Below are positions 1-64,000 of a DNA stretch of 64,000 nt, piece by piece. Location: contig NC_015730.1 of NCBI RefSeq assembly GCF_000154785.2, positions 4,115,501 through 4,179,500 of the forward strand, read 5' to 3'. The notes under the pieces were generated by a model. It searched no databases. It had not been told where the DNA came from and worked only from the letters and a program-made list of their open reading frames with translations. Position 1 is the first letter of the stretch; every line of letters starts with the position of its first letter. Both the position numbers and the translations under genes were made by a program. This stretch comes from Roseobacter litoralis Och 149 (lineage in GTDB: Bacteria > Pseudomonadota > Alphaproteobacteria > Rhodobacterales > Rhodobacteraceae).

Positions 1-908
1 CCGCCTATGACCTCGGTCCGGCGTGGTTCTGGGCGGGCCAGCCGCGCATTGCCGGTCTGATATCACGCTTTGAGCTGCCGGTTTTTGAACAATACGCGCA
101 GGGTGAATTCCGCTTTGAGGATGCGCAGGGTCGCATACAGCAAGGGCGCGGCGCAGCGTCCATGCAGGGTTCATTTCGAATTGACGGCGGTATGGGCACG
201 CTTTGCACTGCGCTCGCGGGACAGATTGATCCGTCGCGCATCCTGCTGAACACCGAAGTGCGGCAACTTTCGCGATCAGATGGCGACATCCTCATAGGCT
301 GCGAGGCAGGCGCAGAGATCCAAGCGCGGTCCGTGGTTCTGGCGATACCGCCGCGCGTCGCCGCATTCCTCGATTTCTCCCCTACTCTGCCCACAGCGGC
401 GACAAAAACGATGGCCGCTATTCCGACATGGATGGCAAGCCAAGCGAAAGCCGTCATTTTATACGATGCCCCGTTCTGGCGTGACATGGGGCTGTCTGGT
501 GATGCGATGAGCCACAAGGGACCGATGGTGGAGATCCACGATGCAAGCACCGCCACGGGCAGTGGCGCAGCCCTTTTTGGTTTCATCGGTGTGCCCCCGG
601 ACCGCCGCGATCAGCAGGTGCTCAAATCAGCTATTGTTGATCAACTCATCCGCCTTTTCGGGTCACAAGCCGCATCCGCGAATGCGGTTCTGATCAAGGA
701 TTGGGCAGCTGACACCAACACCGCGACGCAGGCGGACCACGCGCCAATGACAACACATCCGCTATACGGCCTTCCCCCTGCACTTGCCGGGCTTTGGGAT
801 GGCAGGTTGATCTTTGGAGGAACCGAGGTCGCCGCCACGTTTGGCGGATACCTCGAGGGCGCATTGGAAGCTGCGGATGCCGCTTTGGTTGAAAGCATGC
901 TACACTGA
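1..908 (+). CDS. Flavin-containing amine oxidase, C-terminal part (5' truncated by window)
   Basis: The reading frame is open from base 3 with no start, so the gene begins before the window. The protein carries the substrate-domain and C-terminal features of the flavin monoamine oxidase family: an RIDGGMGTL stretch followed by a VVLAIPPR segment, and near the end a LIFGGTEVAATFGGYLEGALEAA segment that in this family closes the FAD site. It would oxidise an amine using FAD in the cytoplasm; the substrate is not visible. About 300 residues are present, missing the N-terminal GxGxxG dinucleotide-binding motif. The rhodanese gene follows after about 40 bases on the same strand, so the two may be co-transcribed. 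Confidence 0.85.
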   Translation, partial: AYDLGPAWFWAGQPRIAGLISRFELPVFEQYAQGEFRFEDAQGRIQQGRGAASMQGSFRIDGGMGTLCTALAGQIDPSRILLNTEVRQLSRSDGDILIGCEAGAEIQARSVVLAIPPRVAAFLDFSPTLPTAATKTMAAIPTWMASQAKAVILYDAPFWRDMGLSGDAMSHKGPMVEIHDASTATGSGAALFGFIGVPPDRRDQQVLKSAIVDQLIRLFGSQAASANAVLIKDWAADTNTATQADHAPMTTHPLYGLPPALAGLWDGRLIFGGTEVAATFGGYLEGALEAADAALVESMLH

Positions 909-948
909 CCATAACTGGCATGCACGGCCCCGCAAAAAGGATCATGGA

Positions 949-1350
949 ATGCAAAAGCTCAAGACATCTGCCGCTGATCTGGTCAGCGCCGCCCGCGCGC
1001 GGATCAAGGAGATTGAAACCCCCGACCTGATCGCCATGATGGATGACCCGGATGTGGTGATCGTCGATATTCGGGATCCGCGTGAAAGAGAGCGGTCCGG
1101 CTTTATCCCCGGCAGCTATCACGCGCCGCGCGGCATGATCGAGTTCTGGGTCGATCCCGAAAGCCCCTATTTCAAGGACATCTTTGGCCAGTCCAAGACC
1201 TATGTGTTCCACTGCGCGTCGGGCTGGCGCTCCGCACTGACGGTCGCGCAGTTGCAGGACATGGGGTTTGACGCCGCCCATCTGCGGGAGGGGTTTTCCA
1301 CATGGGAGAAGCAGGGCGGGCCGGTCGCCTTTGCCGATAAGAAAGATTGA
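949..1350 (+). CDS. Rhodanese-like domain protein (sulfurtransferase)
   Basis: A 133-residue single-domain rhodanese. The active-site loop is visible as HCASGWRS with the predicted catalytic cysteine at residue 89, preceded by a DIRDPRERERSGFIPG segment typical of the family. Rhodaneses carry a persulfide on this cysteine and move sulfane sulfur between thiol carriers in the cytoplasm. I chose the ATG at 949; the frame is open further upstream but runs into the amine oxidase gene. It lies 72 bases before a persulfide-dioxygenase-like metallohydrolase, a pairing common in sulfide and persulfide detoxification. Confidence 0.88.
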   Translation: MQKLKTSAADLVSAARARIKEIETPDLIAMMDDPDVVIVDIRDPRERERSGFIPGSYHAPRGMIEFWVDPESPYFKDIFGQSKTYVFHCASGWRSALTVAQLQDMGFDAAHLREGFSTWEKQGGPVAFADKKD

Positions 1351-1422
1351 CCGAACGATGGATTGCCAGGCATGGTCCGGCAAAGGATCCGCCCGCATGA
1401 AGGTCCGCATAAAGGATAGACA

Positions 1423-2301
1423 ATGACCGCTGTGAATTTAGACCAACACCCCGACGTGACGGCCTTTTTTGACGCGCAGTCCAATACCATCAGCTATCTC
1501 GTCAAGGACCCTGCAAGCACCGCCTGCGCCGTTGTCGATGCGGTCATGCAATTTGACTACGCCTCTGGCCGTCTGAGCTATGACAGCGCGGACGAGATCA
1601 TCGCGGCGATCAAGGCGCAGGGGCTGACGCTTGAGTGGATCATCGAAAGCCACGTGCATGCCGATCACCTGTCGGGCGCTCCCTATTTTCAACAAAAACT
1701 CGGCGGTAAGATCGGCATCGGTGAGCACATCACCGAAGTGCAGGACACCTTTGGCAAAGTGTTCAATGAGGGCACTGAGTTTGAACGTGATGGCTCGCAA
1801 TTCGACAAGCTGTTTAAAGATGGCGACCGGTATCGCGTGGGGGAGATGACGTGTTTTGCCCTCCACACGCCGGGGCATACGCCAGCCTGCATGGTGCATG
1901 TGATGGGCAATGCGGCCTTTACGGGCGATACGCTGTTCATGCCGGACGGTGGTTCGGCGCGCGCGGATTTCCCCGGCGGGGATGCGGGCCAGCTCTATGA
2001 TTCCATCCAGCGCGTGCTGAGCCTGCCGGATGATTTACGCCTGTTTGTGTGTCACGACTATGGGCCCGGCGGCCGCGCGATTTCATGGGAAACGACCGTG
2101 GGGGAACAAAAAGCCGGCAACATCCATATCGGCGGCGGCACCTCGCGCGATGAATTCGTGAAAATGCGTGAAGCGCGCGATGCGCAGCTCTCCATGCCCT
2201 CGCTGATCATTCCGTCGCTGCAGGTGAATATCAGGGCGGGTGAAGTGCCGCGGGATGCAAACGGTAACATGACGCTGAAAATACCGGTCAACAAACTTTG
2301 A
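1423..2301 (+). CDS. MBL-fold metallohydrolase, persulfide-dioxygenase-like (ETHE1/Blh type)
   Basis: A 292-residue metallo-beta-lactamase-fold protein. The metal-binding HxHxDH motif is at about residues 77-82 (SHVHADHLSG), followed by HTPGHT, FTGDTLF and a C-terminal CHDYGPGGR segment carrying the last histidine. This arrangement is that of the ETHE1/Blh group, in which a mononuclear iron oxidises glutathione persulfide to sulfite. The gene has a good ribosome site (AAAGGA) before ATG 1423 and follows a rhodanese gene, which fits a small persulfide-handling operon. Membership of the fold is clear; the persulfide substrate is inferred from subfamily and neighbourhood. Confidence 0.85.
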   Translation: MTAVNLDQHPDVTAFFDAQSNTISYLVKDPASTACAVVDAVMQFDYASGRLSYDSADEIIAAIKAQGLTLEWIIESHVHADHLSGAPYFQQKLGGKIGIGEHITEVQDTFGKVFNEGTEFERDGSQFDKLFKDGDRYRVGEMTCFALHTPGHTPACMVHVMGNAAFTGDTLFMPDGGSARADFPGGDAGQLYDSIQRVLSLPDDLRLFVCHDYGPGGRAISWETTVGEQKAGNIHIGGGTSRDEFVKMREARDAQLSMPSLIIPSLQVNIRAGEVPRDANGNMTLKIPVNKL

Positions 2302-2395
2302 CAGGGCACCGGACCTAGACTTTTAGACCATTTCATTTGAAGGAAAGATATGCTCATCTACGCGTCAACAGTGGCGTGGATGAAGGAAAAGACCC

Positions 2396-2842
2396 ATGGA
2401 TCTCAAAGATGAAATCGTGATCAATGCACCGAGACAGGTGGTCTATGACGCGCTTAATGACGCTGAAATCCTGAAAGAGTGCATCCCGGGCTGCGAGGAA
2501 TTACACAAACATTCCGACACCGAGCTTGAGGCCAAGGTCGTGCTGAAAATCGGCCCGGTGAAGGCAAAATTCAAAGGGAATGTGACCCTTTCACCGGATG
2601 CGCCACCTGAGCACTTTTCACTCAAAGGCGAGGGCAATGGCGGGGCGGCAGGTTTTGCCAAAGGGGGGGCCGATGTCACCCTTGAAGAGCACGAAGAAGG
2701 CACGTTGCTGCGCTATGACGCACATGCAGACATTGGCGGCAAGCTCGCACAGCTTGGCAGTCGACTGGTTCAGGGGACCGCCAAGAAACTGGCAGGAAAA
2801 TTCTTTGCCAACTTGGCCGAGCATGTCGGCGAAAAATCATAA
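2396..2842 (+). CDS. CoxG-like SRPBCC protein (carbon monoxide dehydrogenase subunit G family)
   Basis: A 148-residue protein of the CoxG/SRPBCC helix-grip family. It starts MDLKDEIVINAPRQ and has the family's conserved LKECIPGCEEL segment near residue 30 and a KVVLKIGPVKAKFKG strand. CoxG proteins are linked to membrane placement or assembly of molybdenum CO dehydrogenases and related hydroxylases, but many members are encoded away from any such enzyme, as here. No coxLMS genes are visible nearby, so the role is uncertain. A GGAAAAG ribosome site precedes ATG 2396. It may form a loose unit with the preceding rhodanese and metallohydrolase genes. Confidence 0.8.
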   Translation: MDLKDEIVINAPRQVVYDALNDAEILKECIPGCEELHKHSDTELEAKVVLKIGPVKAKFKGNVTLSPDAPPEHFSLKGEGNGGAAGFAKGGADVTLEEHEEGTLLRYDAHADIGGKLAQLGSRLVQGTAKKLAGKFFANLAEHVGEKS

Positions 2843-3004
2843 ACCTTTGATCCGTATGTGTTAACTTTGCGATGAAACCACATGCTGATCCCAGTAACGC
2901 AATTTAAAGGCGACAAAGCCTCGGGTTTTCTATTTCAAACGTTGGATAATGCGTGCATTATCACGAGCGTGTGACCACAAATCACGATATAAAGGAGAAG
3001 CCTT

Positions 3005-4603
3005 TTGCGATTTACGAAACAGCTTACCATCAAAGCACTTGCCGTCGCTGCTGTGACGCTCGCGTCAAGCGCTGCAATGGCACAAGATGAAAAGCCGAAC
3101 ATTCTGGTCATCTGGGGTGACGACGTAGGGCAATCGAACATCAGCGCCTATACGATGGGTCTGATGGGCTACCGCACGCCAAACATCGACCGGATCGCTG
3201 ATGAAGGTATGATTTTCACCGACTATTATGGTGAGCAATCCTGTACGGCGGGGCGTTCTTCTTACATTATGGGCCAATCTGTGTTCCGGACGGGGCTGTC
3301 AAAAGTCGGTCTGCCCGGTGCAGAGCTTGGCATGCAGGAAGAAGACCCGACAATCGCGGGCCTGCTCAAGGCGCAAGGCTATGCAACAGGTCAGTTTGGC
3401 AAGAATCACCTTGGTGATCGCGACGAGCATCTGCCAACCAACCACGGTTTCGATGAGTTCTTCGGCAACCTGTACCATCTGAACGCAGAAGAAGAGCCAG
3501 AGAACATCGACTATCCGGGTGATGCAGTCATGCCCGATGGCCGCACGTTCCGCGAAACATTCGGCCCGCGCGGTGTGATCAAATCCTCTGCCGATGGCGA
3601 GATTGAAGACACCGGACCGCTGACCAAAAAGCGGATGGAAACCGTAGATGACGAAACGGTCGCAGCCGCGATTGATTTCATCAAACGCAAGGAAGCCGAA
3701 GGCACCCCTTGGTTCCTTTGGTGGTCCGGGACGCGCATGCACTTCCGCACACATGTCAGCGATGAGCGTCAGCAGGCGGCCAACGAGTTGGTTGGCAAAC
3801 CCGTTGATGAATATACTGCGGGTATGATCGAACACGACATGCATATTGGCCAGTTCCTTGACGTACTGGACGAGCTTGGAATCGCAGATAAAACCATCGT
3901 GCATTATTCAACGGATAATGGCCCGCATATGAACACATGGCCGGATGCGGCGATGACACCCTTCTTTGGTGAGAAAAACACCAATTGGGAAGGGGGATGG
4001 CGTGTGCCCTCCATGGTGCGCTGGCCCGGTCTGATTGAGCCGGGATCGGTGTCGAACTCCATCATGCACCATATGGACTGGTTGCCGACCTATCTGGCAG
4101 CCGCCGGACGCCCGACGGTCAAGGAAGAGCTGCTTGACGGCATCACCGTGGCCGAAGTGGGCGGTGGTCGCGAATATCGCGTGCATCTGGATGGCTACAA
4201 CTTCCTGCCGTATTTCTCGGGTGAGGTGGATACAGGACCCCGTCAGGAGATTTTCTACTTCTCCGATGATGGCGACCTGACGGCATTGCGCTTTAACGAC
4301 TGGAAGTTGATCTTCCTTGAGCAGAAAGCCTACACAACTCTGCGTGCATGGGCCGAACCATGGACCGAATTGCGTCTGCCGCTGATCTTCAACCTGCGGC
4401 GCGATCCCTATGAGCGCAGCTACCGCACGTCGAACACATATTGGGACTGGTTGATCGACCGCGCCTATATGTTGGTGCCGGCGCAGGCCTATGTGGGGCA
4501 GTTCCTTGAGACGTTCCAGGAATACCCGCCACGCCAGAAAGCAGCGAGCTTCAGCCTCGAACAGGTCATGGAAAAACTGACCGCATCACCGGGTAATCCG
4601 TAA
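3005..4603 (+). CDS. Exported arylsulfatase (type I, formylglycine-dependent)
   Basis: A 532-residue sulfatase with an N-terminal signal peptide ending near AMA-QDEK, so it is exported. Metal-binding GDD lies at residues 38-40, and the formylglycine motif is seen as SCTAGRSS with the modifiable cysteine at residue 80. The FGKNHLGD and STDNGPHMNTW segments are also typical of the family. It should hydrolyse a sulfate ester in the periplasm. Start is a TTG at 3005 placed just after AAAGGAGAAG, a strong ribosome site; no in-frame ATG fits. Maturation needs a formylglycine-generating enzyme, which I do not see in the window. A terminator-like hairpin follows at 4628-4651. Confidence 0.92.
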   Translation: MRFTKQLTIKALAVAAVTLASSAAMAQDEKPNILVIWGDDVGQSNISAYTMGLMGYRTPNIDRIADEGMIFTDYYGEQSCTAGRSSYIMGQSVFRTGLSKVGLPGAELGMQEEDPTIAGLLKAQGYATGQFGKNHLGDRDEHLPTNHGFDEFFGNLYHLNAEEEPENIDYPGDAVMPDGRTFRETFGPRGVIKSSADGEIEDTGPLTKKRMETVDDETVAAAIDFIKRKEAEGTPWFLWWSGTRMHFRTHVSDERQQAANELVGKPVDEYTAGMIEHDMHIGQFLDVLDELGIADKTIVHYSTDNGPHMNTWPDAAMTPFFGEKNTNWEGGWRVPSMVRWPGLIEPGSVSNSIMHHMDWLPTYLAAAGRPTVKEELLDGITVAEVGGGREYRVHLDGYNFLPYFSGEVDTGPRQEIFYFSDDGDLTALRFNDWKLIFLEQKAYTTLRAWAEPWTELRLPLIFNLRRDPYERSYRTSNTYWDWLIDRAYMLVPAQAYVGQFLETFQEYPPRQKAASFSLEQVMEKLTASPGNP

Positions 4604-4627
4604 GAAACCGGATGTTTGCAGAAATCA

Positions 4628-4657
4628 GGTCGCGCAGGAAACTGCGCGGCCTTTCTT
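4628..4657 (+). terminator. Rho-independent terminator-like hairpin after the arylsulfatase gene
   Basis: GGTCGCGCAG (4628-4637), a GAAA tetraloop, then CTGCGCGGCC (4642-4651) with one G-T pair, followed by TTTCTT. It lies between the sulfatase stop codon and the phosphatase start, so downstream genes would be read at a reduced level or from their own promoter. Confidence 0.7.
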
Positions 4658-4690
4658 CACCTTGAAATCACCAATCACGAGGTAACCGCT

Positions 4691-5647
4691 ATGCGTGGAC
4701 TTCTGTTTTCAGCCGCGATTTGTCTGGCCACATCGCCTGCCCTGTCCGACCCTTTGCCGTCATGGGGATCGACCGAAAACAAATCGACTATCATCTCATT
4801 TGTGGAGTCCGTAACGGACCCCACGTCGCCGGACTATGTCACCCCTGCCGACCGGATTGCGGTATTCGACAACGACGGCACGCTCTGGGGCGAACAGCCG
4901 GTCTATTTTCAGCTTATCTATGCGCTTGATCGGCTGAAGACCAAGGCCGAAGCAGACCCGTCGATTCTAACGTCTGACATCCTGAGGGCAGCTGCCGAGG
5001 GTGATCTGGAAACCGTCGCTGCGGGCGGTGTCGAAGGTCTGTTGGAAATACTCGCGGTCAGCCATTCGGGCATGTCCGTCGACGCCTTTCAGGACGATGT
5101 CCGCGCTTGGTTGGACGAGGCGCGCCATCCGACAACCGACATGCGCTATGATGCGATGATCTACCAGCCGATGCTGGAATTGCTAAGCTACTTGCGTGAC
5201 GAAGGGTTCCAGACGTGGATCGTTTCCGGAGGCGGCGTGCATTTCATCCGTGCCTTTGCCGAAAGTGCCTATAACATCCCGCCCGAACAGGTAATCGGCA
5301 GTGCGGGGCCAACGGAATATGTCGATGGTCAGGTGATGAAACTGCCCGGCATTGATTTCGTTGATGACAAAGAGGGCAAGCCCGTGGGCATCGACAGCCG
5401 CATCGGAAAACGCCCTATCATCGCGGGCGGCAATTCTGACGGCGATTTCGCGATGCTGGAATATACCACGGCAGGCGACGGGCCGCGTCTGGGGATACTC
5501 GTGCATCACACGGATGCAGAACGGGAATTCGCCTATGACCGCGAAGGGCATATCGGCGTGTTGAACCGGGGACTGGACGAAGGTCCGGACCGGGGTTGGG
5601 TCATTGTCGATATGGCCAGAGACTGGGAACAGGTCTGGCCAGAATGA
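4691..5647 (+). CDS. Exported HAD-superfamily phosphatase
   Basis: A 318-residue haloacid-dehalogenase-type phosphatase with a signal peptide (MRGLLFSAAICLATSPALS). Motif I is FDNDGT with the nucleophile aspartate at residue 60, motif II is the serine of WIVSGGGVHF, and motif III/IV is GNSDGDFAML. It should act on a phosphate ester in the periplasm; the substrate is unknown. The start at 4691 is chosen because it begins the signal peptide, whereas an upstream in-frame start would place the terminator-like hairpin inside the gene. The last bases overlap the MoxR start (ATGA), coupling it to the following operon. Confidence 0.85.
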   Translation: MRGLLFSAAICLATSPALSDPLPSWGSTENKSTIISFVESVTDPTSPDYVTPADRIAVFDNDGTLWGEQPVYFQLIYALDRLKTKAEADPSILTSDILRAAAEGDLETVAAGGVEGLLEILAVSHSGMSVDAFQDDVRAWLDEARHPTTDMRYDAMIYQPMLELLSYLRDEGFQTWIVSGGGVHFIRAFAESAYNIPPEQVIGSAGPTEYVDGQVMKLPGIDFVDDKEGKPVGIDSRIGKRPIIAGGNSDGDFAMLEYTTAGDGPRLGILVHHTDAEREFAYDREGHIGVLNRGLDEGPDRGWVIVDMARDWEQVWPE

Positions 5648-6633
5648 GCGCGCGCAGTGATATCGACGCGCTGATTGAGCGGATGGGCGAGGCCATCATC
5701 GGTCAGCGCGATGTGATCGAGCGGTTGGTCATCGGTCTGCTGGCCAACGGCAACCTGCTGGTCGAAGGGCTGCCGGGGTTGGCAAAGACGCGCGCAATCA
5801 AGGCGCTGGCCAAGAACCTGCAGTGCGATTTCAGCCGCATTCAGTTCACGCCGGATTTGCTGCCATCTGACGTCACGGGCACCGAAGTCTACTATCAGAA
5901 AGAGGGCGGGTCAGAGTTTAAATTCGAACCGGGGCCGATCTTTGCCAACATCGTGCTGGCGGATGAGATCAACCGCGCACCTGCCAAGGTGCAGGCGGCC
6001 CTGCTTGAGGCCATGGAAGAACGACAGGTGACGGTTGCCGGCACCACTCACCCGATGGAGCCGCTGTTCATGGTGATGGCCACCCAGAACCCGGTCGAGC
6101 AAGAAGGCACCTATCCGCTGCCCGAAGCGCAGATGGACCGTTTTTTGATGCATGTGAACATCACCTATCCGCCTGTCGAGGATGAGGTTCTGGTGATCCG
6201 TCTGGTCCGCGGCGAAGAGGCGGCGGCCTCAGCAACGCCTGACGACAAAGTCAAGGCCGAGAAACCCGCGCCGATCTCGCAATCGAGCGTGTTTGAGGCG
6301 CGCCGCGAGATTGTCGCCATCCATGTCTCTGACGCGATGGAGCGGTACATGGCCGATCTGGTGAATGCCACGCGCATTCCGGAAGCCTTTGGCGATGACC
6401 TCAAACGATGGATAGAAATCGGGGCGAGCCCGCGTGCATCTCTGGCGCTGGATAAATGCGCGCGCACTCATGCGTGGCTCAAAGGTCGTGATTATGTCGA
6501 TCCGCAGGACGTTCGGGCGATTGCACCTGATGTGTTTCGCCACCGCCTCGGCCTGACCTATGAGGCGCAGGGCGAAGGGGTCTCCCCCGATCAGGTCGTC
6601 GCGGAGATACTGGCGCAGGTGGCCTTGGCCTGA
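5644..6633 (+). CDS. MoxR-family AAA+ ATPase
   Basis: A 329-residue MoxR-type AAA+ ATPase. The Walker A segment GLPGLAKTR is at about residues 41-49, Walker B is [22 protein letters not shown] near residue 105, and the sensor region [25 protein letters not shown] is present. MoxR ATPases act as chaperones that work with VWA-domain partners to insert metals or assemble enzymes. The gene starts inside the stop codon of the phosphatase gene and heads a run of coupled genes: DUF58, DUF4381, two VWA proteins and BatD. This is the standard MoxR-Bat arrangement; the target is unknown but may be the sulfatase, the phosphatase or the downstream cytochrome. Confidence 0.95.
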
Positions 6634-6643
6634 GGGGGTATGC

Positions 6644-7627
6644 ATGAGGGATATTCCGGCACGCATTCGCACCAATACCCTGCCCGACCCTGCTCCCGTT
6701 CCGGCGGGCTTGGATACGCGCATTCATGTGACACTGCCCCATCTGCGCGGGCTGGAAGGCCCTGCGCGCGGGCTACATTTCATGCCCCGACAACCTGCGC
6801 GGTCGGTCTTGAACGGGCGGCACACATCGCGCTTGCGGGGCCGGGGCCTCAACTTTGAAGAGCTGCGCGATTACATGCCTGCGGATGACGTGCGTTCCAT
6901 CGACTGGAAGGTCACGGCGCGCACCGGCAAACCCTACGTGCGCGTCTTCACCGAAGAACGCGACCGCCCCACCCTGATCGTCGTTGATCAGCGCATGTCG
7001 ATGTTCTTTGGCTCCGTGTTGAACATGAAATCAGTGACAGCCGCCGAATGTGCAGCCCTTGCCGCCTTTGCCATTCTGGAACAGGGCGACCGTGTGGGCG
7101 GTATCGTCTTTGGTGACGACCTGCGGGCAGAGATCAAACCTGCGCGCAGCCGTGCCGCATTGAACAGGTTTCTAAGTGCCCTTGCCTCGGCCAATCAATT
7201 GTTACGACCCGAAGCCCCGACCGTGCCACCGCAATCGATCAATCAGGTGCTGGGCGCGGTTGCCCGGATCGCGCCACGCAACCATCTTGTCATCGTGCTC
7301 AGCGATTTTGACGTGATCGACGACCAGACCCGCAAACTGGTTAGCGGTCTGTCGCGCCACAATGACCTGATCCTTGGGTTGGTGACGGACCCGTTTGCCG
7401 ACGACCTGCCGCCGGATGCAAAACTTGTGATCACCGATGGGGTTTTGCAGGCGGCGGTGGATATGTCGGACTCCCAAGTGCATCGGGACTTGTCTGAATT
7501 TGCCAAACGCCGGATTGCTGAAATCGTTGACTGGCAACGGCAATTCGGCATTTCCGTTTTGCCGCTGACCTCGGCGGAGGACAGCTTGGTCCAGATGCGC
7601 CGTCTCATGGGACTTGGTCGGCGATGA
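6644..7627 (+). CDS. DUF58 domain protein of the MoxR/VWA operon
   Basis: A 327-residue DUF58 protein. The family hallmark is the RGRGLNFEELRDYMPADDVRSIDWKVTARTGKPYVRVFTEERD region around residues 65-105, followed by a degenerate von Willebrand fold. DUF58 proteins are regular partners of MoxR ATPases. ATG 6644 is preferred; a longer frame would begin within the MoxR gene. The stop codon overlaps the start of the DUF4381 gene (ATGA). No signal peptide is seen, so it likely acts on the cytoplasmic face. Confidence 0.9.
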   Translation: MRDIPARIRTNTLPDPAPVPAGLDTRIHVTLPHLRGLEGPARGLHFMPRQPARSVLNGRHTSRLRGRGLNFEELRDYMPADDVRSIDWKVTARTGKPYVRVFTEERDRPTLIVVDQRMSMFFGSVLNMKSVTAAECAALAAFAILEQGDRVGGIVFGDDLRAEIKPARSRAALNRFLSALASANQLLRPEAPTVPPQSINQVLGAVARIAPRNHLVIVLSDFDVIDDQTRKLVSGLSRHNDLILGLVTDPFADDLPPDAKLVITDGVLQAAVDMSDSQVHRDLSEFAKRRIAEIVDWQRQFGISVLPLTSAEDSLVQMRRLMGLGRR

Positions 7628-8112
7628 GTGAAGAGACCCCATCCACCGACGCACCGACCAGCCTTGTCGACCTGATCAATAAACTGGTCGAACCGGTCGA
7701 ACCGGCGTCCATTTCCATGGTCCCGCAAACCGGCGGATGGGTGGTGCTGGCGGTGGTGTTGATCTTGGTCGCACTTTATGTCGTCCTTCGCACCCGCGCC
7801 CATTTGCAACGCAACGCCTACCGCAAGGCAGCCTTGTCCGCGCTTGAGCAGGCAGGCGATGACGCGGCCGCAATCGCGACCATTCTGCGCAGCACGGCAT
7901 TGGCCGCCTTTCCACGTGCACAGGTCGCCAGCCTTAGTGGCGCCGAATGGCTGGCGTTTCTGGATCGTTCTGCGGGTATGGATGACTTCAGGAACGGCGC
8001 AGGGCAGGTCTTGGCCACCGCCCCCTACGCATCGCCTGCGCGCGCCGATCCGGCACTGCGGGAGGCTGCAAAAAGCTGGGTGCGACGACACCAACGGCAG
8101 GTTTCGGCATGA
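7624..8112 (+). CDS. DUF4381 family membrane protein
   Basis: A 162-residue protein with one clear membrane segment at about residues 38-58 (GGWVVLAVVLILVALYVVL) and a soluble C-terminal part with the SGAEWLAFLD segment of the DUF4381 family. Such proteins sit between DUF58 and VWA genes in MoxR operons and probably belong to the same membrane assembly. Both ends overlap neighbouring genes by four bases (ATGA), which implies translational coupling. Biochemical role is unknown. Confidence 0.85.
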   Translation: MSEETPSTDAPTSLVDLINKLVEPVEPASISMVPQTGGWVVLAVVLILVALYVVLRTRAHLQRNAYRKAALSALEQAGDDAAAIATILRSTALAAFPRAQVASLSGAEWLAFLDRSAGMDDFRNGAGQVLATAPYASPARADPALREAAKSWVRRHQRQVSA

Positions 8113-9092
8113 TCTCATTCGTCTTTCCATGGGCGTTTCTGGCCTTGCCACTGCCGTGGCTCATCTGGCGGTTCGTGCCCGCGCATAAGGAAACCGTCCC
8201 TGCCATCCGCTTCCCGTTTTTCCGGCAAGTGATCTCTGAGGCGCAGCTGACCCCGGCAAAGGGCGCGGTGATCATGCGTCGCAGTTGGCTTCAGGTCATC
8301 GCCGCCAGCCTGATCTGGATCCTGCTGGTGATCGCCATCTCGCAGCCCGAACGATTGGGCGCACCGATTGAGACCTCTAAATCCGCACGGGACCTGATCT
8401 TGGCGATTGATATATCCGGTTCCATGGACACGCGCGATTTCACCGACGCAAGCAACGAAAACGTGCAACGGCTGGCCGGGGTGCGCGATGTGGTGCGGGC
8501 TTTTGTCGAGGGGCGCGAGGGTGATCGTATGGCGCTGATCGTTTTCGGCAGCAAGGCCTATCTGCAAAGCCCGCTGACCGAAGACACTGGCACCATCGTA
8601 GAATTGCTGGACCAGACCGAGGTAGGCATGGCCGGGCCGCACACCGCCATCGGGGATGCTATTGGCCTGTCGATCCGCACGTTCGAGGCCAGCGAAATTG
8701 AACAGCGTCTACTGATCCTCCTGTCGGATGGTGCGGATACAGCCAGCCGGATGAGCCCGCTGAATGCCGCTGAAATCGCGCGCGGTGCCGGGGTGGAGAT
8801 TTTCACGATTGCCGTCGGTGATCCCGATGCGACCGGGGAAAACCGCGTGGATGTGGCCGCCTTGCAAGATATCGCAAACCGCACGTCCGGGTCCTATTTC
8901 TTTGCAGCCGATCAGGCCGCACTGGACGAAATCTATGCGCGGATTGATGAACTGGCCCCGCGCCTGACCGAGACACAATCATTCCGTCCGCGCCAGACGC
9001 TGCACCACATTCCCCTGATCCTTGCCATGTTCATCGGGATCGGAACAGTCGCGCAGTTGCAACTCGCGTCACATCGAAAGATGCGGGCATAA
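8109..9092 (+). CDS. VWA-domain membrane protein (BatA-like)
   Basis: A 327-residue protein with N-terminal membrane segments (residues 4-20 and about 60-80), a von Willebrand factor A domain, and a final membrane helix near residue 305. The metal-ion adhesion site is intact: DISGSM at about residue 100, with later T and D positions in the fold. This is the BatA architecture; such proteins bind the MoxR ATPase or its client through the metal site. It overlaps the preceding gene by four bases and the next gene by one base. Likely anchored in the inner membrane. Confidence 0.9.
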   Translation: MISFVFPWAFLALPLPWLIWRFVPAHKETVPAIRFPFFRQVISEAQLTPAKGAVIMRRSWLQVIAASLIWILLVIAISQPERLGAPIETSKSARDLILAIDISGSMDTRDFTDASNENVQRLAGVRDVVRAFVEGREGDRMALIVFGSKAYLQSPLTEDTGTIVELLDQTEVGMAGPHTAIGDAIGLSIRTFEASEIEQRLLILLSDGADTASRMSPLNAAEIARGAGVEIFTIAVGDPDATGENRVDVAALQDIANRTSGSYFFAADQAALDEIYARIDELAPRLTETQSFRPRQTLHHIPLILAMFIGIGTVAQLQLASHRKMRA

Positions 9093-10636
9093 TGGGCGAC
9101 TTCCTTTTCATAACTTTGGCAGAACTGCTGCGGGCGTTTCATTTTATTCGGCCGTTTGTCTTGCTGGCCGTTCCGGTGGTTCTGGGTCTGTGGTGGATGG
9201 TGCGCAGGGGAACCGTTCGCAAGGATCAAAACACTGACGGCATCAGCCCGCACCTGAAGAAAGCGCTGACAGTGGGCGAGGCGCAGGGCCGTCGTTTTAC
9301 GCCCATCGATGGTGTTGCAGCGGCCATGATCCTCACCGTTCTGGCAGCGGCGGGGCCCACGTGGTCGCGCATGCCTGATCCGTTTGTGTCCCCGACAGCG
9401 CCCGTGGTCATCGTACTGAAAAACACAGCGAGCATGGAACAAACGGATGTGGCTCCGTCGCGGTTGGAACTGGCAAAATTCAAAATTCGTGATCTGCTTG
9501 AGATGCGGGCGGGGGCACGCACGGCATTGATTGCATATGCGGGTTCTGCGCATCGCGTCGTCCCCTTGACCGAAGACGCGCAGATCATGGTGCCGTATCT
9601 CGAAGGGCTGACGCCTGATGTGATGCCGCAGGAAGGCAATAATGCGCAGGGTGCGCTGGCTTTGGCGATGGAAATCCTTGCGACTGAGGATGCGCCGGGC
9701 GGTATTCTCTTTCTTCTGGATGACCTTGATCCGCAAGACGTCAGTGCCATTACACAAGCGGGTGCAAATGCGGTTGTGCTGCATCAGATCCTGCCCAGCG
9801 GCACAAACAGCCGTGGCCTTGATATGGTGGAAGGCGCCCCGGTGATCCCGGTCACCGTCGATGATGCAGACCTGCGCCAGATTGATCGCACGCTGAACGC
9901 GGCCTACCGCGCGGCCGTACTCGAAACGAGCACCCAGCCATGGCATGATCGCGGATGGATCTTTGCCATTCCGGCGGCTTTGCTCTGTCTGATCTGGTTC
10001 CGCCGGGGGTGGACGATGAAATGGGCCGTTGTTGTGCTCGTCACGATGACCGGGGTACTTCAGCCGCAACGCGCCGCCGCCGAGGGTGTCGCTGACTGGT
10101 TTCTGACCCCGGATCAACAGGGCCAGCGCGCATATAACAGGAACGAATTCAAACGCGCTGCAGAGCTTTTTCAGGACCCGATGTGGCAGGGATATGCCAT
10201 GATGCGCGATGGGCAATACGACAAGGCCGTTGAAGTTCTCGCCCGCATTGAGACAGCAGAAGCCGCGTTTGCGCAGGGTTTGGCGCACATCCGAAACCGC
10301 CAGTACCGCGATGGGGTACGTGCCTTTGAAACCGTGCTGGAGCGCGATCCGGACTATCCGGGTGCGGCAGAAAACCTCGCGACAGCACAGGAAATTGTCG
10401 ACTACATTGAGACTGTGCAAGAGCAATCAGATACAGGCGAAGAGGCAGGCATTGGCGCGGATGATACCGTGTTTGATAACGAATCCGAGCGGGGCGCCGA
10501 GACGCAGATTGAGGCTTCGGACCCGGATGAATTGGGAATGCTCTCGGCTGAACAGTGGATGAACACGGTTGATACGCGCACCGGAGATTTTCTGCGCCAG
10601 CGGTTTCTGATCGAGCAAAGCAGGAGCACCGAATGA
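9092..10636 (+). CDS. VWA and TPR membrane protein (BatB/BatC-like fusion)
   Basis: A 514-residue protein combining two N-terminal membrane helices, a VWA-like domain (about residues 100-270), a further hydrophobic segment near residues 288-320, and C-terminal tetratricopeptide repeats (about residues 340-440). The layout matches a BatB-BatC fusion. The metal site is degenerate: where DxSxS is expected the sequence reads KNTAS, so the first aspartate is a lysine. It therefore may bind a partner without a metal. It overlaps BatA by one base and BatD by four. Its C-terminal tail is rich in acidic residues. Confidence 0.88.
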   Translation: MGDFLFITLAELLRAFHFIRPFVLLAVPVVLGLWWMVRRGTVRKDQNTDGISPHLKKALTVGEAQGRRFTPIDGVAAAMILTVLAAAGPTWSRMPDPFVSPTAPVVIVLKNTASMEQTDVAPSRLELAKFKIRDLLEMRAGARTALIAYAGSAHRVVPLTEDAQIMVPYLEGLTPDVMPQEGNNAQGALALAMEILATEDAPGGILFLLDDLDPQDVSAITQAGANAVVLHQILPSGTNSRGLDMVEGAPVIPVTVDDADLRQIDRTLNAAYRAAVLETSTQPWHDRGWIFAIPAALLCLIWFRRGWTMKWAVVVLVTMTGVLQPQRAAAEGVADWFLTPDQQGQRAYNRNEFKRAAELFQDPMWQGYAMMRDGQYDKAVEVLARIETAEAAFAQGLAHIRNRQYRDGVRAFETVLERDPDYPGAAENLATAQEIVDYIETVQEQSDTGEEAGIGADDTVFDNESERGAETQIEASDPDELGMLSAEQWMNTVDTRTGDFLRQRFLIEQSRSTE

Positions 10637-11910
10637 CGCGGCTTCGCTCTTTGCTCTTCAGCCTTGTTTTGGGGTTCTGCGCTGGGACGGCTTTGGCACA
10701 GGATCCTCTGGTTGAAGTTGATTTTGAAGAAAACACGACCATCCCGGGCCAACCGCTGTCCTTGCGTGTGACGGTCCTTGTGCCCACGTGGTTGCCCAAA
10801 CCAGTGGTGTTTCCTTCGCTCGAAGCACCCAACATCCTTGTGCAATTGTCGGAAGGGTCGACCAGCCCGGTAAGCCGCACGATTGAGGGTGAGACATGGT
10901 CTGGTGTCTCCCGGCGCTACCGCGTGACGCCCATGGTGCCCGGTCGGGTGCAAATCCCGGCACAAGAGTTGAGCGTGACATGGGCCGAGCCGGGCAAGAC
11001 AGACCCGTTGCAACAGACCTTCACCCTTGAGCCCATCGTGATCGAGGGGCGCGTGCCAGAGGGGGCGGAAGACCTGTCCCCCTTTATCGCGGCACAGAAC
11101 CTGACGCTGACGCAGGAGGTGAGTGAGGCAGAGATGCCGCTTAAGGCGGGCGAGAGTGTTACCATTACGCTGAGCGCCGAGATTGAGGGGACCTCGGCGA
11201 TGTTTCTGCCGGCCCTTCTGCCAGTGATTGACCTCAAGGGCGTCGCTGTTTACCCGGCAGAACCGATCATTCAGGATAAAGAAGAGCGCGGAAAACTGAG
11301 CGGTACGCGCACGGAAAGCGTCACGCTTGTTGCGCAAAGCGGTGGCGGCGGGGCGTTTCCAACGATTGAGCTGGCTTGGTTCAACCTTGGGTCAAAGGAC
11401 ATCGAAACCGCCAGCACAGATGGGTTTGAGGTAACGGTCGATGCGCCCCCTGCGCTGGTTCAAAATGCTGATCCGCGTGTTCTGGTTCTTTTTGCTGTGG
11501 CGGGATTGATAACTGTTGCCCTGTGTTTTGCGATCTTTCGTCGTGTATCCCCAAAGCTGCGCGCGGTTCTGGAGGCTCGACGGGCGCGCAAGGAGGCGTC
11601 GGAACCCTCGGCCTTTGCCAAAGTACTTCACGCGGCGAAGGCCCACGATTATGATGGGCTACTGCGTCATCTTGATGTCTGGGCGTCGCGCTGTCATGCC
11701 GATCCGCGCGCACAGGTGGCCTTGCAGTCCGCTCTTTGCGCATTGGGTGCTGCGCGGTATGGTCCAACGCAGACGTCACAGAGTGATGCCTGGAAAACGC
11801 TCAGCGCTGTCTTGCCGCAAGTGCGGGCCAAAGTGCTCAAGGCTGATCAAAGAAACCAAAATCTGCCCCCACTGAACCCCACAGAGTCTCAGAGCCAAAG
11901 ACTGGCCTAA
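10633..11910 (+). CDS. BatD-like protein (aerotolerance/oxygen tolerance family)
   Basis: A 425-residue protein with a signal peptide ending near ALA-QDPL, a large periplasmic beta-rich region, and one membrane helix at about residues 284-305 (VLVLFAVAGLITVALCFAIF) before a cytoplasmic tail. This is the BatD layout. BatD proteins accompany BatA/B and MoxR and are thought to act in the periplasm as part of the same complex. The start codon overlaps the stop of the VWA-TPR gene. The cytochrome gene follows after 19 bases. Confidence 0.88.
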   Translation: MTRLRSLLFSLVLGFCAGTALAQDPLVEVDFEENTTIPGQPLSLRVTVLVPTWLPKPVVFPSLEAPNILVQLSEGSTSPVSRTIEGETWSGVSRRYRVTPMVPGRVQIPAQELSVTWAEPGKTDPLQQTFTLEPIVIEGRVPEGAEDLSPFIAAQNLTLTQEVSEAEMPLKAGESVTITLSAEIEGTSAMFLPALLPVIDLKGVAVYPAEPIIQDKEERGKLSGTRTESVTLVAQSGGGGAFPTIELAWFNLGSKDIETASTDGFEVTVDAPPALVQNADPRVLVLFAVAGLITVALCFAIFRRVSPKLRAVLEARRARKEASEPSAFAKVLHAAKAHDYDGLLRHLDVWASRCHADPRAQVALQSALCALGAARYGPTQTSQSDAWKTLSAVLPQVRAKVLKADQRNQNLPPLNPTESQSQRLA

Positions 11911-11929
11911 CCCGAAAGTTACCTGTTTC

Positions 11930-13876
11930 ATGTTTCGATTTACGCTCTGTGTTTTGATATTGGCGGTGCTTTCTACAGGGGCCAGCGCGCAAGGGGTGCC
12001 GGATCAGACACCCGCCTATGTCGGATCGATGGAATGTCGCGATTGCCATACCGACGCGGCAAAGGCCTGGGAGGGATCGCATCATGCCAAGGCATGGACG
12101 GCACCCACGGCTGAAAACATCCTGGCCGATTTCAACGATACCGAATTCCGTCATGACGGGACCCTGACCCGGTTCCGTGTCGAGGATGGCAGGCACCACA
12201 TCACAGTGACGGAAAAAGACGGCGTGACCACGGATTATACCGTCCATTCCGTCGCGGGGATCGAACCCTTGCAGCAATATCTGTTGGAAACAGAGCCGGG
12301 CCGCATCCAGAGTTTCGATGTGGTCTGGGACACGGTCAAACAGGAATGGTTTCACCTTTACCCCGATCAGGACCTGCCGCCGGATGACGGGTTACACTGG
12401 ACCGGGCCCTACAAAAACTGGAATGCGCGCTGTGCAGAGTGCCACGCGACCGGCTTTGAAAAGAACTATTCGCCGGTGACGCGCAGCTATTCATCAATGC
12501 CGGTCGAGATCGGTGTGGGATGCGAGGCATGTCACGGACCCGGCAGTGCCCACATCGAGTGGGCCGCAGGCAAGAGCCTCGAAGAACCTCTGACCGGGCT
12601 AAGCGAATATCGCCTGACCATTGATTACAATGCGGGAACGGAAACCGTCTTGCAGCAATGCGCCAGTTGCCATTCCCGTCGCGAGGCGCATTTCGATGGC
12701 AACCCCGTGCCCGGCATCCCGTTTGATGATGCCTATGCCCTAGCGCTGCTGCGCCCCGGAGCCTACCACGCAGATGGCCAGATCTTGGATGAGGTCTATG
12801 TCTACGGCTCCTTTCTGCAATCAAAGATGTATCAACAGGGTGTAAGCTGCTCAAACTGTCACGAGGCGCATTCGGCTGAACTCAAAGCGGAAGGGAACGG
12901 CGTCTGCACGCAGTGCCATTCGCCAGCGGGAAACCCTAGTTTCACGACGCTTGATCCCAAGAACTACGATGACCCCTCGCATCACTTTCACGAGGTGGGA
13001 ACCGAAGGTGCTCAGTGTAAAAGCTGCCACATGATCGAGCGTGTTTACATGGGTGTGGATGGGCGGCGCGATCACAGTTTCCGCATACCGCGTCCGGATA
13101 TATCGCTTGAGACCGAAAGCCCGAATGCCTGCACGGATTGTCACAGTGATCAGTCCTCCGCCTGGGTGGCGGCCGCGATCGAGGAATGGTATCCCGACAG
13201 TGAAAATCGCGGTTTGCACTACGGGCAGGTGCTGGCCGCAGGGCGCGCCAATGCGGTTGCGGCGCGTGGTCCCCTGACCAATCTGGCTGGTGACGCCACG
13301 CAGCCGGGCATCGCGCGCGCCACCGCACTCTGGTTGCTGGAACAATCGGGCGACGAAACACTTGGGGCGGAACTTTCCCCCATGCTGAATGATCCAGACC
13401 CGCTTGTCCGCGCCGCAGCGGCCAGCGCCCATGGGCTTTTGCCACCCACCGAACGCGCCACTCAGCTGGCACCTGCGCTGGATGATCCACGCCGGATGGT
13501 TCGGATCGAAGCGGGAAAAACGCTGCTGGATGTACCGCGATCTGCCCTGACGCCAAGCGCGTCTGAGAAGCTCGGCGCGGCGTTGCGGGAATGGCAGGCA
13601 GGCCTGCTGAACCGCGCGGATTTCCCGGAGACGCATATCATTCTGGCAGGCACCGCGTTGACGATGCGTAATTTCGAAGGTGCCGAACGCGCCTTTCGCG
13701 AGGTCGTCCTCATGGACCCGCAACGCGAAGAGGCTTGGGTGATGCTCGTGCGGATCGCTGATGCTGTGCGCGGCCCGCAAGTCGCCGAACAGGTGTTGGA
13801 TGAAGCGTTACAAGCTGTGCCGGGCAGTGACACGCTGAATGGCATGCGATCGGAGTCGCTCTTGCCACCACAATAG
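11930..13876 (+). CDS. Exported octahaem cytochrome c with HEAT/TPR-like C-terminal region
   Basis: A 648-residue protein with an N-terminal signal peptide (cleavage near ASA-QGVP) and eight CxxCH haem c sites: CRDCH (residue 36), CAECH (about 168), CEACH (198), CASCH (244), CSNCH (307), CTQCH (326), CKSCH (363) and CTDCH (401). After residue 420 no haem sites remain; the sequence becomes helical repeats of HEAT then TPR type. It should be a periplasmic multihaem electron carrier or reductase. It follows the MoxR-Bat operon by 19 bases and is probably co-transcribed. The haem layout is not that of a recognised nitrite reductase, and I do not assign a substrate. Confidence 0.9.
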   Translation: MFRFTLCVLILAVLSTGASAQGVPDQTPAYVGSMECRDCHTDAAKAWEGSHHAKAWTAPTAENILADFNDTEFRHDGTLTRFRVEDGRHHITVTEKDGVTTDYTVHSVAGIEPLQQYLLETEPGRIQSFDVVWDTVKQEWFHLYPDQDLPPDDGLHWTGPYKNWNARCAECHATGFEKNYSPVTRSYSSMPVEIGVGCEACHGPGSAHIEWAAGKSLEEPLTGLSEYRLTIDYNAGTETVLQQCASCHSRREAHFDGNPVPGIPFDDAYALALLRPGAYHADGQILDEVYVYGSFLQSKMYQQGVSCSNCHEAHSAELKAEGNGVCTQCHSPAGNPSFTTLDPKNYDDPSHHFHEVGTEGAQCKSCHMIERVYMGVDGRRDHSFRIPRPDISLETESPNACTDCHSDQSSAWVAAAIEEWYPDSENRGLHYGQVLAAGRANAVAARGPLTNLAGDATQPGIARATALWLLEQSGDETLGAELSPMLNDPDPLVRAAAASAHGLLPPTERATQLAPALDDPRRMVRIEAGKTLLDVPRSALTPSASEKLGAALREWQAGLLNRADFPETHIILAGTALTMRNFEGAERAFREVVLMDPQREEAWVMLVRIADAVRGPQVAEQVLDEALQAVPGSDTLNGMRSESLLPPQ

Positions 13877-14001
13877 AGGCTGACCTTACATAAAAGTGGT
13901 GACATACGCCCCAAAATGGCAACACTTCGGTGAGAGCGCGAAACCCGCGTGTCTGACAAACTGGCTTGACAGGCACGCGCCTATTCGCCTCTATGACCTA
14001 A

Positions 14002-14017
14002 GTAACCGAATGGTGCA
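14002..14017. promoter_or_regulatory. Candidate operator of the island-wide regulon (site 1)
   Basis: GTAAC-CGAATG-GTGCA, 16 bases before the start of the ABC importer operon. The left half matches the regulon consensus exactly; the right half is the GTGCA variant also found at 19828-19843. Confidence 0.5.
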
Positions 14018-14032
14018 TTTTGGGAGGACATC

Positions 14033-15283
14033 ATGAAGAAAATGATAAAAGGCGCTTTGATCGCCAGCACATGCCTTATGGGTGCGGCACAGATCGCGCA
14101 GGCAGAAGATGTAGAAGTTCTGCATTGGTGGACGTCGGGTGGTGAAGCCTCCGCTCTGAATGTCCTCAAGCAAGACCTTGAAGGACAGGGGATCGGCTGG
14201 ACCGACATGCCCGTTGCGGGCGGCGGCGGCGAACAGGCGATGACTGTTTTGCGCGCGCGGGTCACCGCAGGAAACGCCCCCACGGCGGTGCAGATGCTGG
14301 GTTTCGATATTCTGGACTGGGCCGATCAGGGTGCATTGGCGGATCTGAACGCCACTGCTGCTGAACAGGGCTGGGATGACGTAGTGCCGGACGCATTGAA
14401 AGCCTTTGCCAAAGTCGACGGCAAATGGGTTTCGGCCCCGGTCAATGTGCATTCGACCAACTGGGTCTGGGCCAATAAATCCGTGCTGGATGCCAATGGT
14501 ATCGCCGTGCCGGAAACATGGGATGATTTCGTCGCGGCTGTGAACACGCTGAGCGCTGCAGGCATCACACCGATCGCGCATGGCGGACAAGCCTGGCAGG
14601 ACGCGACCGTATTTGACGCGGTGGCCATGTCCACGGGCGGACCCGAATTCTACAAAGCCGCCTTTGTCGATCTTGATCCCGACACGTTGAACAGCGACAC
14701 GATGGTCGAAACCTTCAACCGGATGGCTTTTATCCGCGACAATGTGGATGATAACTTCTCGGGCCGTGACTGGAACCTTGCCACCGCCATGGTCATGAAT
14801 GGCGAAGCTGGTTTCCAGATGATGGGCGACTGGGCCAAGGGCGAATTCCTGAATGCGGGTAAAGTACCGGGCGAGGATTTCCTCTGCTTCCGCTTCCCCG
14901 GCACACAGGATCAGGTCACCTTCAACGCGGATCAGTTCGCGATGTTTGATCAGGGTGGTGAAGTCTCTGCTGAACAGGCTGCCTTAGCCAGCGCGATCCT
15001 GTCGCCGTCCTTTCAGGTCGCCTTCAACAAGGTCAAAGGCTCCGTGCCTGCGCGGACCGACGTCGATGGCAGCGATCTGGACGCCTGTGGTCAACAGGGA
15101 ATGAAAGACCTTGCAGCTGCCGCGTCCAGCGGCAATCTGTTCGGCTCCATGGCGCATGGCCATGCAGCACCAGCATCTGTGAAAAACGCGGTCTACGATG
15201 TGGTCACCGCGCATTTCAATGGCGAATATGATGCGGCCACCGCTGCAGAAGAACTCGCCACCGCTGTAGAAATCGCTCAGTAA
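14033..15283 (+). CDS. ABC transporter sugar-binding protein (extracellular family 1)
   Basis: A 416-residue periplasmic binding protein with a signal peptide ending near AQA-EDVE. It resembles the glucose/mannose-type binding proteins of the GtsABCD group: [17 protein letters not shown] near the start and a [13 protein letters not shown] segment. It would deliver a mono- or oligosaccharide-like ligand to the permeases encoded next. GGGAGG precedes ATG 14033. A candidate regulon operator lies just upstream and a terminator-like hairpin follows, which would give a higher level of binding protein than of permease. The ligand cannot be told from sequence. Confidence 0.9.
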
Positions 15284-15291
15284 TACGAAAT

Positions 15292-15322
15292 GGCCTGATC
15301 CCTGACCGGGGTCAGGCCTTTG
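15292..15322 (+). terminator. Intra-operon hairpin between binding-protein and permease genes
   Basis: GGCCTGA (15292-15298) pairs with TCAGGCC (15312-15318), with extra CCC/GGG pairing inside and TTTG after. It probably stabilises the upstream message or partly terminates transcription. Confidence 0.55.
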
Positions 15323-15337
15323 CCAACGGGGGACCCT

Positions 15338-16231
15338 ATGGCGGACACGTCCAGCCCGGACATGCGCACGCGTTTGCAGAACTGGTTGCCCAAACTGGTT
15401 CTTGCGCCGTCTTTTGCGTTGGTTCTGTTCTTTGTCTACGGGTTCATCGTTTTCACGATCTATCTGAGCTTTTCTGACAGTAGGTTGTTGCCATCCTATG
15501 GGCTGGTCGGCTGGGAAAACTATTCCAAACTTTTCCGGCTCAGCCACTGGGAAACCGCGATCACGAACCTCGCGATTTTTGCCACGCTATATATCGTGAT
15601 CTGCTCGGTCATCGGGTTGCTGCTCGCAATCCTGCTGGATCAGAAAATCCGTGGCGAAGGGATGCTGCGCCCCATTTACCTCTATCCGATGGCGTTGTCT
15701 TTTATTGTCACGGGCACGGCGTGGAAATGGATGCTGGACCCCGGAATCGGCATCGAGAACACGATGCATCTGTGGGGCTGGGAAAGTTTTGCCTTTGACT
15801 GGATCAAGAACCGGGACTACGCGATTTACACGGTTGTTTTGGCGGCGGTCTGGCAAAGCTCCGGCTTTACCATGGCGATGTTTCTGGCGGGGCTGCGCGG
15901 CATCGACAATGAAATCCTCAAGGCGGCGCAGATGGATGGCGCCTCCAATTGGCAGCTATACCGGCGTATCATCATTCCGCAATTGCGCCCGGCGTTCTTG
16001 TCGGCCTTTGTCATCCTGAGCCATCTGGCGATCAAATCTTACGACCTCGTGATTGCCCTGACCGGCGGTGGGCCGGGTCGCGCCACCGAACTGCCTGCCA
16101 CGTTCATGTATTCCTATACCTTCAGCCGCAACCAGATGGGCATCGGCGCATCCTCAGCCGTGATCATGCTGATGACGGTCGCGGCGATCATGGTGCCCTA
16201 TCTCTATGCCGAACTGAAGGAGAAGAAGTAA
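15338..16231 (+). CDS. Sugar ABC transporter permease 1 (UgpA/MalF type)
   Basis: A 297-residue inner-membrane permease with six predicted helices and the EAA loop AAQMDGASNWQLYRRIIIPQLRP, which contacts the ATPase. It is one half of the import channel working with the next permease. ATG 15338 is chosen because GGGGGA lies at a good distance before it; an in-frame TTG 18 bases upstream is less likely. The stop codon overlaps the next start (TAATG), so the two permeases are coupled. Confidence 0.92.
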   Translation: MADTSSPDMRTRLQNWLPKLVLAPSFALVLFFVYGFIVFTIYLSFSDSRLLPSYGLVGWENYSKLFRLSHWETAITNLAIFATLYIVICSVIGLLLAILLDQKIRGEGMLRPIYLYPMALSFIVTGTAWKWMLDPGIGIENTMHLWGWESFAFDWIKNRDYAIYTVVLAAVWQSSGFTMAMFLAGLRGIDNEILKAAQMDGASNWQLYRRIIIPQLRPAFLSAFVILSHLAIKSYDLVIALTGGGPGRATELPATFMYSYTFSRNQMGIGASSAVIMLMTVAAIMVPYLYAELKEKK

Positions 16232-17112
16232 TGGCCATCGCTTCTTCTGAAAACGCCATGCGCAGCGGGCGCTTTACCCGAACCTTGATTTACCTGCTGC
16301 TGCTGCTCTTTGCGCTCTTCTACCTCTTGCCGCTCTTCGTGATGTTGGTGAACTCCCTAAAACCGCTGAGCGAAATCACCGGGGGCAATATGATGGCCCT
16401 GCCCGATGTCTGGACGATCCAACCGTGGCTGTCCGCGTGGTCCACCGCTCAGATCGGGGTAGATCCGACGGGGTTAAAACCCTATTTCCTCAATTCCATC
16501 GCGATGGCCTTGCCCGCTGTTTTGCTCTCGACTTTTTTCGGCGCGTTGAACGGTTATGTCCTGACCAAATGGCAGTTCCGTGGCCATAATATCGTTTTTG
16601 GCTTGCTGCTCTTTTCCTGCTTCATTCCGTTTCAGATCGTCCTTATCCCCATGGCGCAAAGCCTCGGTGTGCTGGGTCTTGCAGGGTCCACCGCTGGCCT
16701 GATACTTGTGCATTTTGTATACGGCATCGGTTTTACCACGCTCTATTTCCGCAACTACTACGCCGCCTTTCCGACCGAGCTGGTGCGCGCTGCGCAGATA
16801 GACGGCGCGGGGTTCTTCCGTATCTTCTGGCGCATCCTGTTACCTTCGTCGGGTCCGATCATTGCGGTCAGTTTCATCTGGCAGTTCACCAACATCTGGA
16901 ATGACTTTCTGTTCGGGGCCAGCTTTGCGGATGCCGACAGCCAACCGATGACCGTGGCGCTGAACAACCTGGTCAGTTCTTCGACCGGGGTGAAAGAATA
17001 CAACGTGCATTTTGCCGGTGCGATCATGGCGGCCCTGCCGACGCTGGTCGTCTATGTAGTTGCGGGGCGATATTTTGTCCGTGGCCTGATGGCCGGGTCA
17101 GTAAAAGGATAA
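16231..17112 (+). CDS. Sugar ABC transporter permease 2 (UgpE/MalG type)
   Basis: A 293-residue permease with six predicted helices and the EAA loop AAQIDGAGFFRIFWRILLPSSGP. It pairs with permease 1 to form the channel of a glycoside-type importer. The start ATG 16231 shares a base with the stop codon of permease 1. The ATPase gene begins three bases after its stop codon. Confidence 0.92.
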   Translation: MAIASSENAMRSGRFTRTLIYLLLLLFALFYLLPLFVMLVNSLKPLSEITGGNMMALPDVWTIQPWLSAWSTAQIGVDPTGLKPYFLNSIAMALPAVLLSTFFGALNGYVLTKWQFRGHNIVFGLLLFSCFIPFQIVLIPMAQSLGVLGLAGSTAGLILVHFVYGIGFTTLYFRNYYAAFPTELVRAAQIDGAGFFRIFWRILLPSSGPIIAVSFIWQFTNIWNDFLFGASFADADSQPMTVALNNLVSSSTGVKEYNVHFAGAIMAALPTLVVYVVAGRYFVRGLMAGSVKG

Positions 17113-17115
17113 GAT

Positions 17116-18219
17116 ATGGGCTTTCTGGATATTGCAAACGTCACAAAATCCTATGGCAGCACCGAGGTTCTGCATCAGGTGGATGTCTCCGTGGCTGAGG
17201 GCGAATTTCTGGTGCTGGTGGGCCCATCCGGCTGCGGAAAATCGACACTGTTGAACATGATTGCAGGGCTGGAAGACATCACCAGCGGGACCATCGCGAT
17301 CAAGGGTCAGCCGATGAATGGCGTGCATCCGTCCAAGCGCAACATCGCGATGGTGTTTCAGTCTTACGCGCTTTACCCGAATATGACCGTCGGGCAGAAC
17401 ATCACCTTTGGTCTTGAGATGCATGGCGTCCCCAAGGATGAACGCGCCGCTGCGATGGATAAGGTCGCGGATATGTTGCAGATCACGCCATTGTTGAACC
17501 GCAAACCCGGTCAGTTGTCCGGTGGGCAACGCCAAAGGGTTGCGATGGGTCGTGCGCTGGTGCGCAACCCGGATGTGTTCCTGTTTGACGAACCATTGTC
17601 GAACCTTGATGCCAAGCTGCGCGTCGACATGCGCACTGAGATCAAGAAACTCCATCAGCGGCTTGGTACGACCATCGTTTATGTCACCCATGACCAAATT
17701 GAAGCGATGACCCTGTCCACGCGGATTGCCGTGATGAACGGTGGTTATGTGCAGCAACTGGGCACCCCCAAAGAAATCTATGACGATCCTGCGAATGTGT
17801 TTGTGGCCAGCTTCATGGGCTCACCTTCGATGAATCTCATACCGGCAATTTTGCGCCGTACGGGTGGTGCCGCAGTGGCCGAAATCACGGATGCCACCGG
17901 CGCACCAGTGTTGCTGCCCGTCGCGGTCGATCAGGGGCAGGACGGCAGCGCAGTCCTGTTGGGCATTCGCCCTGAAGCAGTGACGGACCCGGAAGGGGCT
18001 GACAAAAAGGCACGTAATGTGGTGTCGTTGAAGAACCGCATCGATGTAACCGAGCCTGCAGGTTCAGATACTTTCATCACGACCCGTTTTGGCGGCAAAG
18101 ATGTGGTCGGCCGCATGCGCGCCGATGCAGAGGCATACCCCGGCGAAATTGCAGAATTGGCGCTCAACATGGACAAAGCGGTGCTTTTCGATCCCAAGAC
18201 CGAAGACCGGTTGCGGTGA
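17116..18219 (+). CDS. Sugar ABC transporter ATP-binding protein (UgpC/MalK type)
   Basis: A 367-residue ATPase with Walker A GPSGCGKST near residue 37, signature LSGGQRQRVAMGRA, Walker B FLFDEPLSNLDAKLR, H-loop VTHD and a C-terminal OB-fold (TOBE) region from about residue 240, the MalK architecture. It energises the importer encoded just upstream. Homologues of this class can energise several sugar permeases. The hydrolase gene follows 40 bases on and may share the transcript. Confidence 0.94.
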   Translation: MGFLDIANVTKSYGSTEVLHQVDVSVAEGEFLVLVGPSGCGKSTLLNMIAGLEDITSGTIAIKGQPMNGVHPSKRNIAMVFQSYALYPNMTVGQNITFGLEMHGVPKDERAAAMDKVADMLQITPLLNRKPGQLSGGQRQRVAMGRALVRNPDVFLFDEPLSNLDAKLRVDMRTEIKKLHQRLGTTIVYVTHDQIEAMTLSTRIAVMNGGYVQQLGTPKEIYDDPANVFVASFMGSPSMNLIPAILRRTGGAAVAEITDATGAPVLLPVAVDQGQDGSAVLLGIRPEAVTDPEGADKKARNVVSLKNRIDVTEPAGSDTFITTRFGGKDVVGRMRADAEAYPGEIAELALNMDKAVLFDPKTEDRLR

Positions 18220-18259
18220 TGCACCAGAGCCAGCAAGCGATCAGGGGTCAAAATACGGC

Positions 18260-19060
18260 ATGACGCTGAGCTATTGGAACAAGCAGTTTCAGTTTTCCAA
18301 GCTGCTGCCGGACTTTCAGAACTGTCTGGACGGGATGCAAACCCGCAGCGAAAACATCGCTGACGTTCTTTCATTGCAGCGGCACGCCTATGGGAGACAC
18401 CCGCGACAATGGGTCGAACTCTCGGGTCAACCGACGCGTAGTAATGTGTTACCGGTGTTCATCCACGGTGGTTATTGGCGCGCGCTTGAAGCCAAGCGGC
18501 ATCGCTTTGTCTTGCCACCTCTCAAGACACTGAACGGCGCCGTGGCCAATGTCGAATACCGCCTGATGCCGGAGGTCGGCCTCAAAGATATAGTTGAGGA
18601 CGCTTGCGCCGCCCTCCAACTCCTTAAGCAGCAAACAGGGTGCCAGCTGTTTCCAATTGGTCATTCAGCGGGCGGCCACCTTGCTGTGATGGCGGCGCGG
18701 CTGCTGCCGGATGACGTGGTCGGGGCGATGGCGATCAGCGGGCTATACGAGCTTGAGCCCCTGCACTGGTCGTTCCTGCGCGACGAAATCGGGCTGACCA
18801 CGGACAGTTTCGAAGGGTGTGAGCCACAAAAGTTGTGGGCAGGGCACGATGCGTCGCATCTTGTTTTGGCTGTCGGCGGAAACGAAACCGCAGAATTCCA
18901 CCGTCAGGCGCAGGTGTTTGCCGCATCCCGCGGGGCGCAGGTTATGCAGGTTCCCGGCGCACATCACATGAGCGTTCTGGATGATCTGGCGCAAACGGAC
19001 GGAGTTTTGCACGAGGTTTTGCGCGAGCTTGACCCTTTCAAGGCTGACCGGGGCCTATAG
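18260..19060 (+). CDS. Alpha/beta hydrolase (arylformamidase/esterase-like)
   Basis: A 266-residue alpha/beta hydrolase. The oxyanion-hole motif HGGYW and nucleophile motif GHSAGGH are both visible, and the final histidine is probably that of GAHHMS. This combination is typical of kynurenine-formamidase-like carboxylesterases. With no tryptophan-degradation genes nearby and a sugar importer directly upstream, an ester- or lactone-hydrolysing role in the catabolic island is more likely, by inference. Start ATG 18260 is preferred; the frame is open upstream inside the ATPase gene. Its stop overlaps the convergent TetR gene by six bases. Confidence 0.8.
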   Translation: MTLSYWNKQFQFSKLLPDFQNCLDGMQTRSENIADVLSLQRHAYGRHPRQWVELSGQPTRSNVLPVFIHGGYWRALEAKRHRFVLPPLKTLNGAVANVEYRLMPEVGLKDIVEDACAALQLLKQQTGCQLFPIGHSAGGHLAVMAARLLPDDVVGAMAISGLYELEPLHWSFLRDEIGLTTDSFEGCEPQKLWAGHDASHLVLAVGGNETAEFHRQAQVFAASRGAQVMQVPGAHHMSVLDDLAQTDGVLHEVLRELDPFKADRGL

Positions 19061-19714
19061 GGTATCAGCGCGAACCAGCCGCATGATCGTGTCGAGGTTA
19101 AAGGCCAACCGCTCTTTCAGTGCCTCAGGCGTCATCAGATCCCGTTCAAACACAATCGTTCCGGTGAAACGGTTGGTCAGGTAGTAATAGCCAATCGCGG
19201 CAATCGTGATGTTAAGCTGCGTGGCATCAATACCCGGACGGAAAACGCCCTCCTTCACACCGCGATCCAACAGGGATTGCATCATGGCAACGAATTTGCG
19301 ACTGGCGACGGCGATCACTTCGGACTTCTTGAGGTGGCGCGCGCGGTGCAGGTTTTCGCTGTTCACCAGCGTGATGAACTCGGGGTGCTTCAAGTAGTAA
19401 TCCCAGGTGAACCGCACGAGGTGTTCCAGCGCTTGTTCCGCAGGCATGCTCTCGAGATCCAGCTTTTGCTCAGCGTTCCTGATGTCGAGGTATGCCGCTT
19501 CGAGTACAGCTTTGAACAGCTTCTCCTTGGAGCCGAAGTAGTGATAGATCATGCGTTTGTTGGCTTTCGCACGCTCCGCAATCTCGTCCACGCGCGCTCC
19601 GCCCAGCCCATGCTTGGCGAATTCCTTTTTTGCAGCCTGCATGATGCGGAGTTTGGTCGCATCTGCATCACGTGTTTTGCGCTTTTCGGTCACTGCTGTT
19701 TTTACCCTGATCAT
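19055..19714 (-). CDS. TetR/AcrR-family transcriptional regulator, candidate regulator of the island
   Basis: A 219-residue TetR-type regulator. The N-terminal helix-turn-helix is clear (IMQAAKKEFAKHG ... VDEIAERAKANKRMIYHYFGSKEKLF), followed by an all-helical ligand-binding domain. ATG at 19714 is chosen; a TTG at 19762 would add 16 residues unlike the family start. It is transcribed divergently from the alcohol dehydrogenase gene, and two overlapping candidate operators lie between them (19828-19858). The same 16-bp site is found before four other transcription units of the island, which makes this protein the likely repressor of all of them. The ligand is probably a pathway intermediate, perhaps an acyl-CoA or a sugar derivative. 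Confidence 0.9.
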   Translation of the reverse strand: MIRVKTAVTEKRKTRDADATKLRIMQAAKKEFAKHGLGGARVDEIAERAKANKRMIYHYFGSKEKLFKAVLEAAYLDIRNAEQKLDLESMPAEQALEHLVRFTWDYYLKHPEFITLVNSENLHRARHLKKSEVIAVASRKFVAMMQSLLDRGVKEGVFRPGIDATQLNITIAAIGYYYLTNRFTGTIVFERDLMTPEALKERLAFNLDTIMRLVRADTL

Positions 19715-19827
19715 TGGTGCGAAACACGATGTCACCCTATGACAAACTGCGACGGGCGTCAAAGACCAGCAGGTGTGGCGCGCGGCTTCACTATTCCTCG
19801 TTGTTTATGTTCTTTTTGCACTGAAAG

Positions 19828-19843
19828 GTAACTGATAAGTGCA
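19828..19843. promoter_or_regulatory. Candidate operator of the regulon (site 2, TetR/ADH intergenic)
   Basis: GTAAC-TGATAA-GTGCA. One perfect half-site, with the GTGCA variant as the other half. It abuts site 3, giving a 31-bp double site between the divergent TetR and alcohol dehydrogenase genes. Confidence 0.5.
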
Positions 19844-19858
19844 TTGCATATCGGTTAC
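19843..19858. promoter_or_regulatory. Candidate operator of the regulon (site 3, TetR/ADH intergenic)
   Basis: ATTGC-ATATCG-GTTAC. The right half is perfect; read on the other strand it is GTAAC-CGATAT-GCAAT. It shares one base with site 2. Confidence 0.5.
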
Positions 19859-19918
19859 TTTGGACCGGACCGGCCGGTGCGAAAAACCGTTCAAGGCTTG
19901 TGGAACGGGGGCGAATAT

Positions 19919-20947
19919 ATGATGCGTGCAGCAATATTGATGAGACCGGGACGTTTTGAACTGCAAGACAGGCCGGTCCCGACCCCGGGCATGGGCGAGG
20001 TTTTGATACGCATCGCGCGTGTGGGCATCTGTGGCACCGACATTCATATTTTTAACGGGCATTATGCAGCGGATAGTCTGCCAATGATTCCGGGTCATGA
20101 ATTCACGGGTACGATTGAGGCCCTCGGCCCTGACGTGACCGGGCTGCGTATCGGTGACAAGGCAGTCGTTGATACAAATGTTGGCTGTGGCACCTGTTAC
20201 TGGTGTCGCCGCAATGAAATCCTGAACTGCCCTGAGATGCGCCAGATGGGGATCAGCATGGACGGGGCCTTTGCCGAATACATCGTGGTTCCGGGCCGGC
20301 TGGTTATCCCGGCACCTGCGCATATGCCGTTTGAGGTGCTCGCGCTGACCGAACCGCTGGCCTGCGTTGTGCGCGCTGCGCGGAAAGCCAATGTGACCTT
20401 TGGTCAATCCGTCGCCGTGCTGGGGGCGGGTCCGATCGGGCATTTGCATGTGCAACTGCTGCGCACCATTGGCGCGGCACCCATCATTGTGACGGATATT
20501 TCGCCGGACCGCGTGGCGCTTGCGCTCAGACACGGTGCAGATGTCGGGGTCAGTGATCCCGCCGACGTCAAGGCCTGCGTGATGCAAGCGACCGAGGGGC
20601 GCGGCGCAGATATCGTGATTGAAAGCGTGGGGCTACCAGCGCTTTACCAACAAGCGTTGCAGTTGATCCGCAAGGGCGGCCATGTGGCAGCCTTTGGCCT
20701 GACCGGCGCGGGCGAGGTATTGCCTGTCGATATTCTGACGACCATTTTGCAGGAAAACTCGATCAAGGGGTCCGTTGCAGGCTCCGGGCAGGATATGCAT
20801 GACGCGCTGAATTTTCTGGTGCATGGTCGGATTGATCCCACGCCGTTTCTGGGGGCGGAATACGCGCTGGACGACATTCAGACCGCATTTGACACATTCA
20901 AGGATCGACCGGATGATCTGAAAACGCAAATTGTCATGTCGGATTAA
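19919..20947 (+). CDS. Zinc-binding alcohol/polyol dehydrogenase (MDR family)
   Basis: A 342-residue medium-chain dehydrogenase of the sorbitol/threonine dehydrogenase class. Catalytic zinc ligands are seen in GICGTD and GHEFTG. The structural zinc cysteines lie in GCGTCYWCRRNEILNC, and the NAD(P) site is GAGPIGHLHV. It should oxidise a secondary alcohol of a polyol or sugar-like substrate to a ketone. ATG 19919 (or the adjacent 19922) follows GGGGGC; earlier in-frame starts would include the operator region. It is divergent from the TetR gene and is followed after 15 bases by the cupin gene. Confidence 0.9.
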   Translation: MMRAAILMRPGRFELQDRPVPTPGMGEVLIRIARVGICGTDIHIFNGHYAADSLPMIPGHEFTGTIEALGPDVTGLRIGDKAVVDTNVGCGTCYWCRRNEILNCPEMRQMGISMDGAFAEYIVVPGRLVIPAPAHMPFEVLALTEPLACVVRAARKANVTFGQSVAVLGAGPIGHLHVQLLRTIGAAPIIVTDISPDRVALALRHGADVGVSDPADVKACVMQATEGRGADIVIESVGLPALYQQALQLIRKGGHVAAFGLTGAGEVLPVDILTTILQENSIKGSVAGSGQDMHDALNFLVHGRIDPTPFLGAEYALDDIQTAFDTFKDRPDDLKTQIVMSD

Positions 20948-20962
20948 AAAAGGAAAACGATC

Positions 20963-21532
20963 ATGTCCATCACCACCGAAAGCTATGCATCTGCCCCGAA
21001 TGGCAAGATACCCAACAGTCGTTTTCCCCTGCTGGTGCATCGCAATGCCGTGCCGGGTGGCGGTGCCGAGGCGATCAAAACGCGCTTTCGTGAAAATGGA
21101 TGGTCGAATAACTGGGACTATCCGGGCGTATACGAATATGCCCATTTCCATTCGACAACGCATGAATGCCTTGGCTGTGCGCGGGGATGGATGGAATTTA
21201 ACCTCTCGGTGGGCGATGGCGGTTGGACACAGGTGCGTATCGAAGCGGGCGACGTGATTGTTATGCCTGCCGGTGTCAGCCACGAAATGATCGGCCAGTC
21301 AGAAGATATTCACATGTGCGGTGGCTATCCCGATGGGCGCGATTGGGATGACATACAAGAAGAATTCCTCAGCGACGAAGATTACAAACGCGCCTGCAAG
21401 CGCATCATGATGCTGCCCATTCCGGCCCGCGATCCGGCGACAGGCAAGGCGATGCCTGAATGGCACGGCGCACCCTCCTCTGTCGATGGTGGCTGGAACG
21501 ACTGGCGGCATGCGCTCGACAAACGGGAGTGA
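20963..21532 (+). CDS. Cupin-domain protein (YjlB-like)
   Basis: A 189-residue cupin. The metal-binding segment YAHFHSTTHECLGCARG (about residues 54-70) supplies two or three histidines and a glutamate, and the second cupin motif is VIVMPAGVSHEMI. The sequence resembles YjlB-type cupins of unknown function. As part of an oxidative sugar-like pathway it may act as an isomerase or mutarotase on a keto or lactone intermediate; this is a guess from context. AGGAAAA precedes ATG 20963, and it is probably co-transcribed with the alcohol dehydrogenase gene. Confidence 0.78.
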   Translation: MSITTESYASAPNGKIPNSRFPLLVHRNAVPGGGAEAIKTRFRENGWSNNWDYPGVYEYAHFHSTTHECLGCARGWMEFNLSVGDGGWTQVRIEAGDVIVMPAGVSHEMIGQSEDIHMCGGYPDGRDWDDIQEEFLSDEDYKRACKRIMMLPIPARDPATGKAMPEWHGAPSSVDGGWNDWRHALDKRE

Positions 21533-21570
21533 GCAGCGGACTTGATTATGTCCAGCGTTGCCTGTACCAA

Positions 21571-21586
21571 ATAACCATATGGTTAC
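21571..21586. promoter_or_regulatory. Candidate operator of the regulon (site 4, before the GMC oxidoreductase gene)
   Basis: ATAAC-CATATG-GTTAC, flanked by AA and TTA. It has the same CATATG centre as site 7. It lies 140 bases before the chosen start of the GMC gene and 39 bases after the cupin gene. Confidence 0.65.
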
Positions 21587-21710
21587 TTATAGGCACCCCT
21601 GATCATGAGCACTTTCTGCATAAAAGGCCGCACAGTGTGGGCATGGGTCGCCTTGCTTGACCCTGATGTCGACATTGACCTTCAAACGCGCAGTATGGGG
21701 GTCGCATAAG

Positions 21711-23315
21711 GTGGCGCAGGGCTATGACTATATCATCGTGGGCGGTGGATCAGCCGGGTGCGTTCTGGCAAACCGTTTGACGCAAGACGCAAGCGTCCGG
21801 GTGTTGTTGCTGGAGGCAGGCGGCAATGATCGCCATCCGTTCATCCATATGCCCGTCGGGTTCGCAAAGATGACGACCGGCCCGCACACCTGGGGCCTGA
21901 CGACCGCGCCGCAGAAACACGCCAACAACCGCGAAATTCCATATGCGCAGGCGCGGGTCATCGGCGGTGGATCGTCGATCAATGCCGAGGTTTTTACCCG
22001 TGGCCACCCCAGCGATTACGACCGCTGGGCGCAGGAAGAGGGCTGCGACGGCTGGGCATTTGACGATATCCGCAAGTATTTCATCCGCTCCGAAGGCAAC
22101 ACGGTTTTTGCAGGCGAGTGGCACGGCACGGAAGGTCCCTTGGCGGTATCGAGCCTGAATGCGCAACCGATGACCCTTGCATTCGTGCGCTCCTGTCAGG
22201 AACGGGGCATCCCGTTCAACCCCGATTTCAACGGCGCGGTGCAGGAAGGCGCTGGCGTCTATCAGACCACCACAAGGAATGCGCGGCGCTGTTCTGCAGC
22301 GGTGGGGTATCTCAAACCGGTGATGCATCGGCCCAATCTGACCGTGCGCATGAATGTTCTGGTCAAGCGCGTTGTCGTTGAAAAGGGGCGTGCGACGGGC
22401 GTCGATATCTGGTCCGCAAAAACTGGCCGTGAAACGGTGCACGCGGATCAGGAGGTCATCGTTACGACAGGGGCAATCGGCACGCCGAAGCTGATGATGT
22501 TGTCGGGGCTGGGACCGGCGGCACATCTGAAGGCCCATGGGATAGACGTGCAGGCGGACTTGCCGGGCGTTGGCGAAAACCTCACCGATCATTTTGGTAT
22601 TGATATCGTGGCGGAATTGAACGGACACGACAGCCTCGACAAATACAACAAACCGCATTGGGCGCTTTGGGCGGGCTTGCAATACATGGCTTTTCGCACC
22701 GGTCCCGTGGCGTCCAATGTGGTTGAGGGGGGTGCCTTCTGGTATGCGGATCCCACCGCCGCAACGCCCGATTTGCAGTTCCATTTTCTGGCCGGGGCCG
22801 GAGCTGAAGCGGGTGTGCCATCTGTGCGACCCGGCGCGTCCGGCATTACCCTCAACAGCTATACGCTACGGCCCAAATCCAGAGGGACGGTGCGGCTGCG
22901 CTCTGCTGACCCAAAGGATACGCCGATCATTGACCCGAATTTTCTGGGCCACCCGGATGATCTGAAAACCTCTGTCGAGGGCGTTAAAACAAGCCGGGAG
23001 ATTTTCGCGCAACCCAGCCTGCAAAAGTACATCCGCGCGGTGCGCTTTCCCGATGACAGCGTGCAAACGCAGGCAGAGTATGAGGCCTATGCGCGCGCCT
23101 TTGGTCGCACCTCATATCACCCGACGTGCACGTGCAAAATGGGGTCTTCCGATGACCCGATGGCGGTGGTTGATCCACAGTTGCGGGTGCGCGGCGTGGA
23201 CGGTCTGCGCCTATGCGACAGTTCGGTCATGCCGTCCCTGATCGGGTCAAACACCAATGCCCCGACGATTATGATCGGCGAGAAAGCCGCAGATATGATC
23301 CGCGGCAATCACTGA
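21711..23315 (+). CDS. GMC-family FAD oxidoreductase (choline dehydrogenase-like)
   Basis: A 534-residue glucose-methanol-choline oxidoreductase. The FAD-binding GGGSAG segment comes right after YDYIIV at the N-terminus. The GMC signature region RVIGGGSSINAEVFTRG is present, and the catalytic histidine and asparagine lie in SYHPTCTCKMG and SNTNAPTIMIGEKAAD. It should oxidise a primary or secondary alcohol, passing electrons to a quinone or oxygen. I chose GTG 21711 because homologues begin a few residues before YDYIIV and GGGGG precedes it; ATG 21666 and TTG 21657 are alternatives. A candidate regulon operator lies upstream. Confidence 0.9.
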   Translation: MAQGYDYIIVGGGSAGCVLANRLTQDASVRVLLLEAGGNDRHPFIHMPVGFAKMTTGPHTWGLTTAPQKHANNREIPYAQARVIGGGSSINAEVFTRGHPSDYDRWAQEEGCDGWAFDDIRKYFIRSEGNTVFAGEWHGTEGPLAVSSLNAQPMTLAFVRSCQERGIPFNPDFNGAVQEGAGVYQTTTRNARRCSAAVGYLKPVMHRPNLTVRMNVLVKRVVVEKGRATGVDIWSAKTGRETVHADQEVIVTTGAIGTPKLMMLSGLGPAAHLKAHGIDVQADLPGVGENLTDHFGIDIVAELNGHDSLDKYNKPHWALWAGLQYMAFRTGPVASNVVEGGAFWYADPTAATPDLQFHFLAGAGAEAGVPSVRPGASGITLNSYTLRPKSRGTVRLRSADPKDTPIIDPNFLGHPDDLKTSVEGVKTSREIFAQPSLQKYIRAVRFPDDSVQTQAEYEAYARAFGRTSYHPTCTCKMGSSDDPMAVVDPQLRVRGVDGLRLCDSSVMPSLIGSNTNAPTIMIGEKAADMIRGNH

Positions 23316-23334
23316 CATCGGCAGAGCATCCGGG

Positions 23335-24153
23335 TCAGTCAAAATCGGGTGCCCATGGCACGATATCCTTGCTCACGATGCGGTAATTCATATGCGTCAT
23401 ATGCTCGATCCGCGTCATATCGACCGAGGACAACGTGAAATCCATCACATCGAAGTTCGCCGCGATATTCTCGGGTTTGGTGGACATCGTGTTGATGCTG
23501 ACGCCTTTTTGCAGGATCCAGCGCAGCACGACCTGTGCCGCGGTTTTGCCATAGCCTGCGCCAATCTCGGCAAAGATCGGATGTTTGAACACCTCACCAC
23601 GTGCAACTGAACAGTAGGACGACAGCGGGATACCGGTTTCGGATGCGGCGGCCAGCATGACGTCTTGGTTCAGCAGCGGGTGGAATTCGATCTGATTTGT
23701 CACAAGGGGCGTTTCGATAATCTTGGTCGCATCGCGCATCATCTGGACTGTGTAATTCGACACGCCAATGTTGCGGGCCATGCCCCGTTTATATGCTTGT
23801 TCCAGCAAGGTCAGCGAGCCTTTGATCTGGAAATCCGCAGGCGGCCAATGCAGCAGCAAAACGTCCACGTAATCCAACTGCAAAGCTTTCAGGCTTGCCT
23901 CCACAGAGGCGAGGAATTTCCCCTCATCAAAGTTATCATTCTCCACCTTTGTCGTCACGCAGAGCGTATCACGCGGAATGCCCGTTTCTTTCAGTGCGGC
24001 ACCGGTCTCGGCTTCATTCCTGTACATCTGCGCGGTATCAAACGCGCGATAGCCAACTTCGGCGGCAGTGAGAATGGCGTCTCTGCATGCAGCACCTTTG
24101 AGAGGATAAGTACCAAAAGACCGTTGGTTTGTATTTTTGAAATAGATGTTCAT
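23335..24153 (-). CDS. Aldo/keto reductase (AKR, 2,5-diketogluconate reductase type)
   Basis: A 272-residue aldo/keto reductase with the full catalytic tetrad: Asp and Tyr in FDTAQMYRNE, Lys in TTKVE and His in LLLHWPP. The NADPH-binding C-terminal part ends with STKPENIAANFDV. The small size and the sequence style match the prokaryotic AKR5-like reductases that act on keto sugars and small carbonyls. It is transcribed away from the CoA-transferase gene; two candidate regulon operators lie between the two genes. The reverse reaction (alcohol oxidation) is also possible in a catabolic setting. Confidence 0.9.
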   Translation of the reverse strand: MNIYFKNTNQRSFGTYPLKGAACRDAILTAAEVGYRAFDTAQMYRNEAETGAALKETGIPRDTLCVTTKVENDNFDEGKFLASVEASLKALQLDYVDVLLLHWPPADFQIKGSLTLLEQAYKRGMARNIGVSNYTVQMMRDATKIIETPLVTNQIEFHPLLNQDVMLAAASETGIPLSSYCSVARGEVFKHPIFAEIGAGYGKTAAQVVLRWILQKGVSINTMSTKPENIAANFDVMDFTLSSVDMTRIEHMTHMNYRIVSKDIVPWAPDFD

Positions 24154-24180
24154 GACGCGCCTTCCATAACTACGATATTT

Positions 24181-24196
24181 GTAACTTAATAGTTAC
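24181..24196. promoter_or_regulatory. Candidate operator of the regulon (site 5)
   Basis: GTAAC-TTAATA-GTTAC, both halves perfect, 28 bases upstream of the aldo/keto reductase start on the minus strand. Confidence 0.65.
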
Positions 24197-24251
24197 TTAT
24201 TTGAAAGTATGAAAGAGTCTTGATCGTATGGTGGATTGTGGGCATAGTCTT

Positions 24252-24267
24252 TTAACCAAACAGTTAC
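24252..24267. promoter_or_regulatory. Candidate operator of the regulon (site 6)
   Basis: TTAAC-CAAACA-GTTAC, in a T-rich and A-rich setting, 36 bases before the CoA-transferase start. It pairs with site 5 in the same divergent promoter region. Confidence 0.6.
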
Positions 24268-24302
24268 TTAAAATACATCGCTGCAATGCCACGGAAGATT
24301 CT

Positions 24303-25886
24303 ATGCCCAAGATTATGACAGCACGCGATGCGGCTGACCTCATCCCCGATGGTGCCACTGTGGCAGTTAATTCCTCCAGCGGGCTGTGCTGTCCCGATGC
24401 CGTTCTAAAGGGCATCGGCGAGAGATTTGACGTGGTCGGGCACCCACGGAACCTGACCACGATTCACCCCATCGCAGCGGGTGATTTCTTTGGCACCAAG
24501 GGTATCGACCACATCGCGAAAAAGGGCTGTCTATCACGGATCATCGGCGGCTCCTATCCGTCGGGTCCGACCAAGGCGGAACCCCCGTTGATATGGCAGA
24601 TGATCGTGGCCGAAGAGGTCGCAGCCTATAACGTACCGTCCGGTATTGTCTTTGACATGCTGCGCGAGGGGGCGGCAAAGCGGCCGGGTGTCTTGACCAA
24701 AGTGGGTATGGAAACCTTTGTCGATCCGCGGCTTGAAGGCTGCGCGATGAACGGTGAGGCGCGCAAGACACCGATCGTTCAGCTTCGCGATTTTGAGGGC
24801 GAAGAATGGCTCTATTTCAAATCGATCCAGCCTGATGTGGCGATCATCCGCGCTACAACCGCCGATACACGCGGCAACCTCAGTTTCGAACACGAGGGGG
24901 CCTACCTTGGGGCGATGGAAATGGCACTGGCCGCGCGCAACAGCGGGGGCACGGTCATCGCACAGGTCAAGCGGATTGCGGCGGCAGGGTCCATTCGACC
25001 CCATGACGTGACCGTGCCGGGCATTCTGGTCGATGTGATCGTTGAAGCGCCGGATCAGCTGCAAACCACCGCAACGGAATATGACCCGGCGATCTCAGGC
25101 GAATTGACCCGACCGATGGACAGTTTCAGCGCTGTGGATTTCAACATCGGCAAGGTGATCGCGCGCCGTGTTGCGCTCGAGATGCAACGCGGCTGGGCAG
25201 TGAACATCGGGTTCGGGATATCGGCAAATGTACCGCGTATTTTCGTTGAAGAGGGCTGCCACAATGACGTCACCTGGATGATCGAACAGGGCGCAGTCGG
25301 GGGTGTGCCGCTGCTTGATTTCAAATTCGGCTGCGCGGCCAATGCCGAGGCCTTTGTCGCCTCACCGCATCAGTTCTGCTATTTTCAGGCGGGTGGTTTT
25401 GATTGCTCGCTCTTGTCATTTCTCGAGGTCGGCGCGGATGGGTCCGTCAACGTCTCGCGCCTGTCAGCGGTGCCGCACCGCACTGCGGGGGCGGGCGGGT
25501 TCGTGGACATCACCGCACGCGCAAAGAAAATCGTCTTTTCAGGTATGTTCAATGCCGGGGCCAAAATGCGGATCGAGAACGGCGAAATCGTGATCGACCA
25601 CGAGGGCAAAGTAGCAAAATTTGTTGATCAGGTGGATCAGGTGTCTTTCTCAGGCAAACGCGCCATCGCGCAGGGGCAGGACATCACCTATATCACCGAG
25701 CGCTGCGTGATGAAGCTGGACGAACAGGGTCTGATCGTGACCGAAATTGCACCCGGCCTCGATATTGACCGGGATGTGGTTGGTCAGGCGGCGACGCCTC
25801 TGCGCGTGGCACCGGACCTCAAGGTCATGGATGCCGGTTTGTTCCGCGACGCGCCGATTGATCTGGCCGGGCGTTTGTCGGCATGA
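24303..25886 (+). CDS. Acyl-CoA:carboxylate CoA-transferase (family I, alpha-beta fused, YdiF-like)
   Basis: A 527-residue family I CoA-transferase with both subunits in one chain. The N-terminal half has the SSSGLCCPDAVLKGI segment. The predicted catalytic glutamate is in MIEQGAVGGVP in the second half, the position that forms the glutamyl-CoA thioester in YdiF-type enzymes. It would activate a carboxylic acid produced by the island's oxidative enzymes by moving CoA from acetyl-CoA or another donor. Start ATG 24303 is chosen for the GGAAGA ribosome site; an earlier in-frame start would overlap operator site 6. The next gene overlaps its stop codon by four bases. Confidence 0.9.
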   Translation: MPKIMTARDAADLIPDGATVAVNSSSGLCCPDAVLKGIGERFDVVGHPRNLTTIHPIAAGDFFGTKGIDHIAKKGCLSRIIGGSYPSGPTKAEPPLIWQMIVAEEVAAYNVPSGIVFDMLREGAAKRPGVLTKVGMETFVDPRLEGCAMNGEARKTPIVQLRDFEGEEWLYFKSIQPDVAIIRATTADTRGNLSFEHEGAYLGAMEMALAARNSGGTVIAQVKRIAAAGSIRPHDVTVPGILVDVIVEAPDQLQTTATEYDPAISGELTRPMDSFSAVDFNIGKVIARRVALEMQRGWAVNIGFGISANVPRIFVEEGCHNDVTWMIEQGAVGGVPLLDFKFGCAANAEAFVASPHQFCYFQAGGFDCSLLSFLEVGADGSVNVSRLSAVPHRTAGAGGFVDITARAKKIVFSGMFNAGAKMRIENGEIVIDHEGKVAKFVDQVDQVSFSGKRAIAQGQDITYITERCVMKLDEQGLIVTEIAPGLDIDRDVVGQAATPLRVAPDLKVMDAGLFRDAPIDLAGRLSA

Positions 25887-26638
25887 TTGATCTAAGCGTT
25901 CAGGATGGCATCGCGCGATTGGTTTTGAACCGACCCGACAAACTGAACGCGCTTACCGCTGAAATGTGCGATATGCTGGCCGCCAGATGTCGGGAAATCG
26001 AACGCAGCACCGCCCGCATCGTGATCCTGTCGGGCGCGGGCAAAGCGTTTTGTGCAGGTGGCGACATCGAAGCCTGGGCCGGTGAAACGCCCGAAGCCTT
26101 CGGGGATCATTGGGTGCGGGATGGGCACATCGCGTTCGATGCGCTGGCCCGATTGACCGTGCCGGTAATCGCACAACTGGATGGTCACGCGCTCGGTGGC
26201 GGCCTAGAACTGGCTGCCTGCGCCGACCTGCGCATCGCGGAGCAGCACATCAAGATCGGTCAGCCGGAAACCGGGCTTGGTATCATTCCGGGTTGGTCTG
26301 GCACACAACGTGCGGTACGCCGGTTTGGTGGCCAAGTCGTCCGTCGCATGGCGCTCTTCGGTGAAGTCTTTGACGCTGAAGAAGCCCGCCGTCTGGGTCT
26401 CGTCGATCATGTGACTGCCACGGGTGCGGCGCATGTTCTGGCAGAAGACCTCGCCGCGCGTGTGCTGAGCCGTGGGCCGCAGGCGACGAAACTGACCAAG
26501 ATGCTGATCAATGCCGCAGATCGCGAAGACCCCGAGCGGATCGCCGAGGCTTTGGCAGGGCGTATCGCAGCGGGCACGGATGAGTTGCGCGAGGGCCTGT
26601 CGGCTTTTCGCGAAAAACGAAAACCAGATTTCTCCTGA
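25883..26638 (+). CDS. Enoyl-CoA hydratase/isomerase family protein (crotonase fold)
   Basis: A 251-residue crotonase. The CoA-binding region GAGKAFCAGGDIEAWAG and the oxyanion region GHALGGGLELAACADLRIA are present. The first catalytic glutamate of hydratases is kept (GQPETGLG), but where the second is expected the sequence reads VVRRMALFG, with arginine in place of glutamate. It may therefore be an isomerase, hydrolase or C-C lyase of the superfamily rather than a standard hydratase. It is translationally coupled to the CoA-transferase gene (ATGA), so it probably acts on the newly made CoA ester. Confidence 0.87.
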   Translation: MIDLSVQDGIARLVLNRPDKLNALTAEMCDMLAARCREIERSTARIVILSGAGKAFCAGGDIEAWAGETPEAFGDHWVRDGHIAFDALARLTVPVIAQLDGHALGGGLELAACADLRIAEQHIKIGQPETGLGIIPGWSGTQRAVRRFGGQVVRRMALFGEVFDAEEARRLGLVDHVTATGAAHVLAEDLAARVLSRGPQATKLTKMLINAADREDPERIAEALAGRIAAGTDELREGLSAFREKRKPDFS

Positions 26639-26650
26639 AAGGACACAGAT

Positions 26651-26962
26651 ATGATCCGACATTCTGTTCACCTGCGTTTTCGCGCGGATGTTACCGAGGC
26701 TGAAAAAATGTCTCTCTATGATGCCCTCGCGGGCCTATCGGGTCACATAGACGGTATCGTGGATTTTCAGCACCGCAAGAACGTCTCGGTCGAAACTCCG
26801 CTGGTGCGCGGTTTCCTCGACATGTTCTGGTTCGACTTTCGCGACACATCGGTGCGGGACACATATCTTGTCGATCCGGAACATCAGGCCATCGGGGCAC
26901 GCATCGTCGCAACACTTGAGGGTGGTGCAGAAGGCGTGTTTGTCTGTGACGTCGGGCTGTAA
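26651..26962 (+). CDS. Dabb-family (stress-responsive A/B barrel) protein
   Basis: A 103-residue dimeric alpha/beta-barrel (Dabb) protein beginning MIRHSVHLRFRADVT, with the family's first-strand histidine. Such proteins often act as small pathway enzymes or helpers in catabolic clusters. It follows the crotonase gene by 12 bases with AAGGAC as ribosome site. Its substrate is unknown. A long palindromic element starts just after its stop codon. Confidence 0.8.
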   Translation: MIRHSVHLRFRADVTEAEKMSLYDALAGLSGHIDGIVDFQHRKNVSVETPLVRGFLDMFWFDFRDTSVRDTYLVDPEHQAIGARIVATLEGGAEGVFVCDVGL

Positions 26963-26967
26963 ACGGG

Positions 26968-27078
26968 CCTAAAGCGTCATGCGAAAAACCTGAATCACGT
27001 AACGCTGCCTGAAATCAAAGATTTCAACGCGTTACGTGATACTTGATGTCTCAGGTATTTCGTCAGACGCTCTAAAGG
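26968..27078. repeat. Long palindromic element (REP/MITE-like) between convergent genes
   Basis: The two arms, 26969-27005 and the complement of 27029-27077, align over nearly their whole length with a few gaps. The perfect core is ATCACGTAACGC (26994-27005) facing GCGTTACGTGAT (27029-27040). An inner stem TGAAATC/GATTTCA (27010-27016/27020-27026) closes on a 3-base loop. Outer ends carry AAAGCGTC and GACGCTCTAAAG. The right end supplies the stop codon of the MaoC gene. It can serve as a bidirectional terminator. The form suggests a dispersed repeat, but I see no second copy in this window. Confidence 0.7.
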
Positions 27079-27518
27079 TCGAAAATAAGACCGTTTTCGC
27101 CTTCCTGAACAATGTCACCATGCTGGTTCATGGCCTGTGCCGTGATCTTTGTAATGCCGCGCTTACCGTTTGCGGTCAGGCGTTTTTCACGGATTACAAA
27201 CTTTGCAGAAATCGTATCACCGGCCAGAACCGGCGCGACGAACCGCCATGTCCAGCCCAGTGAGGCCAGCGCGTCAAAACGGGCTGGCGCGTTGTTTTTC
27301 AATCCATCAATGACGGCCAGAACCAACAATCCATGGGCGACGCGCCGTTCGAACCCTTTGGCCTGCGCAGCCGCGTCCGACATATGGATTTCGTAGGTAT
27401 CGCCGCTGACACGCGCAAAATCGTCTATTAACTCCGCCGTAATCACGCGTGCGCTTGTCACGAGGCAATCACCGCTTGCCAGATCGTGATACCCGTAACT
27501 GCCCGGCGAGAGGTTCAT
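27072..27518 (-). CDS. MaoC-like hotdog dehydratase
   Basis: A 148-residue MaoC-type (R)-hydratase of the hotdog fold. The hydratase 2 motif reads VSGDTYEIHMSDAAA, so the catalytic Asp and His are present, although the usual Asn-Pro is Tyr-Glu. GFERRVAHGLLVLAVIDGL follows. It would hydrate or dehydrate an enoyl-CoA or related CoA ester. It is coupled by a four-base overlap to the aldo/keto reductase gene upstream on the same strand. Its stop codon lies within the right end of the palindromic element. Confidence 0.85.
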   Translation of the reverse strand: MNLSPGSYGYHDLASGDCLVTSARVITAELIDDFARVSGDTYEIHMSDAAAQAKGFERRVAHGLLVLAVIDGLKNNAPARFDALASLGWTWRFVAPVLAGDTISAKFVIREKRLTANGKRGITKITAQAMNQHGDIVQEGENGLIFDL

Positions 27519-28531
27519 ACCGGCACCGGCGCGTCAGTGCGCAGCAGCCCGTCGTGTTTTAGCTCGGCCCAGAAATCGGCTGGAATTTCATGGCGGAACC
27601 GATTCAGGTTCTGCTCCAACTGCGCGATGGTCCGCGTGCCTGCGATAAAGGATGGAATTGCGGGGTGTGCGACGACGAATTGCAAGGCCGCTGCGGGCAA
27701 TGGCACCTGATGGTCCGCACATACCGCCTCGATCTTTGCGACGCGGTCCATGATCTCTGCAGGGGCGGGCGCATAGTTGTATTTGGCACCCTCACGGGCA
27801 CCCGTTGCCAGAATTCCGGAGTTGAAGCCACCACCGACAACGACTGCTGCACTGCGCGCTTCACACATCGGCAAGAACGTATCCTGCGCCTCTTGCTCCA
27901 GCAGTGTGTAGCGCCCGGCCAGCAGGAAACAGTCAAAATCACGCGCCTCAAGGGCCGCCTGACAGACCTGCCATTCGTTTACGCCGACGCCAATCGCTGA
28001 AACGACACCCTCATCGCGCAATTTGGCCAACGCTTTCCACGCGCCATCCATGGCCTGTTTAAAGACGTCTGGCTGCGCGTCGCCACGGGTAAAAACGTCG
28101 ATATCGTGGATAAAACAGATATCCATCCGCTCAAGCGCCAACCGTTGCAGGCTGTCTTCAAAGGCGCGCATTGTGCCATCATAGGTATAGTCAAATTCAA
28201 GATTGAAAGGGGCCGCGTTCGTCCATGGAGCAAAGTCGATATCGTTCCGCTTTGCGGGAACGAGGCGACGCCCCACCTTTGATGACAGCACCAGATCATC
28301 GCGGTTCTTCCACCGCAGCGATTGGCCTGTGCGCAGTTCGGCAAGGCCGTGGCCGTACATGGGGGCTGTGTCATAATACCGGACGCCTGAATCCCATGCC
28401 GCCTGAAACATGCCGTCGGATGTCTCTTCGTCAATCTCGCGGAAAATGTTGCCCACCGGAGCTGTGCCAAACCCGAACGCGGTGACCTCAAGATCAACCC
28501 GGCCGAATTTATTCTTTGTCGCGGGGTCCAT
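27515..28531 (-). CDS. Aldo/keto reductase of the aldose 1-dehydrogenase type
   Basis: A 338-residue aldo/keto reductase close to D-threo-aldose/L-fucose dehydrogenases and AKR-type pyridoxal 4-dehydrogenase. The tetrad is visible: Asp and Tyr in YYDTAPMYGHG, Lys in LSSKVGR and His in CFIHDIDV. Enzymes of this type oxidise a cyclic hemiacetal to a lactone using NAD(P). ATG 28531 is chosen because GGAAGGA precedes it; in-frame starts further upstream would overlap operator site 7. The MaoC gene is coupled downstream. Confidence 0.88.
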   Translation of the reverse strand: MDPATKNKFGRVDLEVTAFGFGTAPVGNIFREIDEETSDGMFQAAWDSGVRYYDTAPMYGHGLAELRTGQSLRWKNRDDLVLSSKVGRRLVPAKRNDIDFAPWTNAAPFNLEFDYTYDGTMRAFEDSLQRLALERMDICFIHDIDVFTRGDAQPDVFKQAMDGAWKALAKLRDEGVVSAIGVGVNEWQVCQAALEARDFDCFLLAGRYTLLEQEAQDTFLPMCEARSAAVVVGGGFNSGILATGAREGAKYNYAPAPAEIMDRVAKIEAVCADHQVPLPAAALQFVVAHPAIPSFIAGTRTIAQLEQNLNRFRHEIPADFWAELKHDGLLRTDAPVPV

Positions 28532-28550
28532 CCCATATCCTTCCGAATAA

Positions 28551-28566
28551 GTAACCATATGGTTAA
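28551..28566. promoter_or_regulatory. Candidate operator of the regulon (site 7)
   Basis: GTAAC-CATATG-GTTAA, 20 bases upstream of the aldose-dehydrogenase-type gene on the minus strand. Together with site 4 it defines the best consensus. Confidence 0.65.
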
Positions 28567-28634
28567 TTGTGGCGGAGCAGGCAGCGCAAATCAAGTCTTG
28601 AATCGCTTGACGCCTCTTGGTTGTCTTCCTAATA

Positions 28635-28650
28635 GTAACTGAACGGTTAC
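28635..28650. promoter_or_regulatory. Candidate operator of the regulon (site 8)
   Basis: GTAAC-TGAACG-GTTAC, both halves perfect, 26 bases before the acyl-CoA dehydrogenase start. It shares a divergent promoter region with site 7. Confidence 0.65.
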
Positions 28651-28675
28651 TATTTGACGCAGGAAAGGGGCCCTA

Positions 28676-29821
28676 ATGTTTTCGACTGAAGTACACGCCC
28701 AAGTGCGTCAGATGACCCGCCAGTTTGCCAATGACGTGATCCGTCCCGTGGCCGAAGAACTGGACCGCGACGAACGCTTTCCAGCCGAGATTTACGCGCA
28801 AATGGCGCAGCTGGGACTGTTCGGCATTTGTGTACCCGAAGCGATGGGCGGCCCCGGCATGGATACGCTGGCGTATGCTATCGTGATGGAAGAACTGTCG
28901 CGCGGCTATGCCTCTGTTGCGGATCAATGCGGGTTGGTCGAACTGATTACCACGCTCCTGGTCGCGCATGGCACACAGGCACAGCGCGACATGTGGCTGC
29001 CTGATATCCTCGCGGCAAAAACCAAGGTTGCCTACTGCATTACAGAACCCGAAGCGGGCACCGACGTGTCCGGCATCCGCACAACAGCCGTGCGGGACGG
29101 GGTTGGCTGGCGGCTCAATGGCGGCAAGATATGGATTCACAACGCGCCTGTCGCCGATCTGGGTTTTGTTCTGGCCCGCACCGATCCTGAGGCCGGGCAT
29201 CGCGGCATGTCGATTTTCGCGGTGGATCTGCACGCTGATGGCGTGGCGCGCGGCCCCAAGGAACATAAGATGGGTCAGCGTGCATCACCGGTGGGGCCGC
29301 TGCATTTCGATGATGTGAAACTGCCAGCTCACGCCCTTTTGGGTGCGGAGGGGCGTGGTTTCCACATGATGATGTCTGTCCTTGATAAGGGCCGTGTGGG
29401 TATCGCGGCTCTGGCGGTCGGGATCGGTCAGGCCGGTCTTGACGCTGCGGTTGAGTATGCAGCACAGCGCAGGCAATTCGACAAGGCGATCTCGGAATTT
29501 CAGGGGGTGCAGTGGCTGCTTGCGGATATCGCCAAAGACGTGGAGGCGGCGCGATTGCTCGCCCATTCGGCGGCCCATAAAATCGACATCGGCGCGGATG
29601 CGACCAAGGCCTGTTCCATGGCAAAGTGTTTTGCCGGTGACATGGCGGTTGCACGTTCTGCCGATGCGTTGCAGGTTTTCGGAGGCTCAGGCTACATCAA
29701 GGGGTTTGAGGTGGAACGGCTGTATCGCGATGCAAAGATCACCCAGATTTACGAGGGGACAAACCAGATTCAACGCATGATCATCGCGCGTGAGCTTTTA
29801 GCAAAAGGGGCGGATGCATGA
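28676..29821 (+). CDS. Acyl-CoA dehydrogenase
   Basis: A 381-residue FAD-dependent acyl-CoA dehydrogenase. The conserved AYCITEPEAGTDVSGIRTTA segment binds flavin and substrate, and the predicted catalytic base is the glutamate of IYEGTNQIQRM near the C-terminus. It introduces an alpha-beta double bond in a CoA ester and passes electrons to electron-transfer flavoprotein. AGGAAAGG precedes ATG 28676. The SDR gene overlaps its stop by four bases. A candidate regulon operator lies directly upstream. Confidence 0.93.
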   Translation: MFSTEVHAQVRQMTRQFANDVIRPVAEELDRDERFPAEIYAQMAQLGLFGICVPEAMGGPGMDTLAYAIVMEELSRGYASVADQCGLVELITTLLVAHGTQAQRDMWLPDILAAKTKVAYCITEPEAGTDVSGIRTTAVRDGVGWRLNGGKIWIHNAPVADLGFVLARTDPEAGHRGMSIFAVDLHADGVARGPKEHKMGQRASPVGPLHFDDVKLPAHALLGAEGRGFHMMMSVLDKGRVGIAALAVGIGQAGLDAAVEYAAQRRQFDKAISEFQGVQWLLADIAKDVEAARLLAHSAAHKIDIGADATKACSMAKCFAGDMAVARSADALQVFGGSGYIKGFEVERLYRDAKITQIYEGTNQIQRMIIARELLAKGADA

Positions 29822-30585
29822 GACAGGTTGCATTGGTCACCGGGTCATCCCGAGGGATTGGGCTGGCCGCCGCCAAGGCGCTGGCCTGCGAGGGGTTTGC
29901 AATCGCCCTGAACGGTCCGGAGGATGACGATGAACTGGCCGCAGCCGTCGCAGCGATCAAAGAGATAGGCGTGCCAAGTGTCGCCGTCCCGTTTGACGTC
30001 AGCGATCTGACCGCGCATCAAGCGGCCCTGACACAGGCCGAAGAGGCGCTTGGGCCGCTGACCACACTGATCAACAATGCGGGTGTCGGTGTGATCAATC
30101 GGGGTGACATGCTGGACGTCACAGAAGAAAGCTATGATCGCTGCATGGCCGTGAACACCAAAGCGGTGTTCTTTCTGTCCCAATGCTTTGCCAAGCGCCT
30201 GTGCGCCCGGACCCGGCCTGCGCAGCTGTTTCATTCCATCGTCAATGTCAGCTCTGCCAATGCCATTGCCGTGGCGACACCCCGGTCGGAATACTGTGTG
30301 TCCAAAGCCGCTGCCGCGATGGTGACGAAAACGTTGGCCGTGCGCCTCGGGCCTGAAAACATCGCCGTTTACGATGTGCAGCCCGGTTTGATCGAAACCG
30401 AGATGACAGCCCCCGTGATCGCGCAATATGAGACGCGCGCGCGCGAGGGTCTGACGCTCTTTCCCCGCGTGGGTCAACCCGATGAAGTGGGCATGATCAT
30501 TGCGTCGCTCGCGTCCGGGAAACTTCCCTATACCACCGGTCAGGTGATTTCGGCTGATGCAGGCATGCTCGTTCCCCGTTTTTGA
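29818..30585 (+). CDS. Short-chain dehydrogenase/reductase
   Basis: A 255-residue classical SDR. The cofactor motif TGSSRGIG is at residues 8-15, NNAG follows, and the catalytic serine (NVSSAN) and YxxxK (EYCVSKAA) are present. It oxidises or reduces a hydroxyl or keto group, possibly the 3-hydroxyacyl intermediate produced by the hydratase-type enzymes. Coupled to the acyl-CoA dehydrogenase gene (ATGA). The DUF993 gene begins nine bases after its stop codon. Confidence 0.9.
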   Translation: MRQVALVTGSSRGIGLAAAKALACEGFAIALNGPEDDDELAAAVAAIKEIGVPSVAVPFDVSDLTAHQAALTQAEEALGPLTTLINNAGVGVINRGDMLDVTEESYDRCMAVNTKAVFFLSQCFAKRLCARTRPAQLFHSIVNVSSANAIAVATPRSEYCVSKAAAAMVTKTLAVRLGPENIAVYDVQPGLIETEMTAPVIAQYETRAREGLTLFPRVGQPDEVGMIIASLASGKLPYTTGQVISADAGMLVPRF

Positions 30586-30593
30586 GGTTTTCC

Positions 30594-31745
30594 ATGAAAA
30601 TTGCGCTTCCCGATCCTGCTGGTACCCTTAGCGATTACGCCCTGCATGGCACGCCAATTGCAAAGGCAACGCTCACACCCGATGCGGCGCGTGTGGTGTT
30701 TTCGGCGGCGCATGTGGTGGCGGACCCGTTTACATCAAACGATCCACTGGGACCCGCCACTGTGGATTGGGACGCAACGATGGCATTTCGTCGCCACCTT
30801 GCCGGTCTGGGCATGGGCATCGCCGAAGCGATGGATACGGCGCAACGGGGGATGGGCCTTGACTGGTCGGGTGCGCTGGAACTTATCGCGCGCACAAAAT
30901 CCGAACTCCCCGACGCGCTGGTCTTCAATGGCTGCGGCACGGACCAGCTTGCCCCGCAGGACGCGAACACCCTTGATGATGTGATCGCCGCTTATCTGGA
31001 GCAGGTCGAAGCGATCCAGAAACTGGATGGTCGCATCATCCTGATGGCAAGCCGCGCATTGGCCCGTGTCGCGCAAAGCCCGGATGATTACCTGAGCGTT
31101 TACGCCAAGGTGCTTGATGCCTGCGATCACCCGGTGATCCTGCATTGGCTGGGGCCGATGTTTGATTCGCAACTAGCGGGGTATTGGGGGGGCAGCACGT
31201 TTGAGGGTTGTCTGGACACCTGCCTGAACATGATCGCGGCGAACACGTCCAAAGTGGACGGGATCAAGATTTCACTGCTCGACAAGGACAAGGAAATCAC
31301 CATGCGACGACGCCTGCCGGAGGGCGTCAAAATGTACACCGGCGACGATTTCAATTACCCCGAACTGATCGAGGGCGACGAGATGGGGTATTCGCACGCG
31401 CTGCTGGGAATCTTTGACCCGCTTGCGCCCGCTGCAGCCTATGCCGTGTCGCAGTTGACGCAGGGCAATGCCGCACAGTTCCGGGCCATGCTGGACCCAA
31501 CCGTGCCGCTGGCGCGCCAGATTTTCCGCGCACCTACGCAGCATTACAAAACCGGTGTGGTCTTTCTGGCGTGGCTGAACGGGTTTCAGGATCACTTCAT
31601 CATGCTGAACGGGGCGCAAGCGGCGCGGCCCCTGCCTGATTTCGTGACGATTTTCAAACAGGCCGATGCCTGTGGGCTGTTGCAGGACCCGGAATTGGCG
31701 GTGGCACGGATGAAACGACTGCTCGCCATCTATGGAGTCGTATGA
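30594..31745 (+). CDS. DUF993 family protein (dihydrodipicolinate-synthase-like TIM barrel)
   Basis: A 383-residue protein of the DUF993 family, which is distantly related to dihydrodipicolinate synthase/N-acetylneuraminate lyase aldolases. The lysine of DGIKISLLDKDKE is a reasonable candidate for a Schiff-base residue, and the TGDDFNYPELI segment is a family landmark. It may cleave or form a carbon-carbon bond in a keto-acid intermediate, but no function is established to my knowledge. ATG 30594 is taken over a TTG 12 bases upstream. The next gene starts within its stop codon (ATGA). Confidence 0.8.
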   Translation: MKIALPDPAGTLSDYALHGTPIAKATLTPDAARVVFSAAHVVADPFTSNDPLGPATVDWDATMAFRRHLAGLGMGIAEAMDTAQRGMGLDWSGALELIARTKSELPDALVFNGCGTDQLAPQDANTLDDVIAAYLEQVEAIQKLDGRIILMASRALARVAQSPDDYLSVYAKVLDACDHPVILHWLGPMFDSQLAGYWGGSTFEGCLDTCLNMIAANTSKVDGIKISLLDKDKEITMRRRLPEGVKMYTGDDFNYPELIEGDEMGYSHALLGIFDPLAPAAAYAVSQLTQGNAAQFRAMLDPTVPLARQIFRAPTQHYKTGVVFLAWLNGFQDHFIMLNGAQAARPLPDFVTIFKQADACGLLQDPELAVARMKRLLAIYGVV

Positions 31746-32602
31746 TGCGTGATTTTTCGCAAGACCTTTCGGCGCTGGCGCTCAATACTGCAACGCTGGG
31801 TCATAACCTCGACGGCTATGGGGCCGGATGGTCGACTGAAGCCGTCATTGATGCCTGTGGCGCGCGCGGCTTCGGTGGCATTGTGTTTTGGCGGCGCGAA
31901 ATTGGTGCATCCGCGCAGCAGATCGGTGATCGCGTCCGCGCCGCCGGGCTGGAGGTGGCGGGGCTGTGTCGCTCGCCGTTTTTGACAGGACCTTTGGTGC
32001 CGGGCGATGACACCGCGATCATGGATGATTTTCATGCGTCTATCGACATGGCCGCCGGGCTTGGCACCGAAGTGCTGACGGTTGTCACGGGCGGGATCGA
32101 CCCCGGCACCAAAGGGCCGTTGGAAAGCCAAAAGCGCGTGGCGGATCGGGTGGCGCGCGCCGCTGAATATGCCGCCGCGCGCGATGTGAAACTGGCGCTT
32201 GAGCCGCTCAATCCGATGTTTGGTGGAAACCGAAGCTGCATATTCACCGTCAGGGATGCCCTGCAGGTGTGCGACTGGGTCGGATTGGATAACGTAGGGC
32301 TTGCGATCGATGTCTACCACGTCTGGTGGGACAGCACGTTGGCCGAAACGATGCCGCGCGCCAAGGGCAAGGTGCTGGGATACCACCTATGTGACTGGCG
32401 GGCTGAGACGCGGGATACGCTGTTGGATCGCGGTATGATGGGCGATGGTGTGGCCGAACTCAAAGCGCTGCGCCAGCTGGTCGAGAATACCGGGTACAAG
32501 GGATATTGCGAGGTCGAAGTATTCAGCGCCGAAGACTGGTGGAAACGGGACCCAAATGAAGTGCTGGATGTGATTGCGCAGCGGTTCCGCAGCCTCTGCT
32601 AG
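31742..32602 (+). CDS. Sugar phosphate isomerase/epimerase-like TIM barrel (AP endonuclease 2 family)
   Basis: A 286-residue xylose-isomerase-like TIM barrel. Metal ligands typical of the family can be seen: the glutamate of LALEPLNPMFG, the aspartate and histidine of AIDVYHVWWD, the histidine of VLGYHLCDW, and the glutamate of GYCEVEVFS. It would isomerise or epimerise a sugar or keto-polyol. It is coupled to the DUF993 gene and ends the catabolic island; its stop overlaps that of the convergent cyclase gene. Confidence 0.88.
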   Translation: MMRDFSQDLSALALNTATLGHNLDGYGAGWSTEAVIDACGARGFGGIVFWRREIGASAQQIGDRVRAAGLEVAGLCRSPFLTGPLVPGDDTAIMDDFHASIDMAAGLGTEVLTVVTGGIDPGTKGPLESQKRVADRVARAAEYAAARDVKLALEPLNPMFGGNRSCIFTVRDALQVCDWVGLDNVGLAIDVYHVWWDSTLAETMPRAKGKVLGYHLCDWRAETRDTLLDRGMMGDGVAELKALRQLVENTGYKGYCEVEVFSAEDWWKRDPNEVLDVIAQRFRSLC

Positions 32603-34425
32603 GACCTTTCCAGCGCGTCTGCGGCCCAGACCAGCACCTGCACGCGCCCATCGCGTCCGCGAATGGTAACATCAGTGGTATAGGCTGACCCCCGCCGACC
32701 GCCGTCCGTCAACCCGGTGGCAAAATCGCTGCTCGCAACCACAACGGCCTTTTCCGTTTTGGCCACTTCCATCAGACGGCTGGCAAGATTCACATTATCC
32801 CCTGTCACGGTCACCTGCTGGTGGCTTTGCGCGCCAAGACGCGACAGAGTCACCGGTCCGCTGTGTAACCCGATGCGGCAGGACAATGCCTCATCAGGCG
32901 TTTGCGGCAGCGATTGGCGCGACAGCGCATGTACCAGATCAAAGGCACTGGCCAGAGCGTCGTCGGCGTATGATTTGTGCCGGTCCGGTTCCAGCCCGAA
33001 CACCGCCAAGGCCCCGTCGCCCATATAGTTGAACACACTGCCGCCGCGCGCCTCAACCGTTTGGGCCGTCAGTTTGTGAAACATTGCCAGCAGGTTTCGC
33101 GTGCCATCCTGCCCAAGGCGCTGCGAATGGCCTGTAAAGCCGGTCAGATCAACAAACAGCACCACAAGGTCCTGTTCAATAGGTTCCATCAAGTAGTTGG
33201 GGTCACTTTCAATTCTCGCCGCAAGGGCGGGCGATTGAAACTGGCGTAACGAAGCGACAGATCGTTCAGACTTCCGGGCCTGCAGGTTTTCCTGCATATA
33301 GCGCAGGCCGGACGCAGCGATGGCGGGCGGCAATGCGGCAGCAAGCGGCAGCGCCCCGCTGAGCCAGAGGCCCGATGCAAACGCCAGCGTGATGGACGCA
33401 AGGAACACCAACACAAACCCGGCAGCAACCGGGACCCCGCGAGACAACGGCCAGACAAGCACGCTGGCCACACAGAAGAGTGTCAACGCGACCGCCAACG
33501 CGGCGTCCCACTGACGCGTTTGCGCGTTGCGCCTCAGCGTTTCACCGCCGTTAAGCTGTGAAATCGCGGTCGCGATCACCTCCATGCCCGGCGTGTTCTC
33601 ATCAAAGGGGGTCGCAAACCTGTCCCCCATGGCAGAGGCTGAAAAGCCCAGCACCACCAGCTTGTCGGACAAAGCGTCCGGCGCGGTGCCACTGATCAGA
33701 TCGCGCGCGCTGTAGGTGGGCACGGACCCTTCTGGCCCGAGATAGCGCAGCGGCATGTTAAAGCCGAAATCCAAGGGGATATCCCGTGCACCCAAAGTCA
33801 GCTGCGTCTCACCGAAAACCGCATTCTCGCTGCTGAAGGAAAGCGTTGCGAGCAGAGGAAGAGAGGGGACAAGGCTGCCCTCCACTTCGATCAACAGGGG
33901 CGCATATCGCGGTGTGCCGCTGGCGTCGGTGGACAGGTTGACCAGACCTGCCTCGGCGACCACACCAAATGCAGCTTGCGGCCAGATGATGCTGTCGGCG
34001 GTCGTGCCTTCTGATCCAAAGCGTGCCGCCGCCGCGATAGATGAAGGGATTTCACCCAGCGCCGCCGCAAGCGCTGCATCATCAAGCGCGGGTCCCGGAT
34101 CGGCAAGCAAAACATCCAAGGCCAAAGCCCGCGCATCGCTTTGGGCAATATTCGAAATGATCCGCGCCAAAAGCTGCCGCCGGCTTTGCAGTTCCGCCGG
34201 AGCGGCAGCGAGCGTTTCATCATCTATGGCGACAATCACGATGTCTGACGCGGCTGCGCGTGGTCCAACCAGGACGTGCCGTACATCCAAAAGGCGATGT
34301 TCGAGCGGGTCAAAAAAACCCGCGCGGCCGGACATATAGGGGATGATCAGGGTCAACACCCAGAACAGCGCCAAAGTCACAGCACCAAGGGGCAAGGCCC
34401 ATTGGCGCACCCGGCCCGATGTCAT
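32599..34425 (-). CDS. CHASE2-domain class III nucleotide cyclase
   Basis: A 608-residue membrane sensor cyclase. After one N-terminal helix comes a periplasmic CHASE2 domain (about residues 40-300), then two or three helices, then a class III cyclase domain. The two metal aspartates are in FVDLTGF and MGDGALAVFG, and the transition-state Asn/Arg are in DNVNLASRLM. At the position that usually carries the adenine-selecting lysine the sequence is FNYMGD (Asn), so ATP specificity is not certain. ATG 34425 overlaps the stop of the FecR gene (ATGA), which fixes the start and couples the two. Confidence 0.9.
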   Translation of the reverse strand: MTSGRVRQWALPLGAVTLALFWVLTLIIPYMSGRAGFFDPLEHRLLDVRHVLVGPRAAASDIVIVAIDDETLAAAPAELQSRRQLLARIISNIAQSDARALALDVLLADPGPALDDAALAAALGEIPSSIAAAARFGSEGTTADSIIWPQAAFGVVAEAGLVNLSTDASGTPRYAPLLIEVEGSLVPSLPLLATLSFSSENAVFGETQLTLGARDIPLDFGFNMPLRYLGPEGSVPTYSARDLISGTAPDALSDKLVVLGFSASAMGDRFATPFDENTPGMEVIATAISQLNGGETLRRNAQTRQWDAALAVALTLFCVASVLVWPLSRGVPVAAGFVLVFLASITLAFASGLWLSGALPLAAALPPAIAASGLRYMQENLQARKSERSVASLRQFQSPALAARIESDPNYLMEPIEQDLVVLFVDLTGFTGHSQRLGQDGTRNLLAMFHKLTAQTVEARGGSVFNYMGDGALAVFGLEPDRHKSYADDALASAFDLVHALSRQSLPQTPDEALSCRIGLHSGPVTLSRLGAQSHQQVTVTGDNVNLASRLMEVAKTEKAVVVASSDFATGLTDGGRRGSAYTTDVTIRGRDGRVQVLVWAADALERS

Positions 34426-34955
34426 CTGCCAAATCGGGAGAGCAAGGATGCCGCGCGGTCGCTGGGCCACGCGGTAACGGCAAACTCAACCGCATCCCCG
34501 ACATCAACACCTTCGCCCGGGCCAAGCGTTACGGTTGACGCATCGGACGCCTTGCTGACAGACACGCTGCCTTCGATCACGAAAACCGATGTACTGTCTT
34601 GGCTTGCATCCACAACATAGGTGGTGCCCCGCACAGCAGCGATAGCATGGGGCGTGCGAATTTGGGTTGGCGCACTGCCGGGCGTGACCTCGATCAGGAT
34701 TGCGCCGTTTTTCAGTTCAATTTCCCGTGGCGGCGCATCCCCTGCCCGCTCAAAAATCGTGACCTCTGCGCCGGATTCGCGTTCTACCACCAGCGCATCG
34801 CCGCAGGTGATCTGTTGCCGGTTGGGACTGGTGAGCGCGGACCACGCGCACGCCTGATCGGCCTGCACCGGCACCGCTGCAATCATCAGGCTGATACAGG
34901 CCAGAGCAAGGGCGATGGTTGGGCGCGCGGATTTCCATCTGTAATACATACGCAT
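34422..34955 (-). CDS. Exported FecR-domain protein, partner of the CHASE2 cyclase
   Basis: A 177-residue protein with a signal peptide (cleavage near VQA-DQAC) and a FecR-type beta-helical domain: GDALVVERESGAEVTIFERAG, IRTPHAIAAVRGTTYVVD and FVIEGSVSVS segments. It lies directly before, and is coupled to, the cyclase with a periplasmic CHASE2 domain. FecR-CHASE2 cyclase pairs are found in other proteobacteria, and the exported protein may provide or modulate the periplasmic signal. No sigma factor or TonB receptor is nearby, so this is not a classical Fec system. Confidence 0.85.
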   Translation of the reverse strand: MRMYYRWKSARPTIALALACISLMIAAVPVQADQACAWSALTSPNRQQITCGDALVVERESGAEVTIFERAGDAPPREIELKNGAILIEVTPGSAPTQIRTPHAIAAVRGTTYVVDASQDSTSVFVIEGSVSVSKASDASTVTLGPGEGVDVGDAVEFAVTAWPSDRAASLLSRFGR

Positions 34956-35180
34956 TTCCTATTGGTCTTTTGAAATCAAACTACGGACGTGCAAACCCAA
35001 AACCGTTTTCGGGTTCATAACCTGTGATCTGTTCAGCCTAATGCAAAGCAACCCTGCCAGCCAGTTCAATTCGCGTCAGACGAGAAGGGCATCCATCAGT
35101 TGGGCAACTATGCAGCATTACCTTCGAAATCGCGGGCTTGGCGTGTACAGATCGCACAGCGCGCTGCTTTGGAGACCCTT

Positions 35181-35942
35181 TTGACCGGACCCGAGAAAAA
35201 ACCACTGCGCGTTCTGAGCTGGAACGTTTTTAATGAAAACCCTGACGCCGCACGTATTGCAGACGCTTTGACAGCACTCAATCCTGACATCGCGCTTTTT
35301 CAAGAGGTGTTGCCTGCGCATATCGCCGTGATCAAAGCCAGTTTTCCATATGTGAGCGTCGCGCGGGATTATGCGTTAAAAGGCGAGTTATGCCATCTTG
35401 TGATCGCAAGCAGGTTTCCCACGAGACGCGAAACCATCCTGTTTCACTCAGATACGTCCAAACCTGCGCCAACCCGTTGGGCGCGCCATGCGGGCTGGGT
35501 CGAGTTTCTGGACAGCCTGTCGGTCGATGTGGTGGTCCCCGGCGCGCGCCCCTTCAGGGTTGTCAATCTCCACACCAGTGCGGGTGTGTCACCTTCGGCC
35601 CGGCAAGCGGAACTGGCTGAAACGCAAAGCCATTTTGATTGCGAAGGCCCCTGCCTCGTCGCAGGTGATTTCAACAGTTACGCCGTGCCATGGCTCGCGC
35701 CGCTTCTGGCCATCCCCCTGCATTATCGTCCCAAGGACTGGCTGATTTTCGAACGCAGAGCGCTGAACTCATGGTTTCAGCGGCAAGGTTTCGCGCCTGC
35801 GGTACATGGGGTCACTTTTCCTAAATTCCGCCTGCAAATGGATCAGCTGTTTACTCGCGATATCACGGTGGAAACTGCGGTCATAGAAAGACGCCTGTGG
35901 GGGTCCGACCACAGACCCCTCTCGCTGGAAATCAACCTGTGA
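35181..35942 (+). CDS. Endonuclease/exonuclease/phosphatase-family protein
   Basis: About 253 residues with the complete EEP catalytic set: Asn in LSWNVFNEN, Glu in LFQEV, Asp/Asn in VAGDFNS and Asp-His in GSDHRPLSLE. Members cleave phosphodiesters in DNA, lipids or signalling molecules, and the small single-domain form does not reveal which. No in-frame ATG exists near the start. TTG 35181 follows GGAGA at good spacing and fits the domain border; the frame stays open to a TTG at 35100. No signal peptide is apparent. Confidence 0.82.
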   Translation: MTGPEKKPLRVLSWNVFNENPDAARIADALTALNPDIALFQEVLPAHIAVIKASFPYVSVARDYALKGELCHLVIASRFPTRRETILFHSDTSKPAPTRWARHAGWVEFLDSLSVDVVVPGARPFRVVNLHTSAGVSPSARQAELAETQSHFDCEGPCLVAGDFNSYAVPWLAPLLAIPLHYRPKDWLIFERRALNSWFQRQGFAPAVHGVTFPKFRLQMDQLFTRDITVETAVIERRLWGSDHRPLSLEINL

Positions 35943-35952
35943 GGATGGCGGC

Positions 35953-37494
35953 TTACCCTTCCACTTCGCGTCCGAGTTTCCCTTTGAGCATCTGGATCAG
36001 CATCAACCCAGCCCAGATAAACGCCACCTGATAGAGCACAAAACACACCACACCGAGGATCAACATCCTGATGGATTGCTGCATTTTCGGCCAACTCAAC
36101 GGCCAGACTTTCATATCACCAAGTTTGTCGCGCAGCGCTGCCTCATCAAGCCCATAGAAATCAATCACGGCCTGTTTTTTATCCGGATCGTCCAGCGCAC
36201 GGCTCACTCTGTCGCGCGCCTCTTTTGCGGTATCTCGCAGAACAACCGCCAGCACGACGGTGACCATCGACAAAACGATCAGAACGAGAGGGCCGCCGAC
36301 TAGGGAATTGGGGTCCCGAAAACCGGTTACATCAATCGCGGAGGTAAAGGTTTGAATGTCCCCGAAGAGATCGGCGAAAAACCCTGCGAAACTCTCCAAA
36401 GAGGGGGTGAAAATGTCCCTCAATGCAACGATGAAATCCTGAAACAGGAACTGATAGATGTTTTCAAACTCAGTCTGGCGCAGAAACTCATTCTGAATGC
36501 GCATCGCAAAAGCGACCAGAAAACTGATGATCGTGACATAGATGCAGGGGCGAAAAATCTGCTCAAGGTTTTCGAACCCCATCCGCCCATTCGGGTCCTG
36601 CGATGACAGTTTTGGCACCAACCACAGGTCAAACGCACCGTTTCTGAGGCGTTGAATGGTTAGCGCGAGCGCAAGCACGTAACAGTAGTAGATCATCAGC
36701 AGGCATAACTCGACCAGCAGCAAGGCGTATACGTAAGCAGAAAACCCCCAGTTCATTGCGAACGACGGGCTGCGCATGTCAGTGGGGGCTGTGATTTGCG
36801 TGGCTTGCGCGAAAATGGCCGCTATGGACCAGTCGACTTCCTGCCCGGATGTATCCTGACAAACAGCAGGAATCGTGATCCCCGATGCCGTGAGCAAATC
36901 ACCCGTCATCAGCGGCATATGCACCACACAATACCAGTCCAGAACAACGACCGTACCGACCAGCAAGGCAACGACCATCCCGGCAAGCGAGAAACACGTC
37001 CAGATCAAACGCACCATCCGGGATACTCCCCGGTTCATCTCACTGGATGTGTCTGACAGGTCAAACTGCCAGTCCCGGTTACAGAACATACGGTCCTGGA
37101 TCATCTGACGAAATGTGCGCTGGAGGTTTTGCACCGAGGTGAACGCAAAGAAAAACGCCAAGGGCATCATGATGGACAGGCTTGGCCACCAATTCAGCGC
37201 GTGACCATAGCCGACCTGTTTCTCAAGACACTGGTCGGTTCCAACAAGATCGTCCGGACAAGGCGCTGCCTCGACCGTACCCCTGAGAATATAATGTGTC
37301 ACATCCCCAAGGTTCAGCACGTAAACAGCAGCAACGATCGGCACAACGCCCAGAAACACCGCAATGAACAGCACGACAAAAGGGTCAACACCCCAGAAAC
37401 GACGTCCAATGCGCACAAACCATGGCTGGGTGTCAAAGATGTTTTGCAGCGCTTGCGTCTGATCCGCAGGTTGTGCCTGATCCCTGCTCATCAT
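35953..37494 (-). CDS. Multi-pass membrane protein of unknown function
   Basis: A 513-residue protein I do not recognise. It has about seven or eight hydrophobic segments: residues 38-60 (PFVVLFIAVFLGVVPIVAAV), then near 102, 170, 250, 320, 410 and 480. A soluble loop of about 60 residues near the C-terminus has a charged, helical DRVSRALDDPDKKQAVIDFYGL stretch. Several cysteine pairs lie in the presumed periplasmic loops. ATG 37494 (or 37491) is preferred over a start 99 bases upstream. The gene is alone, convergent with the EEP gene. Confidence 0.6.
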   Translation of the reverse strand: MMSRDQAQPADQTQALQNIFDTQPWFVRIGRRFWGVDPFVVLFIAVFLGVVPIVAAVYVLNLGDVTHYILRGTVEAAPCPDDLVGTDQCLEKQVGYGHALNWWPSLSIMMPLAFFFAFTSVQNLQRTFRQMIQDRMFCNRDWQFDLSDTSSEMNRGVSRMVRLIWTCFSLAGMVVALLVGTVVVLDWYCVVHMPLMTGDLLTASGITIPAVCQDTSGQEVDWSIAAIFAQATQITAPTDMRSPSFAMNWGFSAYVYALLLVELCLLMIYYCYVLALALTIQRLRNGAFDLWLVPKLSSQDPNGRMGFENLEQIFRPCIYVTIISFLVAFAMRIQNEFLRQTEFENIYQFLFQDFIVALRDIFTPSLESFAGFFADLFGDIQTFTSAIDVTGFRDPNSLVGGPLVLIVLSMVTVVLAVVLRDTAKEARDRVSRALDDPDKKQAVIDFYGLDEAALRDKLGDMKVWPLSWPKMQQSIRMLILGVVCFVLYQVAFIWAGLMLIQMLKGKLGREVEG

Positions 37495-37777
37495 CGGACC
37501 TTTGCCGTGCGGCGGACAATCTCGGTGATCCGTTTGCTCAGGGCAAACCGCGTCTTCATCAGGTGGAAAGTTACTACCATAAGATCTGACCAAAAATGTC
37601 TTTACGTGTAGCTATTGCCTTAGGATTGAATAGAATTATCGTAATACACCTCAGAGCATAGCATAAATTGCAATCACGTGTTTATTTTTTACCGAACCAC
37701 GCAAACACATCAGAATTTCTTGACGGCGGGGCAAGACGCTTTGATAAACAACATAGTATTTGAATATAACTTGAGTA

Positions 37778-38233
37778 ATGCAAAATAGCGCCGCTGAATC
37801 CATCGCCGAAGAACTGCTCTACATCACAGGGAAAGCCTTGCTTGAGGCGGATTTTCAGATGTTCAGTGAGTGTTTCAGGCTCCCCCAGATGATGGAAACC
37901 GTTGACGGGCGGCGATTGATCACGACCGAGGCTGAGTTTCAGTATACGTTCAACTCGGTGCGGCGCCATTTACATGACTGCGGCGTGGTCGATTTCGCTC
38001 GTACCGTGGTATCGGCAAAGTTTCTGGATGCTGACACGATCGGCTCAACGCATGTCTCCAGCCTGCTTGGCGCGAATGGACAAGAACAGGCACAACCCTA
38101 TCCCGTTTATTCGGTGATCCGACGGCATGGCAACACATGGCGGATTGTCTCGTCTCTTTATGCGATTCTCGATAACCCAGCTTACAACGAAGCCCTCATG
38201 GCTACGCCGGATTACTCTTCCACCGAACAATAA
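37778..38233 (+). CDS. SnoaL/NTF2-like hypothetical protein
   Basis: A 151-residue protein with the alpha+beta pattern of the NTF2/SnoaL fold: an N-terminal helix pair (AEELLYITGKALLEADFQMFSECF), a TTEAEFQYTFNSVRRHL helix and a final strand pair ending TWRIVSSLYAILD. No catalytic residues can be assigned, so it may be an enzyme or a small-ligand or protein-binding module. It stands alone between the unknown membrane protein and the fasciclin gene, preceded by an AT-rich stretch of about 280 bases. Confidence 0.65.
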   Translation: MQNSAAESIAEELLYITGKALLEADFQMFSECFRLPQMMETVDGRRLITTEAEFQYTFNSVRRHLHDCGVVDFARTVVSAKFLDADTIGSTHVSSLLGANGQEQAQPYPVYSVIRRHGNTWRIVSSLYAILDNPAYNEALMATPDYSSTEQ

Positions 38234-38676
38234 AGAGCGGGTTTTTACGTGAGCGACCACCGGGGGGGCAACGTGACCTTAGAGTGACCGGCAAGGACAC
38301 GTGCCTCACCCCCTAATCCCACAAAACTGCATTGAAGCGTTCCTACGGGACTGACCCATATCTACCCCCGGACGCATGCGCAAAGTTGCGATCCCTTGCC
38401 AAAGACTTTCGAACAGAAGACAGATTCTGCGCCCTGCGCTATCTCAATGGTCTGTAAGAGGGGACGTTGCACGCTCGCTTAAAAAAAACCGAAGCCCCAG
38501 ACGGAGGCTTCGGCAAAAAATAGCTGTCATGATGCCCGCTTTTTTACAAGGAGCGGACTGAACCACAAAGACTTGCGGGTCAGTCATTTGCCCTCAGCGT
38601 GTCATTGCACTGGCATATTATTTTGACGTCTTGGCCCAAAGGCATCCTGTGCTAAGCCAAAAGGGTCATATCTTGA
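38234..38676. other. 443-bp intergenic region containing a minus-strand terminator
   Basis: No convincing gene is seen. The main structure is the terminator at 38481-38513, which points leftward. A transcript of about 150-200 bases ending there could be the 3' untranslated region of the fasciclin message or a separate small RNA. Short open frames here have no ribosome site or family features. Confidence 0.5.
38481..38513 (-). terminator. Strong rho-independent terminator (minus strand)
   Basis: CCGAAGCC (38489-38496) and GGCTTCGG (38506-38513) form an 8-bp stem with a 9-base loop. Eight A residues lie just left of the stem, which read as T8 after the hairpin on the minus strand. It ends transcripts coming from the fasciclin gene side. 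Confidence 0.8.
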
Positions 38677-39183
38677 TCAACTGGGCAGCAAAACACCGTC
38701 AATGACGTGGATGATACCGTTGGACGCCATAACATCCGGGCTGATCACGGTCGCCTTGTTGATCTTGACGCCATTACGGCCGTCATAGTGCAGATCGCTG
38801 CCTTCGACGGTGGCAACGGATCCGCGCTTGCCGATGATGTTAGCCGCCGGAATCCGACCTGAAACGACATGATAGGTCAAAATTTGGACCAGCTTATCTT
38901 TGTTCTCAGGCAGGAGCAGGTTTTCAACAGTACCAGCTGGCAAAGCAGCAAAAGCCTCATCGGTCGGCGCAAAGACCGTGAAGGGTCCGGGAGATTTCAA
39001 CGTCTCGACAAGTCCTGCGGCTTGGACCGCGGCAACAAGCGTGGTGAACGATCCGGCGGCCACAGCCGTATCAACAATATCGGGTGTCCTGCTTGTCGTC
39101 ATGCCGCAGGCCGACAGACCCGCCAGCCCTGCAAAGCCAACTCCTGCTTTCAGCGCGCCGCGCCGTGAAATCATGTGTACCAT
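38677..39183 (-). CDS. Fasciclin (FAS1)-domain lipoprotein
   Basis: A 168-residue protein with one FAS1 domain: [22 protein letters not shown] and the [10 protein letters not shown] segment are diagnostic. The N-terminus combines a twin-arginine-like SRRGALKAG stretch with a lipobox at LSAC, so it is probably a lipid-anchored surface or periplasmic protein. FAS1 domains mediate adhesion. AGGAAATG precedes ATG 39183. A terminator lies about 165 bases after the stop. Confidence 0.9.
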
Positions 39184-39308
39184 TCGTCATTTCCTTTCAT
39201 TCCAACTGCATAAAACAGTGTGTGTGTAATTTTCACACAAAACCAAATAACGCGCATACTTCAACAATCAACGATCTTGTGGAATTTTTTTACACTGGGT
39301 AGTCTCAC

Positions 39309-40166
39309 GTGATGAACGCGACCGGATCAGATGGGTTTTTGCTGCTGCTCAAAGGGCTGATGCGCCCGCTTGTGCGCACGTTGATCAGTCGCGGCGTTAC
39401 AGCCCCTGCATTTTATAAGTTGCTCAAGTCGGTTTATGTCGATGTCGCCTATGAGGAGTTTCGCCTTGGCGGCGCGGCCCCGACAGACAGTCGGGTGTCG
39501 CTTTTGACCGGAGTCCATCGTCGGGATGTGCGTACCATTCTATCAAGCGATGATGATGCGTGGAAAACGGCGCGCGGCAAATCCGCGACTTTCGCGACAG
39601 TCCTGAGCCAATGGATGACGCGCCCTGAGTATCAGGATGACACAGGCCAGCCCATAAGCCTGCCCAAGACATCCGATAACAGTCCGAACTTCGAAGCGCT
39701 CGTTCGCGAAATCAATACGGACATCCGACCGCGCACGATTCTTGACGAACTCACCCGACAGGATCTGGTCCATGAAAGCGCCGACGGACTGTTGAGGATA
39801 AGTGAGGGTGCGTTCACAGGGCCAAGGTCTGATCACGACAAACTGGTGTTTTTTGCCGCCAATGTTGGTGATCACCTTGCAGCGGCCTCACAAAACCTGC
39901 TTTCGGATGATGCGCCCTTTCTGGAACGTGCCGTGTTTTACAATCGGTTGTCGCCCGCGTCTGTGGACCAGATCGAAGAACACGCAGGTCAACTGGCGCA
40001 AAATATGCTCGAGACGCTCAATGCACAAAGCAGTGTGTTGCAGCAAACCGACCAAGATGGGACGGGAGCAAAGGAACGATACCGGTTAGGCGTTTACTTT
40101 TACCGAGAACCATCAAGCGCTGATCCATCCAAACCAAAGGACGAAACAAGTGAGACAGAAAACTAG
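39309..40166 (+). CDS. DUF6502 family protein
   Basis: A 285-residue soluble protein matching my recollection of the DUF6502 family, seen in its N-terminal LKGLMRPLVRTLISRGVTAPAFYKLLKSVYVDVA region, which resembles a winged-helix segment, and the TGVHRRDVR motif. Function is unknown; a DNA-binding role is possible given the N-terminal helices. It overlaps the next gene by 17 bases, and the pairing of a DUF6502 protein with a DUF5666 lipoprotein suggests they work together. Confidence 0.72.
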   Translation: MMNATGSDGFLLLLKGLMRPLVRTLISRGVTAPAFYKLLKSVYVDVAYEEFRLGGAAPTDSRVSLLTGVHRRDVRTILSSDDDAWKTARGKSATFATVLSQWMTRPEYQDDTGQPISLPKTSDNSPNFEALVREINTDIRPRTILDELTRQDLVHESADGLLRISEGAFTGPRSDHDKLVFFAANVGDHLAAASQNLLSDDAPFLERAVFYNRLSPASVDQIEEHAGQLAQNMLETLNAQSSVLQQTDQDGTGAKERYRLGVYFYREPSSADPSKPKDETSETEN

Positions 40167-41091
40167 AAGGGACATCCTTTCGCTTCTGGGGTCGACAGTC
40201 CTTTTGGCCTCTTGCGCACCGGCCGTGGTCACGCGCGCCGGCAATGATCCCTTTGAGGGTGGCATCGGAGGCACCGGTATCGTTGGCGTTCTCACGGGTT
40301 TTGGCAGTCTGCTGATCAATGGCGTCACGGTCGATGTGACCCGCGCAACCAGATACACCACCAGCTTTGGCGCGACCTCACTCGACGCTCTGGTGCCGGG
40401 CATGTCCCTGACAGTTTATGCACAGCGACGTGGTGACAGGCTTGTGGCAAAGGATGTCTTTGTCGACCATCTTTTAATCGGCACGTTGCGCGCGCATCAG
40501 AGCGCTCTGCATGTGAATGGCGTTTCCGTGCGAGCGCCCAATGCGGTACATGCCCATACGCTGACAGGTACTCGCGTCGCTGTCAGCGGTGTGTGGTCTG
40601 CATCTGGTGTCATCGCCAGCCGGATTGACCCGGCAGTGATGGAAAAAGATCTGATCGCGGGCACCATCACCTCTGTGGACGCGGGCATCAACGGGATTGG
40701 CGGCGTGCGCCTTGACGCACAAGGGGTCAGGCTCATGACCGGGCAATATGCGGCAGTTATGGGAACCTCCCACGACGAGGGGTTTAATGTCCAGAGTATC
40801 GGGAATGGACGATTTGCCCGTGCCACCAGTCTGAGAAACCTGTCCGTTGAAGGGTATCTCGAACCCATCAACACCCAACCAGGATTCAGGATTGCGGGGC
40901 TCGGTCATAGTTTCGCCCGCGATGTTTCCCTCGGGTCTATCGGCACTCGGCGCGCGGTGTATTTCGGACGCTATGACGGTCTGTTTGGCGCGTCCAAAGG
41001 ATATATTATGCCCGAAGACATCGTTGCGCGGCGCGAATTGCTGAACCGTGGTATTTCTGAAGGGTTCGACGGGCCGGTTATTGAGATTTGA
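40150..41091 (+). CDS. DUF5666-domain lipoprotein
   Basis: A 313-residue protein with a lipoprotein signal ending LLASC and the DUF5666 beta-rich repeats: GIGGTGIVGVLTGFGSLLINGVTVDV and later GTITSVDAG and VEGYLEP strands. Start is GTG 40150, inside the end of the DUF6502 gene. DUF5666 proteins are envelope proteins of unknown function. The tight overlap indicates translational coupling with the DUF6502 protein. Confidence 0.78.
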   Translation: MRQKTRRDILSLLGSTVLLASCAPAVVTRAGNDPFEGGIGGTGIVGVLTGFGSLLINGVTVDVTRATRYTTSFGATSLDALVPGMSLTVYAQRRGDRLVAKDVFVDHLLIGTLRAHQSALHVNGVSVRAPNAVHAHTLTGTRVAVSGVWSASGVIASRIDPAVMEKDLIAGTITSVDAGINGIGGVRLDAQGVRLMTGQYAAVMGTSHDEGFNVQSIGNGRFARATSLRNLSVEGYLEPINTQPGFRIAGLGHSFARDVSLGSIGTRRAVYFGRYDGLFGASKGYIMPEDIVARRELLNRGISEGFDGPVIEI

Positions 41092-41269
41092 ATGGGCTCG
41101 GAGCGGGGCTGTCTGTGCACAAACCGGACGGTTTCCCTTCAACAAATGGTGATGCACAGGCCAGACCCGGTTGCTGTATCCGGTTGAAACCGCCACACTC
41201 TGGTCGGTGCAAACAGCATCTGAACCGGTGACCCTATGTAACGGACCGACGCATTCAAAAGGAAATACA

Positions 41270-41779
41270 ATGACTAAACCAAATCCGGGCACTGCCGTTG
41301 CACAGGTAACAATTCCGACCGTCGATGGCGGAACGATCACGCTGGGACAGCCCAAAGACAGGTGGAGCATGCTGTTTGTCTATCGCGGACGTCATTGCCC
41401 CCGGTGCAAGCGGTTCCTCAACAAGCTGAATGCGGTATTGCCAGCATGGACCGACAGAATGGATGTCGCCGTGGTTTCTGCCGATACACGGCAAAAAGCG
41501 CTGGACGATCAAAAAGAATTTGGCTGGAACTTCGAATTGGGTTTCGATTTGAGCGAAGACCAGATGCGCGCCTTGGGCCTTTACGTGTCAGAACCCTTGT
41601 CAGAGACCGAAACCGATCGTGTTTTCGCAGAGCCGGGCGCATTTGCAATCCGACCCGATGGCACCCTGATGCTAGTTGAAATTTCCAACGGACCCGCGGC
41701 ACGGCCTGATCTTGAAGAATTGCTGGACGGCATGATCTTCAACATTGAGAACGACCGCCCGGTGCGCGGCACGGCCTGA
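41270..41779 (+). CDS. Redoxin (AhpC/TSA-like thioredoxin-fold protein)
   Basis: A 169-residue thioredoxin-fold protein of the redoxin/AhpC-TSA group. The active-site region is VYRGRHCPRCKRFLNKL, giving a CPRC pair like a thioredoxin motif. It should reduce peroxides or disulfides in the cytoplasm, as no signal peptide is seen. ATG 41270 follows AAAAGGAAAT; the open frame extends 99 bases further up without a good ribosome site. Confidence 0.85.
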   Translation: MTKPNPGTAVAQVTIPTVDGGTITLGQPKDRWSMLFVYRGRHCPRCKRFLNKLNAVLPAWTDRMDVAVVSADTRQKALDDQKEFGWNFELGFDLSEDQMRALGLYVSEPLSETETDRVFAEPGAFAIRPDGTLMLVEISNGPAARPDLEELLDGMIFNIENDRPVRGTA

Positions 41780-41902
41780 TCAAAAATTGCAGAAACGCAC
41801 TTCTGTGTGATACGTGTTTCTGCCCATTCCACAATCGATTTAGCCAGTGTAAATTATTTTGGTTTACACCCGCACAGAGTTTTAATGAGGGGATATTTTG
41901 AG

Positions 41903-42568
41903 ATGCTGACACGGCGACATTTTCTGCAGACGTCTACGGCGTTGTTTTCGACGTCAGTATTGGGGGCGGCCAGCGCTACCGCTGCATCGGCAAGCAGCAA
42001 TTGGTCGGCATGGGATGCGCGGGTCACACCGGCAAATTACAACCCTGCCACGACGAACCCGTGGGGATTGCATCCACGCTTTTTGCCCGTTCGGGTTGAG
42101 GCAAACAGCGGGCTTGTGCCCGGCGATATCCATGTTGATGCAGTTGCGCGCTATTTGTACCACGTTCAAGGCGATGGTACCGCGATGCGATACGGCGTCG
42201 CGATTGCGCGGGGCAATCTGTATGAACCGGGCGTTTTTACAATCCGGCGCAAGGCGCGCTGGCCCAAATGGACGCCAACGGCTGATATGATCCGCCGCGA
42301 TCCGGAGCTTTATACTGAGTTTGCCGACGGAATGCCGGGTGGACCGGGCAATCCGCTTGGGGCGCGGGCGCTGTATCTATACGAAGGGAACCGTGACACC
42401 TATCTCAGAATTCACGGCACCCCGTCACCCAGATCCATCGGCAGCAGGGCGAGTTCCGGATGCGTGCGTATGGTCATGGCGCATATCATCGGTCTTTACG
42501 AAGAGGTGTCGCCGGGCGCTACTGCACATCTTTATCCTGCCGAATCCTATGTAACCGCAAACAGCTAG
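41903..42568 (+). CDS. L,D-transpeptidase (YkuD domain), exported
   Basis: A 221-residue L,D-transpeptidase. The N-terminus is a twin-arginine-type signal (MLTRRHFLQTSTALFSTSVLG). The YkuD catalytic motif appears as IHGTPSPRSIGSRASSGCVRM with the nucleophilic cysteine before VRM. It would cross-link peptidoglycan stem peptides or attach proteins to them in the periplasm. ATG 41903 is chosen because GAGGGGAT lies upstream and it begins the signal; ATG 41885 is possible. It ends head-on against a small lipoprotein gene, overlapping by four bases. Confidence 0.92.
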   Translation: MLTRRHFLQTSTALFSTSVLGAASATAASASSNWSAWDARVTPANYNPATTNPWGLHPRFLPVRVEANSGLVPGDIHVDAVARYLYHVQGDGTAMRYGVAIARGNLYEPGVFTIRRKARWPKWTPTADMIRRDPELYTEFADGMPGGPGNPLGARALYLYEGNRDTYLRIHGTPSPRSIGSRASSGCVRMVMAHIIGLYEEVSPGATAHLYPAESYVTANS

Positions 42569-42828
42569 GCCTGCGGTCTGGTGCAAATGGGCCGCCCTTC
42601 GGCGGTGCGCAAAGGCAGCATTGTCGTCTCAACCGGGCCGGAATGACGGTACCAGTAACAGCCGTCTGTTTCTTTCAGCTGAACCGAATTCAAATCCTGG
42701 TTCGGGGCTGCCATTGCAACGATTTCTTCGGGCAGGTTTCGAATGAAGCCGGCATTTCCGCCAGTCGCAGCGGTACAGGCGCCAAGGCCAAACAATCCAA
42801 TAATCAGCAAAATAAGCCTGCTTTTCAT
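42565..42828 (-). CDS. Small lipoprotein of unknown function
   Basis: An 87-residue lipoprotein with a clear signal and lipobox (LFGLGAC). The mature part has the segments ETDGCYWYRHSGPVETTMLPLRT and GRPICTR. Two cysteines could form a disulfide. I do not recognise a named family. It converges on the L,D-transpeptidase gene. Confidence 0.7.
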   Translation of the reverse strand: MKSRLILLIIGLFGLGACTAATGGNAGFIRNLPEEIVAMAAPNQDLNSVQLKETDGCYWYRHSGPVETTMLPLRTAEGRPICTRPQA

Positions 42829-43018
42829 AGCTCTTTCCTATAACCGCTCTGTACGCAGAGTACCTGCGCAACATCAGACTACCAGCCCAAAATTAAAGGA
42901 ACTGCTCGCCTGTCCTGCGATCAATTTGACACAAAATGCGTTAAGATTGAATTGTCAGCTCATGTAGAACGAAAAATAACGGCGCGCGCGCAGTTTCACC
43001 TGATGCCACCATCCGCCC

Positions 43019-44017
43019 CTACGGCAGGGCGCGCAACGTACCCCGTTCAATGATTTCGCAGGCAAAAAGCCGGGCCTCGGGGTGACGGTCAGGTTGCTCC
43101 AGCATTGCCATGACCAGCTCGACCGAGCTGTCGATGATCTGAGGGATGGGCTGACGGATCGTCGTTAAATCTATGTTTTGCCAGCGCGACATTTCCATGT
43201 CGTTTAAGCCGATGATGCCAATGTCCTCGGGGACGCGCATGCCGCCCTCGCGGATTGCGGTTAATGCGCCGATCGACAAAACGTCGTCGCCACAGAAATA
43301 GGCCTCGGCAGGGGCATTCTGCAATAACGAAAGCATCTCATTGCGCCCGGCGTCAAAGGAATAGGCAGTGGCAAAGCTATCTGAGACAGTGACATCATCT
43401 GCCGTCCGGATCACTTCCAGAAAACCTGTGCGGCGGTCTATTGTTGACGTTGCATCAGCCGGGCCGCCAAGAAAGCCCAACCTCTTGTAACCACGCGCGA
43501 TCAGGGTGCGCGCTGCCATACGTCCGCACTCGATATTATCGATGCCGACAACATGGACGCGGGGCGCATGAGCAAATTTACCAAATGAATGCACCACGGG
43601 TATTTGCGACTTTTGAAAGGCCAGCGAGAATTCTTGGGAAAGGGTGGACGAGGCGACGATCACCCCATCGACCGAATATTGCCGCAAAAGCCGCAGCGAA
43701 TTGGCCGGATCCGTTTCATCGGTAAGGTTGACCAGCAGCGGACGCAGGCCACGATCCTGCAGGCACCGCGTAAAAAGGTCAAAGACCTCCAGAAACACCG
43801 GGTTGTGAAAATTGTTCGAGATCAGACCGATGAGTTTGGTGCGCCCGGTGGTCAAGGACGAGGCCAGCGCGTTGGGGCTATAGCCCAAATCGTTTGCGGC
43901 TTTCTCAACTTTGGCCCGGGTTTTTGGCGAGACCGATGCCCCCACGGTAAATGTGCGCGACACCGCAGAGCGCGAAACACCGGCCCGTTCGGCCACTTCT
44001 TTTAAAGTTACGCTCAT
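43019..44017 (-). CDS. LacI-family transcriptional regulator of the inositol importer operon
   Basis: A 332-residue LacI/GalR regulator. The helix-turn-helix is LKEVAERAGVSRSAVSRTF and the hinge is SPNALASSLTTGRT, followed by a periplasmic-binding-protein-like ligand domain. It is divergent from the inositol-type ABC importer, and a perfect LacI-type operator (44072-44087) lies between them, so it most likely represses that operon and itself. The ligand is probably an inositol or a breakdown product. ATG 44017 is the only sensible start. Confidence 0.93.
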   Translation of the reverse strand: MSVTLKEVAERAGVSRSAVSRTFTVGASVSPKTRAKVEKAANDLGYSPNALASSLTTGRTKLIGLISNNFHNPVFLEVFDLFTRCLQDRGLRPLLVNLTDETDPANSLRLLRQYSVDGVIVASSTLSQEFSLAFQKSQIPVVHSFGKFAHAPRVHVVGIDNIECGRMAARTLIARGYKRLGFLGGPADATSTIDRRTGFLEVIRTADDVTVSDSFATAYSFDAGRNEMLSLLQNAPAEAYFCGDDVLSIGALTAIREGGMRVPEDIGIIGLNDMEMSRWQNIDLTTIRQPIPQIIDSSVELVMAMLEQPDRHPEARLFACEIIERGTLRALP

Positions 44018-44071
44018 TCCGACCTTTTACTCTCAGCAGCACGGCTCAATCTGATCACAGGATTTGATTTC

Positions 44072-44087
44072 TTGCAACCGGTTGCAA
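44072..44087. promoter_or_regulatory. LacI-type operator between regulator and importer genes
   Basis: TTGCAACCGGTTGCAA is a perfect 16-bp palindrome with the central CG typical of LacI-family sites. It lies 54 bases before the LacI start and 87 bases before the binding-protein start. Confidence 0.88.
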
Positions 44088-44174
44088 AAATATTGAACCT
44101 GTGCTTTCTTCCTGCCGAAGGCGTAGGAAAACGTCCTTTGTTTAGGCTCAAAATTGCCAGTTCTGGGAGGAACA

Positions 44175-45101
44175 ATGAAACATTTCTTGAAATCCACACT
44201 TGCCGCGGCCGCTCTGGCCATTGCGACGCCTGCGCTCGCGACAGACATTATTGTCGTCAGCCACGGTCAGGCCTCTGATCCGTTTTGGTCCGTTGTCAAA
44301 AACGGTGTTGAGAAAGCAGCTGCCGATACGGGTGCGAATGTTGAATATCGCGCCCCGGAAACATTCGACATGGTGGCGATGAGCCAGTTGATCGACGCGG
44401 CGGTGAATCAGGAACCCGATGGCATCGTGGTGTCAATTCCCGATGCGGATGCGCTTGGCCCATCCATCGAAAAGGCCGTTGCAGCGGGTATCGCCGTGAT
44501 TTCCATGAACTCCGGCTCTAACGTGTCCAAAGGTCTGGGCGCGCTGCTGCACGTCGGACAGGAAGAGTTCGACGCGGGCAAGGCCGCCGGAGAAAAGATG
44601 GCAGAAATGGGCGGCACCAAGGCCCTCTGCGTGAACCACGAGGTTGGCAACGTGTCGCTTGATGATCGTTGCGCCGGGTTTGCCGAAGGTTTCGGTGGTG
44701 AAGTCATCGTACTGCCAACAACGAACGATCCATCAGAAATCGAAGCCAAGGTTAAGGCTTCGCTTGATTCCGACGAATCCATCGACACGGTTATGGCACT
44801 GGGCGCATCACTTGCTGGCGAGCCTGCGGTTGCAGCCGTCAAAGCCGTTGGCGGTGAAGGCAGCATCCGGGTTGGGTCATTCGACCTCTCCGCTGGTTTT
44901 CTTGAATCCGTCGCAGCGGGCGAAGCCGCCTTTGCAATCGACCAACAACAATACCTGCAGGGCTATCTGCCGGTCGCGTTTCTGGCGCTGCATGCGCAAT
45001 ACGGTCTGATCCCGGGCGGTAATGTGCCATCGGGTCCAAACCTGATCACGGCTGACAAGGCCGCACAAGTGGTTGAGTTGTCCGCCAAGGGCATTCGCTG
45101 A
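44175..45101 (+). CDS. Inositol-type ABC transporter substrate-binding protein
   Basis: A 308-residue periplasmic binding protein of the ribose/inositol class (type I fold). It has a signal peptide ending ALA-TDII, and the DPFWSVVKNGVEKAAADTG and DGIVVSIPDADAL segments are typical. GGGAGG precedes ATG 44175. The association with iolB downstream points to myo-inositol or a close cyclitol as ligand. A strong terminator-like hairpin follows before the permease gene. Confidence 0.9.
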   Translation: MKHFLKSTLAAAALAIATPALATDIIVVSHGQASDPFWSVVKNGVEKAAADTGANVEYRAPETFDMVAMSQLIDAAVNQEPDGIVVSIPDADALGPSIEKAVAAGIAVISMNSGSNVSKGLGALLHVGQEEFDAGKAAGEKMAEMGGTKALCVNHEVGNVSLDDRCAGFAEGFGGEVIVLPTTNDPSEIEAKVKASLDSDESIDTVMALGASLAGEPAVAAVKAVGGEGSIRVGSFDLSAGFLESVAAGEAAFAIDQQQYLQGYLPVAFLALHAQYGLIPGGNVPSGPNLITADKAAQVVELSAKGIR

Positions 45102-45110
45102 ACGCACTTA

Positions 45111-45140
45111 AAGCGGGGCCCCACAAGGCCCCGCTTTTTT
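45111..45140 (+). terminator. Intra-operon terminator-like hairpin after the inositol binding-protein gene
   Basis: AAGCGGGGCC (45111-45120), loop CCACAA, then GGCCCCGCTT (45127-45136) and further T residues. It is a perfect 10-bp stem with a U-tract. Partial termination here would give much more binding protein than permease and ATPase. Confidence 0.85.
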
Positions 45141-45168
45141 CAATACATACATTTTTCGGGAGGGAAAA

Positions 45169-46269
45169 ATGCCCACAGATGCCGCCGTTGACGAGCGCAT
45201 AAAGGAAGAGTCCTTCTTTTCGCGTATGATGAAACGTCCTGAACTGGGTGCGATTGCCGGGGTCATTCTGGTCACGGTGTTTTTCCTGATTACCGCTGAC
45301 CCGGCCATGTTCACTCTCGCGGGCTTTATGAACTTCATGTCCCCTGCATCGCAGCTTGGAATTCTCGCGATTGGCGCGGCCCTGCTGATGGTTGGCGGTG
45401 AGTTCGACCTCTCCGTAGGGTCCATGGTGGCCTTTACGGGTCTGTTTTTCGGGGCCTGTGTTGTGACCTTTGGACTGCCCCTGATCATCGCCATTCCGGC
45501 CACGCTGATCTTTGCAGCCGCCGTGGGCGCGGGGAACGGGCAGATCGTTCTGGCAACGGGCCTGCCCTCCTTCATCGTGACACTGGCGTTTCTGTTTATC
45601 TTTCGCGGGTTGTCTCTGGTCGGGCTGAAATGGGCGACCGATGGATCCACCCAATTGCGCGGTGTGCGCGATGCGACAGAAAACGACTGGCTGACGCCGA
45701 TCTTTTCGGGCGACGCCTTTCCCGGCTTTTTCACCAAACTGGCAGAGATGGGCATGATCGATACCTTCCGCAACGGCACGCCAAAAGTCTCCGGTATCCC
45801 GGTTGAGATCATCTGGTTTGTCATCATCGCTTTGCTGGCCACATATGTGTTGCAAAAGACACCTTTCGGAAACTGGATCTTTGCATCAGGCGGGGATGCC
45901 AATGCGGCTTCCAATTCCGGCGTTCCGGTCAAACGCGTCAAGCTGATCCTCTTCATGGTGACTGCAACCTGCGCGGCGCTTGTGGCCATCATCACCGTGC
46001 TCGACAGCGGATCAACCGACGCACGGCGCGGGTTCCAAAAGGAATTCGAGGCGATCATCGCGGCGGTCATCGGGGGCTGCCTGCTGACGGGTGGGTATGG
46101 TTCCGCGATTGGGGCCTTCTTTGGCGCGATCATTTTCGGGATGGTGCTGATCGGGTTGACCTACACGGACATTGATCAGGATTGGTATCTCGTCTTTTTG
46201 GGCGGCATGCTTCTGGTTGCTGTTCTCTTTAACAACATGATCCGCAAACGCGTCACGGGGGAGCGTTGA
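45169..46269 (+). CDS. Inositol-type ABC transporter permease
   Basis: A 366-residue permease of the ribose/inositol class with about eight to ten membrane helices. The GGEFDLSVGSMVAFTG segment is the family hallmark, and GGCLLTGGYGSAIGAFFGAIIFG lies near the C-terminus. It forms the channel for the binding protein encoded upstream. GGGAGGG precedes ATG 45169. The ATPase gene starts one base after its stop codon. Confidence 0.92.
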   Translation: MPTDAAVDERIKEESFFSRMMKRPELGAIAGVILVTVFFLITADPAMFTLAGFMNFMSPASQLGILAIGAALLMVGGEFDLSVGSMVAFTGLFFGACVVTFGLPLIIAIPATLIFAAAVGAGNGQIVLATGLPSFIVTLAFLFIFRGLSLVGLKWATDGSTQLRGVRDATENDWLTPIFSGDAFPGFFTKLAEMGMIDTFRNGTPKVSGIPVEIIWFVIIALLATYVLQKTPFGNWIFASGGDANAASNSGVPVKRVKLILFMVTATCAALVAIITVLDSGSTDARRGFQKEFEAIIAAVIGGCLLTGGYGSAIGAFFGAIIFGMVLIGLTYTDIDQDWYLVFLGGMLLVAVLFNNMIRKRVTGER

Positions 46270-46270
46270 T

Positions 46271-47065
46271 ATGAATACGCAAACAACAGACGCACCCATC
46301 GTTCAGATGGAAGATATTGAAAAACACTTCGGCAATGTGATTGCCCTTGCCGGGGTTTCTTTCAACATCCTGCCCGGGGAATGCCACTGCCTGCTGGGGG
46401 ACAATGGCGCGGGGAAATCCACCTTCATCAAGACCATGTCCGGCGTTCATAAACCCACCAAAGGCCGGATCATGTTCGAAGGGTCGGAAATGAGCTTTGC
46501 CAGCCCGCGTGATTCTATGGAAGCAGGCATTGCCACGGTCTATCAGGACCTCGCGATGATTCCGCTGATGTCAGTGACGCGGAACTTCTTCATGGGGCGC
46601 GAGCCGACAAAAGGCGCAGGGCTTTTCAAACGCTTTGATACGGATGAAGCCAACGACATCACCATGGCCGAGATGAAAAAGATGGGCATCAACCTGCGTG
46701 CGCCGGATCAGGCGGTTGGCACTCTATCGGGCGGGGAACGCCAGACGGTGGCCATCGCACGTGCGGTTTATTTCGGGGCCAAGGTGCTGATCCTTGATGA
46801 ACCCACATCCGCGCTGGGGGTGCGTCAGACGTCCAATGTTCTTGCGACCATCGACCGCGTGCGCAAGGACGGGATCGGCGTGGTCTTCATCACCCACAAC
46901 GTCCGTCACGCGATGGCTGTGGGTGATCGCTTCACCGTGCTGAACCGGGGCAAGACTCTCGGTACGGCAAAGCGGGGCGACATCACACCGGATGAGTTGC
47001 AGGACCTGATGGCGGGCGGTCAGGAAATGGCCAAACTCGAAGGATCGCTTGGCGGAACCATATGA
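46271..47065 (+). CDS. Inositol-type ABC transporter ATP-binding protein
   Basis: A 264-residue single-domain ATPase with Walker A GDNGAGKST, signature LSGGERQTVAIARA and Walker B VLILDEPTSALG. Many ribose-class importers use a double-length ATPase; this is the single-domain form found in several rhizobial and roseobacter inositol and fructose importers. The iolB gene overlaps its stop by four bases, which ties transport to inositol catabolism. Confidence 0.92.
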   Translation: MNTQTTDAPIVQMEDIEKHFGNVIALAGVSFNILPGECHCLLGDNGAGKSTFIKTMSGVHKPTKGRIMFEGSEMSFASPRDSMEAGIATVYQDLAMIPLMSVTRNFFMGREPTKGAGLFKRFDTDEANDITMAEMKKMGINLRAPDQAVGTLSGGERQTVAIARAVYFGAKVLILDEPTSALGVRQTSNVLATIDRVRKDGIGVVFITHNVRHAMAVGDRFTVLNRGKTLGTAKRGDITPDELQDLMAGGQEMAKLEGSLGGTI

Positions 47066-47871
47066 GCGCACTCCTGCACAAACCAATGGGCCGTTCCGGA
47101 AAGGTGCATGACATCACCCCGGAACGCGCGGGCTGGGGCTATGTTGGCTTTGGTCTTTACCACCTGTCTCACGGGGAGACTGCGGCAGAGGAAACGGGTG
47201 ATCGGGAGGTTATTATCGTCCTGGTCGAAGGCAAAGCCCGCCTCTCTGTCGCGGGGTCCGATTTTGGTGAGATGGGTGAGCGAATGTTGGTGTTTGACCG
47301 CACGCCGCCGCATTGCATTTACGTGCCCGGAAAAAGCGACTGGACCGCCACAGCGACAACCGATTGCGTCGTGGCAATCTGCAGCGCACCTTGTATCGCG
47401 GATTATCCAGCGGCGCGCTTGGGACCTGAGGGGATTGAACTGACACCACGCGGCAAGCGCCAGAATACCCGGTTTATCAACAACATCGCCATGGAAGGTC
47501 GCGACGTGGCCTCCAGCCTGCTGGTCACCGAAGTCTTTACCCCCGCTGGCAACTGGTCGTCCTATCCCAGCCACCGCCATGACGAAGACGACTATCCCCG
47601 CATGACCTATCTCGAAGAGACCTATTACCACCGCCTGAACCCCGCGCAGGGATTTGGCGTGCAGCGGGTTTATACCGACGACCGCAGCCTTGATGAAACC
47701 ATGGCCGTCAGCGATGGCGATGTGGTCTGTGTGCCGCGCGGGCACCATCCCTGCGGCGCGCCCTATGGCTATGACATGTATTACCTGAACGTGATGGCAG
47801 GTCCCTTGCGCAAGTGGCGGTTCGAGAATGATCCTGACCACGACTGGATCGCGCAAAAGGACGCGGACTAG
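47062..47871 (+). CDS. iolB: 5-deoxy-glucuronate isomerase
   Basis: A 269-residue IolB. The bicupin sequence is easily recognised: GYVGFGLYHLSHGE at the start and the SSYPSHRHDEDDYPRMTYLEETYYHR region with the metal-binding histidines and glutamate, then VPRGHHPCGAPYGYDMYYLNVMAGP. It converts 5-deoxy-D-glucuronate to 2-deoxy-5-keto-D-gluconate in the myo-inositol pathway. The other iol enzymes are not in this window. It is coupled to the importer ATPase gene (ATGA). Confidence 0.95.
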   Translation: MSALLHKPMGRSGKVHDITPERAGWGYVGFGLYHLSHGETAAEETGDREVIIVLVEGKARLSVAGSDFGEMGERMLVFDRTPPHCIYVPGKSDWTATATTDCVVAICSAPCIADYPAARLGPEGIELTPRGKRQNTRFINNIAMEGRDVASSLLVTEVFTPAGNWSSYPSHRHDEDDYPRMTYLEETYYHRLNPAQGFGVQRVYTDDRSLDETMAVSDGDVVCVPRGHHPCGAPYGYDMYYLNVMAGPLRKWRFENDPDHDWIAQKDAD

Positions 47872-47890
47872 TGCTCAAAGGAGCATGGCA

Positions 47891-49060
47891 ATGACCCAAG
47901 TATCCAAAAGTACCGTCGGTTTTTACACCGAAGCGGACTGTGACCTGAACGATTTCGCTTCGCTGACAAGCCAACAGACCACTCCCGATACTGTGCCGTT
48001 GGCCTCTGAGGTTTGCAAAAATATCCCCGTTTATGACATGGCGCTCCGCGGCGGTATGCTGGAAACTGTGCAAACCCGTCGTGAATTGATGGCGGAATGG
48101 GCGCAGGTTCTGCAGCGTGGCGCCGGTGTCATTGTATTGCGAAACGCTTGTGCGGACACCTCTGCGATTGATGATGCAACTGTGATCTATGAACGCATCA
48201 TTGCGGATGAAAAAGCCGCGCAGGGAGGGGCGGCAGATCACTTTGCGGCCGCAGGGTCGAATGATCGGATATGGAATTCCCTGCAAAAACTCTGCGAGGC
48301 AGACCCGGATGTCTTTGTGCGGTATTTTGCAAGCCCCGCCATTGATGCCGCCTGCGAGGCATGGTTAGGGCCGAAGTATCAAATGACGGCGCAGGTCAAT
48401 GTCGTTCATCCCGGTGGGTCGGCACAGCAGGCGCATCGTGACTATCATTTGGGGTTTCAGACAGCTGAAATCAGCGCTGCCTATCCTGCCCATGTGCACG
48501 ACCTGTCCCCGCTGATGACCCTGCAGGGCGGGATAGCGCATGGGGACACACCGCTGGAGAGCGGCCCGACCAAATTGCTCCCGTTTTCGCAGCTCTACCG
48601 TCCCGGATATGCAGCGTGGCGGCGGGATGATTTTCGCGCCTACTTCGAAGAGAGCTACGTGCAATTGCCCTTGGCCAAGGGGGATGCGCTCTTTTTCAAC
48701 CCGGCCCTGTTTCATGCCGCGGGAGCCAACGGTAGTCGTGACATCCACCGCATGGTGAACCTTTTGCAGATTTCCTCCCCTTTCGGGCGCGCGATGGAAA
48801 CGGTTGATCGCACAAAGATGAGTTTGCTTGCCTTCCGGTCCCTGAAAGAACTGCCGTTGGCTGATGCTGCATTGCATGCTGCGATTGCGGCGACCGCCGA
48901 GGGATATTCCTTTCCCACAAACCTCGACAATGACCCGCCCACGGGTGGTCTGGCACCACCAAGCCAGCAGGATCTCCTGAAAACAGCGCTTGGCGAAAAT
49001 TGGAACCAGCACCGTTTCGAAGCGGCGCTGACGGCGCAAGACGCGCGTAAAGATGCCTGA
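47891..49060 (+). CDS. Phytanoyl-CoA dioxygenase (PhyH)-family Fe(II)/2-oxoglutarate oxygenase
   Basis: A 389-residue PhyH-type oxygenase. The iron-binding HxD is in QAHRDYHLGF, the distal histidine in FHAAGANGSRD, and the 2-oxoglutarate-binding arginine is probably that of IHRMVN. It would hydroxylate a carbon or demethylate an ether. It lies 19 bases after iolB and reads in the same direction, so it may be part of the inositol operon. ATG 47891 is chosen for spacing from AAAGGAG; ATG 47885 is too close. Substrate unknown; an O-methyl-inositol is one possibility. Confidence 0.85.
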   Translation: MTQVSKSTVGFYTEADCDLNDFASLTSQQTTPDTVPLASEVCKNIPVYDMALRGGMLETVQTRRELMAEWAQVLQRGAGVIVLRNACADTSAIDDATVIYERIIADEKAAQGGAADHFAAAGSNDRIWNSLQKLCEADPDVFVRYFASPAIDAACEAWLGPKYQMTAQVNVVHPGGSAQQAHRDYHLGFQTAEISAAYPAHVHDLSPLMTLQGGIAHGDTPLESGPTKLLPFSQLYRPGYAAWRRDDFRAYFEESYVQLPLAKGDALFFNPALFHAAGANGSRDIHRMVNLLQISSPFGRAMETVDRTKMSLLAFRSLKELPLADAALHAAIAATAEGYSFPTNLDNDPPTGGLAPPSQQDLLKTALGENWNQHRFEAALTAQDARKDA

Positions 49061-49068
49061 CTGACAGA

Positions 49069-49914
49069 TCAGAGTGCCAGATACCCAACACCAGCAAATG
49101 CGATAAGACAGCCGGACCATTGCGGGGGTGTCATGCGTTCTTTCAGGAAGGTCCAGGCCAGCAGGATCGTCAAAAGCCCGAACATGGACGAGGTAACAGA
49201 GGCATATTCCGGATTTGGCATCTTACCAGCAGACAAGACGGACAACAGCGCGACGCCATCAAGTATGCCCATCCCCACCAAAGGCAGCAGCGCTTTGCGT
49301 CCCGGCCAGAAGGTGGCGCGCCGCATCATGATCACGCCCGTCAAAAGGCTCAGCGCAGTGAGGCGGGCAATGAGCGTTGTGGGCAGTTCACCGGATAAAT
49401 CCGCCGCAAGCTGTCCCAGTTTGAAGGTCGTTGCAAAACCAAAGGCCGACACCAGCGACAGAATAATTGTGCGCTTGATCGGCGGAATGTCATCGTCACT
49501 TTGATCGGACAAGGCTGCAACCAGACCCACACCAACAACAATCGCCAAAACCGCGAGGCCCTGCGCGGGCGTGACTGTGCGACCGCTGGCAACGGCATAA
49601 ACAAGCGACAGAATGGGAAAGGACGCGATGATCGGGGCAACAAGCCTGACCGGGCCCCGCTCGAACGCATAGTACAACCCAAGGCTGGCGATCAGAAAGG
49701 CAACGCCTGCGCCCAGCGACAGCAAAACGCCTGTGCCAGAGACGAAAAAGCCGCCTCCCAATATCAAAATTGCCGTCAGCTGGAACAAGGCTCCGACGCA
49801 AAGCACCACAAACAGCGCTGCCAACAAGGGCACGGACCGGCTAAGATAACGGATGGCAATATCGTGCAGGCCCCAGCAAAAGGCGGCGATCAGGCCCAAG
49901 CCTAACGCTGTCAT
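49069..49914 (-). CDS. EamA/DMT-family transporter
   Basis: A 281-residue membrane protein with ten predicted helices in two repeats, the drug/metabolite transporter (EamA) layout: MTALGLGLIAAFCWGLHDIAIRYLSR at the start and SSMFGLLTILLAWTFLKERMTPPQWSGCLIAFAGV near the end. It would move a small metabolite across the inner membrane. ATG 49914 begins the first helix; the frame is open 108 bases further up without membrane features. It converges on the PhyH gene nine bases away. Confidence 0.9.
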   Translation of the reverse strand: MTALGLGLIAAFCWGLHDIAIRYLSRSVPLLAALFVVLCVGALFQLTAILILGGGFFVSGTGVLLSLGAGVAFLIASLGLYYAFERGPVRLVAPIIASFPILSLVYAVASGRTVTPAQGLAVLAIVVGVGLVAALSDQSDDDIPPIKRTIILSLVSAFGFATTFKLGQLAADLSGELPTTLIARLTALSLLTGVIMMRRATFWPGRKALLPLVGMGILDGVALLSVLSAGKMPNPEYASVTSSMFGLLTILLAWTFLKERMTPPQWSGCLIAFAGVGYLAL

Positions 49915-50123
49915 ATCGGGCCGTCCAATGTGGCAGAGATGTTGGTCAAAATGCGCACTGCTGGTGTTCCGCCCCTTAGCTTTCTGCTGCCTAGACCTGT
50001 CGCATGACAGAACAGACTGCAAGAGATTATCGGAATCGAGGGCGGATGGCTCTCTCTGAGTGGAACGCCCTGACCATTTGGCGTTGGTTTATATGTGCAA
50101 TGCAGTACTCAAACCAAATATTG

Positions 50124-50152
50124 TTGCCATATGGCATTAATCTATGTATAAG
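50124..50152 (+). promoter_or_regulatory. Promoter of the toxin-antitoxin pair with a palindrome over the -35 box
   Basis: TTGCCA (50124-50129), a 17-base spacer and TATAAG (50147-50152) make a good sigma-70-type promoter. The perfect palindrome TGCCATATGGCA (50125-50136) covers the -35 box and is a likely site for autoregulation by the antitoxin. Confidence 0.7.
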
Positions 50153-50171
50153 TTACCAAAAAGGTGTTTAT

Positions 50172-50582
50172 ATGTCTTTGCAGCCACTTGAAACAAAGGC
50201 GCAGGAATTTGCGCCGCAGCCGATCACCGCTGAGGAAGGGGCCGCAATGTTGCGCGCCGTTCTGCGTCTGTTTGGCAAGTGGTCCATCACGGATGAAGAC
50301 GCGGCAACGCTGCTGGACCTGCCCGTGCGAACCTACCGTCGCTGGAAGGCGGGACAGCCTGGCCGGTTGGACCGCGATACAAAGGCGCGGCTTTCCAACA
50401 TCCTTGGCATTCACAAAGCACTGCGCATTATTTTCCGGGACACGGACCGGGTTTACGCGTGGGTCAAGGCCCCGAACACAGCCTTTGCCGGACACTCCGC
50501 ACTGGAGGTCATGCTAGGGGGTGAACTGACGGACTTGATGCGCGTGCGCCGCTATCTGGATGCGGAGAGAGGTGCTTGGTAG
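50172..50582 (+). CDS. Antitoxin of the Xre/MbcA/ParS family (RES-Xre type)
   Basis: A 136-residue antitoxin with an N-terminal helix-turn-helix-like part (ITDEDAATLLDLPVRTYRRWKAGQPG) and a C-terminal MbcA/ParS/Xre toxin-binding domain (WVKAPNTAFAGHSALEVMLGGELTDLMRVRRYLDAERG). It should neutralise the RES toxin and repress the shared promoter. ATG 50172 follows AAGGTG and fits the domain; an earlier frame start would pass through the promoter. The toxin gene overlaps its end by seven bases. Confidence 0.93.
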   Translation: MSLQPLETKAQEFAPQPITAEEGAAMLRAVLRLFGKWSITDEDAATLLDLPVRTYRRWKAGQPGRLDRDTKARLSNILGIHKALRIIFRDTDRVYAWVKAPNTAFAGHSALEVMLGGELTDLMRVRRYLDAERGAW

Positions 50583-51280
50583 AGCCATCCATCACGCATG
50601 TGGACTGGCCCCGTGGCGTGCGCATCATCCGCAGCACCTATCCCCCCATCGACTTGTTCGAAGACATCGCAGATCCCGAAGACTGGCCCCTGTTGATCTC
50701 GGCTGAGCAAAAGACAAACCCGAGACTGATGGAAAGCATCGGCACCCTTGATCTGATCCCACCGGACCGGCGTGTTGGTGGACCCGGTGCAAGCTACTTG
50801 ATGGCTCCGTTCACGCATAGCAGTACCGATCGCCCAAGCCGGTTTTCCGATGGCAAGCTGGGCGTACTATACATCGCCAGTGATTTTGAAACTGCTGTCA
50901 GGGAGACGACATACCATCATGCGGCTTTCATGTCGGCCACGGCTGAACCACCGGGCTGGACATCCCAGTTTCGCGAACTGTGCATGGCTGTGGATGCAGA
51001 TCTGCACGACATCCGAACTGTGAACGAAACCATCCAACCGTTTTTGCATCCCGACAATTACCTGCCCGCACAAGGTTTCGCCGCGCAACTCAGAGCGTCG
51101 GGTAGTCAGGGAATTGTCTATCCCAGTGTGCGCGGTGACGGGGAATGCGTTGGACTTTTCTATCCCGACCTCGCCCATTCACCGGTTCAGGGACGCCATC
51201 TTGATTATCATTGGAACGGAACCTGCGTCGATCTGGTCCGTGATGCAGGAAGTGGCGATGTCTATCGCGTGGTGAGGTAG
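50576..51280 (+). CDS. RES-domain toxin (NAD+-degrading family)
   Basis: A 234-residue RES toxin. The family's Arg-Glu-Ser set is visible: Arg in PSRFSDGK, Glu in FETAVRETTYH and Ser in GIVYPSVRG. Characterised RES toxins break down NAD+ to stop growth. Start is TTG 50576, preceded by GGAGAGAGG and overlapping the antitoxin stop, which gives translational coupling. The order antitoxin then toxin is standard for this family. Confidence 0.93.
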   Translation: MVEPSITHVDWPRGVRIIRSTYPPIDLFEDIADPEDWPLLISAEQKTNPRLMESIGTLDLIPPDRRVGGPGASYLMAPFTHSSTDRPSRFSDGKLGVLYIASDFETAVRETTYHHAAFMSATAEPPGWTSQFRELCMAVDADLHDIRTVNETIQPFLHPDNYLPAQGFAAQLRASGSQGIVYPSVRGDGECVGLFYPDLAHSPVQGRHLDYHWNGTCVDLVRDAGSGDVYRVVR

Positions 51281-51329
51281 GTCGCCTGCCACTACCGCTT
51301 AGATTTAAAAGAAGACTGGCATTGATCCG

Positions 51330-51401
51330 GGTTTTTCAGCAAGGAACCGCTGAACTTTGCACGGCCCGAGCATGAAACCACTGTTACACTGCTGAAAAAC
51401 C
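51330..51401. repeat. 12-bp inverted repeat downstream of the toxin gene
   Basis: GGTTTTTCAGCA (51330-51341) and its exact complement TGCTGAAAAACC (51390-51401), 48 bases apart. It may form a long hairpin at the end of the toxin-antitoxin transcript or be part of the RTX gene leader. Confidence 0.6.
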
Positions 51402-51455
51402 GCGCAGCCAAGCAAAAAACCGCCCCTCGCAAAACGAGCCCATTTGCCAATTAGG

Positions 51456-51476
51456 AATTCCCGCATTACGGGAATT
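51456..51476. promoter_or_regulatory. Perfect inverted repeat upstream of the RTX gene
   Basis: AATTCCCG (51456-51463), spacer CATTA, CGGGAATT (51469-51476). It is an operator-like palindrome 73 bases before the RTX start codon. Confidence 0.5.
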
Positions 51477-51548
51477 TGTATCCGTAAGAGATATCGACGC
51501 TTAGCCCGCGCAACGGGTGAAAGCCCGCCTAATGCAGGGAGAAAACAA

Positions 51549-54500
51549 ATGGCCACCGCTATAACCGGAACAAATCTCAATGATACAGCGCGTATCGGCA
51601 GCGGCGCGCAGGCCGTTGAAATGGGGACCGGAGACGACCGCATCATTTCCTATGGCGATAGCGGTGAGCCTGATCCCGCCCAGACCAACGGTGCGCAGGG
51701 TCGCGTCACGCCGCCGAATACGCAGTCCGGCGATGATATTCTGACCGGTGGCGCAGGCGCTGACATTTTCGAATTCAGGGCCTTGCTGAATGCCACAACC
51801 GAGGTGATCACGACCCACACCTGGCCATCCGGTCAGGTGGATTGGGCCGGGGTCGCGGGCGAAAACGACAATGTGCATGACCATTGGGTCGAAGGCTTTG
51901 GCCTCGATACCATCACCGACTACAGCAGGGCCGAAGGGGACCAGATCAAGATATCCGGCCACACCATGACGCTTGAGGGTATTACATATGGCGCAGATGC
52001 GGGCGGTTCCTATTCGCTGATCACTTTGTTCAGCCAGCAAGGCAATGGCGGGGCTGGCGGGGCAAATACGGCAACCGGCGCCCATGACGAAGACCCTCTG
52101 GGCCAGATCAAGGTCTATGGCGACCGCATTTTTCGCGGGGATCTGGACATAGAGCGCACCAATGACGGCATTGACCGGCTTACCCATGCAGACGGTGTTT
52201 TTGCGCCTCTGAACGCAGGCGTGACCCGGATCGTGGCCAGCAATACCGATGACACCGACTATACGGGTTCTGCCTATACACAGATGGATCGTGTGACCAT
52301 CGGTCAGGGCTCACAGGTCGTGGATACCGGCGGTGGCAATGACGTGATCTTCAGCTTTTCAGACGGGGGTGAGCCCAATCCGGCACAGACAAATGGGGCC
52401 GCCGGGCGCGTCACTCCTGCGATTGGCGCGGGGCAGTCAAACGACGTGATCTCCGGCGGTCAGGGGCAGGATACCTTTGCCTTTCGGCTGCTGCTGAACG
52501 CCAAAGACGATGTGTTGGACGCATATACCCGCGCGGATGGCTCCGTGAATTGGCGCGGGGTCGCGGGCGAGAACGACAATGTACACGACCACTGGGTTGA
52601 GGGGATTGGCAAGGATGTGATCCTTGATTTCTCGGATCAGGATGGGGACAGCATTGATATTCGCGGCCATACGGTCGAGGTCGCGACCATCACCTACGGC
52701 GCTGACCAGCTTGGCGATTTCAGCCTGATCACCCTACGCTCCCAACAGGGCGACGGGGGCGCAGGCGGGACCAACACTGCAACCGGCGCCCATGACGAAG
52801 ACCCGCTGGGCACAATCAAGGTCTATGGCGACAAGGTGACGATGGAGGATATTTCTGTAAGGGCAGATGTTTTTTACGGCATCGACGCGCTTGAGGATAT
52901 CAAAGCCTCTGAACGCGACGGGTTTGCGGACAATACCCCGCCAGATATCGCAAACCCGCTGTGGGGTTTGGACAGCCCGTGGACCGTCAACAGCACATTC
53001 ACCGGCACGCTGCACAGCAACCAGTTTCACGCCGGGAGCGGGACGCAAACCATTCTGGCAGGCGACGGCAATGACCGGATTATTTCATACGGCGATGCGG
53101 GTGAACCCGACCCGGCACAGACGGATGGCAGCGTCGGGCGGGTGAACCCGAAACTGGGCAGCGGCGCGTCAGACGACTATCTCACCGGGGGTGCGGGTGC
53201 CGACCGTTTCGAGTTTCACGCGCTGCTCAACGCGACCGCAGAGGTCATCGCACAGCACACATCGGTCACTGGCAATATCAATTGGCGCGGCGTGGCGGGT
53301 GAAAACGACAACGTGCATGATCACTGGGTAGAAGGGTTTGGCAACGACACAATCCTCGATTATTCCAAAAGTGAGGGCGACAAGATCGTGTTGCGCGGGC
53401 ATACCGTCGAAATTGACGGCATCACCTATGGGCAAGACGCGCGCGGAACCTTTTCGACCATCACAGTGATCAGCCAGCAAGGCAACGGCGGAGCGGCAGG
53501 GGCGAACACTGCCACCGGCGCGCATGATAAAGACCCCCTCGGCACGATCAAAGTCTACGGGGATCGCGTGAACACGTCAGACATCACCGTACAGCGCGAT
53601 GGTATTTTTGATGGCGGTGAGCGATTGACGATGGCTGACCAGCTGCTGGAGTACAACGGCGGCGCGCAGGTTTTCCAAAGCGCGCGACACCAAGAAGAAA
53701 TCATCACGGCCCCGGTCCGTATTTTAGCGGTGGACCGGGTCGAGATAGGTTCCGGTGCGCAACAGGTTTACGCGGGGCCCGGCAATGACGTGATCCGTAT
53801 CTACGCCGATGGCGGAGAACCCGGACCGGCGCAGACAGGTGGTGCCGGACGCGTGACAAGCCCGGTGGCCCCTGCCCTGTCCAAGGATGTGGTAAGTGGC
53901 GGGCAAGGCAGCGACAAATTCATCTTCAACTATCTGCTGGACGCCACGGATGTTGTTCTGGCGCGCCATACTACGGATGATGGAACGATCAACTGGCGTG
54001 GCGTCGCGGGTGAAAATGACGCCGTGCATGACCATTGGGTCACAAGCGGCGGTAATGATGTGCTGCTGGATTACTCAAAACAGGATGGTGACGCGATCGA
54101 ACTGCGCGGCCATACGGTCGAACTTGCGCGGATCACCTACGGCGAGGATGGCGGCGGTGATTTTTCAACGCTGCACATCCGCTCGCAGCAAGGACCCGGT
54201 GGCGGCGCACATGACGAAGATCTTTTGGGAACCGTCAAAGTCTACGGTGACAAGGTCAGCAAATCCGATGTCACAGTAACCGCCAGCGGCGTGTTCGATG
54301 GGGTCGATATCTTTGAACCGATCCTGAACCAGCCCAACCATATTGTCGGCAACGACGGTGCCAACAAGCTGTCAGGCACCGGAAATGCCGATAACATCCA
54401 TGGCAAAAAGGGCAGCGATTTCATCACCGGGGGGGACGGGAACGATTTCATTTTTGGCGGTGCTCAGAACGATACGCTCTTCGGTGGGAACGGCAACGAC

Positions 54501-54845
54501 TGGATCGAGGGTGGACAGGGTATGGACGCCTTGTTTGGAAAGCTTGGAGCGGACACGCTTGTGTCGACCAACGGCCGTGACGACATGACCGGCGGGGGCG
54601 GGTCCGATACCTTCTTGTTCATGGAAACATCGCGCGGTGGGCAGATTCTCGACTGGCAAGATGGCGCGGACACCATAGATTTTTCGCGTATGGACGCTGT
54701 TCAGAGCCTCGGCGATCTCAATTGGGACCGTCTTTCTGACAGTTCCATTCGAATTGAGTTCACCAATGATGGCGGCGTTGCCAGTGGTGTCACTGTTTTC
54801 AGCACGAACAATTTCTCCCTGACCGCGGAAGATTTTGCGTTCTAG
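51549..54845 (+). CDS. Large RTX-type secreted protein built from four ~235-residue repeats
   Basis: A 1098-residue acidic protein without a Sec signal. Residues 16-930 are four copies of a module of 235-244 residues. Each has a GxGAQxVxxGxGND start, a GEPxPAQTxG motif, a WRGVAGENDNVHDHWVEG motif, an LRGHTVE segment and an HDEDPLGxIKVYGD end. The C-terminus has calcium-binding RTX nonapeptides (GGDGNDFIFGG, GGNGNDWIEGG) and ends in a DFAF-type tail, so type I secretion is likely. ATG 51549 follows GGGAGA. No type I secretion genes lie nearby. The repeats may bind calcium and, through VHDHW, another metal; function is unknown. Confidence 0.85.
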   Translation: MATAITGTNLNDTARIGSGAQAVEMGTGDDRIISYGDSGEPDPAQTNGAQGRVTPPNTQSGDDILTGGAGADIFEFRALLNATTEVITTHTWPSGQVDWAGVAGENDNVHDHWVEGFGLDTITDYSRAEGDQIKISGHTMTLEGITYGADAGGSYSLITLFSQQGNGGAGGANTATGAHDEDPLGQIKVYGDRIFRGDLDIERTNDGIDRLTHADGVFAPLNAGVTRIVASNTDDTDYTGSAYTQMDRVTIGQGSQVVDTGGGNDVIFSFSDGGEPNPAQTNGAAGRVTPAIGAGQSNDVISGGQGQDTFAFRLLLNAKDDVLDAYTRADGSVNWRGVAGENDNVHDHWVEGIGKDVILDFSDQDGDSIDIRGHTVEVATITYGADQLGDFSLITLRSQQGDGGAGGTNTATGAHDEDPLGTIKVYGDKVTMEDISVRADVFYGIDALEDIKASERDGFADNTPPDIANPLWGLDSPWTVNSTFTGTLHSNQFHAGSGTQTILAGDGNDRIISYGDAGEPDPAQTDGSVGRVNPKLGSGASDDYLTGGAGADRFEFHALLNATAEVIAQHTSVTGNINWRGVAGENDNVHDHWVEGFGNDTILDYSKSEGDKIVLRGHTVEIDGITYGQDARGTFSTITVISQQGNGGAAGANTATGAHDKDPLGTIKVYGDRVNTSDITVQRDGIFDGGERLTMADQLLEYNGGAQVFQSARHQEEIITAPVRILAVDRVEIGSGAQQVYAGPGNDVIRIYADGGEPGPAQTGGAGRVTSPVAPALSKDVVSGGQGSDKFIFNYLLDATDVVLARHTTDDGTINWRGVAGENDAVHDHWVTSGGNDVLLDYSKQDGDAIELRGHTVELARITYGEDGGGDFSTLHIRSQQGPGGGAHDEDLLGTVKVYGDKVSKSDVTVTASGVFDGVDIFEPILNQPNHIVGNDGANKLSGTGNADNIHGKKGSDFITGGDGNDFIFGGAQNDTLFGGNGNDWIEGGQGMDALFGKLGADTLVSTNGRDDMTGGGGSDTFLFMETSRGGQILDWQDGADTIDFSRMDAVQSLGDLNWDRLSDSSIRIEFTNDGGVASGVTVFSTNNFSLTAEDFAF
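51594..54330 (+). repeat. Four tandem protein-coding repeats inside the RTX gene
   Basis: Module starts are at 51594, 52299, 53031 and 53745, giving periods of 705, 732 and 714 bases. The three first modules are full length. The fourth is shorter, lacking the residues between SQQGPGG and AHDED and having DAVHDHWVTS instead of DNVHDHWVEG. Confidence 0.88.
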
Positions 54846-54914
54846 GGTGATAGATAATGTGGTGTGTCCAAACCTGTGCAGAGGGGTATTTCTGAGACCT
54901 AAAATCACGGGGGA

Positions 54915-56072
54915 TCAGGTGAATTCCTCAGCATGGCTGTCCTGATCCGTGTTCATATTGTCCTTGATGGCCGTTCTCGCATGGGCGTGGGCGTCGAGGT
55001 TAGCGTCAATAAATGCATCATCGAACACCGCACCTGCAGCCGCATCCGGGGTTTCAAGTTTCAGCGCCTTGGCCCGAATGCGGTTGAGTATATTCACGGC
55101 CTTGGCAAGATCGGTCCACTTGCCTGCCGATATCCTGAAGTCATTCCGCGTAGCCGCCGCGCCGTTGTTTGTCCAATTGCTCCATTGTGCCGCAAGCTGG
55201 TCAGCGCCAGCGGTAATGTGGGCTCTCATTTGCGAGAACTTGACAGATGCGAATGGCAGATCGCCGCCCGGGTTGACGGAGGGAATCGCGAATAACGTAT
55301 TTTTCACCTCTTCATGAAAGCGCACCACGGCATCAAAGGTCGGACCTTCTCCATCGGGATCATAGGTCAGCATCAAATTGTCAAAGTTCGCACCAGCTGC
55401 AAGATCAAGATCTGAGTTGAACGCGTTGACGATTTCATTCGCTTTGAGTTTGTTCTGCGACAAAACCTCTGTGTTGACCCCTCCAAAAGCCCAGATCGCG
55501 CTGGCCTTACCGTGCTTTACCAGATAATTCTTTATCGGTGAGTTCACCAAGGCCGCCGCCATGAAGCCCGATGTGATCGTAAAGTGGTAATCCGGTGTAT
55601 CGGCATTCTGCGCATTCAGGGCACCATGGGTCAGACCTCCGGCATCGATAAGACCGGCGCCTGCCATTTTGATTTTCTTTGTCAGATGGACCGGCGCGTA
55701 TTTCCCACCGTGGGACCTGCCGGGTTCCAGAAAGGCCAGAGTTTCGGCAGCACCGCTTTGATCAGCGCTCACGGTTTGCTCGCCAAGTCTTGTGCTGACG
55801 CGGTCACGTTGCAGAACAGGTTGCGATGACATTTGCCGTTGTGCGACCTGCTGTCCATTCGGTGCAGATCGCACAGCACTCAGGCCAGTGCTGTTGTTAG
55901 CCAGCGCCTGCAGTGTGGCCAAACGTGACACAAGCGGGCTGGTATTTGCGCGTTGTTGCAGGGCTGTCGTCACGGGAGGTGCCGGTCGTCTGTCGACATC
56001 GCCCGACTTGAAGGGCTGCCGCGTTATTTTCTGCGGTGTCGTCGTTTGCGTATCTTTGACGTTGGCGTGCAT
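54915..56072 (-). CDS. Hypothetical protein with injection-system-cargo-like N-terminus
   Basis: A 385-residue protein I cannot name. The N-terminal 100 residues are low in order and rich in Gln and Arg, with SPLVSRLATLQALANNS followed by VAQRQM and VLQRDR. This resembles the leader regions of DUF4157-type and other proteins linked to extracellular contractile injection systems. The rest is a globular domain (KYAPVHLTKKIKMAGAGLIDAGG; AIWAFGGVNTEVLSQNKL) with no recognised catalytic motif. No contractile tail genes are in the window. It ends head-on towards the RTX gene. Confidence 0.6.
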   Translation of the reverse strand: MHANVKDTQTTTPQKITRQPFKSGDVDRRPAPPVTTALQQRANTSPLVSRLATLQALANNSTGLSAVRSAPNGQQVAQRQMSSQPVLQRDRVSTRLGEQTVSADQSGAAETLAFLEPGRSHGGKYAPVHLTKKIKMAGAGLIDAGGLTHGALNAQNADTPDYHFTITSGFMAAALVNSPIKNYLVKHGKASAIWAFGGVNTEVLSQNKLKANEIVNAFNSDLDLAAGANFDNLMLTYDPDGEGPTFDAVVRFHEEVKNTLFAIPSVNPGGDLPFASVKFSQMRAHITAGADQLAAQWSNWTNNGAAATRNDFRISAGKWTDLAKAVNILNRIRAKALKLETPDAAAGAVFDDAFIDANLDAHAHARTAIKDNMNTDQDSHAEEFT

Positions 56073-56139
56073 TTGCCTGTCATTATGCGCGCGCTGTCAC
56101 GCAAAGCAAGCATCACGTCATAGTTGATTTATTTTCGCG

Positions 56140-56153
56140 CTTTGCATGCAAAG
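56140..56153. promoter_or_regulatory. Perfect 14-bp palindrome between divergent genes
   Basis: CTTTGCATGCAAAG lies 67 bases before the minus-strand gene at 56072 and 119 bases before the DUF2793 start. It is operator-like; no regulator is assigned. Confidence 0.4.
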
Positions 56154-56272
56154 GGGGAAAATTCATCCGAAAATCCTAACAAAACTTTAAGACTTCGGCC
56201 GATGGCATAAGCCGGCGGCAAGGCTTTTGAGGAAGGATGCAGGCTGTTCAAACCTTTCTCATGGGAATTCAC

Positions 56273-57349
56273 ATGGCCGATATCTCAAGCAGCTTGTCAA
56301 TGCCGTTCATCCAGCCAAGCCAAGCCCAAAAACACGTCACCCACAATGAAGCGCTGCGTATTCTTGATGTCGTGACGCAACTGGGCGTCGCGGCCGATGA
56401 TCAGACAACGCCGCCGACGTCTCCGACCGACGGAACACGCTATATCATCGATGCAGGCGGGATCAATGAATGGGCCAATCATGAGGGCGAAGTTGCCCTG
56501 TTTGAAAACGGTGCCTGGCGGTTCTTTGTCCCGCGGGCCGGGTGGCGCGCCTACGTGATCAACCGCGATGCGCTGGTGGTCTATGACGGCGCGGAGTGGA
56601 TCGATCTGGACAGTCCCGAGCTGGAAGAAATCGAAACCTTCGGGTTGGGAATGAATACGCTTCCCGGCACACCGTTTTCTGCCAAACTCAACGCCGCGCT
56701 CTGGACGGCCCTGTACCGTGCGGATGGGGGCACTGGCAGTCTGTTGAAAACGCTCAACAAGGAAACCAGCGCTGATGACAGCGGTTTTGTTTTCCAACAG
56801 GGTTTTCAGACCCGTGCGCTGTTTGGCCTGTTTGGGTCAGACAATCTGCGCGTGGCGACAACGTCTGACGGCACCAATTTTCTGGATGCGCTGATTGCCG
56901 ACAACGCCACGGGAATAGTCGATCAGCCACGCTTGCCACGCTTCAAGGGCGTTACAAATTTCGACAATTTCTGCCCGGCCGGGAAATGGACTAAAATTGC
57001 CATCAACGATCTGGAATACAATGAACAGGCCGTGTTTGACGCTGCAACAAATCAGTTCATCGTGCCGGTCGATGGTACGTATCAACTTGGGGCTTTGCTG
57101 ACCTTCAAGGCCGATTCCAGCAGCGCTGCCCGCATGGGCGCCCAGTTGCTGATTGATGGTGTCACCCCCATCACAGGGTCGGAGGTTGAGAACACAGCCG
57201 CCCATTTCAACGGGCGCACAACGATTTCGATCCAGACACTGGCCAGCCTGAGTGCGGGCAGCACCGTTGAACTGCACGGGATCATGCGGTCTCAGCCGGG
57301 CTATTTCATGGCGGACCGTACGGATTTCTGGGGCTTCAAGGTGGGCTAA
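56273..57349 (+). CDS. DUF2793-domain protein with a C1q-like C-terminal part
   Basis: A 358-residue protein. The N-terminal DUF2793 region is unmistakable: MPFIQPSQAQKHVTHNEAL, then INEWANHEGEVALFENGAWRFFVPRAGW. DUF2793 occurs in phage, gene-transfer-agent and tail-like proteins of Rhodobacterales. From about residue 230 the sequence looks like a C1q/TNF-type jelly roll (NQFIVPVDGTYQLGALLTF; STVELHGIM; ending FWGFKVG), a fold used for receptor or glycan binding. ATG 56273 matches the usual start of the family. No other phage genes are adjacent. Confidence 0.82.
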   Translation: MADISSSLSMPFIQPSQAQKHVTHNEALRILDVVTQLGVAADDQTTPPTSPTDGTRYIIDAGGINEWANHEGEVALFENGAWRFFVPRAGWRAYVINRDALVVYDGAEWIDLDSPELEEIETFGLGMNTLPGTPFSAKLNAALWTALYRADGGTGSLLKTLNKETSADDSGFVFQQGFQTRALFGLFGSDNLRVATTSDGTNFLDALIADNATGIVDQPRLPRFKGVTNFDNFCPAGKWTKIAINDLEYNEQAVFDAATNQFIVPVDGTYQLGALLTFKADSSSAARMGAQLLIDGVTPITGSEVENTAAHFNGRTTISIQTLASLSAGSTVELHGIMRSQPGYFMADRTDFWGFKVG

Positions 57350-57418
57350 CCCACCCGGTTTGAGCAGAGTGTGGCGGGTATACAGGCAAAATAGTGCCCG
57401 CCATGCGACGTTTGAGGC

Positions 57419-58225
57419 TTATTCGCCGGTCCAATCCGGCATTGGCTTTTTGTTAATAAACGCGTTAATGCCTTCGGTCGCATCCCGCGCCAGCATGTTT
57501 TCCGCCATGGCAGCACCTGCGTAGGCATAGGCCGCATCAAGGGGCATATCACACTGCGCATAGAACGCTTTCTTGCCGATTTTGATCGCTAAAGGTGACT
57601 TATCGACGATGGTCTGCGCCATCTGACGTGTCGCCGTTTCGAGGGCGTCGGCTGGAACAAAACGGTTTATCAGGCCGATCTCCTCAGCCCTTGATGCGGG
57701 TAGAAACTCGCCCAGCAACAACATTTCCATTGCTTTTTTGCGCGGCACGTTGCGCGACAGGGCAACCATCGGCGTGGAACAAAACAGGCCGATGTTGACG
57801 CCCGACGTGGCAAAGCGGGCATCCTCAGCCGCGATGGCCAGATCACAGGTTGCAACCAGCTGGCATCCGGCGGCAGTGGCGATCCCTTTCACTTCGGCAA
57901 TCACAGGCTGCGGCAGATTTACGATCGACAGCATCATTTTCGAACAGGTCGCAAAGAGCGTATTGAAATACGCGGACCCCTTGTCGGCATCTGCGCGGCG
58001 TGCGCTCATTTCCTTGAGGTTGTGACCGGCACAAAAGTGGTTTCCCGCCCCGCGCAAAATCACGACCTTTACGTCATGGTTCACGGCAATACCGTCCAAG
58101 GTGCCTTGCAACCCTGCCAGCATATCTTCGGAAAGCGCGTTCAGCGTTTGCGGTCTGTTCAGCGTTATCGTCGCAATACCACCCTCGACTTGCAGTTCAA
58201 CGGGCGTGTTCTGGATGTCTTTCAT
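57419..58225 (-). CDS. Enoyl-CoA hydratase/isomerase family protein (ECHDC3-like)
   Basis: A 268-residue crotonase. CoA-binding and oxyanion regions are present (GAGNHFCAGHNLKEM and GIATAAGCQLVATCDLAIA). The sequence FATSGVNIGLFCSTPMVAL is that of the ECHDC3 group: the first hydratase glutamate is replaced, while the second (KKAMEMLLLGE) is kept. It is therefore probably not a standard beta-oxidation hydratase. GGGAGGC precedes ATG 58225. It lies 36 bases after the desaturase gene on the same strand and may be co-transcribed. Confidence 0.87.
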   Translation of the reverse strand: MKDIQNTPVELQVEGGIATITLNRPQTLNALSEDMLAGLQGTLDGIAVNHDVKVVILRGAGNHFCAGHNLKEMSARRADADKGSAYFNTLFATCSKMMLSIVNLPQPVIAEVKGIATAAGCQLVATCDLAIAAEDARFATSGVNIGLFCSTPMVALSRNVPRKKAMEMLLLGEFLPASRAEEIGLINRFVPADALETATRQMAQTIVDKSPLAIKIGKKAFYAQCDMPLDAAYAYAGAAMAENMLARDATEGINAFINKKPMPDWTGE

Positions 58226-58261
58226 CGATGCCTCCCTGACGTATACCGCCATCAAAGCGGA

Positions 58262-59239
58262 TCATCCGGTCAAGTTGCAAGCAGTGATATCGCGCGCCGC
58301 AGTGGTTTTTTGCAGTTTTTGGGTCTGAGGCACCTGTTCATGCCCGGTAATCCATTGGCTATGCGGCACAGGGTCCTTGGCTTTCAGCAGGAACAGCGAC
58401 GCAACCTGCGCATAAGATCCATACACATACCCGCCATTGCGTGTCAGGACGCTATCCCGTCGCTGTTCATAAAATGCCTGCAGTCGATACCACGGCAGCG
58501 TCGGATAAGCATGGTGCACTGCATGCAGGTTATTTTTCAGAAACAGGACAGACAATGGCCCGCGATCTTCGATGATCACGCTGCGACAGCGGGCCTTTTC
58601 ATGGGCCTGATGCTCCAGAAACGTGCGGATCTTGAGGATAGCGTGGCTGAAATACACCGCCGTCGCATAGAGCCAGAACGGCATCTCACTCATCCAGATC
58701 AACCACAGCACAACGGGGACAAGCCCTGCGAAGTGAAACAGATAGGCGACCAGGATTTCACGGTTTCCGTTTTTGATCTGCTGTGCGTCATGCTTGTAAA
58801 AGGTGATCAGACCGATAACGGGGCCAACCGACATGCGGCCCAGCAAAGTATTGTTCCATTTATATAATTTCTGACGAGCCTTCGACCATGTATTCCACAC
58901 GGCAGGATCAGTGTAATTCGTTTCCGGATCATCATAAGGGTCGGTGAGCGACGGATCGTGGTGATGGGCCAGATGCGTCGTTTTGAACCTCAGATACGGG
59001 ATCAGCAAACCCATGGCCGGAAAAACCAAGGCTGTGCTTGCGGCCGTATTTCGAAACGGATGACCATGCAGCACTTCGTGATTGAAAGAGGAATACAGCG
59101 TCAGTGCAACGGTCAGCACCACCCCCGAAAGGCCCAACCCAAGCACATCCGCGTAGAAAGTAGACCCTGTGACACCGCCATAGCAACAAAGACAGACAAG
59201 TAGCGTTTGCCATTGGACATGGATTTTTCGAGGTGTCAA
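58262..59239 (-). CDS. Membrane fatty acid desaturase/hydroxylase-family protein
   Basis: A 325-residue integral membrane di-iron enzyme. The three histidine boxes are HEVLHGHP, HLAHHHDP and HAVHHAYP, with hydrophobic helices between them. It would desaturate or hydroxylate a lipid acyl chain or a related hydrophobic compound. No in-frame ATG is available; TTG 59239 follows AAAGGG. It is divergent from a helix-turn-helix regulator with an inverted-repeat operator between them, and may share a message with the downstream crotonase gene. Confidence 0.9.
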   Translation of the reverse strand: MTPRKIHVQWQTLLVCLCCYGGVTGSTFYADVLGLGLSGVVLTVALTLYSSFNHEVLHGHPFRNTAASTALVFPAMGLLIPYLRFKTTHLAHHHDPSLTDPYDDPETNYTDPAVWNTWSKARQKLYKWNNTLLGRMSVGPVIGLITFYKHDAQQIKNGNREILVAYLFHFAGLVPVVLWLIWMSEMPFWLYATAVYFSHAILKIRTFLEHQAHEKARCRSVIIEDRGPLSVLFLKNNLHAVHHAYPTLPWYRLQAFYEQRRDSVLTRNGGYVYGSYAQVASLFLLKAKDPVPHSQWITGHEQVPQTQKLQKTTAARDITACNLTG

Positions 59240-59360
59240 AACAACCCTTTCTCAGTGCGGATTTTCGGCTTTCTGGTCCGTATCTTTTGAGAAATGGTCT
59301 TGTGCGACAAGCGCGTGTTTGTGCATGATTAGTGTAACATACGAAGCGTTCACAAATTTT

Positions 59361-59378
59361 TGTTGTGTTTTCACAACA
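59361..59378. promoter_or_regulatory. Operator-like inverted repeat between desaturase and regulator genes
   Basis: TGTTGTG-TTTT-CACAACA, a perfect 7-bp inverted repeat with a 4-base spacer. It ends 19 bases before the regulator start codon and lies 122 bases before the desaturase start. Confidence 0.7.
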
Positions 59379-59397
59379 TTTGTATTCCTTTATCACA

Positions 59398-60225
59398 ATG
59401 GATAAACGCGACCTTTCCCGATTGTTCAAAGAACGCCTCAGCAGCCTGATCGACTCGCATACCGAGGGGCGCGGCCATTTCATGCGCTCGGTTGGCATTG
59501 ACCGCTCTGCCATGAGTCAGTTTTTGAACCCCGACACGGATCGTTTGCCGCGCGCGGAAACGCTGCGCCGCATTGCGACGGTCAGCGGAGTCTCCGTCGA
59601 TTGGCTTCTTTGTCTGGAAAACGCGCAAGAGGGTCGGCAAGAGGTTGCAGAAAGCGTTCAAATCGAGAAAGAGACTCAAGCCGACGGCTCTACCCCGCTG
59701 GATCAGTGGCGCAATGAGGCAGCAGGTTTCAAATTACGCACGGTGCCCTCTACCCTGCCCGATATCATCAGTATTGCGCCCGATGTTTCGGACAGGTCCA
59801 GCGTGGAAGACGCCCGTGGGGGTGGCGTTGAAAATGTGCTGGAACGGATATCGCTGAACGACATGGATATTGAAGTCGCGATGCCGCTGCAAACGCTGCA
59901 GGATCTGTCGGCGCGCACCGGTCTGTGGCGCGGCACATCGCGAGACCGGTGTCACAGCCAATTGGCCCATATGGCCCGCATCTGTGCCGACCACTACCCG
60001 GCCCTTCGCCTGCACGTTTATGACGGCACAGAGGTTTTTTCAGCACCATTCACCGTCTTTGGGAATCAGCGTGTGGCTCTCTATATCGGCGGCGCTTATC
60101 TGGTGGTGAGCAGCGCGGATCAGGTACGTGGCTTTGCCCGGCAGTTCGATCGGTTGGTGCGGCGCGCGGTCATAAGCTCTGACAAGGTACACGTGACGCT
60201 TAAGGAACTTGCCGACGCTGTCTGA
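59398..60225 (+). CDS. HTH (Xre-type) transcriptional regulator
   Basis: A 275-residue regulator with an N-terminal Xre-type helix-turn-helix (FMRSVGIDRSAMSQFLNP ... RAETLRRIATVSGVSVDWLLCLE). The central linker is charged. A C-terminal domain of about 130 residues (ERISLNDMDIEVAMPLQTL ... VALYIGGAYLVVSSADQVRGFARQFDRLVRRA) may sense a ligand. The perfect inverted repeat just upstream and the divergent desaturase suggest that it regulates itself and membrane lipid modification. ATG 59398 is used; a start 33 bases upstream would overlap the repeat. Confidence 0.85.
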   Translation: MDKRDLSRLFKERLSSLIDSHTEGRGHFMRSVGIDRSAMSQFLNPDTDRLPRAETLRRIATVSGVSVDWLLCLENAQEGRQEVAESVQIEKETQADGSTPLDQWRNEAAGFKLRTVPSTLPDIISIAPDVSDRSSVEDARGGGVENVLERISLNDMDIEVAMPLQTLQDLSARTGLWRGTSRDRCHSQLAHMARICADHYPALRLHVYDGTEVFSAPFTVFGNQRVALYIGGAYLVVSSADQVRGFARQFDRLVRRAVISSDKVHVTLKELADAV

Positions 60226-60354
60226 TACGCAACCGTGCGACAGATCACAGCGTATTCAAAGAACCACCCATTCACAGTGTTGGCGTGGCGCGTTACGCAC
60301 CTGCTGCGCCAGCGCTTTCACCTTGAAATGCGACAGGGCAAACAAACTACTTGG

Positions 60355-61842
60355 TCAGGTGGCTTTGCTCTGCTCCGGTGCTTCATGCGCGTTGCTGCCC
60401 ATACCGTCGGGGATGATTTCAGCGTCTTCGATGATATCGCCCGTCTTTTCTTCGGGCTTCTCTTCCAAAGCACCCACGATCAGCGGTAACATCTGTACCC
60501 CGCCTGGCATGGCCATCTCTGACAAAGGCGGTGCTTTCCACGCCAAAGTATCAAAACTCTCGCAATTTTCGCAGAACGGGCCCCATTCCTGATGGATATG
60601 CTGGCAATTGTCACAGATCCACTGTGGTCCGCGCGACACGGTCAGCGCTTTGGCCAGCCATCCGCGCACAACGGTATCGGGTGCCCCCTCGCCCCGCTCA
60701 ATCGCAGCCATCAAGGTAACGGAGCGCGCCGTTGCATCCGTTTCCGCCAGATCGCCCAAGGCACGCCGTGCTTCGGGGAAATCCTCATTGGCGATATGAA
60801 GTTCAGCCAAAAGCATCTTGGTTTCAGGGTTTTCGGGCTTGATCCGCGTGATCGCCATAAAGCGCTTGATGCGTTCCGCCGGTGTTTCATTCGGCTCAAT
60901 CGCAGCGAAAGCAGCTGCAAGGTCAGGGTGCGGATGTACTTCCCACGCTTTTTTCAGCAAGCGCACAGCAAGACGCGGACGGTTCTGTTCAACATAACCG
61001 CCAGCGGCCATCACGGCTGCCGGGATCAGATCTGGCGACAGCTTGTTCGCCTCAATCGCCTTTTCCTGCACGTCGATGGAACTCTGATCAGACAGGATAT
61101 CCTTGGCCTCCGACAGGGCCAGCACCGCATCGCGCCTTTTGTGCACATCACGCGGCAGATTTCCGTATTTCAGCTTTGCGCTCAATGTCTTGCGCGCACC
61201 GGACCAATCCTCTTTCTGTGCTTGCAGACGCAAAAGAACATCCTGCACTTCTTCGTGCTTTGGCTTGATCGCAAAGGCCTTTTCAGCCAACTGCAACGCG
61301 GTATCCGTGTCACCATCCGCCAGCTTTTGTTTCATGATACCGCGCACGCCGACAAAGCGCGTCGCGTCTGTCGTCACCAGCTTTTTATATGTTTCCTCAG
61401 CCTTGCGACGATCGCCAGCCATTTCAGCCGCCTGTGCCACAAGCAGGTTGGTGAGTTCCGGCTTATTGAGGTAACGCTCGGCTTTCACGGCCTTGGTCAT
61501 CGCAACGCGACCCTCGCCACTGGCCAGCGCCATCAACCCTTCGGACAACGCCTGAAACCCTTTGCGTTCGCGGCTGCGGTCGAAATAGCGTGAAATCGCG
61601 GTCTCATCTCCCGATAAGAACCGCAGACATGCCACCAATAACGACAGGAGCTTGAGGAACAGCCACACCGCAAAGACCAAGACGGCCGCGGCGATCACGG
61701 ATTGGATCGGGCTAAAGGTAAATTCGGTGCCCATCACCTGAACCTGAACGCCACCTTCGCTTTCCAAAAGATAAACCGCGCCCAACGCCAGAGCGGCGAC
61801 CGCGACAACGAACAGGATAATCTTTATCAGGGACCAAAGCAT
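60355..61842 (-). CDS. HemY-like membrane protein with TPR repeats
   Basis: A 495-residue HemY N-terminus-family protein. Two membrane helices (residues 5-25 and about 45-70) are followed by SRYFDRSRERKGFQALSEGLMALASGEG, the family signature, and by tetratricopeptide repeats. Near the C-terminus a WICDNCQHIHQEWGPFCENC segment has two CxxC pairs that could bind zinc. HemY of this proteobacterial type is linked to haem biosynthesis without being the Gram-positive oxidase. It follows the COG4223 gene by 11 bases in a hemD-COG4223-hemY order. Confidence 0.88.
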   Translation of the reverse strand: MLWSLIKIILFVVAVAALALGAVYLLESEGGVQVQVMGTEFTFSPIQSVIAAAVLVFAVWLFLKLLSLLVACLRFLSGDETAISRYFDRSRERKGFQALSEGLMALASGEGRVAMTKAVKAERYLNKPELTNLLVAQAAEMAGDRRKAEETYKKLVTTDATRFVGVRGIMKQKLADGDTDTALQLAEKAFAIKPKHEEVQDVLLRLQAQKEDWSGARKTLSAKLKYGNLPRDVHKRRDAVLALSEAKDILSDQSSIDVQEKAIEANKLSPDLIPAAVMAAGGYVEQNRPRLAVRLLKKAWEVHPHPDLAAAFAAIEPNETPAERIKRFMAITRIKPENPETKMLLAELHIANEDFPEARRALGDLAETDATARSVTLMAAIERGEGAPDTVVRGWLAKALTVSRGPQWICDNCQHIHQEWGPFCENCESFDTLAWKAPPLSEMAMPGGVQMLPLIVGALEEKPEEKTGDIIEDAEIIPDGMGSNAHEAPEQSKAT

Positions 61843-61853
61843 CAGTGTCTTCC

Positions 61854-63332
61854 TTAATTGCTGTTCAGGCTATCAGCCAATTCGTTTGCCGCGTCCTGAG
61901 CAGCTTTGCGCGACTGTGCAGCATCCACCCAGTCGGCCATGACCACCTTGGCCGCTTCGGGCAGCCCATCCGCTTCGGTCAGCGCCGTTTCAAGATCGCC
62001 GTTTTCAACAGCAGCCTGCATTCTCGACAAAACCGCATCGGGGTCAGACCCTTCGCGTGGCGTCACGGAGCGCATATTCAACTGTCGCTGAAAAAAGCCC
62101 GTGATCCCAACAACCTCGGATTCCGGTGTTTCCGAACGCGCTGCCGTCAATGCCGAGCGGGCAACATCGGGAAAGTCCTCTCTCAAGACCGCCATTGTCG
62201 GCACGCCATTTTCCGCAGCTTCCTGCAGCGGTGAAGGCACCTCAACAGGCGTCACGGCCTCAAGATCGGCCAGAGCAGTGCCAAACGGCTGGCCGCTGTC
62301 GACAGCGGTCACGACCCGCGTCAATGCCGCGCGCGCCAATATCTGCGCCGCTTCCTTGGCAGCACCTGCCTCGGCAGCCTCTGCACGTTCGGCCAGTGCT
62401 GCGATCTCTTCATTCTGCGCTTCAAGCGCCGTCTGCAAGGACGCGATGGCTTCGTTTGCTTCAGCATTATCGGTCTGGATCGTCACAGGTTCCTGATTTT
62501 CCAAAGCGGCGACTGTCGCAGTCAGGGCAGCGATATCTGCTTCAAGCTCGGCGATAACATCAAGCGTCTCGGTCGTGTCTACTGCTTCAAGGGCATCCAG
62601 TCGCACCGCTTGCGCCTCAATCAAGGCCGCCTGTGCGGCAGCACGTTCAGATGCTTCAGCCGACGCGGCTTCAAGTGCGGTGATATCAACCACAGTACGC
62701 TGCATGGATGCTGGCAAATATGCATCCAACGTGTCACCACGCCCCGCGATAAAGCCGATCAATGCAGCAACCACACCGCCAAAAATCGCGGGCCACATAC
62801 TGCCACGCACAACTTCGGGCTGCGGCTGAACGACTGGCTTTTGCACCGATTCCGGTTCAAGTTCCTCGGGTTTTTCCTCGACTGGGTCCGCATCGGTTTC
62901 CTTGTCCCAAGGACTTTCGGATTTCTCAGCGGTATCTGCTTCCAGCTCTTTCTCGTTGGATTTGTCGGTGTCGAGCCAAGCCTCGTTTTCCACAGCATCG
63001 GATTTTTCATCCGTTTTGTCCTCGGCGTCGTGTTCTTTCAGCGCATCAACCGTCTCGACGGGATCGACCGTTTCGCTTTCGGTCGTCGCTGCGGCAATTT
63101 CCGCAGGCTTCTCGTCTTCGATCAGGTCATCCTTGGCATCCACATCAGACGGAGTTTCGTCCAACACAGGCTCTTTTTCCGGGAGCTCCTGCGCCTCTGG
63201 TTCTTGTTTCAGAACACCGTCAGCGTCTGGAATGTCGGTGGCGGTGGTGACGATTTCCTCCGCCTCAATTGGTTTCTCGACGCCTTGTTCAACCGTTTCA
63301 GTTGCCTTGTTGGGCTTTCGTGATTTTGCCAA
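61854..63332 (-). CDS. COG4223/mitofilin-like inner-membrane protein
   Basis: About 492 residues: a long acidic, low-complexity N-terminal third rich in Glu, Asp and Thr, one membrane helix (MWPAIFGGVVAALIGFIAG, near residue 180), then a coiled coil rich in Ala and Glu, and a C-terminal domain with RSVTPREGSDPDAVLSRMQAAVENGDLETALTEADGLP. This is the alphaproteobacterial relative of mitochondrial mitofilin (Mic60), placed in the usual spot between hemD and hemY. TTG 63332 gives the start MAKSRKPNKATE and a better-spaced ribosome site (AAGGTGG); GTG 63341 is the alternative. Confidence 0.87.
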   Translation of the reverse strand: MAKSRKPNKATETVEQGVEKPIEAEEIVTTATDIPDADGVLKQEPEAQELPEKEPVLDETPSDVDAKDDLIEDEKPAEIAAATTESETVDPVETVDALKEHDAEDKTDEKSDAVENEAWLDTDKSNEKELEADTAEKSESPWDKETDADPVEEKPEELEPESVQKPVVQPQPEVVRGSMWPAIFGGVVAALIGFIAGRGDTLDAYLPASMQRTVVDITALEAASAEASERAAAQAALIEAQAVRLDALEAVDTTETLDVIAELEADIAALTATVAALENQEPVTIQTDNAEANEAIASLQTALEAQNEEIAALAERAEAAEAGAAKEAAQILARAALTRVVTAVDSGQPFGTALADLEAVTPVEVPSPLQEAAENGVPTMAVLREDFPDVARSALTAARSETPESEVVGITGFFQRQLNMRSVTPREGSDPDAVLSRMQAAVENGDLETALTEADGLPEAAKVVMADWVDAAQSRKAAQDAANELADSLNSN

Positions 63333-63401
63333 ATCTTCCACCTTTTCGAATCTTCACAGGCGTATGCTGTTAAGGAACCTTACCCCTGCCGCTCTGGCCT
63401 C

Positions 63402-64000
63402 TCAACCCAAGCTGTCGTTTAGTATAAGGTATTCCACACAAACTGCCATGGATTTTGCGGTGGGTTCCTGCGCAACCATCAGCTGCGAAACCGCTATTTC
63501 TTCTAAAGAATCCGCGACCGCCGAACTCATTGCAATAATATACAACTTCGGATGAGCCGGTGCCATCGCTCCAAAATGTGCAGCGGTACGTGGCGAAAAA
63601 AGCGGCACTATGACGGGCGTTTTTGCCTGCAGAACCGCTAACGCCTCCGCCGAAAAGGGTAAAAGACGTTGGTCATAGAGCGGCACATTCATGACATTCA
63701 AACCCGCAGCCGACAGCTCTTTGGCGACGTTTCCACGCACGAAAACCCCTGAATAGTGATGAATTTCACCTTGGGGCTGTTGGGTCAGCACGTATTCTTT
63801 CAAACCCGTGACGGTCGCACCTGCAAAAACACCATCCCACCCATGTGATTGCGCCAGTTCGGTCGTTTTCCGCCCCACGCAAAACGCGCGCCGCCCGTTT
63901 CCGTTAGGCGCAAGTTTCACGCCATTGGCAGAGGTGAAAATCGCATGCTGCGCGCCAGAGCAGTCAGCGCTTTGCTCTATCGGCGTGATCTCAAGAAGCG
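63402..64000 (-). CDS. hemD: Uroporphyrinogen-III synthase (C-terminal part; 5' end beyond window)
   Basis: The frame is open to the end of the window, so the start lies beyond 64000. About 199 residues are present, starting inside a QHAIFTSANGVKLAP segment, the family's conserved T/S-AN-G region. FCVGRKTTELAQSHGWDGVFAG and the IVPLFSPRTAAHF segment are also typical. The enzyme closes and inverts ring D of hydroxymethylbilane to give uroporphyrinogen III in tetrapyrrole synthesis. It leads into COG4223 and hemY on the same strand. Confidence 0.9.
   Translation of the reverse strand, partial: LLEITPIEQSADCSGAQHAIFTSANGVKLAPNGNGRRAFCVGRKTTELAQSHGWDGVFAGATVTGLKEYVLTQQPQGEIHHYSGVFVRGNVAKELSAAGLNVMNVPLYDQRLLPFSAEALAVLQAKTPVIVPLFSPRTAAHFGAMAPAHPKLYIIAMSSAVADSLEEIAVSQLMVAQEPTAKSMAVCVEYLILNDSLG

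Follow-up and report, generated by a model that had tools for sequence, protein, structure and literature searches.

The TetR regulators of proteobacterial catabolic regulons listed in PMC5343134 include FadP, LiuQ, PsrA and RutR. The regulator considered here, encoded in a window of 64,000 nucleotides (the whole stretch of DNA analysed) from a marine bacterium, probably Roseobacter litoralis, is like those of the PsrA, FadP, LiuQ and RutR type in its TetR_N helix-turn-helix, its ligand domain and the position of operators over target promoters, a likeness judged independently of the operator sequences. The placement and conservation of its putative operators, and their co-occurrence with it across genomes, make it very probable that this TetR protein represses a catabolic island of 18.6 kb and one unlinked gene.

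Gene content and operator sites of the island

The first genes, on the + strand, encode an ABC importer with a sugar-type solute-binding protein of the SBP_bac_1 family (14033-15283; Pfam PF01547), two permeases (15320-17112, divided into 15320-16231 and about 16225-17112; PF00528) and a MalK-type ATPase (17116-18219; PF00005, PF17912). An alpha/beta hydrolase gene follows (18260-19060, +; PF07859), its frame running from 18089 and its ATG at 18260 picked by eye. The TetR-family gene lies on the - strand (about 19055-19714, with 19058 also given); its product, the proposed repressor, contains a TetR_N helix-turn-helix (PF00440, 57.5 bits where the cut-off is 24) and a TetR_C_29 ligand/dimerisation domain (PF17938, 140.6 against 26.2 bits), and is matched at 93% in G296. 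By inference, G296 is R. denitrificans. Next on the + strand are genes for a Zn-dependent alcohol dehydrogenase (Zn-ADH) resembling threonine and scyllo-inosose dehydrogenases (19919-20947), a small protein that resembles cupins but scores under the Pfam cut-off (20963-21532) and a choline dehydrogenase-like GMC oxidoreductase (21663-23315). The DkgB-like aldo/keto reductase AKR1 (23335-24153, -) is divergent from a FadX-like CoA-transferase (24303-25886, +), whose start was set at 24303 and not at 24228 because an operator falls between the two; enoyl-CoA hydratase (25883-26638, +) and a Dabb-domain protein (26651-26962, +) follow. A MaoC-like dehydratase (27072-27518, -) and a second aldo/keto reductase, AKR2 (27515-28531, -), face the final + strand series, which comprises acyl-CoA dehydrogenase (ACAD; 28676-29821), an SDR protein like 3-ketoacyl reductases (29818-30585), a DUF993 protein (30582-31745; PF06187) assigned in public records to the dihydrodipicolinate synthase family, and a xylose-isomerase-like TIM barrel protein as the last island gene (31742-32602). 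The solved DUF993 structure on record, 4dnh, is titled 'uncharacterized protein', and a literature search for DUF993 found no paper.

Most operons of this island share a real operator. Its core is GTAAC-N6-GTTAC, which the analysis sharpened to GTAAC-Y-N4-R-GTTAC. Symmetric sites occupy the promoter regions at 21571-21586 (+; ATAACCATATGGTTAC, upstream of the GMC gene), 24181-24196 (-; GTAACTTAATAGTTAC, 27 bp upstream of AKR1), 24252-24267 (+; TTAACCAAACAGTTAC, 35 bp upstream of the CoA-transferase), 28551-28566 (-; GTAACCATATGGTTAA as read on the + strand, 19 bp upstream of AKR2) and 28635-28650 (+; GTAACTGAACGGTTAC, 25 bp upstream of acyl-CoA dehydrogenase). An asymmetric variant, GTAAC-N6-GTGCA, is found upstream of the importer operon at 14002-14017 (+; GTAACCGAATGGTGCA, identical in G296) and in the divergent tetR/Zn-ADH region at 19828-19843 (+; GTAACTGATAAGTGCA, or TGCACTTATCAGTTAC on the tetR strand), where it is conserved as [CT]GCA[CT]-N6-GTTAC.

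The sequence-only reading had counted eight sites, all in promoter regions. Seven are present as described and each stands upstream of genes, and the three divergent promoter regions among them are tetR/Zn-ADH, AKR1/CoA-transferase and AKR2/acyl-CoA dehydrogenase. The eighth site, at 19843-19858 (+), was dropped: it reads ATTGC-N6-GTTAC, fits neither form, and its GTAAC half is absent in the closest relative, G296. The best form put forward, GTAACCATATGGTTAC, equals none of the exact core matches in the window and is a composite of the sites at 21571 and 28551. Nor is the island the only place with a match, as had been supposed, since an exact TAAC-N6-GTTA lies outside it at 11908-11921, at the end of an open reading frame (10633-11910); this match is not conserved, the closest relative having kept only one of its halves, and is probably due to chance.

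Genome-wide, where consensus patterns were used in place of the proposed weight matrix, the exact core does not occur at chance frequency: 16 matches were counted in the 4.745-Mb genome and five of them fall in the island, where about 0.06 would be expected (Poisson P ~8e-9). With one mismatch allowed, the window holds 10 matches against 5.9 expected and 8 of 100 shuffles reach 10, which gives the loose pattern no significance by itself. At up to two mismatches the window shows no enrichment of the half-variant (38 against 46.5), and the case for it as a putative operator form rests on conservation and not on window enrichment.

One probable regulon target escaped the earlier reading, a second GMC oxidoreductase gene 0.93 Mb from the island with a perfect operator at G000:C3:3203816; G296 has this operator too, around a different spacer. 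Six further genomic matches keep the Y/R bases and were not taken as regulon members: 3405592 and 1158398 lie inside long open reading frames, 627498 and 3947908 within frames of 89 and 72 aa, 2478148 upstream of a fabI-like gene, and 2207351 between two genes, one for a TRAP receptor and one resembling acyl-CoA synthetases (the genes at the last two sites named by eye).

Conservation of the sites and co-occurrence with TetR

Phylogenetic footprinting, suggested earlier as a check, shows the sites conserved in the orthologous islands of relatives. Eighty sites upstream of orthologous genes, including those of the window, contain 59 distinct spacers around near-constant core bases: positions 2, 4, 5, 12 and 14-16 are invariant, positions 3 and 13 have one exception each, and the Y6/R11 pair is found in 79 sites. 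This set omits the TetR side of G068, G125, G209, G228 and G101 (L057, L058, L061, L064 and L065, respectively) and the TetR-less islands of G157, G064, G079, G242, G109 and G146; scanned separately, these stretches held few sites or none.

Loci centred on tetR, 80 in number and 1.46 Mb in total, contain 28 exact sites; when the letters are put in 59 other orders, the mean is 0.25 and the maximum 4. A testable promoter is present in 26 of these loci and has a site in 24; by gene, the counts are 15/15 for the second GMC oxidoreductase, 6/7 for ACAD, 5/5 for the CoA-transferase, 5/7 for AKR1 and 2/2 for AKR2. No symmetric Y/R site at up to one mismatch was found in 41 of the 80 loci, most of which hold no testable promoter; L210 and L213 do hold one, yet have no such site.

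Palindromic operators occur near tetR and the target promoters, and the site upstream of tetR itself is an imperfect palindrome. Its variant, YGCAY-N6-GTTAC, precedes tetR in 72 of the 80 loci of the contig collection, Rhizobiales included. It was also seen in 18 of 24 orthologue loci and at none of the 13 homologues that fall under 60% (12 fall under 50%); one of the six orthologue loci lacking it holds only 5 bp of upstream sequence. The importer site is retained with an altered spacer in G309 (GTAACCAAGTGGTTCA) and G139 (GTAACCCATCAGTTAC), which supports the earlier placement of the importer in the same regulon, and it is absent from five of the nine importer loci examined. For Zn-ADH, only 2 of 14 loci have a site; at the one examined closely, in G305, an importer lies between tetR and Zn-ADH.

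Across genomes, the sites accompany the regulator. The CoA-transferase/AKR1 promoter has a site (up to one mismatch) in 22 of 23 islands with TetR and in three of eight where no TetR was detected. Fisher's test, which here ignores shared ancestry, gives p 0.0018; counting G079 as a fourth raises this to 0.0098. The exact motif occurs anywhere in 23 of 25 TetR-containing genomes and in 5 of 33 others, again ignoring shared ancestry; the latter count excludes the look-alike GTAACCC-N4-GGGTTAC, with which the raw figures are 23/25 and 7/33. Among the TetR-containing genomes, the best site of G029 at the CoA-transferase has two mismatches, and the refined motif is nowhere matched exactly in G209 or G228.

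Together with the conserved variant upstream of tetR, this co-occurrence makes the TetR protein the best candidate regulator, as had been proposed. An alternative is that another transcription factor, encoded elsewhere, binds the enzyme promoters and that TetR is limited to its own gene and the divergent one. Such a division would fit the different form of the tetR-proximal and importer sites, the LacI-family gene (named by eye) that adjoins the importer in G139, and the islands that have sites and no detected TetR orthologue. Of the eight islands of that kind, G227 and G164 clearly have sites and G157 has one, and the G079 island has an exact palindrome lacking the Y/R bases; the CoA-transferase side of G227 has no site at up to one mismatch. 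TetR may be unassembled in G227, G164 and G157, since these assemblies consist of 340, 90 and 260 contigs, respectively. Against a separate factor, GTTAC and a half-site spacing of 11 bp are common to both operator forms, the sites track TetR across genomes, the asymmetric site is seen only upstream of genes in TetR's orthologue group, and no regulator other than TetR was recognised among the annotated island genes. We therefore regard a second factor as unlikely.

Promoter geometry and proposed control

Of 79 sites, 53 have a TTGA element at -40 to -25 relative to the operator (shuffled mean 4.6, maximum 11). With this -35 element upstream, the operator would fall at the -10 or the transcription start, which is repressor geometry. 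In the window's ACAD promoter, -35 TTGACG (28607-28612), a 17-bp spacer and -10 TAATAG (28630-28635) were read from the sequence on the + strand (28607-28635). Promoter-like pairs were also read by eye upstream of the 14002 variant (TTGACA 13966-13971, TCTATG 13990-13995) and of the 24252 operator (TTGATC 24220-24225, CATAGT 24243-24248). The element is at the expected distance in 15/15 ACAD, 20/23 CoA-transferase, 4/4 second GMC, 2/4 GMC and 9/16 AKR2 promoters, and in none of 13 AKR1 promoters. With the exception of AKR1, the operators thus appear placed so that a bound protein could block RNA polymerase.

Activators exist in the TetR family, and an activating or dual role for TetR at these operators would suit the AKR1 promoters (0/13); we consider it very improbable, because an operator following TTGA, as in all ACAD and second GMC promoters and in 20 of 23 CoA-transferase promoters, would block RNA polymerase. 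Chance repeats or another element, such as terminator or nucleoid-protein sites, would agree with the insignificant one-mismatch enrichment (10 against 5.9) and have practically no likelihood left, being contradicted by half-sites that over 20 genomes keep around free spacers, at fixed places upstream of the same genes.

We have considerable confidence in a local TetR repressor with shared operators and an inducer-released regulon that includes the unlinked GMC gene. At the enzyme promoters a TetR dimer would prevent initiation by binding GTAAC-Y-N4-R-GTTAC over or after the -10, and at its own divergent promoter and that of the importer it would bind GTAAC-N6-GTGCA, which is asymmetric and probably a weaker form. 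TetR would be released by an inducer, for which the imported substrate and a CoA thioester produced by the CoA-transferase of the island are the likeliest candidates; the importer, oxidoreductases and beta-oxidation-like enzymes would then be turned on together, and the regulon would extend to the second GMC oxidoreductase.

Only tentatively can the parts be read jointly as a regulon for an undescribed CoA-dependent sugar- or polyol-like route. GMC and aldehyde dehydrogenases might yield an acid, followed by CoA transfer, a beta-oxidation-like sequence and a cleavage in which DUF993 would be the aldolase and glycerate one of the products; the two operator classes, symmetric for the enzymes and asymmetric for tetR and the importer, might stagger uptake and catabolism.

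Relation to described regulators and regulons

Comparison with NCBIfam models sets this TetR apart from RutR (equivalog, 50.8 against 368 bits), from ScbR, its best match by E-value (54.4 bits, cut-off 150), and from PsrA (34.9/300), Bacillus FadR (45.8/200) and AcuR (25.9/247); no model named FadP or LiuQ is among the 20 NCBIfam matches listed. Literature searches returned nothing on the operator motif, in several spellings, or on the regulon and its gene set, which would be a conventional repressor-controlled set with an ordinary mechanism for which we found no study. More than 20 genera of one family carry the island's marker genes (TetR and CoA-transferase), and the tetR locus is also present in Rhizobiales.

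The DUF993 protein of structure 4dnh is presumably SMc04132. A table in a PhaR study places SMc04132 beside SMc04133, an oxidoreductase, and SMc04135, a peptide-type solute-binding protein (PMC12542648). This Sinorhizobium meliloti neighbourhood, among the nearest known parallels to the island in its listed genes, is assigned no function in the part of that study consulted (PMC12542648).

An uncharacterised sugar-like catabolic island thus gains a precise, testable operator and a candidate regulator. The operator can point to regulon members at other places in the genome and has already added the unlinked oxidoreductase; it may serve to gather the remaining regulon genes and so narrow the choice of substrate and the role of DUF993. 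The target genes of PsrA, FadP, LiuQ and RutR differ from those of the island, and no such regulon is described in the portion of PMC5343134 consulted. Shared with regulators of that type is a regulon containing beta-oxidation-like enzymes.

Operator sites in the island and the genome

The window occupies C3:4115501-4179500 of a 4.745-Mb genome. A genome-wide pattern search for the exact core TAAC-N6-GTTA found 16 matches, five of which fall between 21572 and 28649 in the 18.6-kb catabolic island (Poisson chance ~8e-9). The concentration of sites proposed by the sequence-only reading is thus borne out by genome-wide frequency; a loose pattern in the window alone gave 10 matches versus 5.9 expected, which is not significant. 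Four of the other 11 exact matches represent one different repeated element, TAACGACGTCGTTA, a separate palindrome at chromosomal positions 1525811, 1824272, 3398864 and 4399889.

Seven of the eight sites originally listed are as described, each 5' of a gene. The eighth, 19843, was withdrawn as an operator: it reads ATTGC-N6-GTTAC, and the GTAAC half is absent in the closest relative, G296. The best form quoted in that reading proved a composite of two sites, and its statement that the window held no others had overlooked an exact core match at 11908-11921. This match lies at the end of an ORF (10633-11910), is not kept in G296 and was rejected. The Dabb and MaoC genes are convergent, and the inverted repeat that separates them at 26990-27045 (atcacgtaacg ... 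cgttacgtgat) is likely a two-way terminator rather than an operator.

Conservation and placement of the operator

TetR orthologues (~60% identity or more) were found in 21 of 295 family genomes, counting our own and a partial match in G139, and the next homologues down are at 48%. Of 19 genomes of the genus, ours among them, G296, G305 and G309 have an orthologue. A further one, in G102, is a fragment at a contig end. Many orthologues are surrounded by a recurring set of island enzymes, and the DUF993 protein is 96% identical between the window and G296.

The symmetric operator, GTAAC-Y-N4-R-GTTAC, was surveyed with one mismatch allowed in 36 hand-picked stretches, some genomes contributing two; TetR-side stretches of G068, G125, G209, G228 and G101 (L057, L058, L061, L064, L065) and the TetR-less islands of G157, G064, G079, G242, G109 and G146 were excluded. 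Of 93 sites, 83 lie within 170 bp 5' of an orthologous start and 10 elsewhere. Setting aside three sites 5' of tetR leaves 80, with 59 different spacers. Positions 2, 4, 5, 12 and 14-16 are invariant, and 3 and 13 have one exception each, a constancy that is partly by construction because sites were picked within one mismatch of ten half-site bases. The spacer Y and R, independent of this criterion, occur in 79 of 80 sites. Judged from sequence, fixed half-sites with free spacers would be the footprint of dimer binding.

A second set comprised 80 named loci around TetR (genome_contigs; the best 80 of 475 relatives), at least 13 of which overlap genomes of the first survey. It contains 28 exact sites; 59 other half-site letter orders averaged 0.25 and never exceeded 4. 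A Y/R site within one mismatch is present in 39 of these best 80 loci and absent in 41. A promoter could be tested in 26 loci, and 24 of them showed a site (one mismatch allowed, Y/R rule not applied), the misses being L210 and L213; by promoter, the counts are second GMC 15/15, ACAD 6/7, CoA-transferase 5/5, AKR1 5/7 and AKR2 2/2. Footprinting of orthologous islands upheld the sites in both sets.

A TTGA starts 25-40 bases 5' of the operator at 53 of 79 sites, versus a mean of 4.6 and a maximum of 11 in 500 shuffles. It is found at ACAD (15/15), CoA-transferase (20/23), second GMC (4/4), AKR2 (9/16), SDR (2/3), SBP (1/1) and GMC (2/4) promoters and at none of 13 AKR1 promoters. With a ~17-bp spacer, this distance puts the -10 directly 5' of, or overlapping, the operator, as for TTGACG at 28607, TAATAG at 28630 and the operator at 28635. 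The predicted operator is placed where a repressor would block initiation.

The second form is asymmetric. Read in the direction of tetR, the site at 19828 is TGCACTTATCAGTTAC. The pattern [CT]GCA[CT]-N6-GTTAC precedes tetR at 18 of the 24 loci with an orthologue; at one of the remaining six, only 5 bp of upstream sequence is present. It was found upstream of none of 13 homologues below 60% (12 below 50%, one the 59.8% homologue of G228). Among the best 80 of 475 loci, which take in Mesorhizobium, Shinella, Ensifer, Kaistia and Labrys (all Rhizobiales), 72 have it. The importer site is identical in G296, asymmetric with another spacer in G309 (GTAACCAAGTGGTTCA) and symmetric in G139; no such site was found near the other five of nine importer starts examined. 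The importer lies 3' of the TIM barrel gene in G002, G209, G227 and G126. The importer promoters of G139 (L179, 1680-2860) and G126 (L142, near 17858) have GTAACGTTATAAAT in common; in G139 the importer and a LacI-like gene are divergently oriented.

Co-occurrence of the operator with TetR

CoA-transferase orthologues (67% or more) were found in 28 of 295 family genomes, our own included, and in three further genus genomes. TetR was detected in 23 of these 31 (as fragments in G139 and G102). In all of the 23 but G029, whose site has two mismatches, the CoA-transferase/AKR1 promoter carries a site within one mismatch (22 of 23). Among the eight without detected TetR, G157 and G164 have the site. 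In G227 there is one 28 bp 5' of AKR1, on another contig, but the CoA-transferase side lacks it. The palindrome of G079 is exact but lacks the Y/R bases, and no site within one mismatch was found there in G064, G242, G109 and G146. The association gives Fisher p 0.0018 (0.0098 with G079 counted), uncorrected for shared ancestry. None of six ~60% CoA-transferase paralogues examined has a site.

Of 58 hand-picked genomes, 25 have TetR, and the exact refined motif occurs in 23 of these. Of the 33 genomes without TetR, 5 have the motif once a look-alike is set aside (raw 7/33); two of these five, G227 and G164, contain the island. The look-alike, GTAACCC-N4-GGGTTAC (e.g. L162, L163), occurs in G146, G125, G002, G025, G295 and G305, single in G125 and paired 26 to 193 bp apart in the other five, and is probably the operator of another regulator. 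In the TetR helix, residues 51-55 read ANKRM without exception in all 23 orthologues (60% or above) whose sequence extends across this segment.

Regulon content and function

The sole perfect copy of GTAACYNNNNRGTTAC outside the island in our genome is at 3203816 (L002, 1501-1516), 17 bp 5' of the unlinked second GMC oxidoreductase gene. The operator is kept there in G296 with another spacer, and therefore the predicted regulon is not confined to the island. In G309 and G002, a homologue of this gene lies on one stretch with tetR and has an operator. The second GMC gene is divergent from an apparent TAXI-type TRAP receptor gene. Several further exact matches in relatives (e.g. G029, G201, G056, G269, G297) have unrelated or unidentified genes as neighbours; these matches are probably background. 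A one-mismatch copy, GCAACCATTCAGTTAC, stands directly 5' of a fabI-like gene at 2478148 (L271, 1649).

The island encodes a sugar-type ABC importer, hydrolase, Zn-ADH, cupin-like protein, GMC, two AKRs, CoA-transferase, ECH, Dabb, MaoC, acyl-CoA dehydrogenase, SDR, DUF993 and TIM barrel proteins. That of G305 has, in addition, an importer of the ribose/arabinose type and an aldehyde dehydrogenase, and those of G125 and G242, the latter without TetR or sites, add a MOFRL protein that resembles glycerate 2-kinase but scores under the NCBIfam cut-off. These families suggest that the substrate resembles a sugar or polyol and that its acid would be processed as a CoA ester; glycerate would be one of the products.

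A literature search, with RegPrecise and most subscription papers outside its scope, found no paper on DUF993 or the operator motif. The TetR protein scores below the cut-off of all 20 NCBIfam models matched; the mechanism of the predicted TetR regulon is ordinary.
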